NCBI GenBank assembly: GCA_949752795.1
Contig: CATKHW010000561.1
Span: 1 to 64,000, forward strand
Source: Hyperoodon ampullatus
Taxonomy: Eukaryota > Chordata > Mammalia > Artiodactyla > Ziphiidae
Length of the DNA stretch: 64,000 nucleotides
Direction of reading: 5' to 3'
Part shown: positions 1-64,000 of the stretch, piece after piece
Position numbering within the stretch: position 1 is the first letter of the stretch
How the letters are laid out: every line of letters begins with the position of its first letter
Position numbers and translations under genes: made by a program
Notes under the pieces: generated by a model
Database searches by the model: none
Seen by the model: the letters and a program-made list of their open reading frames with translations, nothing else
Told to the model about the DNA's origin: nothing

Positions 1-149
1 AAACATATGTAAAGAATATACAGAAAGAATCAGGACAATGTTATAGCAGAGAATATATGAAATGCCAGTAAATTTGAACATTTCTGTAAAGGGGACCATT
101 TCCTAGCTCCTAAAGTTGACCAAAACTGACACAAGAGGAAATCATTGAA
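1..149 (+). mobile_element. Decayed LINE-1 ORF2 fragment, 3' part (U1; cut by window start)
   Basis: Bases 120-149 read PKLTQEEIIE in the plus strand, matching the L1 ORF2 segment HKLPKLTQEEIENLN that lies between the endonuclease and the reverse-transcriptase core. Upstream, bases 49-119 follow the L1 nucleotide consensus (Y-A-N-K-F-D-N region: tgccagtaaatttgaaca), with a gap of about 12 bp and frame breaks. A stop (tga, 117-119) directly precedes the PKLT segment. The match ends at about 149, where the THOP1 block takes over within some 15 bp. Similarity is from memory of mammalian L1 consensus sequence; the subfamily cannot be named. Confidence 0.75.
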
Positions 150-222
150 GGTCATCATGTCTGCCCTTGGCATTCTCGGAACGCCCTGGCCTCAGAATGC
201 AGCATGGGTAGTCCATGGTAAC

Positions 223-434
223 CTGCGGAGAGGGGGTGGGGTTGAAAAAGGTTGGAACACTGCTCTCACTGAGGGAGTGGGTGTGGCCATCTCTGCTGTG
301 ACTGAACAAAGGGCACGGGAGCAGGGGGCCCAGGGCAGGACCCTCAGAGCCCGGCAGGCACAGGGGTGTGTCACAAGCATTTGGCCCAGGCCAAAGGGCG
401 CCTTCTTTGTCCGCACAGCTTCCCAAACACTCAC
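223..434 (-). other. Retained THOP1 intron (212 bp) with GT-AG ends (U1)
   Basis: Between the two exon pieces lies 212 bp of GC-rich sequence. On the minus strand it begins GTGAGT (434-429) and ends CCCCTCTCCGCAG (223 is the last base). In U1 the donor is AAG/GTGAGT, close to the vertebrate consensus. It holds long G runs on the plus strand and most of the variable sites that define the unit subtypes. An intact intron means the block came from genomic THOP1 DNA, not from an mRNA. Offset in every unit is T+78 to T+289. Confidence 0.8.
311..335 (+). other. Potential G-quadruplex motif (U1 copy)
   Basis: Four G runs (311-313, 317-319, 323-327, 333-335) separated by loops of 3-5 bases meet the classical G3+N1-7 pattern on the plus strand. 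In N-type units a fifth run is added (for example 3549-3578 in U3). Units with gcagtggagc in place of gcaggggagc (U2, U16, U17, U18, U22, U24, U25) lose a run and no longer meet the pattern. This is a sequence pattern only. Confidence 0.5.
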
Positions 435-594
435 CTTTCCACTCAGGCCGCCCTCTTTGTTGAAGTGTGTGTGGAACGTGTCCTCGCAGTACACCTCGCT
501 GCACAGCTAACCATAGGACTGGGCATCGTACCTTCCTGCCAGGTGACCGAAGTTCGCAGGCAGATGGGTCCCTGGGACCAACGCGGAGAGGCTC
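435..594 (-). pseudogene. THOP1-derived exon remnant carrying the substrate-binding loop (U1)
   Basis: This exon piece would encode the glycine-rich loop HLAGGYDAQYYGY of THOP1, whose tyrosines contact substrate. Here the loop reads HLAGRYDAQSYG followed by a stop. The second glycine is Arg, one loop tyrosine is Ser, and the codon for the last loop tyrosine (Tyr612 by recalled numbering) is TAG at 507-509. The 24 codons from that stop to the splice donor match THOP1 in number exactly. The upstream end at 594/595 (GGGCAG before GAG) is a weak acceptor-like junction with no strong pyrimidine tract. Sequence just inside this end (RSLSALVPGT) does not match THOP1 well, so the 5' limit is uncertain by about 20 bp. 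Confidence 0.85.
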
Positions 595-830
595 CTGCCC
601 TGACCACAGGTCGACCACAGCCGCTGCCCCAGATCGGGGGCCGCAAAGCAGCCCTGTCTGAATCCCCTGCCTCTAGAGGGAGTATTGGACCAACAGTTCT
701 AAAAAATGGGGTCCTTTCGGGCAACTCATCGGAGGGACACAAATAATTCTTTGCCGACTTTCTCCTGAAGCTTATGAGCGTTCACACTTAAGCCTGTTAC
801 TATGTCAGCTGTTTTGCTAAACATGAGCTC
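595..830. other. THOP1-side flank and transition to AT-rich DNA (U1)
   Basis: Bases 595 to about 700 are still GC-rich and could be the intron preceding the 160-bp exon, but no further THOP1 exon is recognisable on the minus strand. From about 700 the base composition shifts to AT-rich. A run of A residues with small variants (ataattc in U1/U15/U16, aaaaaatc in most units) lies near 738-752. I see no gene here. The same layout holds at T+450 to about T+685 in every unit. Confidence 0.5.
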
Positions 831-1060
831 ATGATCTAAATTTACACAATAATGAACAAATCAGCTACAAGTGGAGACAATCAGCGAAAACAATCAATAT
901 GAGAATTAGTTTCCCAAGGCCATCCATCAGATGTTGGAATAATCAGGTGCAAGGCAGAAAATATACATAAAACTGGAACTGAAACAAGCAACAAGGATGT
1001 TTTCAAAGACTGGTAGGATCTCTAAAACATTTGTAAAGTACATGTCATTGATAAAGCTAA
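830..1060 (+). mobile_element. Possible L1 ORF1-proximal remnant (weak) (U1)
   Basis: Around 928-946 the plus strand reads cagatgttggaataatcag, which resembles the segment cagatgttggaattatcaga found near the start of ORF1 in older mammalian L1 families. The A-rich bases before it, with repeated aatcaat/acaatca strings, also resemble that region. The match is short and from memory, so this is a suggestion only. If true, the unit holds two separated L1 pieces in the same orientation. It recurs at about T+685 to T+915 in all units. Confidence 0.3.
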
Positions 1061-1413
1061 ATACCCAAGGTTGTGTAATACAACAGACTAATCATTGAGA
1101 AGAGTGAAATTATGCTGTTTTGAAAACTATGGCAGGTCAGATTTTCTGCCTAATGATATAAGAAGATTTCTCTCAAAAATACACATTATTTCAAAGACTT
1201 ATTGGCTGTGAAATAAGTGAAGGGTATTTCAAATGGCTTGTCTGCAAAGAAAGGTGAGATGTAGGGAATCACAGAAAGTCGAGGGGAAAATATGTCAATA
1301 TATACATTGCTATATGGTGAACTAAGCTTAGGCCAGCAACAATGGAGAGGACCTGACCCTTAGAAACTTACAAGTAAGCTGGAATCTTCAAAAGTTCAAA
1401 TCTTTCTAAGTAA
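1060..1413. other. AT-rich sequence of unknown origin (U1)
   Basis: About 350 bp of AT-rich sequence with no open frame, RNA gene or mobile element that I can recognise. It is among the most conserved parts of the unit from copy to copy; the few variants (for example an aataagtg to aaaaagtg change and a 3-bp deletion in acacattatttc) serve as markers of duplication events. The equivalent stretch is present in every complete unit. Confidence 0.6.
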
Positions 1414-1767
1414 AAAGATTTATTTAAATGAATAACCAAGTGTTTTAATTGACATCAGATGATCAAAACAACAAACCCTGAGAACATAGAAAAAATATAA
1501 ATAAAGATATGAGCAGAACTTAATACAACAGAAAACGTATAAAATTGAGGCGATTTAGTAATTCCAAAGAATATTCTTTGAAAAGATTTAAAAGACACAC
1601 TTTGATTAAGGAAAACATAAACATATGTAAAGAATATACAGAAAGAATCAGGACAATGTTATAGCAGAGAATATATGAAATGCCAGTAAATTTGAACATT
1701 TCTGTAAAGGGGACCATTTCCTAGCTCCTAAAGTTGACCAAAACTGACACAAGAGGAAATCATTGAA
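1413..1767 (+). mobile_element. Decayed LINE-1 ORF2 fragment, full span across the U1/U2 boundary (reference)
   Basis: This is the complete L1 piece, recurring at T-350 to T+4 in each unit. Visible landmarks on the plus strand are: bases 1501-1524 read IKI-stop-AELN, matching IKIRAEIN; bases 1574-1588 read FFEKI, matching the SWFFEKINKI segment in another frame; then the NKFDN-like nucleotides; then PKLTQEEI at 1738-1761. Multiple stops and frame shifts show it is long dead. The antisense open frame of 65 or 84 codons over this region is a by-product. The L1 start near 1413 is soft, because similarity fades gradually into the AT-rich stretch upstream. Confidence 0.75.
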
Positions 1768-3238
1768 GGTCATCATGTCTGCCCTTGGCATTCTCGGAAC
1801 GCCCTGGCCTCAGAATGCAGCATCGGTATTCCATGGTAACCTGCGGAGAGGGGGTGGGGCTGAAGGAGGTTGGAACACTGCCCTCACTGAGGGAGTGGGT
1901 GTGGCCATCTCTGCTGTGACTGAACAAAGGGCAGTGGAGCAGGGGGCCCAGGGCAGGGCCCTCAGAGCCCGGCAGGCGCAGGGGTGTGTCACAAGCATTT
2001 GGCCCAGGCCAAAGGGCGCCTTCTTTGTCTGCACAGCTTCCCAAACACTCACCTTTCCACTCAGGCCGCCCTCTTTGTTGAAGTGTGTGTGGAACGTGTC
2101 CTCGCAGTACACCTCGCTGCACAGCTAACCATAGGACTGGGCATCGTACCTTCCTGCCAGGTGACCGAAGTTCGCAGGCAGATGGGTCCCTGGGACCAAC
2201 GCGGAGAGGCTCCTGCCCTGACCACAGGTCGACCACAGCCGCTGCCCCAGATCTGGTGTTGCAAAGCAGCCCTGTCTGAATCCCCTGCCTCTAGAGGGAG
2301 TATTGGACCAACACTTCTAAAAAATGGGGTCCTTGCGGGCAACTCATCGGAGGGACACAAAAAAATCTTTGCCGACTTTCTCCTGAAGCTTACGAGCGTT
2401 CACACTTAAGCCTTTTACAATGTCAGCTGTTTAGCTAAACATGAGCTCAAGATCTAAATTTACACAATAATGAAGAAATCAGCTACAAGGGGAGACAATC
2501 AGCAAAAACAATCAATATGAGAATTAGTTTCCCAAGGCCACCCATCAGATGTTGGAATAATCAGGTGCAAGGCAGAATATATACATAAAACTGGAACTGG
2601 AACAAGGAACAAGGATGTTTTCAAAGACTGGTAGGATCTCTAAAACATTTGTAAAGTACATGTCATTGATAAAGCTAAATACTCAAAGGTTGTGTAATAC
2701 AACAGATTAATCATTGAGAAGAGTGAAATTATGCTGTTTTGAAAACTATGGCAGGTCAGATTTTCTGCCTAATGATATAAGAAGATTTCTCTCAAAAATA
2801 CACATTATTTCAAAGACTTATTGGCTGTGAAATAAGTGAAGGGTATTTCAAATGGCTTGTCTGCAAAGAAAGGTGAGATGTAGGGAATCACAGAAAGTCG
2901 AGGGGAAAATATGTCAATATATACATTGCTATATGGTGAACTAAGCCTTAGGCCAGCAACAATGGAGAGGACCTGACCCTTAGAAACTTACAAGTAAGCT
3001 GGAATCTTCAAAAGTTCAAATCTTTATAAGTAAAAAGATTTATTAAAATGAATAACCAAGTGTTTTAATTGACATCAGATGATCCAAACAACAAACCCTG
3101 AGAACATAGAAAAAATATAAATAAAGATATGAGCAGAACTTAATACAACAGAAAACGTATAAAATTGAGGTGATTTAGTAAGTCCAAAGAATATTCTTTG
3201 AAAAGATTTAAAAGACACACTTTGATTAAGGAAAACAT
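1619..3238 (+). repeat. Unit U2 (1,620 bp, K-type)
   Basis: Marks: catcggtattcc, gcagtggagc (G-quadruplex run lost), and a private atctggtgtt at 2251-2260. THOP1 block at 1781-2212. Its second half is of the common type, unlike U1. Confidence 0.97.
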
Positions 3239-4858
3239 AAACATATGTAAAGAATATACAGAAAGAATCAGGACAATGTTATAGCAGAGAATATATGAAA
3301 TGCCAGTAAATTTGAACATTTCTGTAAAGGGGACCATTTCCTAGCTCCTAAAGTTGACCAAAACTGACACAAGAGGAAATCATTGAAGGTCATCATGTCT
3401 GCCCTTGGTATTCTTGGAACGCCTTGGCCTCAGAATGCAGCATCGGTAGTCCATGGTAACCTGCGGAGAGGGGGTGGGGCTGAAGGAGGTTGGAACACTG
3501 CCCTCACTGAGGGAGTGGGTGTGGCCATCTCTGCTGTGACTGAACAAAGGGCAGGGGAGCAGGGGGCCCAGGGCAGGGCCCTCAGAGCCCGGCAGGACCA
3601 GGGGAGTGTCACAAGCATTTGGCCCAGGCCAAAGGGCGCCTTCTTTGTCTGCACAGCTTCCCAAACACTCACATTTCCACTCAGGCCGCCCTCTTTGTTG
3701 AAGTGTGTGTGGAACGTGTCCTCGCAGTACACCTCTCTGCACAGCTAACCATAGGACTGGGCATCGTACCTTCCTGCCAGGTGACCGAAGTTCGCAGGCA
3801 GATGGGTCACTGGGACCAACGCGGAGAGGCTCCTGCCCTGACCACAGGTCGACCACAGCCGCTGCCCCAGATCGGGGGTTGCAAAGCAGCCCTGTCTGAA
3901 TCCCCTGCCTCTAGAGGGAGTATTGGACCAACACTTCTAAAAAATGGGGTCCTTGCGGGCAACTCATCAGAGGGACACAAAAAAATCTTTGCCGACTTTC
4001 TCCTGAAGCTTACGAGCGTTCACACTTAAGCCTTTTACAATGTCAGCTGTTTAGCTAAACATGAGCTCATGATCTAAATTTACACAATAATGAAGAAATC
4101 AGCTACAAGGGGAGACAATCAGCAAAAACAATCAATATGAGAATTAGTTTCCCAAGGCCACCCATCAGATGTTGGAATAATCAGGTGCAAGGCAGAATAT
4201 ATACATAAAACTGGAACTGGAACAAGGAACAAGGATGTTTTCAAAGACTGGTAGGATCTCTAAAACATTTGTAAAGTACATGTCATTGATAAAGCTAAAT
4301 ACTCAAAGGTTGTGTAATACAACAGATTAATCATTGAGAAGAGTGAAATTATGCTGTTTTGAAAACTATGGCAGGTCAGATTTTCTGCCTAATGATATAA
4401 GAAGATTTCTCTCAAAAATACACATTATTTCAAAGACTTATTGGCTGTGAAATAAGTGAAGGGTATTTCAAATGGCTTGTCTGCAAAGAAAGGTGAGATG
4501 TAGGGAATCACAGAAAGTCGAGGGGAAAATATGTCAATATATACATTGCTATATGGTGAACTAAGCCTTAGGCCAGCAACAATGGAGAGGACCTGACCCT
4601 TAGAAACTTACAAGTAAGCTGGAATCTTCAAAAGTTCAAATCTTTATAAGTAAAAAGATTTATTAAAATGAATAACCAAGTGTTTTAATTGACATCAGAT
4701 GATCCAAACAACAAACCCTGAGAACATAGAAAAAATATAAATAAAGATATGAGCAGAACTTAATACAACAGAAAACGTATAAAATTGAGGTGATTTAGTA
4801 AGTCCAAAGAATATTCTTTGAAAAGATTTAAAAGACACACTTTGATTAAGGAAAACAT
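3239..4858 (+). repeat. Unit U3 (1,620 bp, N-type)
   Basis: First of twelve near-identical N-type units (ggcaggaccaggggagtg, cacatttcc). Private changes: ggtattcttgg near 3408, gccttggcc at 3421, ctctctgcac near 3733, catcagagg near 3965. THOP1 block at 3401-3832. Confidence 0.97.
3558..3569 (+). promoter_or_regulatory. CTCF-like core (U3 copy; present in nearly every unit)
   Basis: The string agcagggggccc resembles the CTCF core (consensus near CCACCAGGGGGCGC), sharing A, C, then AGGGGGC and the final C, with mismatches at two informative positions. It lies inside the retained THOP1 intron at T+175 to T+186. U15 carries a further change (gggggcacagg). Unverified; the G-rich context alone could produce such a match. 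Confidence 0.3.
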
Positions 4859-6478
4859 AAACATATGTAAAGAATATACAGAAAGAATCAGGACAATGTT
4901 ATAGCAGAGAATATATGAAATGCCAGTAAATTTGAACATTTCTGTAAAGGGGACCATTTCCTAGCTCCTAAAGTTGACCAAAACTGACACAAGAGGAAAT
5001 CATTGAAGGTCATCATGTCTGCCCTTGGCATTCTTGGAACGCCCTGGCCTCAGAATGCAGCATCGGTAGTCCATGGTAACCTGCGGAGAGGGGGTGGGGC
5101 TGAAGGAAGTTGGAACACTGCCCTCACTGAGGGAGTGGGTGTGGCCATCTCTGCTGTGACTGAACAAAGGGCAGGGGAGCAGGGGGCCCAGGGCAGGGCC
5201 CTCAGAGCCCGGCAGGACCAGGGGAGTGTCACAAGCATTTGGCCCAGGCCAAAGGGCGCCTTCTTTGTCTGCACAGCTTCCCAAACACTCACATTTCCAC
5301 TCAGGCCGCCCTCTTTGTTGAAGTGTGTGTGGAACGTGTCCTCGCAGTACACCTCGCTGCACAGCTAACCATAGGACTGGGCATCGTACCTTCCTGCCAG
5401 GTGACCGAAGTTCGCAGGCAGATGGGTCACTGGGACCAACGCGGAGAGGCTCCTGCCCTGACCACAGGTCGACCACAGCCGCTGCCCCAGATCGGGGGTT
5501 GCAAAGCAGCCCTGTCTGAATCCCCTGCCTCTAGAGGGAGTATTGGACCAACACTTCTAAAAAATGGGGTCCTTGCGGGCAACTCATCGGAGGGACACAA
5601 AAAAATCTTTGCCGACTTTCTCCTGAAGCTTACGAGCGTTCACAATTAAGCCTTTTACAATGTCAGCTGTTTAGCTAAACATGAGCTCAAGATCTAAATT
5701 TACACAATAATGAAGAAATCAGCTACAAGGGGAGACAATCAGCAAAAACAATCAATATGAGAATTAGTTTCCCAAGGCCACCCATCAGATGTTGGAATAA
5801 TCAGGTGCAAGGCAGAATATATACATAAAACTGGAACTGGAACAAGGAACAAGGATGTTTTCAAAGACTGGTAGGATCTCTAAAACATTTGTAAAGTACA
5901 TGTCATTGATAAAGCTAAATACTCAAAGGTTGTGTAATACAACAGATTAATCATTGAGAAGAGTGAAATTATGCTGTTTTGAAAACTATGGCAGGTCAGA
6001 TTTTCTGCCTAATGATATAAGAAGATTTCTCTCAAAAATACACATTATTTCAAAGACTTATTGGCTGTGAAAAAAGTGAAGGGTATTTCAAATGGCTTGT
6101 CTGCAAAGAAAGGTGAGATGTAGGGAATCACAGAAAGTCGAGGGGAAAATATGTCAATATATACATTGCTATATGGTGAACTAAGCCTTAGGCCAGCAAC
6201 AATGGAGAGGACCTGACACTTAGAAACTTACAAGTAAGCTGGAATCTTCAAAAGTTCAAATCTTTATAAGTAAAAAGATTTATTAAAATGAATAACCAAG
6301 TGTTTTAATTGACATCAGATGATCCAAACAACAAACCCTGAGAACATAGAAAAAATATAAATAAAGATATGAGCAGAACTTAATACAACAGAAAACGTAT
6401 AAAATTGAGGTGATTTAGTAAGTCCAAAGAATATTCTTTGAAAAGATTTAAAAGACACACTTTGATTAAGGAAAACAT
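4859..6478 (+). repeat. Unit U4 (1,620 bp, N-type)
   Basis: Private changes: gaaggaagttgg near 5102, cacaattaag at 5641, ctgacactt near 6214. Carries the aaaaagtg variant (A at 6073) also seen in U7 and U8. THOP1 block at 5021-5452. Confidence 0.97.
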
Positions 6479-8098
6479 AAACATATGTAAAGAATATACA
6501 GAAAGAATCAGGACAATGTTATAGCAGAGAATATATGAAATGCCAGTAAATTTGAACATTTCTGTAAAGGGGACCATTTCCTAGCTCCTAAAGTTGACCA
6601 AAACTGACACAAGAGGAAATCATTGAAGGTCATCATGTCTGCCCTTGGCATTCTTGGAACGCCCTGGCCTCAGAATGCAGCATCGGTAGTCCATGGTAAC
6701 CTGCGGAGAGGGGGTGGGGCTGAAGGAGGTTGGAACACTGCCCTCACTGAGGGAGTGGGTGTGGCCATCTCTGCTGTGACTGAACAAAGGGCAGGGGAGC
6801 AGGGGGCCCAGGGCAGGGCCCTCAGAGCCCGGCAGGACCAGGGGAGTGTCACAAGCATTTGGCCCAGGCCAAAGGGCGCCTTCTTTGTCTGCACAGCTTC
6901 CCAAACACTCACATTTCCACTCAGGCCGCCCTCTTTGTTGAAGTGTGTGTGGAACGTGTCCTCGCAGTACACCTCGCTGCACAGCTAACCATAGGACTGG
7001 GCATCGTACCTTCCTGCCAGGTGACCGAAGTTCGCAGGCAGATGGGTCACTGGGACCAACGCGGAGAGGCTCCTGCCCTGACCACAGGTCGACCACAGCC
7101 GCTGCCCCAGATCGGGGGTTGCAAAGCAGCCCTGTCTGAATCCCCTGCCTCTAGAGGGAGTATTGGACCAACACTTCTAAAAAATGGGGTCCTTGCGGGC
7201 AACTCATCGGAGGGACACAAAAAAATCTTTGCCGACTTTCTCCTGAAGCTTACGAGCGTTCACACTTAAGCCTTTTACAATGTCAGCTGTTTAGCTAAAC
7301 ATGAGCTCATGATCTAAATTTACACAATAATGAAGAAATCAGCTACAAGGGGAGACAATCAGCAAAAACAATCAATATGAGAATTAGTTTCCCAAGGCCA
7401 CCCATCAGATGTTGGAATAATCAGGTGCAAGGCAGAATATATACATAAAACTGGAACTGGAACAAGGAACAAGGATGTTTTCAAAGACTGGTAGGATCTC
7501 TAAAACATTTGTAAAGTACATGTCATTGATAAAGCTAAATACTCAAAGGTTGTGTAATACAACAGATTAATCATTGAGAAGAGTGAAATTATGCTGTTTT
7601 GAAAACTATGGCAGGTCAGATTTTCTGCCTAATGATATAAGAAGATTTCTCTCAAAAATACACATTATTTCAAAGACTTATTGGCTGTGAAATAAGTGAA
7701 GGGTATTTCAAATGGCTTGTCTGCAAAGAAAGGTGAGATGTAGGGAATCACAGAAAGTCGAGGGGAAAATATGTCAATATATACATTGCTATATGGTGAA
7801 CTAAGCCTTAGGCCAGCAACAATGGAGAGGACCTGACCCTTAGAAACTTACAAGTAAGCTGGAATCTTCAAAAGTTCAAATCTTTATAAGTAAAAAGATT
7901 TATTAAAATGAATAACCAAGTGTTTTAATTGACATCAGATGATCCAAACAACAAACCCTGAGAACATAGAAAAAATATAAATAAAGATATGAGCAGAACT
8001 TAATACAACAGAAAACGTATAAAATTGAGGTGATTTAGTAAGTCCAAAGAATATTCTTTGAAAAGATTTAAAAGACACACTTTGATTAAGGAAAACAT
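6479..8098 (+). repeat. Unit U5 (1,620 bp, N-type consensus)
   Basis: I see no private difference in this copy; it serves as the reference for the U3-U14 block. THOP1 block at 6641-7072. Confidence 0.97.
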
Positions 8099-9718
8099 AA
8101 ACATATGTAAAGAATATACAGAAAGAATCAGGACAATGTTATAGCAGAGAATATATGAAATGCCAGTAAATTTGAACATTTCTGTAAAGGGGACCATTTC
8201 CTAGCTCCTAAAGTTGACCAAAACTGACACAAGAGGAAATCATTGAAGGTCATCATGTCTGCCCTTGGCATTCTTGGAACGCCCTGGCCTCAGAATGCAG
8301 CATCGGTAGTCCATGGTAACCTGCGGAGAGGGGGTGGGGCTGAAGGAGGTTGGAACACTGCCCTCACTGAGGGAGTGGGTGTGGCCATCTCTGCTGTGAC
8401 TGAACAAAGGGCAGGGGAGCAGGGGGCCCAGGGCAGGGCCCTCAGAGCCCGGCAGGACCAGGGGAGTGTCACAAGCATTTGGCCCAGGCCAAAGGGCGCC
8501 TTCTTTGTCTGCACAGCTTCCCAAACACTCACATTTCCACTCAGGCCGCCCTCTTTGTTGAAGTGTGTGTGGAACGTGTCCTCGCAGTACACCTCGCTGC
8601 ACAGCTAACCATAGGACTGGGCATCGTACCTTCCTGCCAGGTGACCGAAGTTCGCAGGCAGATGGGTCACTGGGACCAACGCGGAGAGGCTCCTGCCCTG
8701 ACCACAGGTCGACCACAGCCGCTGCCCCAGATCGGGGGTTGCAAAGCAGCCCTGTCTGAATCCCCTGCCTCTAGAGGGAGTATTGGACCAACACTTCTAA
8801 AAAATGGGGTCCTTGCGGGCAACTCATCGGAGGGACACAAAAAAATCTTTGCCGACTTTCTCCTGAAGCTTACGAGCGTTCACACTTAAGCCTTTTACAA
8901 TGTCAGCTGTTTAGCTAAACATGAGCTCATGATCTAAATTTACACAATAATGAAGAAATCAGCTACAAGGGGAGACAATCAGCAAAAACAATCAATATGA
9001 GAATTAGTTTCCCAAGGCCACCCATCAGATGTTGGAATAATCAGGTGCAAGGCAGAATATATACATAAAACTGGAACTGGAACAAGGAACAAGGATGTTT
9101 TCAAAGACTGGTAGGATCTCTAAAACATTTGTAAAGTACATGTCATTGATAAAGCTAAATACTCAAAGGTTGTGTAATACAACAGATTAATCATTGAGAA
9201 GAGTGAAATTATGCTGTTTTGAAAACTATGGCAGGTCAGATTTTCTGCCTAATGATATAAGAAGATTTCTCTCAAAAATACACATTATTTCAAAGACTTA
9301 TTGGCTGTGAAATAAGTTAAGGGTATTTCAAATGGCTTGTCTGCAAAGAAAGGTGAGATGTAGGGAATCACAGAAAGTCGAGGGGAAAATATGTCAATAT
9401 ATACATTGCTATATGGTGAACTAAGCCTTAGGCCAGCAACAATGGAGAGGACCTGACCCTTAGAAACTTACAAGTAAGCTGGAATCTTCAAAAGTTCAAA
9501 TCTTTATAAGTAAAAAGATTTATTAAAATGAATAACCAAGTGTTTTAATTGACATCAGATGATCCAAACAACAAACCCTGAGAACATAGAAAAAATATAA
9601 ATAAAGATATGAGCAGAACTTAATACAACAGAAAACGTATAAAATTGAGGTGATTTAGTAAGTCCAAAGAATATTCTTTGAAAAGATTTAAAAGACACAC
9701 TTTGATTAAGGAAAACAT
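8099..9718 (+). repeat. Unit U6 (1,620 bp, N-type)
   Basis: Differs from U5 at 9318 (aataagttaa). THOP1 block at 8261-8692. Confidence 0.97.
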
Positions 9719-11338
9719 AAACATATGTAAAGAATATACAGAAAGAATCAGGACAATGTTATAGCAGAGAATATATGAAATGCCAGTAAATTTGAACATT
9801 TCTGTAAAGGGGACCATTTCCTAGCTCCTAAAGTTGACCAAAACTGACACAAGAGGAAATCATTGAAGGTCATCATGTCTGCCCTTGGCATTCTTGGAAC
9901 GCCCTGGCCTCAGAATGCAGCATCGGTAGTCCATGGTAACCTGCGGAGAGGGGGTGGGGCTGAAGGAGGTTGGAACACTGCCCTCACTGAGGGAGTGGGT
10001 GTGGCCATCTCTGCTGTGACTGAACAAAGGGCAGGGGAGCAGGGGGCCCAGGGCAGGGCCCTCAGAGCCCGGCAGGACCAGGGGAGTGTCACAAGCATTT
10101 GGCCCAGGCCAAAGGGCGCCTTCTTTGTCTGCACAGCTTCCCAAACACTCACATTTCCACTCAGGCCGCCCTCTTTGTTGAAGTGTGTGTGGAACGTGTC
10201 CTCGCAGTACACCTCGCTGCACAGCTAACCATAGGACTGGGCATCGTACCTTCCTGCCACGTGACCGAAGTTCGCAGGCAGATGGGTCACTGGGACCAAC
10301 GCGGAGAGGCTCCTGCCCTGACCACAGGTCGACCACAGCCGCTGCCCCAGATCGGGGGTTGCAAAGCAGCCCTGTCTGAATCCCCTGCCTCTAGAGGGAG
10401 TATTGGACCAACACTTCTAAAAAATGGGGTCCTTGCGGGCAACTCATCGGAGGGACACAAAAAAATCTTTGCCGACTTTCTCCTGAAGCTTACGAGCGTT
10501 CACACTTAAGCCTTTTACAATGTCAGCTGTTTAGCTAAACATGAGCTCATGATCTAAATTTACACAATAATGAAGAAATCAGCTACAAGGGGAGACAATC
10601 AGCAAAAACAATCAATATGAGAATTAGTTTCCCAAGGCCACCCATCAGATGTTGGAATAATCAGGTGCAAGGCAGAATATATACATAAAACTGGAACTGG
10701 AACAAGGAACAAGGATGTTTTCAAAGACTGGTAGGATCTCTAAAACATTTGTAAAGTACATGTCATTGATAAAGCTAAATACTCAAAGGTTGTGTAATAC
10801 AACAGATTAATCATTGAGAAGAGTGAAATTATGCTGTTTTGAAAACTATGGCAGGTCAGATTTTCTGCCTAATGATATAAGAAGATTTCTCTCAAAAATA
10901 CACATTATTTCAAAGACTTATTGGCTGTGAAAAAAGTGAAGGGTATTTCAAATGGCTTGTCTGCAAAGAAAGGTGAGATGTAGGGAATCACAGAAAGTCG
11001 AGGGGAAAATATGTCAATATATACATTGCTATATGGTGAACTAAGCCTTAGGCCAGCAACAATGGAGAGGACCTGACCCTTAGAAACTTACAAGTAAGCT
11101 GGAATCTTCAAAAGTTCAAATCTTTATAAGTAAAAAGATTTATTAAAATGAATAACCAAGTGTTTTAATTGACATCAGATGATCCAAACAACAAACCCTG
11201 AGAACATAGAAAAAATATAAATAAAGATATGAGCAGAACTTAATACAACAGAAAACGTATAAAATTGAGGTGATTTAGTAAGTCCAAAGAATATTCTTTG
11301 AAAAGATTTAAAAGACACACTTTGATTAAGGAAAACAT
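9719..11338 (+). repeat. Unit U7 (1,620 bp, N-type)
   Basis: Private C at 10260 (gccacgtgacc); A at 10933 shared with U4 and U8. THOP1 block at 9881-10312. Confidence 0.97.
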
Positions 11339-12958
11339 AAACATATGTAAAGAATATACAGAAAGAATCAGGACAATGTTATAGCAGAGAATATATGAAA
11401 TGCCAGTAAATTTGAACATTTCTGTAAAGGGGACCATTTCCTAGCTCCTAAAGTTGACCAAAACTGACACAAGAGGAAATCATTGAAGGTCATCATGTCT
11501 GCCCTTGGCATTCTTGGAACGCCCTGGCCTCAGAATGCAGCATCGGTAGTCCATGGTAACCTGCGGAGAGGGGGTCGGGCTGAAGGAGGTTGGAACACTG
11601 CCCTCACTGAGGGAGTGGGTGTGGCCATCTCTGCTGTGACTGAACAAAGGGCAGGGGAGCAGGGGGCCCAGGGCAGGGCCCTCAGAGCCCGGCAGGACCA
11701 GGGGAGTGTCACAAGCATTTGGCCCAGGCCAAAGGGCGCCTTCTTTGTCTGCACAGCTTCCCAAACACTCACATTTCCACTCAGGCCGCCCTCTTTGTTG
11801 AAGTGTGTGTGGAACGTGTCCTCGCAGTACACCTCGCTGCACAGCTAACCATAGGACTGGGCATCGTACCTTCCTGCCAGGTGACCGAAGTTCGCAGGCA
11901 GATGGGTCACTGGGACCAACGCGGAGAGGCTCCTGCCCTGACCACAGGTCGACCACAGCCGCTGCCCCAGATCGGGGGTTGCAAAGCAGCCCTGTCTGAA
12001 TCCCCTGCCTCTAGAGGGAGTATTGGACCAACACTTCTAAAAAATGGGGTCCTTGCGGGCAACTCATCGGAGGGACACAAAAAAATCTTTGCCGACTTTC
12101 TCCTGAAGCTTACGAGCGTTCACACTTAAGCCTTTTACAATGTCAGCTGTTTAGCTAAACATGAGCTCATGATCTAAATTTACACAATAATGAAGAAATC
12201 AGCTACAAGGGGAGACAATCAGCAAAAACAATCAATATGAGAATTAGTTTCCCAAGGCCACCCATCAGATGTTGGAATAATCAGGTGCAAGGCAGAATAT
12301 ATACATAAAACTGGAACTGGAACAAGGAACAAGGATGTTTTCAAAGACTGGTAGGATCTCTAAAACATTTGTAAAGTACATGTCATTGATAAAGCTAAAT
12401 ACTCAAAGGTTGTGTAATACAACAGATTAATCATTGAGAAGAGTGAAATTATGCTGTTTTGAAAACTATGGCAGGTCAGATTTTCTGCCTAATGATATAA
12501 GAAGATTTCTCTCAAAAATACACATTATTTCAAAGACTTATTGGCTGTGAAAAAAGTGAAGGGTATTTCAAATGGCTTGTCTGCAAAGAAAGGTGAGATG
12601 TAGGGAATCACAGAAAGTCGAGGGGAAAATATGTCAATATATACATTGCTATATGGTGAACTAAGCCTTAGGCCAGCAACAATGGAGAGGACCTGACCCT
12701 TAGAAACTTACAAGTAAGCTGGAATCTTCAAAAGTTCAAATCTTTATAAGTAAAAAGATTTATTAAAATGAATAACCAAGTGTTTTAATTGACATCAGAT
12801 GATCCAAACAACAAACCCTGAGAACATAGAAAAAATATAAATAAAGATATGAGCAGAACTTAATACAACAGAAAACGTATAAAATTGAGGTGATTTAGTA
12901 AGTCCAAAGAATATTCTTTGAAAAGATTTAAAAGACACACTTTGATTAAGGAAAACAT
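11339..12958 (+). repeat. Unit U8 (1,620 bp, N-type)
   Basis: C at 11576 (ggggtcgggc) shared only with U9; A at 12553 shared with U7 and U4. THOP1 block at 11501-11932. Confidence 0.97.
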
Positions 12959-14578
12959 AAACATATGTAAAGAATATACAGAAAGAATCAGGACAATGTT
13001 ATAGCAGAGAATATATGAAATGCCAGTAAATTTGAACATTTCTGTAAAGGGGACCATTTCCTAGCTCCTAAAGTTGACCAAAACTGACACAAGAGGAAAT
13101 CATTGAAGGTCATCATGTCTGCCCTTGGCATTCTTGGAACGCCCTGGCCTCAGAATGCAGCATCGGTAGTCCATGGTAACCTGCGGAGAGGGGGTCGGGC
13201 TGAAGGAGGTTGGAACACTGCCCTCACTGAGGGAGTGGGTGTGGCCATCTCTGCTGTGACTGAACAAAGGGCAGGGGAGCAGGGGGCCCAGGGCAGGGCC
13301 CTCAGAGCCCGGCAGGACCAGGGGAGTGTCACAAGCATTTGGCCCAGGCCAAAGGGCGCCTTCTTTGTCTGCACAGCTTCCCAAACACTCACATTTCCAC
13401 TCAGGCCGCCCTCTTTGTTGAAGTGTGTGTGGAACGTGTCCTCGCAGTACACCTCGCTGCACAGCTAACCATAGGACTGGGCATCGTACCTTCCTGCCAG
13501 GTGACCGAAGTTCGCAGGCAGATGGGTCACTGGGACCAACGCGGAGAGGCTCCTGCCCTGACCACAGGTCGACCACAGCCGCTGCCCCAGATCGGGGGTT
13601 GCAAAGCAGCCCTGTCTGAATCCCCTGCCTCTAGAGGGAGTATTGGACCAACACTTCTAAAAAATGGGGTCCTTGCGGGCAACTCATCGGAGGGACACAA
13701 AAAAATCTTTGCCGACTTTCTCCTGAAGCTTACGAGCGTTCACACTTAAGCCTTTTACAATGTCAGCTGTTTAGCTAAACATGAGCTCATGATCTAAATT
13801 TACACAATAATGAAGAAATCAGCTACAAGGGGAGACAATCAGCAAAAACAATCAATATGAGAATTAGTTTCCCAAGGCCACCCATCAGATGTTGGAATAA
13901 TCAGGTGCAAGGCAGAATATATACATAAAACTGGAACTGGAACAAGGAACAAGGATGTTTTCAAAGACTGGTAGGATCTCTAAAACATTTGTAAAGTACA
14001 TGTCATTGATAAAGCTAAATACTCAAAGGTTGTGTAATACAACAGATTAATCATTGAGAAGAGTGAAATTATGCTGTTTTGAAAACTATGGCAGGTCAGA
14101 TTTTCTGCCTAATGATATAAGAAGATTTCTCTCAAAAATACACATTATTTCAAAGACTTATTGGCTGTGAAATAAGTGAAGGGTATTTCAAATGGCTTGT
14201 CTGCAAAGAAAGGTGAGATGTAGGGAATCACAGAAAGTCGAGGGGAAAATATGTCAATATATACATTGCTATATGGTGAACTAAGCCTTAGGCCAGCAAC
14301 AATGGAGAGGACCTGACCCTTAGAAACTTACAAGTAAGCTGGAATCTTCAAAAGTTCAAATCTTTATAAGTAAAAAGATTTATTAAAATGAATAACCAAG
14401 TGTTTTAATTGACATCAGATGATCCAAACAACAAACCCTGAGAACATAGAAAAAATATAAATAAAGATATGAGCAGAACTTAATACAACAGAAAACGTAT
14501 AAAATTGAGGTGATTTAGTAAGTCCAAAGAATATTCTTTGAAAAGATTTAAAAGACACACTTTGATTAAGGAAAACAT
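12959..14578 (+). repeat. Unit U9 (1,620 bp, N-type)
   Basis: C at 13196 shared with U8, but lacks the aaaaagtg variant, marking the end of a monomer duplication. THOP1 block at 13121-13552. Confidence 0.97.
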
Positions 14579-16197
14579 AAACATATGTAAAGAATATACA
14601 GAAAGAATTAGGACAATGTTATAGCAGAGAATATATGAAATGCCAGTAAATTTGAACATTTCTGTAAAGGGGACCATTTCCTAGCTCCTAAAGTTGACCA
14701 AAACTGACACAAGAGGAAATCATTGAAGGTCATCATGTCTGCCCTTGGCATTCTTGGAACGCCCTGGCCTCAGAATGCAGCATCGGTAGTCCATGGTAAC
14801 CTGCGGAGAGGGGGTGGGGCTGAAGGAGGTTGGAACACTGCCCTCACTGAGGGAGTGGGTGTGGCCATCTCTGCTGTGACTGAACAAAGGGCAGGGGAGC
14901 AGGGGGCCCAGGGCAGGGCCCTCAGAGCCCGGCAGGACCAGGGGAGTGTCACAAGCATTTGGCCCAGGCCAAAGGGCGCCTTCTTTGTCTGCACAGCTTC
15001 CCAAACACTCACATTTCCACTCAGGCCGCCCTCTTTGTTGAAGTGTGTGTGGAACGTGTCCTCGCAGTACACCTCACTGCACAGCTAACCATAGGACTGG
15101 GCATCGTACCTTCCTGCCAGGTGACCGAAGTTCGCAGGCAGATGGGTCACTGGGACCAACGCGGAGAGGCTCCTGCCCTGACCACAGGTCGACCACAGCC
15201 GCTGCCCCAGATCGGGGGTTGCAAAGCAGCCCTGTCTGAATCCCCTGCCTCTAGAGGGAGTATTGGACCAACACTTCTAAAAAATGGGGTCCTTGCGGGC
15301 AACTCATCGGAGGGACACAAAAAAATCTTTGCCGACTTTCTCCTGAAGCTTACGAGCGTTCACACTTAAGCCTTTTACAATGTCAGCTGTTTAGCTAAAC
15401 ATGAGCTCATGATCTAAATTTACACAATAATGAAGAAATCAGCTACAAGGGGAGACAATCAGCAAAAACAATCAATATGAGAATTAGTTTCCCAAGGCCA
15501 CCCATCAGATGTTGGAATAATCAGGTGCAAGGCAGAATATATACATAAAACTGGAACTGGAACAAGGAACAAGGATGTTTTCAAAGACTGGTAGGATCTC
15601 TAAAACATTTGTAAAGTACATGTCATTGATAAAGCTAAATACTCAAAGGTTGTGTAATACAACAGATTAATCATTGAGAAGAGTGAAATTATGCTGTTTT
15701 GAAAACTATGGCAGGTCAGATTTTCTGCCTAATGATATAAGAAGATTTCTCTCAAAAATACACATTATTTCAAAGACTTATTGGCTGTGAAATAAGTGAA
15801 GGGTATTTCAAATGGCTTGTCTGCAAAGAAAGGTGAGATGTAGGGAATCACAGAAAGTCGAGGGGAAAATATGTCAATATATACATTGCTATATGGTGAA
15901 CTAAGCCTTAGGCCAGCAACAATGGAGAGGACCTGACCCTTAGAAACTTACAAGTAAGCTGGAATCTTCAAAAGTTCAAATCTTTATAAGTAAAAAGATT
16001 TATTAAATTAATAACCAAGTGTTTTAATTGACATCAGATGATCCAAACAACAAACCCTGAGAACATAGAAAAAATATAAATAAAGATATGAGCAGAACTT
16101 AATACAACAGAAAACGTATAAAATTGAGGTGATTTAGTAAGTCCAAAGAATATTCTTTGAAAAGATTTAAAAGACACACTTTGATTAAGGAAAACAT
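14579..16197 (+). repeat. Unit U10 (1,619 bp, N-type)
   Basis: Private gaatta near 14609 and A at 15076 (cctcactgc). One-base deletion with a substitution near 16006-16009 (attaaattaataacc) shared only with U12. THOP1 block at 14741-15172. Confidence 0.97.
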
Positions 16198-17817
16198 AAA
16201 CATATGTAAAGAATATACAGAAAGAATCAGGACAATGTTATAGCAGAGAATATATGAAATGCCAGTAAATTTGAACATTTCTGTAAAGGGGACCATTTCC
16301 TAGCTCCTAAAGTTGACCAAAACTGACACAAGAGGAAATCATTGAAGGTCATCATGTCTGCCCTTGGCATTCTTGGAACGCCCTGGCCTCAGAATGCAGC
16401 ATCGGTAGTCCATGGTAACCTGCGGAGAGGGGGTGGGGCTGAAGGAGGTTGGAACACTGCCCTCACTGAGGGAGTGGGTGTGGCCATCTCTGCTGTGACT
16501 GAACAAAGGGCAGGGGAGCAGGGGGCCCAGGGCAGGGCCCTCAGAGCCCGGCAGGACCAGGGGAGTGTCACAAGCATTTGGCCCAGGCCAAAGGGCGCCT
16601 TCTTTGTCTGCACAGCTTCCCAAACACTCACATTTCCACTCAGGCCGCCCTCTTTGTTGAAGTGTGTGTGGAACGTGTCCTCGCAGTACACCTCGCTGCA
16701 CAGCTAACCATAGGACTGGGCATCGTACCTTCCTGCCAGGTGACCGAAGTTCGCAGGCAGATGGGTCACTGGGACCAACGCGGAGAGGCTCCTGCCCTGA
16801 CCACAGGTCGACCACAGCCGCTGCCCCAGATCGGGGGTTGCAAAGCAGCCCTGTCTGAATCCCCTGCCTCTAGAGGGAGTATTGGACCAACACTTCTAAA
16901 AAATGGGGTCCTTGCGGGCAACTCATCGGAGGGACACAAAAAAATCTTTGCCGACTTTCTCCTGAAGCTTACGAGCGTTCACACTTAAGCCTTTTACAAT
17001 GTCAGCTGTTTAGCTAAACATGAGCTCATGATCTAAATTTACACAATAATGAAGAAATCAGCTACAAGGGGAGACAATCAGCAAAAACAATCAATATGAG
17101 AATTAGTTTCCCAAGGCCACCCATCAGATGTTGGAATAATCAGGTGCAAGGCAGAATATATACATAAAACTGGAACTGGAACAAGGAACAAGGATGTTTT
17201 CAAAGACTGGTAGGATCTCTAAAACATTTGTAAAGTACATGTCATTGATAAAGCTAAATACTCAAAGGTTGTGTAATACAACAGATTAATCATTGAGAAG
17301 AGTGAAATTATGCTGTTTTGAAAACTATGGCAGGTCAGATTTTCTGCCTAATGATATAAGAAGATTTCTCTCAAAAATACACATTATTTCAAAGACTTAT
17401 TGGCTGTGAAATAAGTGAAGGGTATTTCAAATGGCTTGTCTGCAAAGAAAGGTGAGATGTAGGGAATCACAGAAAGTCGAGGGGAAAATATGTCAATATA
17501 TACATTGCTATATGGTGAACTAAGCCTTAGGCCAGCAACAATGGAGAGGACCTGACCCTTAGAAACTTACAAGTAACCTGGAATCTTCAAAAGTTCAAAT
17601 CTTTATAAGTAAAAAGATTTATTAAAATGAATAACCAAGTGTTTTAATTGACATCAGATGATCCAAACAACAAACCCTGAGAACATAGAAAAAATATAAA
17701 TAAAGATATGAGCAGAACTTAATACAACAGAAAACGTATAAAATTGAGGTGATTTAGTAAGTCCAAAGAATATTCTTTGAAAAGATTTAAAAGACACACT
17801 TTGATTAAGGAAAACAT
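16198..17817 (+). repeat. Unit U11 (1,620 bp, N-type)
   Basis: C at 17577 (aagtaacctg) shared only with U13. THOP1 block at 16360-16791. Confidence 0.97.
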
Positions 17818-19436
17818 AAACATATGTAAAGAATATACAGAAAGAATCAGGACAATGTTATAGCAGAGAATATATGAAATGCCAGTAAATTTGAACATTT
17901 CTGTAAAGGGGACCATTTCCTAGCTCCTAAAGTTGACCAAAACTGACACAAGAGGAAATCATTGAAGGTCATCATGTCTGCCCTTGGCATTCTTGGAACG
18001 CCCTGGCCTCAGAATGCAGCATCGGTAGTCCATGGTAACCTGCGGAGAGGGGGTGGGGCTGAAGGAGGTTGGAACACTGCCCTCACTGAGGGAGTGGGTG
18101 TGGCCATCTCTGCTGTGACTGAACAAAGGGCAGGGGAGCAGGGGGCCCAGGGCAGGGCCCTCAGAGCCCGGCAGGACCAGGGGAGTGTCACAAGCATTTG
18201 GCCCAGGCCAAAGGGCGCCTTCTTTGTCTGCACAGCTTCCCAAACACTCACATTTCCACTCAGGCCGCCCTCTTTGTTGAAGTGTGTGTGGAACGTGTCC
18301 TCGCAGTACACCTCGCTGCACAGCTAACCATAGGACTGGGCATCGTACCTTTCTGCCAGGTGACCGAAGTTCGCAGGCAGATGGGTCACTGGGACCAACG
18401 CGGAGAGGCTCCTGCCCTGACCACAGGTCGACCACAGCCGCTGCCCCAGATCGGGGGTTGCAAAGCAGCCCTGTCTGAATCCCCTGCCTCTAGAGGGAGT
18501 ATTGGACCAACACTTCTAAAAAATGGGGTCCTTGCGGGCAACTCATCGGAGGGACACAAAAAAATCTTTGCCGACTTTCTCCTGAAGCTTACGAGCGTTC
18601 ACACTTAAGCCTTTTACAATGTCAGCTGTTTAGCTAAACATGAGCTCATGATCTAAATTTACACAATAATGAAGAAATCAGCTACAAGGGGAGACAATCA
18701 GCAAAAACAATCAATATGAGAATTAGTTTCCCAAGGCCACCCATCAGATGTTGGAATAATCAGGTGCAAGGCAGAATATATACATAAAACTGGAACTGGA
18801 ACAAGGAACAAGGATGTTTTCAAAGACTGGTAGGATCTCTAAAACATTTGTAAAGTACATGTCATTGATAAAGCTAAATACTCAAAGGTTGTGTAATACA
18901 ACAGATTAATCATTGAGAAGAGTGAAATTATGCTGTTTTGAAAACTATGGCAGGTCAGATTTTCTGCCTAATGATATAAGAAGATTTCTCTCAAAAATAC
19001 ACATTATTTCAAAGACTTATTGGCTGTGAAATAAGTGAAGGGTATTTCAAATGGCTTGTCTGCAAAGAAAGGTGAGATGTAGGGAATCACAGAAAGTCGA
19101 GGGGAAAATATGTCAATATATACATTGCTATATGGTGAACTAAGCCTTAGGCCAGCAACAATGGAGAGGACCTGACCCTTAGAAACTTACAAGTAAGCTG
19201 GAATCTTCAAAAGTTCAAATCTTTATAAGTAAAAAGATTTATTAAATTAATAACCAAGTGTTTTAATTGACATCAGATGATCCAAACAACAAACCCTGAG
19301 AACATAGAAAAAATATAAATAAAGATATGAGCAGAACTTAATACAACAGAAAACGTATAAAATTGAGGTGATTTAGTAAGTCCAAAGAATATTCTTTGAA
19401 AAGATTTAAAAGACACACTTTGATTAAGGAAAACAT
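17818..19436 (+). repeat. Unit U12 (1,619 bp, N-type)
   Basis: T at 18352 (cctttctgcc) shared only with U14; deletion near 19245 shared only with U10. THOP1 block at 17980-18411. Confidence 0.97.
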
Positions 19437-21056
19437 AAACATATGTAAAGAATATACAGAAAGAATCAGGACAATGTTATAGCAGAGAATATATGAAATG
19501 CCAGTAAATTTGAACATTTCTGTAAAGGGGACCATTTCCTAGCTCCTAAAGTTGACCAAAACTGACACAAGAGGAAATCATTGAAGGTCATCATGTCTGC
19601 CCTTGGCATTCTTGGAACGCCCTGGCCTCAGAATGCAGCATCGGTAGTCCATGGTAACCTGCGGAGAGGGGGTGGGGCTGAAGGAGGTTGGAACACTGCC
19701 CTCACTGAGGGAGTGGGTGTGGCCATCTCTGCTGTGACTGAACAAAGGGCAGGGGAGCAGGGGGCCCAGGGCAGGGCCCTCAGAGCCCGGCAGGACCAGG
19801 GGAGTGTCACAAGCATTTGGCCCAGGCCAAAGGGCGCCTTCTTTGTCTGCACAGCTTCCCAAACACTCACATTTCCACTCAGGCCGCCCTCTTTGTTGAA
19901 GTGTGTGTGGAACGTGTCCTCGCAGTACACCTCGCTGCACAGCTAACCATAGGACTGGGCATCGTACCTTCCTGCCAGGTGACCGAAGTTCGCAGGCAGA
20001 TGGGTCACTGGGACCAACGCGGAGAGGCTCCTGCCCTGACCACAGGTCGACCACAGCCGCTGCCCCAGATCGGGGGTTGCAAAGCAGCCCTGTCTGAATC
20101 CCCTGCCTCTAGAGGGAGTATTGGACCAACACTTCTAAAAAATGGGGTCCTTGCGGGCAACTCATCGGAGGGACACAAAAAAATCTTTGCCGACTTTCTC
20201 CTGAAGCTTACGAGCGTTCACACTTAAGCCTTTTACAATGTCAGCTGTTTAGCTAAACATGAGCTCATGATCTAAATTTACACAATAATGAAGAAATCAG
20301 CTACAAGGGGAGACAATCAGCAAAAACAATCAATATGAGAATTAGTTTCCCAAGGCCACCCATCAGATGTTGGAATAATCAGGTGCAAGGCAGAATATAT
20401 ACATAAAACTGGAACTGGAACAAGGAACAAGGATGTTTTCAAAGACTGGTAGGATCTCTAAAACATTTGTAAAGTACATGTCATTGATAAAGCTAAATAC
20501 TCAAAGGTTGTGTAATACAACAGATTAATCATTGAGAAGAGTGAAATTATGCTGTTTTGAAAACTATGGCAGGTCAGATTTTCTGCCTAATGATATAAGA
20601 AGATTTCTCTCAAAAATACACATTATTTCAAAGACTTATTGGCTGTGAAATAAGTGAAGGGTATTTCAAATGGCTTGTCTGCAAAGAAAGGTGAGATGTA
20701 GGGAATCACAGAAAGTCGAGGGGAAAATATGTCAATATATACATTGCTATATGGTGAACTAAGCCTTAGGCCAGCAACAATGGAGAGGACCTGACCCTTA
20801 GAAACTTACAAGTAACCTGGAATCTTCAAAAGTTCAAATCTTTATAAGTAAAAAGATTTATTAAAATGAATAACCAAGTGTTTTAATTGACATCAGATGA
20901 TCCAAACAACAAACCCTGAGAACATAGAAAAAATATAAATAAAGATATGAGCAGAACTTAATACAACAGAAAACGTATAAAATTGAGGTGATTTAGTAAG
21001 TCCAAAGAATATTCTTTGAAAAGATTTAAAAGACACACTTTGATTAAGGAAAACAT
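19437..21056 (+). repeat. Unit U13 (1,620 bp, N-type)
   Basis: C at 20816 shared with U11. THOP1 block at 19599-20030. Confidence 0.97.
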
Positions 21057-22676
21057 AAACATATGTAAAGAATATACAGAAAGAATCAGGACAATGTTAT
21101 AGCAGAGAATATATGAAATGCCAGTAAATTTGAACATTTCTGTAAAGGGGACCATTTCCTAGCTCCTAAAGTTGACCAAAACTGACACAAGAGGAAATCA
21201 TTGAAGGTCATCATGTCTGCCCTTGGCATTCTTGGAACGCCCTGGCCTCAGAATGCAGCATCGGTAGTCCATGGTAACCTGCGGAGAGGGGGTGGGGCTG
21301 AAGGAGGTTGGAACACTGCCCTCACTGAGGGAGTGGGTGTGGCCATCTCTGCTGTGACTGAACAAAGGGCAGGGGAGCAGGGGGCCCAGGGCAGGGCCCT
21401 CAGAGCCCGGCAGGACCAGGGGAGTGTCACAAGCATTTGGCCCAGGCCAAAGGGCGCCTTCTTTGTCTGCACAGCTTCCCAAACACTCACATTTCCACTC
21501 AGGCCGCCCTCTTTGTTGAAGTGTGTGTGGAACGTGTCCTCGCAGTACACCTCGCTGCACAGCTAACCATAGGACTGGGCATCGTACCTTTCTGCCAGGT
21601 GACCGAAGTTCGCAGGCAGATGGGTCACTGGGACCAACGCGGAGAGGCTCCTGCCCTGACCACAGGTCGACCACAGCCGCTGCCCCAGATCGGGGGTTGC
21701 AAAGCAGCCCTGTCTGAATCCCCTGCCTCTAGAGGGAGTATTGGACCAACACTTCTAAAAAATGGGGTCCTTGCGGGCAACTCATCGGAGGGACACAAAA
21801 AAATCTTTGCCGACTTTCTCCTGAAGCTTACGAGCGTTCACACTTAAGCCTTTTACAATGTCAGCTGTTTAGCTAAACATGAGCTCATGATCTAAATTTA
21901 CACAATAATGAAGAAATCAGCTACAAGGGGAGACAATCAGCAAAAACAATCAATATGAGAATTAGTTTCCCAAGGCCACCCATCAGATGTTGGAATAATC
22001 AGGTGCAAGGCAGAATATATACATAAAACTGGAACTGGAACAAGGAACAAGGATGTTTTCAAAGACTGGTAGGATCTCTAAAACATTTGTAAAGTACATG
22101 TCATTGATAAAGCTAAATACTCAAAGGTTGTGTAATACAACAGATTAATCATTGAGAAGAGTGAAATTATGCTGTTTTGAAAACTATGGCAGGTCAGATT
22201 TTCTGCCTAATGATATAAGAAGATTTCTCTCAAAAATACACATTATTTCAAAGACTTATTGGCTGTGAAATAAGTGAAGGGTATTTCAAATGGCTTGTCT
22301 GCAAAGAAAGGTGAGATGTAGGGAATCACAGAAAGTCGAGGGGAAAATATGTCAATATATACATTGCTATATGGTGAACTAAGCCTTAGGCCAGCAACAA
22401 TGGAGAGGACCTGACCCTTAGAAACTTACAAGTAAGCTGGAATCTTCAAAAGTTCAAATCTTTATAAGTAAAAAGATTTATTAAAATGAATAACCAAGTG
22501 TTTTAATTGACATCAGATGATCCAAACAACAAACCCTGAGAACATAGAAAAAATATAAATAAAGATATGAGCAGAACTTAATACAACAGAAAACGTATAA
22601 AATTGAGGTGATTTAGTAAGTCCAAAGAATATTCTTTGAAAAGATTTAAAAGACACACTTTGATTAAGGAAAACAT
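21057..22676 (+). repeat. Unit U14 (1,620 bp, N-type)
   Basis: T at 21591 shared with U12; its tail is back to the common sequence. Last of the homogeneous block. THOP1 block at 21219-21650. Confidence 0.97.
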
Positions 22677-24294
22677 AAACATATGTAAAGAATATACAGA
22701 AAGAATCAGGACAATGTTATAGCAGAGAATATATGAAATGCCAGTAAATTTGAACATTTCTGTAAAGGGGACCATTTCCTAGCTCCTAAAGTTGACCAAA
22801 ACTGACACAAGAGGAAATCATTGAAGGTCATCATGTCTGCCCTTGGCATTCTCGGAACGCCCTGGCCTCAGAATGCAGCATGGGTAGTCCATGGTAACCT
22901 GCGGAGAGGGGGTGGGGTTGAAAAAGGTTGGAACCCTGCTCTCACTGAGGGAGTGGGTGTGGCCATCTCTGCTGTGACTGAACAAAGGGCAGGGGAGCAG
23001 GGGGCACAGGGCAGGACCCTCAGAGCCCGGCAGGCACAGGGGTGTGTCACAAGCATTTGGCCCAGGCCAAAGGGCGCCTTCTTTGTCCGCACAGCTTCCC
23101 AAACACTCACCTTTCCACTCAGGCCGCCCTCTTTGTTGAAGTGTGTGTGGAACGTGTCCTCGCAGTACACCTCGCTGCACAGCTAACCATAGGACTGGGC
23201 ATCGTACCTTCCTGCCAGGTGACCGAAGTTCGCAGGCAGATGGGTCCCTGGGACCAACGCGGAGAGGCTCCTGCCCTGACCACAGGTCGACCACAGCCGC
23301 TGCCCCAGATCGGGGGCCGCAAAGCAGCCCTGTCTGAATCCCCTGCCTCTAGAGGGAGTATTGGACCAACAGTTCTAAAAAATGGGGTCCTTTCGGGCAA
23401 CTCATCGGAGGGACACAAATAATTCTTTGCCGACTTTCTCCTGAAGCTTATGAGCGTTCACACTTAAGCCTGTTACTATGTCAGCTGTTTTGCTAAACAT
23501 GAGCTCATGATCTAAATTTACACAATAATGAACAAATCAGCTACAAGTGGAGACAATCAGCGAAAACAATCAATATGAGAATTAGTTTCCCAAGGCCATC
23601 CATCAGATGTTGGAATAATCAGGTGCAAGGCAGAAAATATACATAAAACTGGAACTGAAACAAGCAACAAGGATGTTTTCAAAGACTGGTAGGATCTCTA
23701 AAACATTTGTAAAGTACATGTCATTGATAAAGCTAAATACCCAAGGTTGTGTAATACAACAGACTAATCATTGAGAAGAGTGAAATTATGCTGTTTTGAA
23801 AACTATGGCAGGTCAGATTTTCTGCCTAATGATATAAGAAGATTTCTCTCAAAAATACACATTATTTCAAAGACTTATTGGCTGTGAAATAAGTGAAGGG
23901 TATTTCAAATGGCTTGTCTGCAAAGAAAGGTGAGATGTAGGGAATCACAGAAAGTCGAGGGGAAAATATGTCAATATATACATTGCTATATGGTGAACTA
24001 AGCTTAGGCCAGCAACAATGGAGAGGACCTGACCCTTAGAAACTTACAAGTAAGCTGGAATCTTCAAAAGTTCAAATCTTTCTAAGTAAAAAGATTTATT
24101 TAAATGAATAACCAAGTGTTTTAATTGACATCAGATGATCAAAACAACAAACCCTGAGAACATAGAAAAAATATAAATAAAGATATGAGCAGAACTTAAT
24201 ACAACAGAAAACGTATAAAATTGAGGCGATTTAGTAATTCCAAAGAATATTCTTTGAAAAGATTTAAAAGACACACTTTGATTAAGGAAAACAT
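22677..24294 (+). repeat. Unit U15 (1,618 bp, K-type, U1 subtype)
   Basis: Matches U1 in length and in every subtype marker. I see three differences from U1, all in the retained intron: gaaccctgct near 22932, gcaggggagc near 22989, and gggggcacagg near 23001. THOP1 block at 22839-23270. Confidence 0.97.
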
Positions 24295-25913
24295 AAACAT
24301 ATGTAAAGAATATACAGAAAGAATCAGGACAATGTTATAGCAGAGAATATATGAAATGCCAGTAAATTTGAACATTTCTGTAAAGGGGACCATTTCCTAG
24401 CTCCTAAAGTTGACCAAAACTGACACAAGAGGAAATCATTGAAGGTCATCATGTCTGCCCTTGGCATTCTCGGAACGCCCTGGCCTCAGAATGCAGCATC
24501 GGTATTCCATGGTAACCTGCGGAGAGGGGGTGGGGCTGAAGGAGGTTGGAACACTGCCCTCACTGAGGGAGTGGGTGTGGCCATCTCTGCTGTGACTGAA
24601 CAAAGGGCAGTGGAGCAGGGGGCCCAGGGCAGGGCCCTCAGAGCCCGGCAGGCGCAGGGGTGTGTCACAAGTATTTGGCCCAGGCCAAACGGCGCCTTCT
24701 TTGTCTGCACAGCTTCCCAAACACTCACCTTTCCACTCAGGCCGCCCTCTTTGTTGAAGTGTGTGTGGAAGGTGTCCTCGCAGTACACCTCGCTGCACAG
24801 CTAATCATAGGACTGGGCATCGTACCTTCCTGCCTGGTGACCGAAGTTCGCAGGCAGATGGGTCCCTGTGACCAACGCGGAGAGGCTCCTGCCCTGACCA
24901 CAGGTCGACCACAGCCGCTGCCCCAGATCGGGGGTTGCAAAGCAGCCCTGTCTGAATCCCCTGCCTCTAGAGGGAGTATTGGACCAACAGTTCTAAAAAA
25001 TGGGGTCCTTTCGGGCAACTCATCGGAGGGACACAAATAATTCTTTGCCGACTTTCTCCTGAAGCTTATGAGCGTTCACACTTAAGCCTGTTACAATGTC
25101 AGCTGTTTTGCTAAACATGAGCTCATGATCTAAATTTACACAATAATGAACAAATCAACTACAAGTGGAGACAATCAGCGAAAACAATCAATATGAGAAT
25201 TAGTTTCCCAAGGCCATCCATCAGATGTTGGAATAATCAGGTGCAAGGCAGAAAATATACATAAAACTGGAACTGAAACAAGCAACAAGGATGTTTTCAA
25301 AGACTGGTAGGATCTCTAAAACATTTGTAAAGTACATGTCATTGATAAAGCTAAATACCCAAGTTTGTGTAATACAACAGACTAATCATTGAGAAGAGTG
25401 AAATTATGCTGTTTTGAAAACTATGGCAGGTCAGATTTTCTGCCTAATGATATAAGAAGATTTCTCTCAAAAATACACATTATTTCAAAGACTTATTGGC
25501 TGTGAAATAAGTGAAGGGTATTTCAAATGGCTTGTCTGCAAAGAAAGGTGAGATGTAGGGAATCACAGAAAGTCGAGGGGAAAATATGTCAATATATACA
25601 TTGCTATATGGTGAACTAAGCTTAGGCCAGCAACAATGGAGAGGACCTGACCCTTAGAAACTTACAAGTAAGCTGGAATCTTCAAAAGTTCAAATCTTTC
25701 TAAGTAAAAAGATTTATTAAAATGAATAACCAAGTGTTTTAATTGACATCAGATGATCAAAACAACAAACCCTGAGAACATAGAAAAAAATATAAATAAA
25801 GATATGAGCAGAACTTAATACAACAGAAAACGTATAAAATTGAGGCGATTTAGTAAGTCCAAAGAATATTCTTTGAAAAGATTTAAAAGACACACTTTGA
25901 TTAAGGAAAACAT
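24295..25913 (+). repeat. Unit U16 (1,619 bp, K-type, chimeric)
   Basis: First half is U2-like (catcggtattcc, gcagtggagc), second half is U1-like (agttctaaaa, tcctttcggg, acaaataattc). Private changes include agtatttggc, ccaaacggc and ctaatcatag. One extra A in the A run near 25790. THOP1 block at 24457-24888. Confidence 0.97.
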
Positions 25914-27533
25914 AAACATATGTAAAGAATATACAGAAAGAATCAGGACAATGTTATAGCAGAGAATATATGAAATGCCAGTAAATTTGAACATTTCTGT
26001 AAAGGGGACCATTTCCTAGCTCCTAAAGTTGACCAAAACTGACACAAGAGGAAATCATTGAAGGTCATCATGTCTGCCCTTGGCATTCTCGGAACGCCCT
26101 GGCCTCAGAATGCAGCATCGGTATTCCATGGTAACCTGCGGAGAGGGGGTGGGGCTGAAGGAGGTTGGAACACTGCCCTCACTGAGGGAGTGGGTGTGGC
26201 CATCTCTGCTGTGACTGAACAAAGGGCAGTGGAGCAGGGGGCCCAGGGCAGGGCCCTCAGAGCCCGGCAGGCGCAGGGGTGTGTCACAAGCATTTGGCCC
26301 AGGCCAAAGGGCGCCTTCTTTGTCTGCACAGCTTCCCAAACACTCACCTTTCCACTCAGGCCGCCCTCTTTGTTGAAGTGTGTGTGGAACGTGTCCTCGC
26401 AGTACACCTCGCTGCACAGCTAACCATAGGACTGGGCATCGTACCTTCCTGCCAGGTGACCGAAGTTCGCAGGCAGATGGGTCCCTGGGACCAACGCGGA
26501 GAGGCTCCTGCCCTGACCACTGGTCGACCACAGCCGCTGCCCCAGATCGGGGGTTGCAAAGCAGCCCTGTCTGAATCCCCTGCCTCTAGAGTGAGTATTG
26601 GACCAACACTTCTAAAAAATGGGGTCCTTGCGGGCAACTCATTGGAGCGACACCAATAAATCTTTGCCGACTTTCTCCTGAAGCTTACGAGCGTTCACAC
26701 TTAAGCCTTTTACAATGTCAGCTGTTTAGCTAAACATGAGCTCATGATCTAAATTTACACAATAATGAAGAAATCAGCTACAAGGGGAGACAATCAGCAA
26801 AAACAATCAATATGAGAATTAGTTTCCCAAGGCCACCCATCAGATGTTGGAATAATCAGGTGCAAGGCAGAAAATATACATAAAACTGGAACTGGAACAA
26901 GGAACAAGGATGTTTTCAAAGACTGGTAGGATCTCTAAAACATTTGTAAAGTACATGTCATTGATAAAGCTAAATACTCAAAGGTTGTGTAATACAACAG
27001 ATTAATCATTGAGAAGAGTGAAATTATGCTGTTTTGAAAACTATGGCAGGTCAGATTTTCTGCCTAATGATATAAGAAGATTTCTCTCAAAAATACACAT
27101 TATTTCAAAGACTTATTGGCTGTGAAATAAGTGAAGGGTATTTCAAATGGCTTGTCTGCAAAGAAAGGTGAGATGTAGGGAATCACAGAAAGTCGAGGGG
27201 AAAATATGTCAATATATACATTGCTATATGGTGAACTAAGCCTTAGGCCAGCAACAATGGAGAGGACCTGACCCTTAGAAACTTACAAGTAAGCTGGAAT
27301 CTTCAAAAGTTCAAATCTTTATAAGGAAAAATATTTATTAAAATGAATAACCAAGTGTTTTAATTGACATCAGATGATCAAAACAACAAACCCTGAGAAC
27401 ATAGATAAAATATAAATAAAGATATGAGCAAAACTTAATACAACAGAAAACGTATAAAATTGAGGTGATTTAGTAAGTCCAAAGAATATTCTTTGAAAAG
27501 ATTTAAAAGACACACTTTGATTAAGGAAAACAA
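25914..27533 (+). repeat. Unit U17 (1,620 bp, K-type)
   Basis: First half as U2. Private agtgagtatt near 26589 and acaccaataaatc near 26650. First unit whose tail carries the cassette ataaggaaaaatattt / acatagataaaat. THOP1 block at 26076-26507. Confidence 0.97.
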
Positions 27534-29153
27534 AAACATAAGTAAAGAATATACAGAAAGAATCAGGACAATTTTATAGCAGAGAATATATGAAATGCCA
27601 GTAAATTTGAACATTTCTGTAAAGGGGACCATTTCCTAGCTCCTAAAGTTGACCAAAACTGACACAAGAGGAAATCATTGAAGGTCATCATGTCTGCCCT
27701 TGGCATTCTCGGAACGCCCTGGCCTCAGAATGCAGCATCGGTAGTCCATGGTAACCTGCGGAGAGGGGGTGGGGCTGAAGGAGGTTGGAACACTGCCCTC
27801 ACTGAGGGAGTGGCTGTGGCCATCTCTGCTGTGACTGAACAAAGGGCAGTGGAGCAGGGGGCCCAGGGCAGGGCCCTCAGAGCCCGGCAGGCACAGGGGT
27901 GTGTCACAAGCATTTGGCCCAGGCCAAAGGGCGCCTTCTTTGTCTGCACAGCTTCCCAAACACTCACCTTTCCACTCAGGCCGCCCTCTTTGTTGAAGTG
28001 TGTGTGGAACGTGTCCTCGCAGTACACCTCGCTGCACAGCTAACCATAGGACTGGGCATCGTACCTTCCTGCCAGGTGACCGAAGTTCGCAGGCAGATGG
28101 GTCCCTGGGACCAACGCGGAGAGGCTCCTGCCCTGACCACTGGTCGACCACAGCCGCTGCCCCAGATCGGGGGTTGCAAAGCAGCCCTGTCTGAATCCCC
28201 TGCCTCTAGAGGGAGTATTGGACCAACACTTCTAAAAAATGGGGTCCTTGCGGGCAACTCATTGGAGCGACACAAATAAATCTTTGCCGACTTTCTCCTG
28301 AAGCTTACGAGCGTTCACACTTAAGCCTTTTACAATGTCAGCTGTTTAGCTAAACATGAGCTCATGATCTAAATTTACACAATAATGAAGAAATCAGCTA
28401 CAAGGGGAGACAATCAGCAAAAACAATCAATATGAGAATTAGTTTCCCAAGGCCACCCATCAGATGTTGGAATAATCAGGTGCAAGGCAGAAAATATACA
28501 TAAAACTGGAACTGGAACAAGGAACAAGGATGTTTTCAAAGACTGGTAGGATCTCTAAAACATTTGTAAAGTACATGTCATTGATAAAGCTAAATACTCA
28601 AAGGTTGTGTAATACAACAGATTAATCATTGAGAAGAGTGAAATTATGCTGTTTTGAAAACTATGGCAGGTCAGATTTTCTGCCTAATGATATAAGAAGA
28701 TTTCTCTCAAAAATACACATTATTTCAAAGACTTATTGGCTGTGAAATAAGTGAAGGGTATTTCAAATGGCTTGTCTGCAAAGAAAGGTGAGATGTAGGG
28801 AATCACAGAAAGTCGAGGGGAAAATATGTCAATATATACATTGCTATATGTTGAACTAAGCCTTAGGCCAGCAACAATGGAGAGGACCTGACCCTTAGAA
28901 ACTTACAAGTAAGCTGGAATCTTCAAAAGTTCAAATCTTTATAAGGAAAAATATTTATTAAAATGAATAACCAAGTGTTTTAATTGACATCAGATGATCA
29001 AAACAACAAACCCTGAGAACATAGATAAAATATAAATAAAGATATGAGCAGAACTTAATACAACAGAAAACGTATAAAATTGAGGTGATTTAGTAAGTCC
29101 AAAGAATATTCTTTGAAAAGATTTAAAAGACACACTTTGATGAAGGAAAACAA
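27534..29153 (+). repeat. Unit U18 (1,620 bp, K-type)
   Basis: Starts with the cassette end (aaaaacataagtaaag) and repeats the cassette in its own tail. Private gagtggctgtgg near 27809 and tatgttgaac near 28848. THOP1 block at 27696-28127. Confidence 0.97.
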
Positions 29154-30773
29154 AAACATAAGTAAAGAATATACAGAAAGAATCAGGACAATGTTATAGC
29201 AGAGAATATATGAAATGCCAGTAAATTTGAACATTTCTGTAAAGGGGACCATTTCCTAGCTCCTAAAGTTGACCAAAACTGACACAAGAGGAAAACATTG
29301 AAGGTCATCATGTCTGCCCTTGGCATTCTCGGAACGCCCTGGCCTCAGAATGCAGCATCGGTATTCCATGGTAACCTGCGGAGAGGGGGTGGGGCTGAAG
29401 GAGGTTGGAACACTGCCCTCACTGAGGGAGTGGGTGTGGCCATCTCTGCTGTGACTGAACAAAGGGCAGGGGAGCAGGGGGCCCAGGGCAGGGCCCTCAG
29501 AGGCCGGCAGGCCCAGGGGTGTGTCACAAGCATTTGGCCAGGGCCAAAGGGCGCCTTCTTTGTCCGCACAGCTTCCCAAACACTCACCTTTCCACTCAGG
29601 CCGCCCTCTTTGTTGAAGTGTGTGTGGAACGTGTCCTCGCAGTACACCTCGCTGCACAGCTAACCATAGGACTGGGCATCGTCCCTTCCTGCCAGGTGAC
29701 CGAAGTTCGCAGGCAGATGGGTCACTGGGACCAACGCGGAGAGGCTCCTGCCCTGACCACAGGTCGACCACAGCCGCTGCCCCAGATCGGGGGTTGCAAA
29801 GCAGCCCTGTCTGAATCCCCTGCCTCTAGAGGGAGTATTGGACCAACACTTCTAAAAAATGGGGTCCTTGCGGGCAACTCATCGGAGGGACACAAAAAAA
29901 TCTTTGCCGACTTTCTCCTGAAGCTTACGAGCGTTCACACTTAAGCCTTTTACAATGTCAGCTGTTTAGCTAAACATGAGCTCATGATCTAAATTTACAC
30001 AATAATGAAGAAATCAGCTACAAGGGGAGACAATCAGCAAAAACAATCAATATGAGAATTAGTTTCCCAAGGCCACCCATCAGATGTTGGAATAATCAGG
30101 TGCAAGGCAGAAAATATACATAAAACTGGAACTGGAACAAGGAACAAGGATGTTTTCAAAGACTGGTAGGATCTCTAAAACATTTGTAAAGTACATGTCA
30201 TTGATAAAGCTAAATACTCAAAGGTTGTGTAATACAACAGATTAATCATTGAGAAGAGTGAAATTATGCTGTTTTGAAAACTATGGCAGGTCAGATTTTC
30301 TGCCTAATGATATAAGAAGATTTCTCTCAAAAATACACATTATTTCAAAGACTTATTGGCTGTGAAATAAGTGAAGGGTATTTCAAATGGCTTGTCTGCA
30401 AAGAAAGGTGAGATGTAGGGAATCACAGAAAGTCGAGGGGAAAATATGTCAATATATACATTGCTATATGGTGAACTAAGCCTTAGGCCAGCAACAATGG
30501 AGAGGACCTGACCCTTAGAAACTTACAAGTAAGCTGGAATCTTCAAAAGTTCAAATCTTTATAAGTAAAAAGATTTATTAAAATGAATAACCAAGTGTTT
30601 TAATTGACATCAGATGATCAAAACAACAAACCCTGAGAACATAGAAAAAATATAAATAAAGATATGAGCAGAACTTAATACAACAGAAAACGTATAAAAT
30701 TGAGGTGATTTAGTAAGTCCAAAGAATATTCTTTGAAAAGATTTAAAAGACACACTTTGATTAAGGAAAACAT
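29154..30773 (+). repeat. Unit U19 (1,620 bp, K-type, A subtype)
   Basis: Marks of subtype A: agaggccggcaggccc and ttggccagggcc. A at 29295 (gaaaacattg) abolishes the minus-strand stop that ends the final exon remnant elsewhere. THOP1 block at 29316-29747. Confidence 0.97.
29256..29747 (-). pseudogene. THOP1P-like: THOP1 pseudogene fragment with extended terminal frame (U19)
   Basis: In U19 the TGA that ends the final exon remnant is changed by T to A at 29295, so the frame running through VTMDYRCCILRPG continues 13 codons into the antisense of the L1 piece and ends at 29256. The extra residues bear no likeness to the THOP1 C-terminus. The Tyr612-equivalent TAG (29660-29662) is present. Confidence 0.7.
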
Positions 30774-32393
30774 AAACATATGTAAAGAATATACAGAAAG
30801 AATCAGGACAATGTTATAGCAGAGAATATATGAAATGCCAGTAAATTTGAACATTTCTGTAAAGGGGACCATTTCCTAGCTCCTAAAGTTGACCAAAACT
30901 GACACAAGAGGAAATCATTGAAGGTCATCATGTCTGCCCTTGGCATTCTTGGAACGCCCTGGCCTCAGAATGCAGCATGGGTAGTCCATGGTAACCTGCG
31001 GAGAGGGGGTGGGGCTGAAGGAGGTTGGAACACTGCCCTCACTGAGGGAGTGGGTGTGGCCATCTCTGCTGTGACTGAACAAAGGGCAGGGGAGCAGGGG
31101 GCCCAGGGCAGGGCCCTCAGAGCCCGGCAGGACCAGGGGAGTGTCACAAGCATTTGGCCCAGGCCAAAGGGCGCCTTCTTTGTCTGCACAGCTTCCCAAA
31201 CACTCACATTTCCACTCAGGCCGCCCTCTTTGTTGAAGTGTGTGTGGAACGTGTCCTCGCAGTACACCTCGCTGCACAGCTAACCATAGGACTGGGCATC
31301 GTACCTTCCTGCCAGGTGACCGAAGTTCGCAGGCAGATGGGTCCCTGGGACCAACGCGGAGAGGCTCCTGCCCTGACCACAGGTCGACCACAGCCGCTGC
31401 CCCAGATCGGGGGTTGCAAAGCAGCCCTGTCTGAATCCCCTGCCTCTAGAGGGAGTATTGGACCAACACTTCTAAAAAATGGGGTCCTTGCGGGCAACTC
31501 ATCGGAGGGACACAAAAAAATCTTTGCCGACTTTCTCCTGAAGCTTACGAGCGTTCACACTTAAGCCTTTTACAATGTCAGCTGTTTAGCTAAACATGAG
31601 CTCATGATCTAAATTTACACAATAATGAAGAAATCAGCTACAAGGGGAGACAATCAGCAAAAACAATCAATATGAGAATTAGTTTCCCAAGGCCACCCAT
31701 CAGATGTTGGAATAATCAGGTGCAAGGCAGAATATATACATAAAACTGGAACTGGAACAAGGAACAAGGATGTTTTCAAAGACTGGTAGGATCTCTAAAA
31801 CATTTGTAAAGTACATGTCATTGATAAAGCTAAATACTCAAAGGTTGTGTAATACAACAGATTAATCATTGAGAAGAGTGAAATTATGCTGTTTTGAAAA
31901 CTATGGCAGGTCAGATTTTCTGCCTAATGATATAAGAAGATTTCTCTCAAAAATACACATTATTTCAAAGACTTATTGGCTGTGAAATAAGTGAAGGGTA
32001 TTTCAAATGGCTTGTCTGCAAAGAAAGGTGAGATGTAGGGAATCACAGAAAGTCGAGGGGAAAATATGTCAATATATACATTGCTATATGGTGAACTAAG
32101 CCTTAGGCCAGCAACAATGGAGAGGACCTGACCCTTAGAAACTTACAAGTAAGCTGGAATCTTCAAAAGTTCAAATCTTTCTAAGTAAAAAGATTTATTA
32201 AAATGAATAACCAAGTGTTTTAATTGACGTCAGATGATCAAAACAACAAACCCTGAGAACATAGAAAAAATATAAATAAAGATATGAGCAGAACTTAATA
32301 CAACAGAAAACGTATAAAATTGAGGTGATTTAGTAAGTCCAAAGAATATTCTTTGAAAAGATTTAAAAGACACACTTTGATTAAGGAAAACAT
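30774..32393 (+). repeat. Unit U20 (1,620 bp, N-type)
   Basis: N-type intron combined with the U1-type catgggtagtcc and gggtccctgg, so it is mosaic. Private attgacgtcag near 32225. THOP1 block at 30936-31367. Confidence 0.97.
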
Positions 32394-34013
32394 AAACATA
32401 TGTAAAGAATATACAGAAAGAATCAGGACAATGTTATAGCAGAGAATATATGAAATGCCAGTAAATTTGAACATTTCTGTAAAGGGGACCATTTCCTAGC
32501 TCCTAAAGTTGACCAAAACTGACACAAGAGGAAATCATTGAAGGTCATCATGTCTGCCCTTGGCATTCTCGGAACGCCCTGGCCTCAGAATGCAGCATCG
32601 GTAGTCCATGGTAACCTGCGGAGAGGGGGTGGGGCTGAAGGAGGTTGGAACACTGCCCTCACTGAGGGAGTGGGTGTGGCCATCTCTGCTGTGACTGAAC
32701 AAAGGGCAGGGGAGCAGGGGGCCCAGGGCAGGGCCCTCAGAGCCCGGCAGGCGCAGGGGTGTGTCACAAGCATTTGGCCCAGGCCAAAGGGCGCCTTCTT
32801 TGTCTGCACAGCTTCCCAAACACTCACCTTTCCACTCAGGCCGCCCTCTTTGTTGAAGTGTGTGTGGAAGGTGTCCTCGCAGTACACCTCGCTGCACAGC
32901 TAACCATAGGACTGTGCATCGTACATTCCTGCCAGGTGACCGAAGTTCGCAGGCAGATGGGTCCCTGGGACCAACGCGGAGAGGCTCCTGCCCTGACCAC
33001 TGGTCGACCACAGCCGCAGCCCCAGATCGGGGTTTGCAAAGCAGCCCTGTCTGAATCCCCTGCCTCTAGAGGGAGTATTGGACCAACACTTCTAAAAAAT
33101 GGGGTCCTTGCGGGCAACTCATTGGAGCGACACAAAAAAATCTTTGCCGACTTTCTCCTGAAGCTTACGAGCGTTCACACTTAAGCCTTTTACAATGTCA
33201 GCTGTTTAGCTAAACATGAGCTCATGATCTAAATTTACACAATAATGAAGAAATCAGCTACAAGGGGAGACAATCAGCAAAAACAATCAATATGAGAATT
33301 AGTTTCCCAAGGCCACCCATCAGATGTTGGAATAATCAGGTGCAAGGCAGAAAATATACATAAAACTGGAACTGGAACAAGGAACAAGGATGTTTTCAAA
33401 GACTGGTAGGATCTCTAAAACATTTGTAAAGTACATGTCATTGATAAAGCTAAATACTCAAAGGTTGTGTAATACAACAGATTAATCATTGAGAAGAGTG
33501 AAATTATGCTGTTTTGAAAACTATGGCAGGTCAGATTTTCTGCCTAATGATATAAGAAGATTTCTCTCAAAAATACACATTATTTCAAAGACTTATTGGC
33601 TGTGAAATAAGTGAAGGGTATTTCAAATGGCTTGTCTGCAAAGAAAGGTGAGATGTAGGGAATCACAGAAAGTCGAGGGGAAAATATGTCAATATATACA
33701 TTGCTATATGGTGAACTAAGCCTTAGGCCAGCAACAATGGAGAGGACCTGACCCTTAGAAACTTACAAGTAAGCTGGAATCTTCAAAAGTTCAAATCTTT
33801 ATAAGTAAAAAGATTTATTAAAATGAATAACCAAGTGTTTTAATTGACATCAGATGATCAAAACAACAAACCCTGAGAACATAGAAAAAATATAAATAAA
33901 GATATGAGCAGAACTGAATACAACAGAAAACGTATAAAATTGAGGTGATTTAGTAAGTCCAAAGAATATTCTTTGAAAAGATTTAAAAGACACACTTTGA
34001 TTAAGGAAAACAT
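32394..34013 (+). repeat. Unit U21 (1,620 bp, K-type; trimer position 1)
   Basis: Marks shared with U24: actgtgcatcgtacattcc, gtgtggaaggtg, and gaactgaata in the tail. Private cgcagccccag near 33016 and ggggtttgc near 33029. THOP1 block at 32556-32987. Confidence 0.97.
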
Positions 34014-35633
34014 AAACATATGTAAAGAATATACAGAAAGAATCAGGACAATGTTATAGCAGAGAATATATGAAATGCCAGTAAATTTGAACATTTCTGT
34101 AAAGGGGACCATTTCCTAGCTCCTAAAGTTGACCAAAACTGACACAAGAGGAAATCATTGAAGGTCATCATGTCTGCCCTTGGCATTCTTGGAACGCCCT
34201 GGCCTCAGAATGCAGCATCGGTAGTCCATGGTAACCTGCGGAGAGGGGGCGGGGCTGAAGGAGGTTGGAACACTGCCCTCACTGAGGGAGTGGGTGTGGC
34301 CATCTCTGCTGTGACTGAACAAAGGGCAGTGGAGCAGGGGGCCCAGGGCAGGGCCCTCAGAGCCCGGCAGGCGCAGGGGTGTGTCACAAGCATTTGGCCC
34401 AGGCCAAAGGGCGCCTTCTTTGTCTGCACAGCTTCCCAAACACTCACCTTTCCACTCAGGCCGCCCTCTTTGTTGAAGTGTGTGTGGAAGGTGTCCTCGC
34501 AGTACACCTCGCTGCACAGCTAACCATAGGACTGGGCATCGTACCTTCCTGCCAGGTGACCGAAGTTCGCAGGCAGATGGGTCCCTGGGACCAACGCGGA
34601 GAGGCTCCTGCCCTGACCACTGGTCGACCACAGCCGCTGCCCCAGATCGGGGGTTGCAAAGCAGCCCTGTCTGAATCCCCTGCCTCTAGAGGGAGTATTG
34701 GACCAACACTTCTAAAAAATGGGGTCCTTGCGGGCAACTCATTGGAGCGACACAAAAAAATCTTTGCCGACTTTCTCCTGAAGCTTACGAGCGTTCACAG
34801 TTAAGCCTTTTACAATGTCAGCTGTTTAGCTAAACATGAGCTCATGATCTAAATTTACACAATAATGAAGAAATCAGCTACAAGGGGAGACAATCAGCAA
34901 AAACAATCAATATGAGAATTAGTTTCCCAAGGCCACCCATCAGATGTTGGAATAATCAGGTGCAAGGCAGAAAATATACATAAAACTGGAACTGGAACAA
35001 GGAACAAGGATGTTTTCAAAGACTGGTAGGATCTCTAAAACATTTGTAAAGTACATGTCATTGATAAAGCTAAATACTCAAAGGTGGTGTAATACAACAG
35101 ATTAATCATTGAGAAGAGTGAAATTATGCTGTTTTGAAAACTATGGCAGGTCAGATTTTCTGCCTAATGATATAAGAAGATTTCTCTCAAAAATACACAT
35201 TATTTCAAAGACTTATTGGCTGTGAAATAAGTGAAGGGTATTTCAAATGGCTTGTCTGCAAAGAAAGGTGAGATGTAGGGAATCACAGAAAGTCGAGGGG
35301 AAAATATGTCAATATATACATTGCTATATGGTGAACTAAGCCTTAGGCCAGCAACAATGGAGAGGACCTGACCCTTAGAAACTTACAAGTAAGCTGGAAT
35401 CTTCAAAAGTTCAAATCTTTATAAGGAAAAATATTTATTAAAATGAATAACCAAGTGTTTTAATTGACATCAGATGATCAAAACAACAAACCCTGAGAAC
35501 ATAGATAAAATATAAATAAAGATATGAGCAGAACTTAATACAACAGAGAACGTATAAAATTGAGGTGATTTAGTAAGTCCAAAGAATATTCTTTGAAAAG
35601 ATTTAAAAGACACACTTTGATTAAGGAAAACAA
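34014..35633 (+). repeat. Unit U22 (1,620 bp, K-type; trimer position 2)
   Basis: Marks shared with U25: gggggcggggc, gcagtggagc, cacagttaag, aaggtggtgtaat, the tail cassette and cagagaacg. THOP1 block at 34176-34607. Confidence 0.97.
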
Positions 35634-37250
35634 AAACATAAGTAAAGAATATACAGAAAGAATCAGGACAATGTTATAGCAGAGAATATATGAAATGCCA
35701 GTAAATTTGAACATTTCTGTAAAGGGGACCATTTCCTAGCTCCTAAAGTTGACCAAAACTGACACAAGAGGAAATCATTGAAGGTCATCATGTCTGCCCT
35801 TGGCATTCTTGGAACGCCCTGGCCTCAGAATGCAGCATCGGTAGTCCATGGTAACCTGCGGAGAGGGGGTGGGGCTGAAGGAGGTTGGAACACTGCCCTC
35901 ACTGAGGGAGTGGGTGTGGCCATCTCTGCTGTGACTGAACAAAGGGCAGGGGAGCAGGGGGCCCAGGGCAGGGCCCTCAGAGCCCGGCAGGACCAGGGGA
36001 GTGTCACAAGCATTTGGCCCAGGCCAAAGAGCACTTTCTTTGTCTGCACAGCTTCCCAAACACTCACATTTCCACTCAGGCCGCCCTCTTTGTTGAAGTG
36101 TGTGTGGAACGTGTCCTCGCAGTACACCTCGCTGCACAGCTAACCATAGGACTGGGCATCGTACCTTCCTGCCAGGTGACCGAAGTTCGCAGGCAGATGG
36201 GTCACTGGGACCAACGCGGAGAGGCTCCTGCCCTGACCACCGGTCGACCACTGCCGCTGCCCCAGATCGGGGGTTGCAAAGCAGCCCTGTCTGAATCCCC
36301 TGCCTCTAGAGGGAGTATTGGACCAACACTTCTAAAAAATGGGGTCCTTGCGGGCAACTCATCGGAGGGACACAAAAAAATCTTTGCCGACTTTCTCCTG
36401 AAGCTTACGAGCGTTCACACTTAAGCCTTTTACAATGTCAGCTGTTTAGCTAAACATGAGCTCATGATCTAAATTTACACAATAATGAAGAAATCAGCTA
36501 CAAGGGGAGACAATCAGCAAAAACAATCAATATGAGAATTAGTTTCCCAAGGCCACCCATCAGATGTTGGAATAATCAGGTGCAAGGCAGAATATATACA
36601 TAAAACTGGAACTGGAACAAGGAACAAGGATGTTTTCAAAGACTGGTAGGATCTCTAAAACATTTGTAAAGTACATGTCATTGATAAAGCTAAATACTCA
36701 AAGGTTGTGTAATACAACAGATTAATCATTGAGAAGAGTGAAATTATGCTGTTTTGAAAACTATGGCAGGTCAGATTTTCTGCCTAATGATATAAGAAGA
36801 TTTCTCTCAAAAATACACATTTCAAAGACTTATTGGCTGTGAAATAAGTGAAGGGTATTTCAAATGGCTTGTCTGCAAAGGAAGGTGAGATGTAGGGAAT
36901 CACAGAAAGTCGAGGGGAAAATATGTCAATATATACATTGCTATATGGTGAACTAAGCCTTAGGCCAGCAACAATGGAGAGGACCTGACCCTTAGAAACT
37001 TACAAGTAAGCTGGAATCTTCAAAAGTTCAAATCTTTATAAGTAAAAAGATTTATTAAAATGAATAACCAAGTGTTTTAATTGACATCAGATGATCAAAA
37101 CAACAAACCCTGAGAACATAGAAAAAATATAAATAAAGATATGAGCAGAACTTAATACAACAGAAAACGTATAAAATTGAGGTGATTTAGTAAGTCCAAA
37201 GAATATTCTTTGAAAAGATTTAAAAGACACACTTTGATTAAGGAAAACAT
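35634..37250 (+). repeat. Unit U23 (1,617 bp, N-type; trimer position 3)
   Basis: Marks shared with U26: aaagagcactttc, accaccggtcgaccactgcc, a 3-bp deletion in acacatttcaaag near 36820, and gcaaaggaagg. THOP1 block at 35796-36227. Confidence 0.97.
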
Positions 37251-38870
37251 AAACATATGTAAAGAATATACAGAAAGAATCAGGACAATGTTATAGCAGA
37301 GAATATATGAAATGCCAGTAAATTTGAACATTTCTGTAAAGGGGACCATTTCCTAGCTCCTAAAGTTGACCAAAACTGACACAAGAGGAAATCATTGAAG
37401 GTCATCATGTCTGCCCTTGGCATTCTTGGAACGCCCTGGCCTCAGAATGCAGCATCGGTAGTCCATGGTAACCTGCGGAGAGGGGGTGGGGCTGAAGGAG
37501 GTTGGAACACTGCCCTCACTGAGGGAGTGGGTGTGGCCATCTCTGCTGTGACTGAACAAAGGGCAGTGGAGCAGGGGGCCCAGGGCAGGGCCCTCAGAGC
37601 CCGGCAGGCGCAGGGGTGTGTCACAAGCATTTGGCCCAGGCCAAAGGGCGCCTTCTTTGTCTGCACAGCTTCCCAAACACTCACCTTTCCACTCAGGCCG
37701 CCCTCTTTGTTGAAGTGTGTGTGGAAGGTGTCCTCGCAGTACACCTCGCTGCAGAGCTAACCATAGGACTGTGCATCGTACATTCCTGCCAGGTGACCGA
37801 AGTTCGCAGGCAGATGGGTCCCTGGGACCAACGCGGAGAGGCTCCTGCCCTGACCACTGGTCGACCACAGCCGCTGCCCCAGATCGGGGGTTGCAAAGCA
37901 GCCCTGTCTGAATCCCCTGCCTCTAGAGGGAGTATTGGACCAACACTTCTAAAAAATGGGGTCCTTGCGGGCAACTCATTGGAGCGACACAAAAAAATCT
38001 TTGCCGACTTTCTCCTGAAGCTTACGAGCGTTCACACTTAAGCCTTTTACAATGTCAGCTGTTTAGCTAAACATGAGCTCATGATCTAAATTTACACAAT
38101 AATGAAGAAATCAGCTACAAGGGGAGACAATCAGCAAAAACAATCAATATGAGAATTAGTTTCCCAAGGCCACCCATCAGATGTTGGAATAATCAGGTGC
38201 AAGGCAGAAAATATACATAAAACTGGAACTGGAACAAGGAACAAGGATGTTTTCAAAGACTGGTAGGATCTCTAAAACATTTGTAAAGTACATGTCATTG
38301 ATAAAGCTAAATACTCAAAGGTTGTGTAATACAACAGATTAATCATTGAGAAGAGTGAAATTATGCTGTTTTGAAAACTATGGCAGGTCAGATTTTCTGC
38401 CTAATGATATAAGAAGATTTCTCTCAAAAATACACATTATTTCAAAGACTTATTGGCTGTGAAATAAGTGAAGGGTATTTCAAATGGCTTGTCTGCAAAG
38501 AAAGGTGAGATGTAGGGAATCACAGAAAGTCGAGGGGAAAATATGTCAATATATACATTGCTATATGGTGAACTAAGCCTTAGGCCAGCAACAATGGAGA
38601 GGACCTGACCCTTAGAAACTTACAAGTAAGCTGGAATCTTCAAAAGTTCAAATCTTTATAAGTAAAAAGATTTATTAAAATGAATAACCAAGTGTTTTAA
38701 TTGACATCAGATGATCCAAACAACAAACCCTGAGAACATAGAAAAAATATAAATAAAGATATGAGCAGAACTGAATACAACAGAAAACGTATAAAATTGA
38801 GGTGATTTAGTAAGTCCAAAGAATATTCTTTGAAAAGATTTAAAAGACACACTTTGATTAAGGAAAACAT
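37251..38870 (+). repeat. Unit U24 (1,620 bp, K-type; trimer position 1 repeated)
   Basis: Copy of U21 at a 4,857-bp distance. Differs by gcagagctaac near 37753 and by gatccaaac near 38714, the latter a marker of U2-U14. THOP1 block at 37413-37844. Confidence 0.97.
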
Positions 38871-40490
38871 AAACATATGTAAAGAATATACAGAAAGAAT
38901 CAGGACAATGTTATAGCAGAGAATATATGAAATGCCAGTAAATTTGAACATTTCTGTAAAGGGGACCATTTCCTAGCTCCTAAAGTTGACCAAAACTGAC
39001 ACAAGAGGAAATCATTGAAGGTCATCATGTCTGCCCTTGGCATTCTTGGAACGCCCTGGCCTCAGAATGCAGCATCGGTAGTCCATGGTAACCTGCGGAG
39101 AGGGGGCGGGGCTGAAGGAGGTTGGAACACTGCCCTCACTGAGGGAGTGGGTGTGGCCATCTCTGCTGTGACTGAACAAAGGGCAGTGGAGCAGGGGGCC
39201 CAGGGCAGGGCCCTCAGAGCCCGGCAGGCGCAGGGGTGTGTCACAAGCATTTGGCCCAGGCCAAAGGGCGCCTTCTTTGTCCGCACAGCTTCCCAAACAC
39301 TCACCTTTCCACTCAGGCCGCCCTCTTTGTTGAAGTGTGTGTGGAAGGTGTCCTCGCAGAACACCTCGCTGCACAGCTAACCATAGGACTGGGCATCGTA
39401 CCTTCCTGCCAGGTGACCGAAGTTCGCAGGCAGATGGGTCCCTGGGACCAACGCGGAGAGGCTCCTGCCCTGACCACTGGTCGACCACAGCCGCTGCCCC
39501 AGATCGGGGGTTGCAAAGCAGCCCTGTCTGAATCCCCTGCCTCTAGAGGGAGTATTGGACCAACACTTCTAAAAAATGGGGTCCTTGCGGGCAACTCATT
39601 GGAGCGACACAAAAAAATCTTTGCCGACTTTCTCCTGAAGCTTACGAGCGTTCACAGTTAAGCCTTTTACAATGTCAGCTGTTTAGCTAAACATGAGCTC
39701 ATGATCTAAATTTACACAATAATGAAGAAATCAGCTACAAGGGGAGACAATCAGCAAAAACAATCAATATGAGAATTAGTTTCCCAAGGCCACCCATCAG
39801 ATGTTGGAATAATCAGGTGCAAGGCAGAAAATATACATAAAACTGGAACTGGAACAAGGAACAAGGATGTTTTCAAAGACTGGTAGGATCTCTAAAACAT
39901 TTGTAAAGTACATGTCATTGATAAAGCTAAATACTCAAAGGTGGTGTAATACAACAGATTAATCATTGAGAAGAGTGAAATTATGCTGTTTTGAAAACTA
40001 TGGCAGGTCAGATTTTCTGCCTAATGATATAAGAAGATTTCTCTCAAAAATACACATTATTTCAAAGACTTATTGGCTGTGAAATAAGTGAAGGGTATTT
40101 CAAATGGCTTGTCTGCAAAGAAAGGTGAGATGTAGGGAATCACAGAAAGTCGAGGGGAAAGTATGTCAATATATACATTGCTATATGGTGAACTAAGCCT
40201 TAGGCCAGCAACAATGGAGAGGACCTGACCCTTAGAAACTTACAAGTAAGCTGGAATCTTCAAAAGTTCAAATCTTTATAAGGAAAAATATTTATTAAAA
40301 TGAATAACCAAGTGTTTTAATTGACATCAGATGATCAAAACAACAAACCCTGAGAACATAGATAAAATATAAATAAAGATATGAGCAGAACTTAATACAA
40401 CAGAGAACGTATAAAATTGAGGTGATTTAGTAAGTCCAAAGAATATTCTTTGAAAAGATTTAAAAGACACACTTTGATTAAGGAAAACAA
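38871..40490 (+). repeat. Unit U25 (1,620 bp, K-type; trimer position 2 repeated)
   Basis: Copy of U22. Private cgcagaacacc near 39356 and ggaaagtatg near 40157. THOP1 block at 39033-39464. Confidence 0.97.
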
Positions 40491-42107
40491 AAACATAAGT
40501 AAAGAATATACAGAAAGAATCAGGACAATGTTATAGCAGAGAATATATGAAATGCCAGTAAATTTGAACATTTCTGTAAAGGGGACCATTTCCTAGCTCC
40601 TAAAGTTGACCAAAACTGACACAAGAGGAAATCATTGAAGGTCATCATGTCTGCCCTTGGCATTCTTGGAACGCCCTGGCCTCAGAATGCAGCATCGGTA
40701 GTCCATGGTAACCTGCGGAGAGGGGGTGGGGCTGAAGGAGGTTGGAACACTGCCCTCACTGAGGGAGTGGGTGTGGCCATCTCTGCTGTGACTGAACAAA
40801 GGGCAGGGGAGCAGGGGGCCCAGGGCAGGGCCCTCAGAGCCCGGCAGGACCAGGGGAGTGTCACAAGCATTTGGCCCAGGCCAAAGAGCACTTTCTTTGT
40901 CTGCACAGCTTCCCAAACACTCACATTTCCACTCAGGCCGCCCTCTTTGTTGAAGTGTGTGTGGAACGTGTCCTCGCAGTACACCTCGCTGCACAGCTAA
41001 CCATAGGACTGGGCATCGTACCTTCCTGCCAGGTGACCGAAGTTCGCAGGCAGATGGGTCACTGGGACCAACGCGGAGAGGCTCCTGCCCTGACCACCGG
41101 TCGACCACTGCCGCTGCCCCAGATCGGGGGTTGCAAAGCAGCCCTGTCTGAATCCCCTGCCTCTAGAGGGAGTATTGGACCAACACTTCTAAAAAATGGG
41201 GTCCTTGCGGGCAACTCATCGGAGGGACACAAAAAAATCTTTGCCGACTTTCTCCTGAAGCTTACGAGCGTTCACACTTAAGCCTTTTACAATGTCAGCT
41301 GTTTAGCTAAACATGAGCTCATGATCTAAATTTACACAATAATGAAGAAATCAGCTACAAGGGGAGACAATCAGCAAAAACAATCAATATGAGAATTAGT
41401 TTCCCAAGGCCACCCATCAGATGTTGGAATAATCAGGTGCAAGGCAGAATATATACATAAAACTGGAACTGGAACAAGGAACAAGGATGTTTTCAAAGAC
41501 TGGTAGGATCTCTAAAACATTTGTAAAGTACATGTCATTGATAAAGCTAAATACTCAAAGGTTGTGTAATACAACAGATTAATCATTGAGAAGAGTGAAA
41601 TTATGCTGTTTTGAAAACTATGGCAGGTCAGATTTTCTGCCTAATGATATAAGAAGATTTCTCTCAAAAATACACATTTCAAAGACTTATTGGCTGTGAA
41701 ATAAGTGAAGGGTATTTCAAATGGCTTGTCTGCAAAGGAAGGTGAGATGTAGGGAATCACAGAAAGTCGAGGGGAAAATATGTCAATATATACATTGCTA
41801 TATGGTGAACTAAGCCTTAGGCCAGCAACAATGGAGAGGACCTGACCCTTAGAAACTTACAAGTAAGCTGGAATCTTCAAAAGTTCAAATCTTTATAAGT
41901 AAAAAGATTTATTAAAATGAATAACCAAGTGTTTTAATTGACATCAGATGATCAAAACAACAAACCCTGAGAACATAGAAAAAATATAAATAAAGATATG
42001 AGCAGAACTTAATACAACAGAAAACGTATAAAATTGAGGTGATTTAGTAAGTCCAAAGAATATTCTTTGAAAAGATTTAAAAGACACACTTTGATTAAGG
42101 AAAACAT
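40491..42107 (+). repeat. Unit U26 (1,617 bp, N-type; trimer position 3 repeated)
   Basis: Copy of U23 with the same 3-bp deletion near 41677 and gcaaaggaagg. THOP1 block at 40653-41084. Confidence 0.97.
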
Positions 42108-43727
42108 AAACATATGTAAAGAATATACAGAAAGAATCAGGACAATGTTATAGCAGAGAATATATGAAATGCCAGTAAATTTGAACATTTCTGTAAAGGG
42201 GACCATTTCCTAGCTCCTAAAGTTGACCAAAACTGACACAAGAGGAAATCATTGAAGGTCATCATGTCTGCCCTTGGCATTCTTGGAACGCCCTGGCCTC
42301 AGAATGCAGCATCGGTAGTCCATGGTAACCTGCGGAGAGGGGGTGGGGCTGAAGGAGGTTGGAACACTGCCCTCACTGAGGGAGTGGGTGTGGCCATCTC
42401 TGCTGTGACTGAACAAAGGGCAGGGGAGCAGGGGGCCCAGGGCAGGGCCCTCAGAGCCCGGCAGGACCAGGGGAGTGTCACAAGAATTTGGCCCAGGCCA
42501 AAGGGCGCCTTCTTTGTCTGCACAGCTTCCCAAACACTCACATTTCCACTCAGGCCGCCCTCTTTGTTGAAGTGTGTGTGGAACGTGTCCTCGCAGTACA
42601 CCTCGCTGCACAGCTAACCATAGGACTGGGCATCGTACCTTCCTGCCAGGTGACCGAAGTTCGCAGGCAGATGGGTCCCTGGGACCAACGCGGAGAGGCT
42701 CCTGCCCTGACCACAGGTCGAGCACTGCCGCTTCCCCAGATCGGGGGTTGCAAAGCAGCCCTGTCTGAATCCCCTGCCTCTAGAGGGAGTATTGGACCAA
42801 CACTTCTAAAAAATGGGGTCCTTGCGGGCAACTCATCGGAGGGACACAAAAAAATCTTTGCCGACTTTCTCCTGAAGCTTACGAGCGTTCACACTTAAGC
42901 CTTTTACAATGTCAGCTGTTTAGCTAAACATGAGCTCATGATCTAAATTTACACAATAATGAAGAAATCAGCTACAAGGGGAGACAATCAGCAAAAACAA
43001 TCAATATGAGAATTAGTTTCCCAAGGCCACCCATCAGATGTTGGAATAATCAGGTGCAAGGCAGAATATATACATAAAACTGGAACTGGAACAAGGAACA
43101 AGGATGTTTTCAAAGACTGGTAGGATCTCTAAAACATTTGTAAAGTACATGTCATTGATAAAGCTAAATACTCAAAGGTGGTGTAATACAACAGATTAAT
43201 CATTGAGAAGAGTGAAATTATGCTGTTTTGAAAACTATGGCAGGTCAGATTTTCTGCCTAATGATATAAGAACATTTCTCTCAAAAATACACATAATTTC
43301 AAAGACTTATTGGCTGTGAAATAAGTGAAGGGTATTTCAAATGGCTTGTCTGCAAAGAAAGGTGAGATGTAGGGAATCACAGAAAGTCGAGGGGAAAATA
43401 TGTCAATATATACATTGCTATATGGTGAACTAAGCCTTAGGCCAGCAACAATGGAGAGGACCTGACCCTTAGAAACTTACAAGTAAGCTGGAATCTTCAA
43501 AAGTTCAAATCTTTATAAGGAAAAATATTTATTAAAATGAAAAACCAAGTGTTTTAATTGACATCAGATGATCAAAACAACAAACCCTGAGAACATAGAT
43601 AAAATATAAATAAAGATATGAGCAGAACTGAATACAACAGAAAACGTATAAAATTGAGGTGATTTAGTAAGTCCAAAGAATATTCTTTGAAAAGATTTAA
43701 AAGACACACTTTGATTAAGGAAAACAA
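42108..43727 (+). repeat. Unit U27 (1,620 bp, N-type)
   Basis: Private caagaatttgg near 42481 and gagcactgccgcttcccc near 42720. Its tail has aacatttctctc, acataatttc and the cassette, the combination found just before every subtype A unit from here on (U28, U33, U37). THOP1 block at 42270-42701. Confidence 0.97.
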
Positions 43728-45347
43728 AAACATAAGTAAAGAATATACAGAAAGAATCAGGACAATGTTATAGCAGAGAATATATGAAATGCCAGTAAAT
43801 TTGAACATTTCTGTAAAGGGGACCATTTCCTAGCTCCTAAAGTTGACCAAAACTGACACAAGAGGAAATCATTGAAGGTCATCATGTCTGCCCTTGGCAT
43901 TCTTGGAACGCCCTGGCCTCAGAATGCAGCATCGGTATTCCATGGTAACCTGCGGAGAGGGGGTGGGGCTGAAGGAGGTTGGAACACTGCCCTCACTGAG
44001 GGAGTGGGTGTGGCCATCTCTGCTGTGACTGAACAAAGGGCAGGGGAGCAGGGGGCCCAGGGCAGGGCCCTCAGAGGCCGGCAGGCCCAGGGGTGTGTCA
44101 CAAGCATTTGGCCAGGGCCAAAGGGCGCCTTCTTTGTCCGCACAGCTTCCCAAACACTCACCTTTCCACTCAGGCCGCCCTCTTTGTTGAAGTGTGTGTG
44201 GAACGTGTCCTCGCAGTACACCTCGCTGCACAGCTAACCATAGGACTGGGCATCGTACCTTCCTGCCAGGTGACCGAAGTTCGCAGGCAGATGGGTCACT
44301 GGGACCAACGCGGAGAGGCTCCTGCCCTGACCACAGGTCGACCACAGCCGCTGCCCCAGATCGGGGGTTGCAAAGCAGCCCTGTCTGAATCCCCTGCCTC
44401 TAGAGGAAGTATTGGACCAACACTTCTAAAAAATGGGGTCCTTGCGGGCAACTCATTGGAGGGACACAAAAAAATCTTTGCCGACTTTCTCCTGAAGCTT
44501 ACGAGCGTTCACACTTAAGCCTTTTACAATGTCAGCTGTTTAGCTAAACATGAGCTCATGATCTAAATTTACACAATAATGAAGAAATCAGCTACAAGGG
44601 GAGACAATCAGCAAAAACAATCAATATGAGAATTAGTTTCCCAAGGCCACCCATCAGATGTTGGAATAATCAGGTGCAAGGCAGAATATATACATAAAAC
44701 TGGAACTGGAACAAGGAACAAGGATGTTTTCAAAGACTGGTAGGATCTCTAAAACATTTGTAAAGTACATGTCATTGATAAAGCTAAATACTCAAAGGTT
44801 GTGTAATACAACAGATTAATCATTGAGAAGAGTGAAATTATGCTGTTTTGAAAACTATGGCAGGTCAGATTTTCTGCCTAATGATATAAGAAGATTTCTC
44901 TCAAAAATACACATTATTTCAAAGACTTATTGGCTGTGAAATAAGTGAAGGGTATTTCAAATGGCTTGTCTGCAAAGAAAGGTGAGATGTAGGGAATCAC
45001 AGAAAGTCGAGGGGAAAATATGTCAATATATACATTGCTATATGGTGAACTAAGCCTTAGGCCAGCAACAATGGAGAGGACCTGACCCTTAGAAACTTAC
45101 AAGTAAGCTGGAATCTTCAAAAGTTCAAATCTTTCTAAGTAAAAAGATTTATTAAAATGAATAACCAAGTGTTTTAATTGACATCAGATGATCAAAACAA
45201 CAAACCCTGAGAACATAGAAAAAATATAAATAAAGATATGAGCAGAACTGAATACAACAGAAAACGTATAAAATTGAGGTGATTTAGTAAGTCCAAAGAA
45301 TATTCTTTGAAAAGATTTAAAAGACACACTTTGATTAAGGAAAACAT
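43728..45347 (+). repeat. Unit U28 (1,620 bp, K-type, subtype A)
   Basis: Shares agaggccggc and ttggccagggcc with U19. Private gaggaagtatt near 44404. THOP1 block at 43890-44321. Confidence 0.97.
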
Positions 45348-46967
45348 AAACATATGTAAAGAATATACAGAAAGAATCAGGACAATGTTATAGCAGAGAA
45401 TATATGAAATGCCAGTAAATTTGAACATTTCTGTAAAGGGGACCATTTCCTAGCTCCTAAAGTTGACCAAAACTGACACAAGAGGAAATCATTGAAGGTC
45501 ATCATGTCTGCCCTTGGCATTCTTGGAACGCCCTGGCCTCAGAATGCAGCATCGGTAGTCCATGGTAACCTGTGGAGAGGGGGCGGGGCTGAAGGAGGTT
45601 GGAACACTGTCCTCACTGAGGGAGTGGGTGTGGCCATCTCTGCTGTGACTGAACAAAGGGCAGGGGAGCAGGGGGCCCAGGGCAGGGCCCTCAGAGCCCG
45701 GCAGGAGCAGGGGAGTGTCACAAGCATTTGGCCCAGGCCAAAGCGCGCTTTCTTTGTCTGCACAGCTTCCCAAACACTCACATTTCCACTCAGGCCGCCC
45801 TCTTTGTTGAAGTGTGTGTGGAACGTGTCCTCGCAGTACACCTCGCTGCACAGCTAACCATAGGACTGGGCATCGTCCCTTCCTGCCAGGTGACGGAAGT
45901 TCGCAGGCAGATGGGTCACTGGGACCAACGCGGAGAGGCTCCTGCCCTGACCACAGGTCGACCACTGCCGCTGCCCCAGATCGGGGGTTGCAAAGCAGCC
46001 CTGTCTGAATCCCCTGCCTCTAGAGGGAGTATTGGACCAACACTTCTAAAAAATGGGGTCCTTGCGGGCAACTCATCGGAGGGACACAAAAAAATCTTTG
46101 CCGACTTTCTCCTGAAGCTTACGAGCGTTCACACTTAAGCCTTTTACAATGTCAGCTGTTTAGCTAAACATGAGCTCATGATCTAAATTTACACAATAAT
46201 GAAGAAATCAGCTACAAGGGGAGACAATCAGCAAAAACAATCAATATGAGAATTAGTTTCCCAAGGCCACCCATCAGATGTTGGAATAATCAGGTGCAAG
46301 GCAGAATATATACATAAAACTGGAACTGGAACAAGGAACAAGGATGTTTTCAAAGACTGGTAGGATCTCTAAAACATTTGTAAAGTACATGTCATTGATA
46401 AAGCTAAATACTCAAAGGTTGTGTAATACAACAGATTAATCATTGAGAAGAGTGAAATTATGCTGTTTTGAAAACTATGGCAGGTCAGATTTTCTGCCTA
46501 ATGATATAAGAAGATTTCTCTCAAAAATACACATTATTTCAAAGACTTATTGGCTGTGAAATAAGTGAAGGGTATTTCAAATGGCTTGTCTGCAAAGAAA
46601 GGTGAGATGTAGGGAATCACAGAAAGTCGAGGGGAAAATATGTCAATATATACATTGCTATATGGTGAACTAAGCCTTAGGCCAGCAACAATGGAGAGGA
46701 CCTGACCCTTAGAAACTTACAAGTAAGCTGGAATCTTCAAAAGTTCAAATCTTTCTAAGTAAAAAGATTTATTAAAATGAATAACCAAGTGTTTTAATTG
46801 ACATCAGATGATCAAAACAACAAACCCTGAGAACATAGAAAAAATATAAATAAAGATATGAGCAGAACTGAATACAACAGAAAACGTATAAAATTGAGGT
46901 GATTTAGTAAGTCCAAAGAATATTCTTTGAAAAGATTTAAAAGACACACTTTGATTAAGGAAAACAT
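45348..46967 (+). repeat. Unit U29 (1,620 bp, N-type, subtype B)
   Basis: Subtype B marks: acctgtggag, ggcaggagcagggg, aaagcgcgctttc, gtgacggaag, catcgtcccttcc. Private actgtcctc near 45607. THOP1 block at 45510-45941. Confidence 0.97.
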
Positions 46968-48587
46968 AAACATATGTAAAGAATATACAGAAAGAATCAG
47001 GACAATGTTATAGCAGAGAATATATGAAATGCCAGTAAATTTGAACATTTCTGTAAAGGGGACCATTTCCTAGCTCCTAAAGTTGACCAAAACTGACACA
47101 AGAGGAAATCATTGAAGGTCATCATGTCTGCCCTTGGCATTCTTGGAACGCCCTGGCCTCAGAATGCAGCATCGGTAGTCCATGGTAACCTGCGGAGAGG
47201 GGGCGGGGCTGAAGGAGGTTGGAACACTGCCCTCACTGAGGGAGTGGGTGTGGCCATCTCTGCTGTGACTGAACAAAGGGCAGGGGAGCAGGGGGCCCAG
47301 GGCAGGGCCCTCAGAGCCCGGCAGGACCAGGGGAGTGTCACAAGCATTTGGCCCAGGCCAAAGCGCGCTTTCTTTGTCTGCACAGCTTCCCAAACACTCA
47401 CATTTCCACTCAGGCCGCCCTCTTTGTTGAAGTGTGTGTGGAACGTGTCCTCGCAGTACACCTCGCTGCACAGCTAACCATAGGACTGGGCATCGTACCT
47501 TCCTGCCAGGTGACGGAAGTTCGCAGGCAGATGGGTCACTGGGACCAACGCGGAGAGGCTCCTGCCCTGACCACAGGTCGACCACTGCCGCTGCCCCAGA
47601 TCGGGGGTTGCAAAGCAGCCCTGTCTGAATCCCCTGCCTCTAGAGGGAGTATTGGACCAACACTTCTAAAAAATGGGGTCCTTGCGGGCAACTCATCGGA
47701 GGGACACAAAAAAATCTTTGCCGACTTTCTCCTGAAGCTTACGAGCGTTCACACTTAAGCCTTTTACAATGTCAGCTGTTTAGCTAAACATGAGCTCATG
47801 ATCTAAATTTACACAATAATGAAGAAATCAGCTACAAGGGGAGACAATCAGCAAAAACAATCAATATGAGAATTAGTTTCCCAAGGCCACCCATCAGATG
47901 TTGGAATAATCAGGTGCAAGGCAGAATATATACATAAAACTGGAACTGGAACAAGGAACAAGGATGTTTTCAAAGACTGGTAGGATCTCTAAAACATTTG
48001 TAAAGTACATGTCATTGATAAAGCTAAATACTCAAAGGTTGTGTAATACAACAGATTAATCATTGAGAAGAGTGAAATTATGCTGTTTTGAAAACTATGG
48101 CAGGTCAGATTTTCTGCCTAATGATATAAGAAGATTTCTCTCAAAAATACACATTATTTCAAAGACTTATTGGCTGTGAAATAAGTGAAGGGTATTTCAA
48201 ATGGCTTGTCTGCAAAGAAAGGTGAGATGTAGGGAATCACAGAAAGTCGAGGGGAAAATATGTCAATATATACATTGCTATATGGTGAACTAAGCCTTAG
48301 GCCAGCAACAATGGAGAGGACCTGACCCTTAGAAACTTACAAGTAAGCTGGAATCTTCAAAAGTTCAAATCTTTCTAAGTAAAAAGATTTATTAAAATGA
48401 ATAACCAAGTGTTTTAATTGACATCAGATGATCAAAACAACAAACCCTGAGAACATAGAAAAAATATAAATAAAGATATGAGCAGAACTGAATACAACAG
48501 AAAACGTATAAAATTGAGGTGATTTAGTAAGTCCAAAGAATATTCTTTGAAAAGATTTAAAAGACACACTTTGATTAAGGAAAACAT
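46968..48587 (+). repeat. Unit U30 (1,620 bp, N-type, subtype C)
   Basis: Subtype C marks: aaagcgcgctttc with ggcaggaccagg, here with gggggcggggc and gtgacggaag. Closest relative U35. THOP1 block at 47130-47561. Confidence 0.97.
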
Positions 48588-50207
48588 AAACATATGTAAA
48601 GAATATACAGAAAGAATCAGGACAATGTTATAGCAGAGAATATATGAAATGCCAGTAAATTTGAACATTTCTGTAAAGGGGACCATTTCCTAGCTCCTAA
48701 AGTTGACCAAAACTGACACAAGAGGAAATCATTGAAGGTCATCATGTCTGCCCTTGGCATTCTTGGAACGCCCTGGCCTCAGAATGCAGCATCGGTAGTC
48801 CATGGTAACCTGTGGAGAGGGGGCGGGGCTGAAGGAGGTTGGAACACTGCCCTCACTGAGGGAGTGGGTGTGGCCATCTCTGCTGTGACTGAACAAAGGG
48901 CAGGGGAGCAGGGGGCCCAGGGCAGGGCCCTCAGAGCCCGGCAGGAGCAGGGGAGTGTCACAAGCATTTGGCCCAGGCCAAAGCGCGCTTTCTTTGTCTG
49001 CACAGCTTCCCAAACACTCACATTTCCACTCAGGCCGCCCTCTTTGTTGAAGTGTGTGTGGAACGTGTCCTCGCAGTACACCTCGCTGCACAGATAACCA
49101 TAGGACTGGGCATCGTCCCTTACTGCCAGGTGACGGAAGTTCGCAGGCAGATGGGTCACTGGGACCAACGCGGAGAGGCTCCTGCCCTGACCACCGGTCG
49201 ACCACTGCCGCTGCCCCAGATCGGGGGTTGCAAAGCAGCCCTGTCTGAATCCCCTGCCTCTAGAGGGAGTATTGGACCAACACTTCTAAAAAATGGGGTC
49301 CTTGCGGGCAACTCATCGGAGGGACACAAAAAAATCTTTGCCGACTTTCTCCTGAAGCTTACGAGCGTTCACACTTAAGCCTTTTACAATGTCAGCTGTT
49401 TAGCTAAACATGAGCTCATGATCTAAATTTACACAATAATGAAGAAATCAGCTACAAGGGGAGACAATCAGCAAAAACAATCAATATGAGAATTAGTTTC
49501 CCAAGGCCACCCATCAGATGTTGGAATAATCAGGTGCAAGGCAGAATATATACATAAAACTGGAACTGGAACAAGGAACAAGGATGTTTTCAAAGACTGG
49601 TAGGATCTCTAAAACATTTGTAAAGTACATGTCATTGATAAAGCTAAATACTCAAAGGTTGTGTAATACAACAGATTAATCATTGAGAAGAGTGAAATTA
49701 TGCTGTTTTGAAAACTATGGCAGGTCAGATTTTCTGCCTAATGATATAAGAAGATTTCTCTCAAAAATACACATTATTTCAAAGACTTATTGGCTGTGAA
49801 ATAAGTGAAGGGTATTTCAAATGGCTTGTCTGCAAAGAAAGGTGAGATGTAGGGAATCACAGAAAGTCGAGGGGAAAATATGTCAATATATACATTGCTA
49901 TATGGTGAACTAAGCCTTAGGCCAGCAACAATGGAGAGGACCTGACCCTTAGAAACTTACAAGTAAGCTGGAATCTTCAAAAGTTCAAATCTTTCTAAGT
50001 AAAAAGATTTATTAAAATGAATAACCAAGTGTTTTAATTGACATCAGATGATCAAAACAACAAACCCTGAGAACATAGAAAAAATATAAATAAAGATATG
50101 AGCAGAACTGAATACAACAGAAAACGTATAAAATTGAGGTGATTTAGTAAGTCCAAAGAATATTCTTTGAAAAGATTTAAAAGACACACTTTGATTAAGG
50201 AAAACAT
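48588..50207 (+). repeat. Unit U31 (1,620 bp, N-type, subtype B)
   Basis: Subtype B with private changes: A at 49094 (the THOP1 stop lost), ccttactgcc near 49129, and accaccggtc near 49191 as in U23/U26. THOP1 block at 48750-49181. Confidence 0.97.
48750..49181 (-). pseudogene. THOP1P-like: THOP1 pseudogene fragment without the shared stop (U31)
   Basis: The only copy in which the loop-tyrosine codon reads TAT, not TAG, on the minus strand (plus-strand C to A at 49094). The exon frame is therefore open across the loop from about 49168 through the donor and on into the intron. It is still not a working gene: the zinc-site exons are missing, other loop residues differ (the glycine and tyrosine changes remain, plus a Val-Arg-Asp run from local changes), and the -1 base of the donor is T. 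Either a chance reversal or a relic of the pre-stop state; its subtype B neighbours U29 and U34 all have the stop, so chance is more likely. Confidence 0.8.
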
Positions 50208-51827
50208 AAACATATGTAAAGAATATACAGAAAGAATCAGGACAATGTTATAGCAGAGAATATATGAAATGCCAGTAAATTTGAACATTTCTGTAAAGGG
50301 GACCATTTCCTAGCTCCTAAAGTTGACCAAAACTGACACAAGAGGAAATCATTGAAGGTCATCATGTCTGCCCTTGGCATTCTTGGAACGCCCTGGCCTC
50401 AGAATGCAGCATCGGTAGTCCATGGTAACCTGCGGAGAGGGGGCGGGGCTGAAGGAGGTTGGAACACTGCCCTCACTGAGGGAGTGGGTGTGGCCATCTC
50501 TGCTGTGACTGAACAAAGGGCAGGGGAGCAGGGGGCCCAGGGCAGGGCCCTCAGAGCCCGGCAGGACCAGGGGAGTGTCACAAGCATTTGGCCCAGGCCA
50601 AAGCGCGCTTTCTTTGTCTGCACAGCTTCCCAAACACTCACATTTCCACTCAGGCCGCCCTCTTTGTTGAAGTGTGTGTGGAACGTGTCCTCGCAGTACA
50701 CCTCGCTGCACAGCTAACCATAGGACTGGGCATCGTACCTTCCTGCCAGGTGACCGAAGTTCGCAGGCAGATGGGTCACTGGGACCAACGCGGAGAGGCT
50801 CCTGCCCTGACCACAGGTCGACCACTGCCGCTGCCCCAGATCGGGGGTTGCAAAGCAGCCCTGTCTGAATCCCCTGCCTCTAGAGGGAGTATTGGACCAA
50901 CACTTCTAAAAAATGGGGTCCTTGCGGGCAACTCATCGGAGGGACACAAAAAAATCTTTGCCGACTTTCTCCTGAAGCTTACGAGCGTTCACACTTAAGC
51001 CTTTTACAATGTCAGCTGTTTAGCTAAACATGAGCTCATGATCTAAATTTACACAATAATGAAGAAATCAGCTACAAGGGGAGACAATCAGCAAAAACAA
51101 TCAATATGAGAATTAGTTTCCCAAGGCCACCTATCAGATGTTGGAATAATCAGGTGCAAGGCAGAATATATACATAAAACTGGAACTGGAACAAGGAACA
51201 AGGATGTTTTCAAAGACTGGTAGGATCTCTAAAACATTTGTAAAGTACATGTCATTGATAAAGCTAAATACTCAAAGGTGGTGTAATACAACAGATTAAT
51301 CATTGAGAAGAGTGAAATTATGCTGTTTTGAAAACTATGGCAGGTCAGATTTTCTGCCTAATGATATAAGAACATTTCTCTCAAAAATACACATAATTTC
51401 AAAGACTTATTGGCTGTGAAATAAGTGAAGGGTATTTCAAATGGCTTGTCTGCAAAGAAAGGTGAGATGTAGGGAATCACAGAAAGTCGAGGGGAAAATA
51501 TGTCAATATATACATTGCTATATGGTGAACTAAGCCTTAGGCCAGCAACAATGGAGAGGACCTGACCCTTAGAAACTTACAAGTAAGCTGGAATCTTCAA
51601 AAGTTCAAATCTTTATAAGGAAAAATATTTATTAAAATGAATAACCAAGTGTTTTAATTGACATCAGATGATCAAAACAACAAACCCTGAGAACATAGAT
51701 AAAATATAAATAAAGATATGAGCAGAACTGAATACAACAGAAAACGTATAAAATTGAGGTGATTTAGTAAGTCCAAAGAATATTCTTTGAAAAGATTTAA
51801 AAGACACACTTTGATTAAGGAAAACAA
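50208..51827 (+). repeat. Unit U32 (1,620 bp, N-type, subtype C*)
   Basis: Subtype C with gtgaccgaag, ccacctatcag near 51128, and the aacatttctctc plus cassette tail seen in U27 and U36. THOP1 block at 50370-50801. Confidence 0.97.
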
Positions 51828-53447
51828 AAACATAAGTAAAGAATATACAGAAAGAATCAGGACAATGTTATAGCAGAGAATATATGAAATGCCAGTAAAT
51901 TTGAACATTTCTGTAAAGGGGACCATTTCCTAGCTCCTAAAGTTGACCAAAACTGACACAAGAGGAAATCATTGAAGGTCATCATGTCTGCCCTTGGCAT
52001 TCTTGGAACGCCCTGGCCTCAGAATGCAGCATCGGTAGTCCATGGTAACCTGCGGAGAGGGGGTGGGGCTGAAGGAGGTTGGAACACTGCCCTCACTGAG
52101 GGAGTGGGTGTGGCCATCTCTGCTGTGACTGAACAAAGGGCAGGGGAGCAGGGGGCCCAGGGCAGGGCCCTCAGAGCCCGGCAGGCCCAGGGGTGTGTCA
52201 CAAGCATTTGGCCAGGGCCAAAGGGCGCCTTCTTTGTCCGCACAGCTTCCCAAACACTCACCTTTCCACTCAGGCCGCCCTCTTTGTTGAAGTGTGTGTG
52301 GAACGTGTCCTCGCAGTACACCTCGCTGCACAGCTAACCATAGGACTGGGCATCGTACCTTCCTGCCAGGTGACCGAAGTTCGCAGGCAGATGGGTCACT
52401 GGGACCAACGCGGAGAGGCTCCTGCCCTGACCACAGGTCGACCACAGCCGCTGCCCCAAATCGGGGGTTGCAAAGCAGCCCTGTCTGAATCCCCTGCCTC
52501 TAGAGGGAGTATTGGACCAACACTTCTAAAAAATGGGGTCCTTGCGGGCAACTCATCGGAGGGACACAAAAAAATCTTTGCCGACTTTCTCCTGAAGCTT
52601 ACGAGCGTTCACACTTAAGCCTTTTACAATGTCAGCTGTTTAGCTAAACATGAGCTCATGATCTAAATTTACACAATAATGAAGAAATCAGCTACAAGGG
52701 GAGACAATCAGCAAAAACAATCAATATGAGAATTAGTTTCCCAAGGCCACCCATCAGATGTTGGAATAATCAGGTGCAAGGCAGAATATATACATAAAAC
52801 TGGAACTGGAACAAGGAACAAGGATGTTTTCAAAGACTGGTAGGATCTCTAAAACATTTGTAAAGTACATGTCATTGATAAAGCTAAATACTCAAAGGTT
52901 GTGTAATACAACAGATTAATCATTGAGAAGAGTGAAATTATGCTGTTTTGAAAACTATGGCAGGTCAGATTTTCTGCCTAATGATATAAGAAGATTTCTC
53001 TCAAAAATACACATTATTTCAAAGACTTATTGGCTGTGAAATAAGTGAAGGGTATTTCAAATGGCTTGTCTGCAAAGAAAGGTGAGATGTAGGGAATCAC
53101 AGAAAGTCGAGGGGAAAATATGTCAATATATACATTGCTATATGGTGAACTAAGCCTTAGGCCAGCAACAATGGAGAGGACCTGACCCTTAGAAACTTAC
53201 AAGTAAGCTGGAATCTTCAAAAGTTCAAATCTTTCTAAGTAAAAAGATTTATTAAAATGAATAACCAAGTGTTTTAATTGACATCAGATGATCAAAACAA
53301 CAAACCCTGAGAACATAGAAAAAATATAAATAAAGATATGAGCAGAACTGAATACAACAGAAAACGTATAAAATTGAGGTGATTTAGTAAGTCCAAAGAA
53401 TATTCTTTGAAAAGATTTAAAAGACACACTTTGATTAAGGAAAACAT
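51828..53447 (+). repeat. Unit U33 (1,620 bp, K-type, subtype A)
   Basis: Shares ccccaaatcgg (near 52455) only with U37; has catcggtagtcc where U28 and U37 have catcggtattcc. THOP1 block at 51990-52421. Confidence 0.97.
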
Positions 53448-55067
53448 AAACATATGTAAAGAATATACAGAAAGAATCAGGACAATGTTATAGCAGAGAA
53501 TATATGAAATGCCAGTAAATTTGAACATTTCTGTAAAGGGGACCATTTCCTAGCTCCTAAAGTTGACCAAAACTGACACAAGAGGAAATCATTGAAGGTC
53601 ATCATGTCTGCCCTTGGCATTCTTGGAACGCCCTGGCCTCAGAATGCAGCATCGGTAGTCCATGGTAACCTGTGGAGAGGGGGCGGGGCTGAAGGAGGTT
53701 GGAACACTGCCCTCACTGAGGGAGTGGGTGTGGCCATCTCTGCTGTGACTGAACAAAGGGCAGGGGAGCAGGGGGCCCAGGGCAGGGCCCTCAGAGCCCG
53801 GCAGGAGCAGGGGAGTGTCACAAGCATTTGGCCCAGGCCAAAGCGCGCTTTCTTTGTCTGCACAGCTTCCCAAACACTCACATTTCCACTCAGGCCGCCC
53901 TCTTTGTTGAAGTGTGTGTGGAACGTGTCCTCGCAGTACACCTCGCTGCACAGCTAACCATAGGACTGGGCATCGTCCCTTCCTGCCAGGTGACGGAAGT
54001 TCGCAGGCAGATGGGTCACTGGGACCAACGCGGAGAGGCTCCTGCCCTGACCACAGGTCGACCACTGCCGCTGCCCCAGATCGGGGGTTGCAAAGCAGCC
54101 CTGTCTGAATCCCCTGCCTCTAGAGGGAGTATTGGACCAACACTTCTAAAAAATGGGGTCCTTGCGGGCAACTCATCGGAGGGACACAAAAAAATCTTTG
54201 CCGACTTTCTCCTGAAGCTTACGAGCGTTCACACTTAAGCCTTTTACAATGTCAGCTGTTTAGCTAAACATGAGCTCATGATCTAAATTTACACAATAAT
54301 GAAGAAATCAGCTACAAGGGGAGACAATCAGCAAAAACAATCAATATGAGAATTAGTTTCCCAAGGCCACCCATCAGATGTTGGAATAATCAGGTGCAAG
54401 GCAGAATATATACATAAAACTGGAACTGGAACAAGGAACAAGGATGTTTTCAAAGACTGGTAGGATCTCTAAAACATTTGTAAAGTACATGTCATTGATA
54501 AAGCTAAATACTCAAAGGTTGTGTAATACAACAGATTAATCATTGAGAAGAGTGAAATTATGCTGTTTTGAAAACTATGGCAGGTCAGATTTTCTGCCTA
54601 ATGATATAAGAAGATTTCTCTCAAAAATACACATTATTTCAAAGACTTATTGGCTGTGAAATAAGTGAAGGGTATTTCAAATGGCTTGTCTGCAAAGAAA
54701 GGTGAGATGTAGGGAATCACAGAAAGTCGAGGGGAAAATATGTCAATATATACATTGCTATATGGTGAACTAAGCCTTAGGCCAGCAACAATGGAGAGGA
54801 CCTGACCCTTAGAAACTTACAAGTAAGCTGGAATCTTCAAAAGTTCAAATCTTTCTAAGTAAAAAGATTTATTAAAATGAATAACCAAGTGTTTTAATTG
54901 ACATCAGATGATCAAAACAACAAACCCTGAGAACATAGAAAAAATATAAATAAAGATATGAGCAGAACTGAATACAACAGAAAACGTATAAAATTGAGGT
55001 GATTTAGTAAGTCCAAAGAATATTCTTTGAAAAGATTTAAAAGACACACTTTGATTAAGGAAAACAT
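53448..55067 (+). repeat. Unit U34 (1,620 bp, N-type, subtype B)
   Basis: Same marks as U29 without its private change; U38 looks the same. THOP1 block at 53610-54041. Confidence 0.97.
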
Positions 55068-56687
55068 AAACATATGTAAAGAATATACAGAAAGAATCAG
55101 GACAATGTTATAGCAGAGAATATATGAAATGCCAGTAAATTTGAACATTTCTGTAAAGGGGACCATTTCCTAGCTCCTAAAGTTGACCAAAACTGACACA
55201 AGAGGAAATCATTGAAGGTCATCATGTCTGCCCTTGGCATTCTTGGAACGCCCTGGCCTCAGAATGCAGCATCGGTAGTCCATGGTAACCTGCGGAGAGG
55301 GGGCGGGGCTGAAGGAGGTTGGAACACTGCCCTCACTGAGGGAGTGGGTGTGGCCATCTCTGCTGTGACTGAACAAAGGGCAGGGGAGCAGGGGGCCCAG
55401 GGCAGGGCCCTCAGAGCCCGGCAGGACCAGGGGAGTGTCACAAGCATTTGGCCCAGGCCAAAGCGCGCTTTCTTTGTCTGCACAGCTTCCCAAACACTCA
55501 CATTTCCACTCAGGCCGCCCTCTTTGTTGAAGTGTGTGTGGAACGTGTCCTCGCAGTACACCTCGCTGCACAGCTAACCATAGGACTGGGCATCGTACCT
55601 TCCTGCCAGGTGACGGAAGTTCGCAGGCAGATGGGTCACTGGGACCAACGCGGAGAGGCTCCTGCCCTGACCACAGGTCGACCACTGCCGCTGCCCCAGA
55701 TCGGGGGTTGCAAAGCAGCCCTGTCTGAATCCCCTGCCTCTAGAGGGAGTATTGGACCAACACTTCTAAAAAATGGGGTCCTTGCGGGCAACTCATCGGA
55801 GGGACACAAAAAAATCTTTGCCGACTTTCTCCTGAAGCTTACGAGCGTTCACACTTAAGCCTTTTACAATGTCAGCTGTTTAGCTAAACATGAGCTCATG
55901 ATCTAAATTTACACAATAATGAAGAAATCAGCTACAAGGGGAGACAATCAGCAAAAACAATCAATATGAGAATTAGTTTCCCAAGGCCACCCATCAGATG
56001 TTGGAATAATCAGGTGCAAGGCAGAATATATACATAAAACTGGAACTGGAACAAGGAACAAGGATGTTTTCAAAGACTGGTAGGATCTCTAAAACATTTG
56101 TAAAGTACATGTCATTGATAAAGCTAAATACTCAAAGGTTGTGTAATACAACAGATTAATCATTGAGAAGAGTGAAATTATGCTGTTTTGAAAACTATGG
56201 CAGGTCAGATTTTCTGCCTAATGATATAAGAAGATTTCTCTCAAAAATACACATTATTTCAAAGACTTATTGGCTGTGAAATAAGTGAAGGGTATTTCAA
56301 ATGGCTTGTCTGCAAAGAAAGGTGAGATGTAGGGAATCACAGAAAGTCGAGGGGAAAATATGTCAATATATACATTGCTATATGGTGAACTAAGCCTTAG
56401 GCCAGCAACAATGGAGAGGACCTGACCCTTAGAAACTTACAAGTAAGCTGGAATCTTCAAAAGTTCAAATCTTTCTAAGTAAAAAGATTTATTAAAATGA
56501 ATAACCAAGTGTTTTAATTGACATCAGATGATCAAAACAACAAACCCTGAGAACATAGAAAAAATATAAATAAAGATATGAGCAGAACTGAATACAACAG
56601 AAAACGTATAAAATTGAGGTGATTTAGTAAGTCCAAAGAATATTCTTTGAAAAGATTTAAAAGACACACTTTGATTAAGGAAAACAT
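55068..56687 (+). repeat. Unit U35 (1,620 bp, N-type, subtype C)
   Basis: Same marks as U30 (gggggcggggc, gtgacggaag), 8,100 bp away. THOP1 block at 55230-55661. Confidence 0.97.
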
Positions 56688-58307
56688 AAACATATGTAAA
56701 GAATATACAGAAAGAATCAGGACAATGTTATAGCAGAGAATATATGAAATGCCAGTAAATTTGAACATTTCTGTAAAGGGGACCATTTCCTAGCTCCTAA
56801 AGTTGACCAAAACTGACACAAGAGGAAATCATTGAAGGTCATCATGTCTGCCCTTGGCATTCTTGGAACGCCCTGGCCTCAGAATGCAGCATCGGTAGTC
56901 CATGGTAACCTGCGGAGAGGGGGTGGGGCTGAAGGAGGTTGGAACACTGCCCTCACTGAGGGAGTGGGTGTGGCCATCTCTGCTGTGACTGAACAAAGGG
57001 CAGGGGAGCAGGGGGCCCAGGGCAGGGCCCTCAGAGCCCAGCAGGACCAGGGGAGTGTCACAAGCATTTGGCCCAGGCCAAAGCGCGCTTTCTTTGTCTG
57101 CACAGCTTCCCAAACACTCACATTTCCACTCAGGCCGCCCTCTTTGTTGAAGTGTGTGTGGAACGTGTCCTCGCAGTACACCTCGCTGCACAGCTAACCA
57201 TAGGACTGGGCATCGTACCTTCCTGCCAGGTGACCGAAGTTCGCAGGCAGATGGGTCACTGGGACCAACGCGGAGAGGCTCCTGCCCTGACCACAGGTCG
57301 ACCACTGCCGCTGCCCCAGATCGGGGGTTGCAAAGCAGCCCTGTCTGAATCCCCTGCCTCTAGAGGGAGTATTGGACCAACACTTCTAAAAAATGGGGTC
57401 CTTGCGGGCAACTCATCGGAGGGACACAAAAAAATCTTTGCCGACTTTCTCCTGAAGCTTACGAGCGTTCACACTTAAGCCTTTTACAATGTCAGCTGTT
57501 TAGCTAAACATGAGCTCATGATCTAAATTTACACAATAATGAAGAAATCAGCTACAAGGGGAGACAATCAGCAAAAACAATCAATATGAGAATTAGTTTC
57601 CCAAGGCCACCTATCAGATGTTGGAATAATCAGGTGCAAGGCAGAATATATACATAAAACTGGAACTGGAACAAGGAACAAGGATGTTTTCAAAGACTGG
57701 TAGGATCTCTAAAACATTTGTAAAGTACATGTCATTGATAAAGCTAAATACTCAAAGGTGGTGTAATACAACAGATTAATCATTGAGAAGAGTGAAATTA
57801 TGCTGTTTTGAAAACTATGGCAGGTCAGATTTTCTGCCTAATGATATAAGAACATTTCTCTCAAAAATACACATAATTTCAAAGACTTATTGGCTGTGAA
57901 ATAAGTGAAGGGTATTTCAAATGGCTTGTCTGCAAAGAAAGGTGAGATGTAGGGAATCACAGAAAGTCGAGGGGAAAATATGTCAATATATACATTGCTA
58001 TATGGTGAACTAAGCCTTAGGCCAGCAACAATGGAGAGGACCTGACCCTTAGAAACTTACAAGTAAGCTGGAATCTTCAAAAGTTCAAATCTTTATAAGG
58101 AAAAATATTTATTAAAATGAATAACCAAGTGTTTTAATTGACATCAGATGATCAAAACAACAAACCCTGAGAACATAGATAAAATATAAATAAAGATATG
58201 AGCAGAACTGAATACAACAGAAAACGTATAAAATTGAGGTGATTTAGTAAGTCCAAAGAATATTCTTTGAAAAGATTTAAAAGACACACTTTGATTAAGG
58301 AAAACAA
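56688..58307 (+). repeat. Unit U36 (1,620 bp, N-type, subtype C*)
   Basis: As U32 in its second half (ccacctatcag near 57608, aacatttctctc tail) with private gagcccagcagg near 57035. THOP1 block at 56850-57281. Confidence 0.97.
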
Positions 58308-59927
58308 AAACATAAGTAAAGAATATACAGAAAGAATCAGGACAATGTTATAGCAGAGAATATATGAAATGCCAGTAAATTTGAACATTTCTGTAAAGGG
58401 GACCATTTCCTAGCTCCTAAAGTTGACCAAAACTGACACAAGAGGAAATCATTGAAGGTCATCATGTCTGCCCTTGGCATTCTTGGAACGCCCTGGCCTC
58501 AGAATGCAGCATCGGTATTCCATGGTAACCTGCGGAGAGGGGGTGGGGCTGAAGGAGGTTGGAACACTGCCCTCACTGAGGGAGTGGGTGTGGCCATCTC
58601 TGCTGTGACTGAACAAAGGGCAGGGGAGCAGGGGGCCCAGGGCAGGGCCCTCAGAGCCCGGCAGGCCCAGGGGTGTGTCACAAGCATTTGGCCAGGGCCA
58701 AAGGGCGCCTTCTTTGTCCGCACAGCTTCCCAAACACTCACCTTTCCACTCAGGCCGCCCTCTTTGTTGAAGTGTGTGTGGAACGTGTCCTCGCAGTACA
58801 CCTCGCTGCACAGCTAACCATAGGACTGGGCATCGTACCTTCCTGCCAGGTGACCGAAGTTCGCAGGCAGATGGGTCACTGGGACCAACGCGGAGAGGCT
58901 CCTGCCCTGACCACAGGTCGACCACAGCCGCTGCCCCAAATCGGGGGTTGCAAAGCAGCCCTGTCTGAATCCCCTGCCTCTAGAGGGAGTATTGGACCAA
59001 CACTTCTAAAAAATGGGGTCCTTGCGGGCAACTCATCGGAGGGACACAAAAAAATCTTTGCCGACTTTCTCCTGAAGCTTACGAGCGTTCACACTTAAGC
59101 CTTTTACAATGTCAGCTGTTTAGCTAAACATGAGCTCATGATCTAAATTTACACAATAATGAAGAAATCAGCTACAAGGGGAGACAATCAGCAAAAACAA
59201 TCAATATGAGAATTAGTTTCCCAAGGCCACCCATCAGATGTTGGAATAATCAGGTGCAAGGCAGAATATATACATAAAACTGGAACTGGAACAAGGAACA
59301 AGGATGTTTTCAAAGACTGGTAGGATCTCTAAAACATTTGTAAAGTACATGTCATTGATAAAGCTAAATACTCAAAGGTTGTGTAATACAACAGATTAAT
59401 CATTGAGAAGAGTGAAATTATGCTGTTTTGAAAACTATGGCAGGTCAGATTTTCTGCCTAATGATATAAGAAGATTTCTCTCAAAAATACACATTATTTC
59501 AAAGACTTATTGGCTGTGAAATAAGTGAAGGGTATTTCAAATGGCTTGTCTGCAAAGAAAGGTGAGATGTAGGGAATCACAGAAAGTCGAGGGGAAAATA
59601 TGTCAATATATACATTGCTATATGGTGAACTAAGCCTTAGGCCAGCAACAATGGAGAGGACCTGACCCTTAGAAACTTACAAGTAAGCTGGAATCTTCAA
59701 AAGTTCAAATCTTTCTAAGTAAAAAGATTTATTAAAATGAATAACCAAGTGTTTTAATTGACATCAGATGATCAAAACAACAAACCCTGAGAACATAGAA
59801 AAAATATAAATAAAGATATGAGCAGAACTGAATACAACAGAAAACGTATAAAATTGAGGTGATTTAGTAAGTCCAAAGAATATTCTTTGAAAAGATTTAA
59901 AAGACACACTTTGATTAAGGAAAACAT
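58308..59927 (+). repeat. Unit U37 (1,620 bp, K-type, subtype A)
   Basis: As U33, including ccccaaatcgg near 58935, with catcggtattcc. Last unit in the window with gaactgaata in its tail. THOP1 block at 58470-58901. Confidence 0.97.
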
Positions 59928-61547
59928 AAACATATGTAAAGAATATACAGAAAGAATCAGGACAATGTTATAGCAGAGAATATATGAAATGCCAGTAAAT
60001 TTGAACATTTCTGTAAAGGGGACCATTTCCTAGCTCCTAAAGTTGACCAAAACTGACACAAGAGGAAATCATTGAAGGTCATCATGTCTGCCCTTGGCAT
60101 TCTTGGAACGCCCTGGCCTCAGAATGCAGCATCGGTAGTCCATGGTAACCTGTGGAGAGGGGGCGGGGCTGAAGGAGGTTGGAACACTGCCCTCACTGAG
60201 GGAGTGGGTGTGGCCATCTCTGCTGTGACTGAACAAAGGGCAGGGGAGCAGGGGGCCCAGGGCAGGGCCCTCAGAGCCCGGCAGGAGCAGGGGAGTGTCA
60301 CAAGCATTTGGCCCAGGCCAAAGCGCGCTTTCTTTGTCTGCACAGCTTCCCAAACACTCACATTTCCACTCAGGCCGCCCTCTTTGTTGAAGTGTGTGTG
60401 GAACGTGTCCTCGCAGTACACCTCGCTGCACAGCTAACCATAGGACTGGGCATCGTCCCTTCCTGCCAGGTGACGGAAGTTCGCAGGCAGATGGGTCACT
60501 GGGACCAACGCGGAGAGGCTCCTGCCCTGACCACAGGTCGACCACTGCCGCTGCCCCAGATCGGGGGTTGCAAAGCAGCCCTGTCTGAATCCCCTGCCTC
60601 TAGAGGGAGTATTGGACCAACACTTCTAAAAAATGGGGTCCTTGCGGGCAACTCATCGGAGGGACACAAAAAAATCTTTGCCGACTTTCTCCTGAAGCTT
60701 ACGAGCGTTCACACTTAAGCCTTTTACAATGTCAGCTGTTTAGCTAAACATGAGCTCATGATCTAAATTTACACAATAATGAAGAAATCAGCTACAAGGG
60801 GAGACAATCAGCAAAAACAATCAATATGAGAATTAGTTTCCCAAGGCCACCCATCAGATGTTGGAATAATCAGGTGCAAGGCAGAATATATACATAAAAC
60901 TGGAACTGGAACAAGGAACAAGGATGTTTTCAAAGACTGGTAGGATCTCTAAAACATTTGTAAAGTACATGTCATTGATAAAGCTAAATACTCAAAGGTT
61001 GTGTAATACAACAGATTAATCATTGAGAAGAGTGAAATTATGCTGTTTTGAAAACTATGGCAGGTCAGATTTTCTGCCTAATGATATAAGAAGATTTCTC
61101 TCAAAAATACACATTATTTCAAAGACTTATTGGCTGTGAAATAAGTGAAGGGTATTTCAAATGGCTTGTCTGCAAAGAAAGGTGAGATGTAGGGAATCAC
61201 AGAAAGTCGAGGGGAAAATATGTCAATATATACATTGCTATATGGTGAACTAAGCCTTAGGCCAGCAACAATGGAGAGGACCTGACCCTTAGAAACTTAC
61301 AAGTAAGCTGGAATCTTCAAAAGTTCAAATCTTTATAAGTAAAAAGATTTATTAAAATGAATAACCAAGTGTTTTAATTGACATCAGATGATCAAAACAA
61401 CAAACCCTGAGAACATAGAAAAAATATAAATAAAGATATGAGCAGAACTTAATACAACAGAAAACGTATAAAATTGAGGCGATTTAGTAAGTCCAAAGAA
61501 TATTCTTTGAAAAGATTTAAAAGACACACTTTGATTAAGGAAAACAT
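59928..61547 (+). repeat. Unit U38 (1,620 bp, N-type, subtype B)
   Basis: As U34 in its first half; the tail switches to gaacttaata and gaggcgattt, the latter otherwise found only in U1, U15, U16 and U39. THOP1 block at 60090-60521. Confidence 0.97.
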
Positions 61548-63167
61548 AAACATATGTAAAGAATATACAGAAAGAATCAGGACAATGTTATAGCAGAGAA
61601 TATATGAAATGCCAGTAAATTTGAACATTTCTGTAAAGGGGACCATTTCCTAGCTCCTAAAGTTGACCAAAACTGACACAAGAGGAAATCATTGAAGGTC
61701 ATCATGTCTGCCCTTGGCATTCTTGGAACGCCCTGGCCTCAGAATGCAGCATCGGTAGTCCATGGTAACCTGCGGAGAGGGGGTTGGGCTGAAGGAGGTT
61801 GGAACACTGCCCTCACTGAGGGAGTGGGTGTGGCCATCTCTGCTGTGACTGAACAAAGGGCAGGGGAGCAGGGGGCCCAGGGCAGGGCCCTCAGAGCCCG
61901 GCAGGACCAGGGGAGTGTCACAAGCATTTGGCCCAGGCCAAAGCGCGCTTTCTTTGTCTGCACAGCTTCCCAAACACTCACATTTCCACTCAGGCCGCCC
62001 TCTTTGTTGAAGTGTGTGTGGAACGTGTCCTCGCAGTACACCTCGCTGCACAGCTAACCATAGGACTGGGCATCGTACCTTCCTGCCAGGTGACCGAAGT
62101 TCGCAGGCAGATGGGTCACTGGGACCAACGCGGAGAGGCTCCTGCCCTGACCACAGGTCGACCACTGCCGCTGCCCCAGATCGGGGGTTGCAAAGCAGCC
62201 CTGTCTGAATCCCCTGCCTCTAGAGGGAGTATTGGACCAACACTTCTAAAAAATGGGGTCCTTGCGGGCAACTCATCGGAGGGACACAAAAAAATCTTTG
62301 CCGACTTTCTCCTGAAGCTTACGAGCGTTCACACTTAAGCCTTTTACAATGTCAGCTGTTTAGCTAAACATGAGCTCATGATCTAAATTTACACAATAAT
62401 GAAGAAATCAGCTACAAGGGGAGACAATCAGCAAAAACAATCAATATGAGAATTAGTTTCCCAAGGCCACCTATCAGATGTTGGAATAATCAGGTGCAAG
62501 GCAGAATATATACATAAAACTGGAACTGGAACAAGGAACAAGGATGTTTTCAAAGACTGGTAGGATCTCTAAAACATTTGTAAAGTACATGTCATTGATA
62601 AAGCTAAATACTCAAAGGTTGTGTAATACAACAGATTAATCATTGAGAAGAGTGAAATTATGCTGTTTTGAAAACTATGGCAGGTCAGATTTTCTGCCTA
62701 ATGATATAAGAAGATTTCTCTCAAAAATACACATTATTTCAAAGACTTATTGGCTGTGAAATAAGTGAAGGGTATTTCAAATGGCTTGTCTGCAAAGAAA
62801 GGTGAGATGTAGGGAATCACAGAAAGTCGAGGGGAAAATATGTCAATATATACATTGCTATATGGTGAACTAAGCCTTAGGCCAGCAACAATGGAGAGGA
62901 CCTGACCCTTAGAAACTTACAAGTAAGCTGGAATCTTCAAAAGTTCAAATCTTTCTAAGTAAAAAGATTTATTAAAATGAATAACCAAGTGTTTTAATTG
63001 ACATCAGATGATCAAAACAACAAACCCTGAGAACATAGAAAAAATATAAATAAAGATATGAGCAGAACTTAATACAACAGAAAACGTATAAAATTGAGGC
63101 GATTTAGTAAGTCCAAAGAATATTCTTTGAAAAGATTTAAAAGACACACTTTGATTAAGGAAAACAT
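61548..63167 (+). repeat. Unit U39 (1,620 bp, N-type, subtype C)
   Basis: Private gggttgggct near 61782; has ccacctatcag near 62468 without the aacatttctctc tail. THOP1 block at 61710-62141. Confidence 0.97.
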
Positions 63168-64000
63168 AAACATATGTAAAGAATATACAGAAAGAATCAG
63201 GACAATGTTATAGCAGAGAATATATGAAATGCCAGTAAATTTGAACATTTCTGTAAAGGGGACCATTTCCTAGCTCCTAAAGTTGACCAAAACTGACACA
63301 AGAGGAAATCATTGAAGGTCATCATGTCTGCCCTTGGCATTCTTGGAACGCCCTGGCCTCAGAATGCAGCATCGGTAGTCCATGGTAACCTGCGGAGAGG
63401 GGGTGGGGCTGAAGGAGGTTGGAACACTGCCCTCACTGAGGGAGTGGGTGTGGCCATCTCTGCTGTGACTGAACAAATGGCAGGGGAGCAGGGGGCCCAG
63501 GGCAGGGCCCTCAGAGCCCGGCAGGACCAGGGGAGTGTCACAAGCATTTGGCCCAGGCCAAAGCGCGCTTTCTTTGTCTGCACAGCTTCCCAAACACTCA
63601 CATTTCCACTCAGGCCGCCCTCTTTGTTGAAGTGTGTGTGGAACGTGTCCTCGCAGTACACCTCGCTGCACAGCTAACCATAGGACTGGGCATCGTACCT
63701 TCCTGCCAGGTGACCGAAGTTCGCAGGCAGATGGGTCACTGGGACCAACGCGGAGAGGCTCCTGCCCTGACCACAGGTCGACCACTGCCGCTGCCCCAGA
63801 TCGGGGGTTGCAAAGCAGCCCTGTCTGAATCCCCTGCCTCTAGAGGGAGTATTGGACCAACACTTCTAAAAAATGGGGTCCTTGCGGGCAACTCATCGGA
63901 GGGACACAAAAAAATCTTTGCCGACTTTCTCCTGAAGCTTACGAGCGTTCACACTTAAGCCTTTTACAATGTCAGCTGTTTAGCTAAACATGAGCTCATG
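63168..64000 (+). repeat. Unit U40 (first 833 bp, N-type, subtype C; cut by window end)
   Basis: Private caaatggcag near 63475. THOP1 block at 63330-63761. The window stops inside the AT-rich part of the unit. Confidence 0.95.

Follow-up and report, generated by a model that had tools for sequence, protein, structure and literature searches.

A whale macrosatellite whose unit holds THOP1-like exons and a probable L1 remnant

The origin of satellite DNA can seldom be traced. Primate macrosatellites such as D4Z4, DXZ4, and RS447 consist of kilobase units in long head-to-tail arrays, and RS447-type megasatellites are tandemly repeated coding genes. The common cetacean satellite is described as present in all cetaceans, heterochromatic and abundant, with a unit of about 1.58 kb in dolphins and about 1.76 kb in baleen whales. 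Cetacean satellite units exceeding one kilobase have been described (PMC5615363), and the common cetacean satellite (Kapitonov et al. 1998) is characterized in a statement of PMC9659126 as similar to the 3'-terminal portion of L1; it is also linked to L1 in a table row of PMC6947457. Satellites with a link to L1 ORF2 include PROsat of Phodopus and Pvc 20 of Phoca vitulina (PMC9659126).

Here, a whale tandem array is described that fills the analyzed window, i.e., the whole stretch of 64,000 nucleotides. Like D4Z4, DXZ4, and RS447, it is built of kilobase units in a long head-to-tail arrangement, but its source sequence is different and it has no open frame under detectable selection. With PROsat and Pvc 20, it has in common a probable L1 ORF2-related stretch within a satellite; the descriptions of these two in PMC9659126 do not mention host gene exons, whereas the whale unit contains THOP1-like ones. 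The common cetacean satellite is likewise a whale tandem satellite with a unit longer than 1 kb; L1-related sequence, described for it, is probable in the present unit. Compared by its published description, it resembles the 3'-terminal part of L1, whereas the unit reported here is 1,620 bp long and combines probable ORF2 sequence with a THOP1-like piece. Among the papers searched, none joins macrosatellite or satellite DNA with THOP1 or thimet oligopeptidase, baleen whales included; THOP1 and thimet are absent from the main texts of the blue-whale and humpback genome papers, and THOP1 is absent from that of the gray-whale genome paper.

Array architecture and exchange among copies

One array in a single orientation fills the window, with 39 complete head-to-tail copies and one 833-bp partial copy. 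The repeat unit is 1,620 bp long, and the 40 unit starts lie 1,617-1,620 bp apart, in agreement with the first-pass annotation, which had described about 39.5 tandem copies of a 1.62-kb unit in one orientation. Flanking DNA is absent within the 64-kb window; both ends of the array lie outside it. In its kilobase units, head-to-tail order, uniform orientation, and high copy number, the array is a macrosatellite. The parts of the unit, which recur every ~1,620 bp, are given in coordinates of the first copy:

1..64000, no strand: whole tandem array, from unit starts and copy alignment
1..1618, no strand: first unit copy, reference for the coordinates of the parts

First-copy positions equal consensus positions up to 1066; columns 1067 and 1328 are gaps in copy 1. 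Tandem Repeats Finder reported no repeat in the setting used, in which the longest detectable period was 500.

Pairwise identity among the 39 full copies averages 98.8% (range 96.8-100%), with 123 variable columns among the 1,621 of the copy alignment. Adjacent copies are more alike than expected by chance (lag 1, 0/2,000 permutations), and an excess of similarity is also found at lag 3 and lag 4 (3/2,000 permutations each). Blocks have been copied locally among array copies, e.g., 22-23/25-26, 29-30/34-35, and 32-34/36-38, and copies 1, 2, 15, and 16 carry mosaic alleles. This combination of high identity, similar neighbours, and copied blocks is that of concerted evolution. The polymorphism is compatible with unequal exchange plus gene conversion as the presumed mechanism.

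THOP1-like exons and their source

On the minus strand, each unit contains THOP1-like sequence interrupted by an intron:

163..222, minus strand: first 20 codons of THOP1-like exon B, where similarity to THOP1 ends (protein comparison)
223..434, minus strand: intron of the THOP1-like sequence, with a consensus that is 212 bp long and begins with GTGAGT (from whale protein records that read through the intron)
435..575, minus strand: THOP1-like exon A, reading from P-[G/V]-T-H-L-P-A to ...L-S-G-[K/N]
576..599, minus strand: flank upstream of exon A, probably an intron end (translation against whale records)

Joined across the intron, the exons match thimet oligopeptidase in PDB, which we take to be the human protein (E=2.6e-22), and score 28 bits against Pfam Peptidase_M3, for which the cut-off is 27. 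The gray-whale THOP1-like record P0003 matches the unit in two segments, namely, intron plus exon B (E=7e-32) and exon A plus the start of the intron (E=2e-21). These matches bear out the minus-strand THOP1 similarity noted in the first-pass annotation, and the check for the same intron that it had proposed was passed using whale protein records: the intron corresponds to one that both the gray-whale THOP1-like protein and toothed-whale THOP1 isoforms read through, as compared at the protein level through translated records. The acceptor reads CGCAG in 30 and CACAG in 4 of the 34 copies (out of 40) matched by the pattern, and exon A carries an in-frame TAG in 39/40 copies, replaced by TAT in copy 31. 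By its deduced rank, exon B is probably the start of the last coding exon. Upstream of exon A, the translated flank has counterparts in the blue whale (P0001, up to position 596) and the bottlenose dolphin (P0008, up to 599). Homologous exons together with the same intron point to derivation from a THOP1 paralogue.

The unit was compared with baleen-whale THOP1-like records (P0001 from blue whale, P0002 and P0003 from gray whale, P0005 from humpback). Across 67 aligned positions, the residues H4, L5, S20, C25, T33, K66, and G67 are common to the unit and all four of these records, and occur in none of the 117-118 other scored records with a residue there; of 706 THOP1 relatives found, 120 were listed. 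Because of these seven residues, derived and absent from THOP1, the source is read as a diverged THOP1-like paralogue rather than THOP1 itself. Among the records examined, this paralogue is found only in baleen whales; since only 120 of the 706 relatives are listed, it may occur outside them as well. The unit shares common descent with the baleen-whale paralogues, forming a clade with them at a support of 1.000 (FastTree with 21 rows, among them 16 taken from the 118 other records), and paralogue-like states are kept within the array, with K at the donor codon in 14/40 copies and the G of P-G-T in 12/40.

The baleen-whale records thus resemble the unit in exon sequence with the seven derived residues, and P0003 has the intron too, but their predicted proteins continue beyond the breakpoint where the unit stops. 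A baleen-whale THOP1-like paralogue is the likely source of the THOP1 part of the unit, so that of the origin first proposed, a piece of THOP1, the intron-bearing gene fragment stands and the identity of the gene changes. In translated intron sequence, 36/47 residues (the intron tail) are identical between unit and paralogue, 23/30 between unit and toothed-whale THOP1, and 24/30 between paralogue and THOP1, so that unit and paralogue have diverged to roughly the same extent as paralogue and THOP1.

L1-related and remaining sequence

The rest of the unit was assigned as follows:

1488..1761, plus strand: putative decayed L1 ORF2 remnant, which crosses the border of copies 1 and 2 and reaches unit position 143 in the second copy
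781..1487, no strand: stretch without assigned origin, ~700 bp (unit 781-1489), AT-rich by eye
600..780, no strand: stretch without match, possibly more of the intron upstream of exon A

In a frameshift-tolerant alignment, the putative remnant corresponds to ORF2 residues about 337-446 (human numbering) on the plus strand, with frameshifts and stops. The score of human plus mouse ORF2 336-459, on the plus strand and ending at unit 143, was reached by 2/2,000 shuffles; that of an order-reversed control protein was also high, equalled by just 11/2,000. Mouse L1 alone gave 42/500 in one test and 12/2,000 in another. When mouse ORF2 was compared as eight pieces on two strands, 336-453 on the plus strand was the best of the 16 tests (4/600 shuffles, ~0.1 once corrected for 16), and pieces from residue 454 on gave no clear signal (best 13/600, minus strand, one of the 16). 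L1 was not found in direct reading-frame searches of Pfam and PDB; frameshift-tolerant alignment alone produced a signal. In blastn of the unit against one L1 contig, which we judge to be rodent-like, no hit was significant under either of two settings (lowest E 0.72 and 0.44). A scan of viral and prokaryote contigs for more L1 or THOP1-like loci returned one L1 contig (twice) and nothing further.

A short and decayed L1 ORF2 remnant is only moderately supported by these statistics, and the arguable L1 share of the unit is only ~270 bp (unit 1490-143). The first-pass account of a gene piece and a plus-strand L1 ORF2 remnant amplified together holds for the THOP1-like genomic fragment with its intron; its L1 component contracts to this stretch, and ~700 bp match nothing testable. 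For 781..1487, Pfam gave no credible match and ORF2 beyond residue 453 no clear signal. Rfam had no match in the first 5,000 bases, and phage records none for window positions 1-3300. No obvious target-site duplication was seen at the THOP1 junctions (repeats within the third copy, judged by eye).

Origin of the unit and alternative readings

The favoured reading, with a probability of about three in four, is a non-coding whale macrosatellite seeded by a THOP1-like genomic piece plus sequence with a probable L1 remnant, multiplied in tandem and homogenised by exchange and conversion. Judged from the sequence alone, the host would very probably be a whale, most likely a baleen one. The seed would have been a genomic piece, intron included, of a THOP1-like gene that had been duplicated and was decaying (exon, intron, start of the next exon); this piece would have adjoined other sequence that held the probable ORF2 remnant in the opposite orientation; we infer that the two pieces were adjacent before amplification. 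The entire ~1.6-kb segment would then have been amplified in tandem, and its copies may stay similar through unequal exchange and gene conversion. Since a 212-bp intron separates the exons, the THOP1 segment is a genomic fragment and not a cDNA copy; a processed pseudogene carried by L1, as the adjoining putative L1 sequence might suggest, is ruled out by this intron with its splice ends. One open frame bears on the non-coding status:

157..510, plus strand: ATG-initiated open frame of 117 aa on the strand opposite the THOP1-like fragment, with 40 occurrences across the window

Despite this recurrence, it is highly improbable that the array is a tandem coding gene of the RS447 type with this frame as its product. 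The frame runs antisense to the THOP1-like exons and intron, and its polymorphism across array copies (33 non-synonymous and 12 synonymous changes, with 30.7 and 12.4 expected without selection) gives no sign of coding selection; the lack of stops is unremarkable because only 1.65 were expected. Selection keeping the frame open is thus not in evidence, the array is most likely non-coding, and there is a small chance that the frame yields a product.

As a kilobase unit in a whale, the array could also be a species variant of the common cetacean satellite, leaving only the THOP1 half of the unit as new, but the unit lengths of that satellite differ from 1,620 bp and we hold this to be possible rather than probable. 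Its L1 link is already published (PMC9659126, PMC6947457) and the intron divergence suggests an old family; against this, the link stated in PMC9659126 concerns the 3'-terminal portion of L1, whereas ORF2 ~337-446 alone is detectable here and later pieces, in a comparison of ORF2 only, lack a clear signal. Similarly doubtful is a recent amplification from a humpback-like THOP1-like copy, restricted to a single rorqual species or a small number of them. Within the paralogue clade, the unit pairs with humpback P0005 (support 0.850), with which alone among the four paralogues it shares R15 and K63, and the copies are 98.8% alike. However, convergence could in our judgement explain two shared residues (P0005 is known from protein), homogenisation of an old family also gives high copy identity, and the intron distances look old. 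More tentatively still, a major whale satellite, perhaps the common cetacean satellite with its long-standing description as L1-derived, might be a gene-plus-L1 chimera with half its unit from a host protease paralogue, and its founding might date to about the time when modern whales diverged or earlier; if the array is the common cetacean satellite, the account of the origin of a well-known satellite needs rewriting.

Under the favoured reading of a THOP1-like seed, part of that seed is readable: two exons and the intron between them, from a duplicated gene that is still represented by other copies in baleen-whale records. With the seed legible and paralogue copies on record, its founding breakpoint and age should therefore be datable with whole whale genomes. 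Lastly, the unit consensus lacks CENP-B and CTCF core patterns, and one G-quadruplex-like motif is located at position 311.

Structure of the array and variation among its copies

The window consists of one tandem array, in agreement with the first-pass annotation, which had proposed about 39.5 copies of a 1.62-kb unit in one orientation. Unit starts were located at 40 positions, from base 1 to 63168 and spaced 1,617-1,620 bp apart, giving 39 full copies; unit copies in a single orientation cover the entire window, no base lies outside them, and the window contains neither array end nor any array flank. In a 1,621-column alignment of the 39 full copies, the mean identity was 98.8% (range 96.8-100%), and 123 columns were variable, with a single copy differing in 41 of these.

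Adjacent copies resemble each other more than far-apart copies do, as judged by a permutation test in which 0 (lag 1), 22 (lag 2), 3 (lag 3), 3 (lag 4), and 83 (lag 5) of 2,000 permutations were as good as the observed similarity. Copied blocks are present at lags 3, 4, and 5, and copies 5-14 (window 6479-22676) are highly uniform, every consecutive pair being at least 99.75% identical. Mosaic alleles occur as well; a variant set at unit 696-1328 is common to copies 1, 15, and 16 and is missing from copy 2; at lower unit positions (e.g., 177, 435), copy 2 does have other variants in common with copies 1 and 15. From the neighbour likeness, copied blocks, and mosaic alleles, we infer unequal exchange and conversion as the process behind them.

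THOP1-like exons, intron, and related baleen-whale records

The features of the unit, in consensus positions unless stated otherwise, are:
435-575, minus strand: THOP1-like exon A
223-434, minus strand: THOP1-like intron
163-222, minus strand: start of THOP1-like exon B
311-335, plus strand: one G-quadruplex-like motif, within the intron
1490 across the copy border to 143, plus strand: putative L1 ORF2 remnant
Window 157-510 and each repeat, plus strand: 117-aa frame that starts with ATG and lies antisense to the THOP1-like fragment, found 40 times

The exon join (across the intron, with X at the stop) matched thimet oligopeptidase in PDB, which we take to be the human protein, at E=2.6e-22, and more weakly neurolysin (best 5.6e-16). 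In the unit consensus, the 212-bp intron starts with GTGAGT and ends with CGCAG; this acceptor is found in 30 of the 40 copies and CACAG in 4, the pattern being unmatched in 6. The exon-A frame has an in-frame stop, TAG, in 39/40 copies, copy 31 having TAT there, and similarity to THOP1 ends at unit 163, 20 codons into the second exon.

The exon-join search gave a sole candidate within its length range, the 119-aa blue-whale record P0001; with a wider range, two of ten candidates passed, both from gray whale (P0002 and P0003). Segments of P0003 spanning intron plus exon B and exon A plus intron start matched the unit at E=7e-32 and E=2e-21, respectively, and P0003 is a protein record with the intron read through. 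The earlier claim of a THOP1 fragment, for which a match with the same intron had been named as the check, is thereby borne out.

With P0003 as the query, 706 proteins were retrieved and 120 of them listed; the comparison with the unit took in 122 records, including THOP1 of bottlenose dolphin, false killer whale, vaquita, finless porpoise, and hippopotamus. Seven residues are common to the unit and all four baleen-whale records (P0001, P0002, P0003, and humpback P0005), and are absent from all 117-118 other compared records with a residue there; among the 586 proteins beyond the listed ones, paralogues from other groups may exist. In a FastTree tree of 21 rows (the unit, the four paralogues, and 16 picked from 118 others), the unit and the paralogues formed a clade with support of 1.000, and the unit grouped with P0005 with support of 0.850. 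The baleen-whale records carry a W-to-C and other changes, scored in 0 of 117-118 other records among the matches listed, and some have odd exon content, e.g., the read-through in P0003. Because of these residue changes and exon content, the four records look like a decaying THOP1 duplicate.

In the intron tail, compared as short translated non-coding stretches, 36/47 residues are identical between the unit and the gray-whale paralogue, 23/30 between the unit and false-killer-whale THOP1, and 24/30 between paralogue and THOP1. Since the three are about equally distant from one another, an old origin of the unit would be favoured. A lysine codon at the end of the exon is retained in 14/40 copies and the glycine in P-G-T in 12/40; as the paralogues carry these same states where the position is present, the majority type of unit copies looks derived.

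Coding potential

The 117-aa frame holds 45 polymorphisms, 33 non-synonymous and 12 synonymous (expected 30.7 and 12.4), with 0 stops versus 1.65 expected. This polymorphism looks neutral, and the array is best seen as non-coding.

The putative L1 ORF2 remnant and known satellites

An L1 ORF2 on the plus strand had also been proposed; when reading frames from outside the THOP1-like part were searched against Pfam and PDB, no L1 came up, and what stood was a probable decayed stretch at unit 1490-143. In an alignment that allowed frameshifts and covered unit 781-1620 plus 1-150, human and mouse ORF2 336-459 together scored 51.5 versus a shuffle mean of 30.3, matched by 2/2,000 shuffles (singly, human 3/2,000 and mouse 12/2,000), and on the minus strand the score was lower than the shuffle mean. 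A control protein with its order reversed also scored high (45.0, equalled by 11/2,000 shuffles), so base composition contributes to the ORF2 score. When mouse-like ORF2 from residue 336 was divided into eight pieces and aligned to both strands (16 tests), the best piece was 336-453 on the plus strand (4/600 shuffles, not significant once corrected), followed by 690-807 on the minus strand (13/600); the 336-453 alignment ends at unit 143, 20 bp off the THOP1-like exon. In an earlier alignment version, a mouse piece (42/500) gave a block matching FFEKINK within unit 1490-1596, and an approximate ORF2 piece (2/500) gave a block at unit 64-143 resembling ANKFDNLDEMDKFL..PKLTQEEI. The ORF2 range 337-446 spans from one of these two blocks to the other, the human and mouse alignment having been traced at its end only. 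With moderate confidence, unit 1490-143 is accepted as an L1 ORF2 remnant.

The common cetacean satellite has units of about 1.58 or 1.76 kb, and the present unit may be one of its forms. It has been described as similar to the 3'-terminal portion of L1 (PMC9659126), its link to L1 is stated again in a table row (PMC6947457), and a passage elsewhere describes some satellite repeats in cetaceans and bovids as longer than one or two kilobases (PMC5615363). No paper joining THOP1 with satellites was found in a search that reached only a minority of subscription-journal papers; within this literature, the THOP1-like half of the unit has no earlier report, whether or not the unit is the same as that satellite.

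A long LINE-1 ORF2 was also seen in IMGVR_UViG_3300006201_000159 (L001 / L002), a record filed as viral, beside unrelated frames that look bacterial or phage-like by eye; this record is probably an assembly chimera that includes host DNA.
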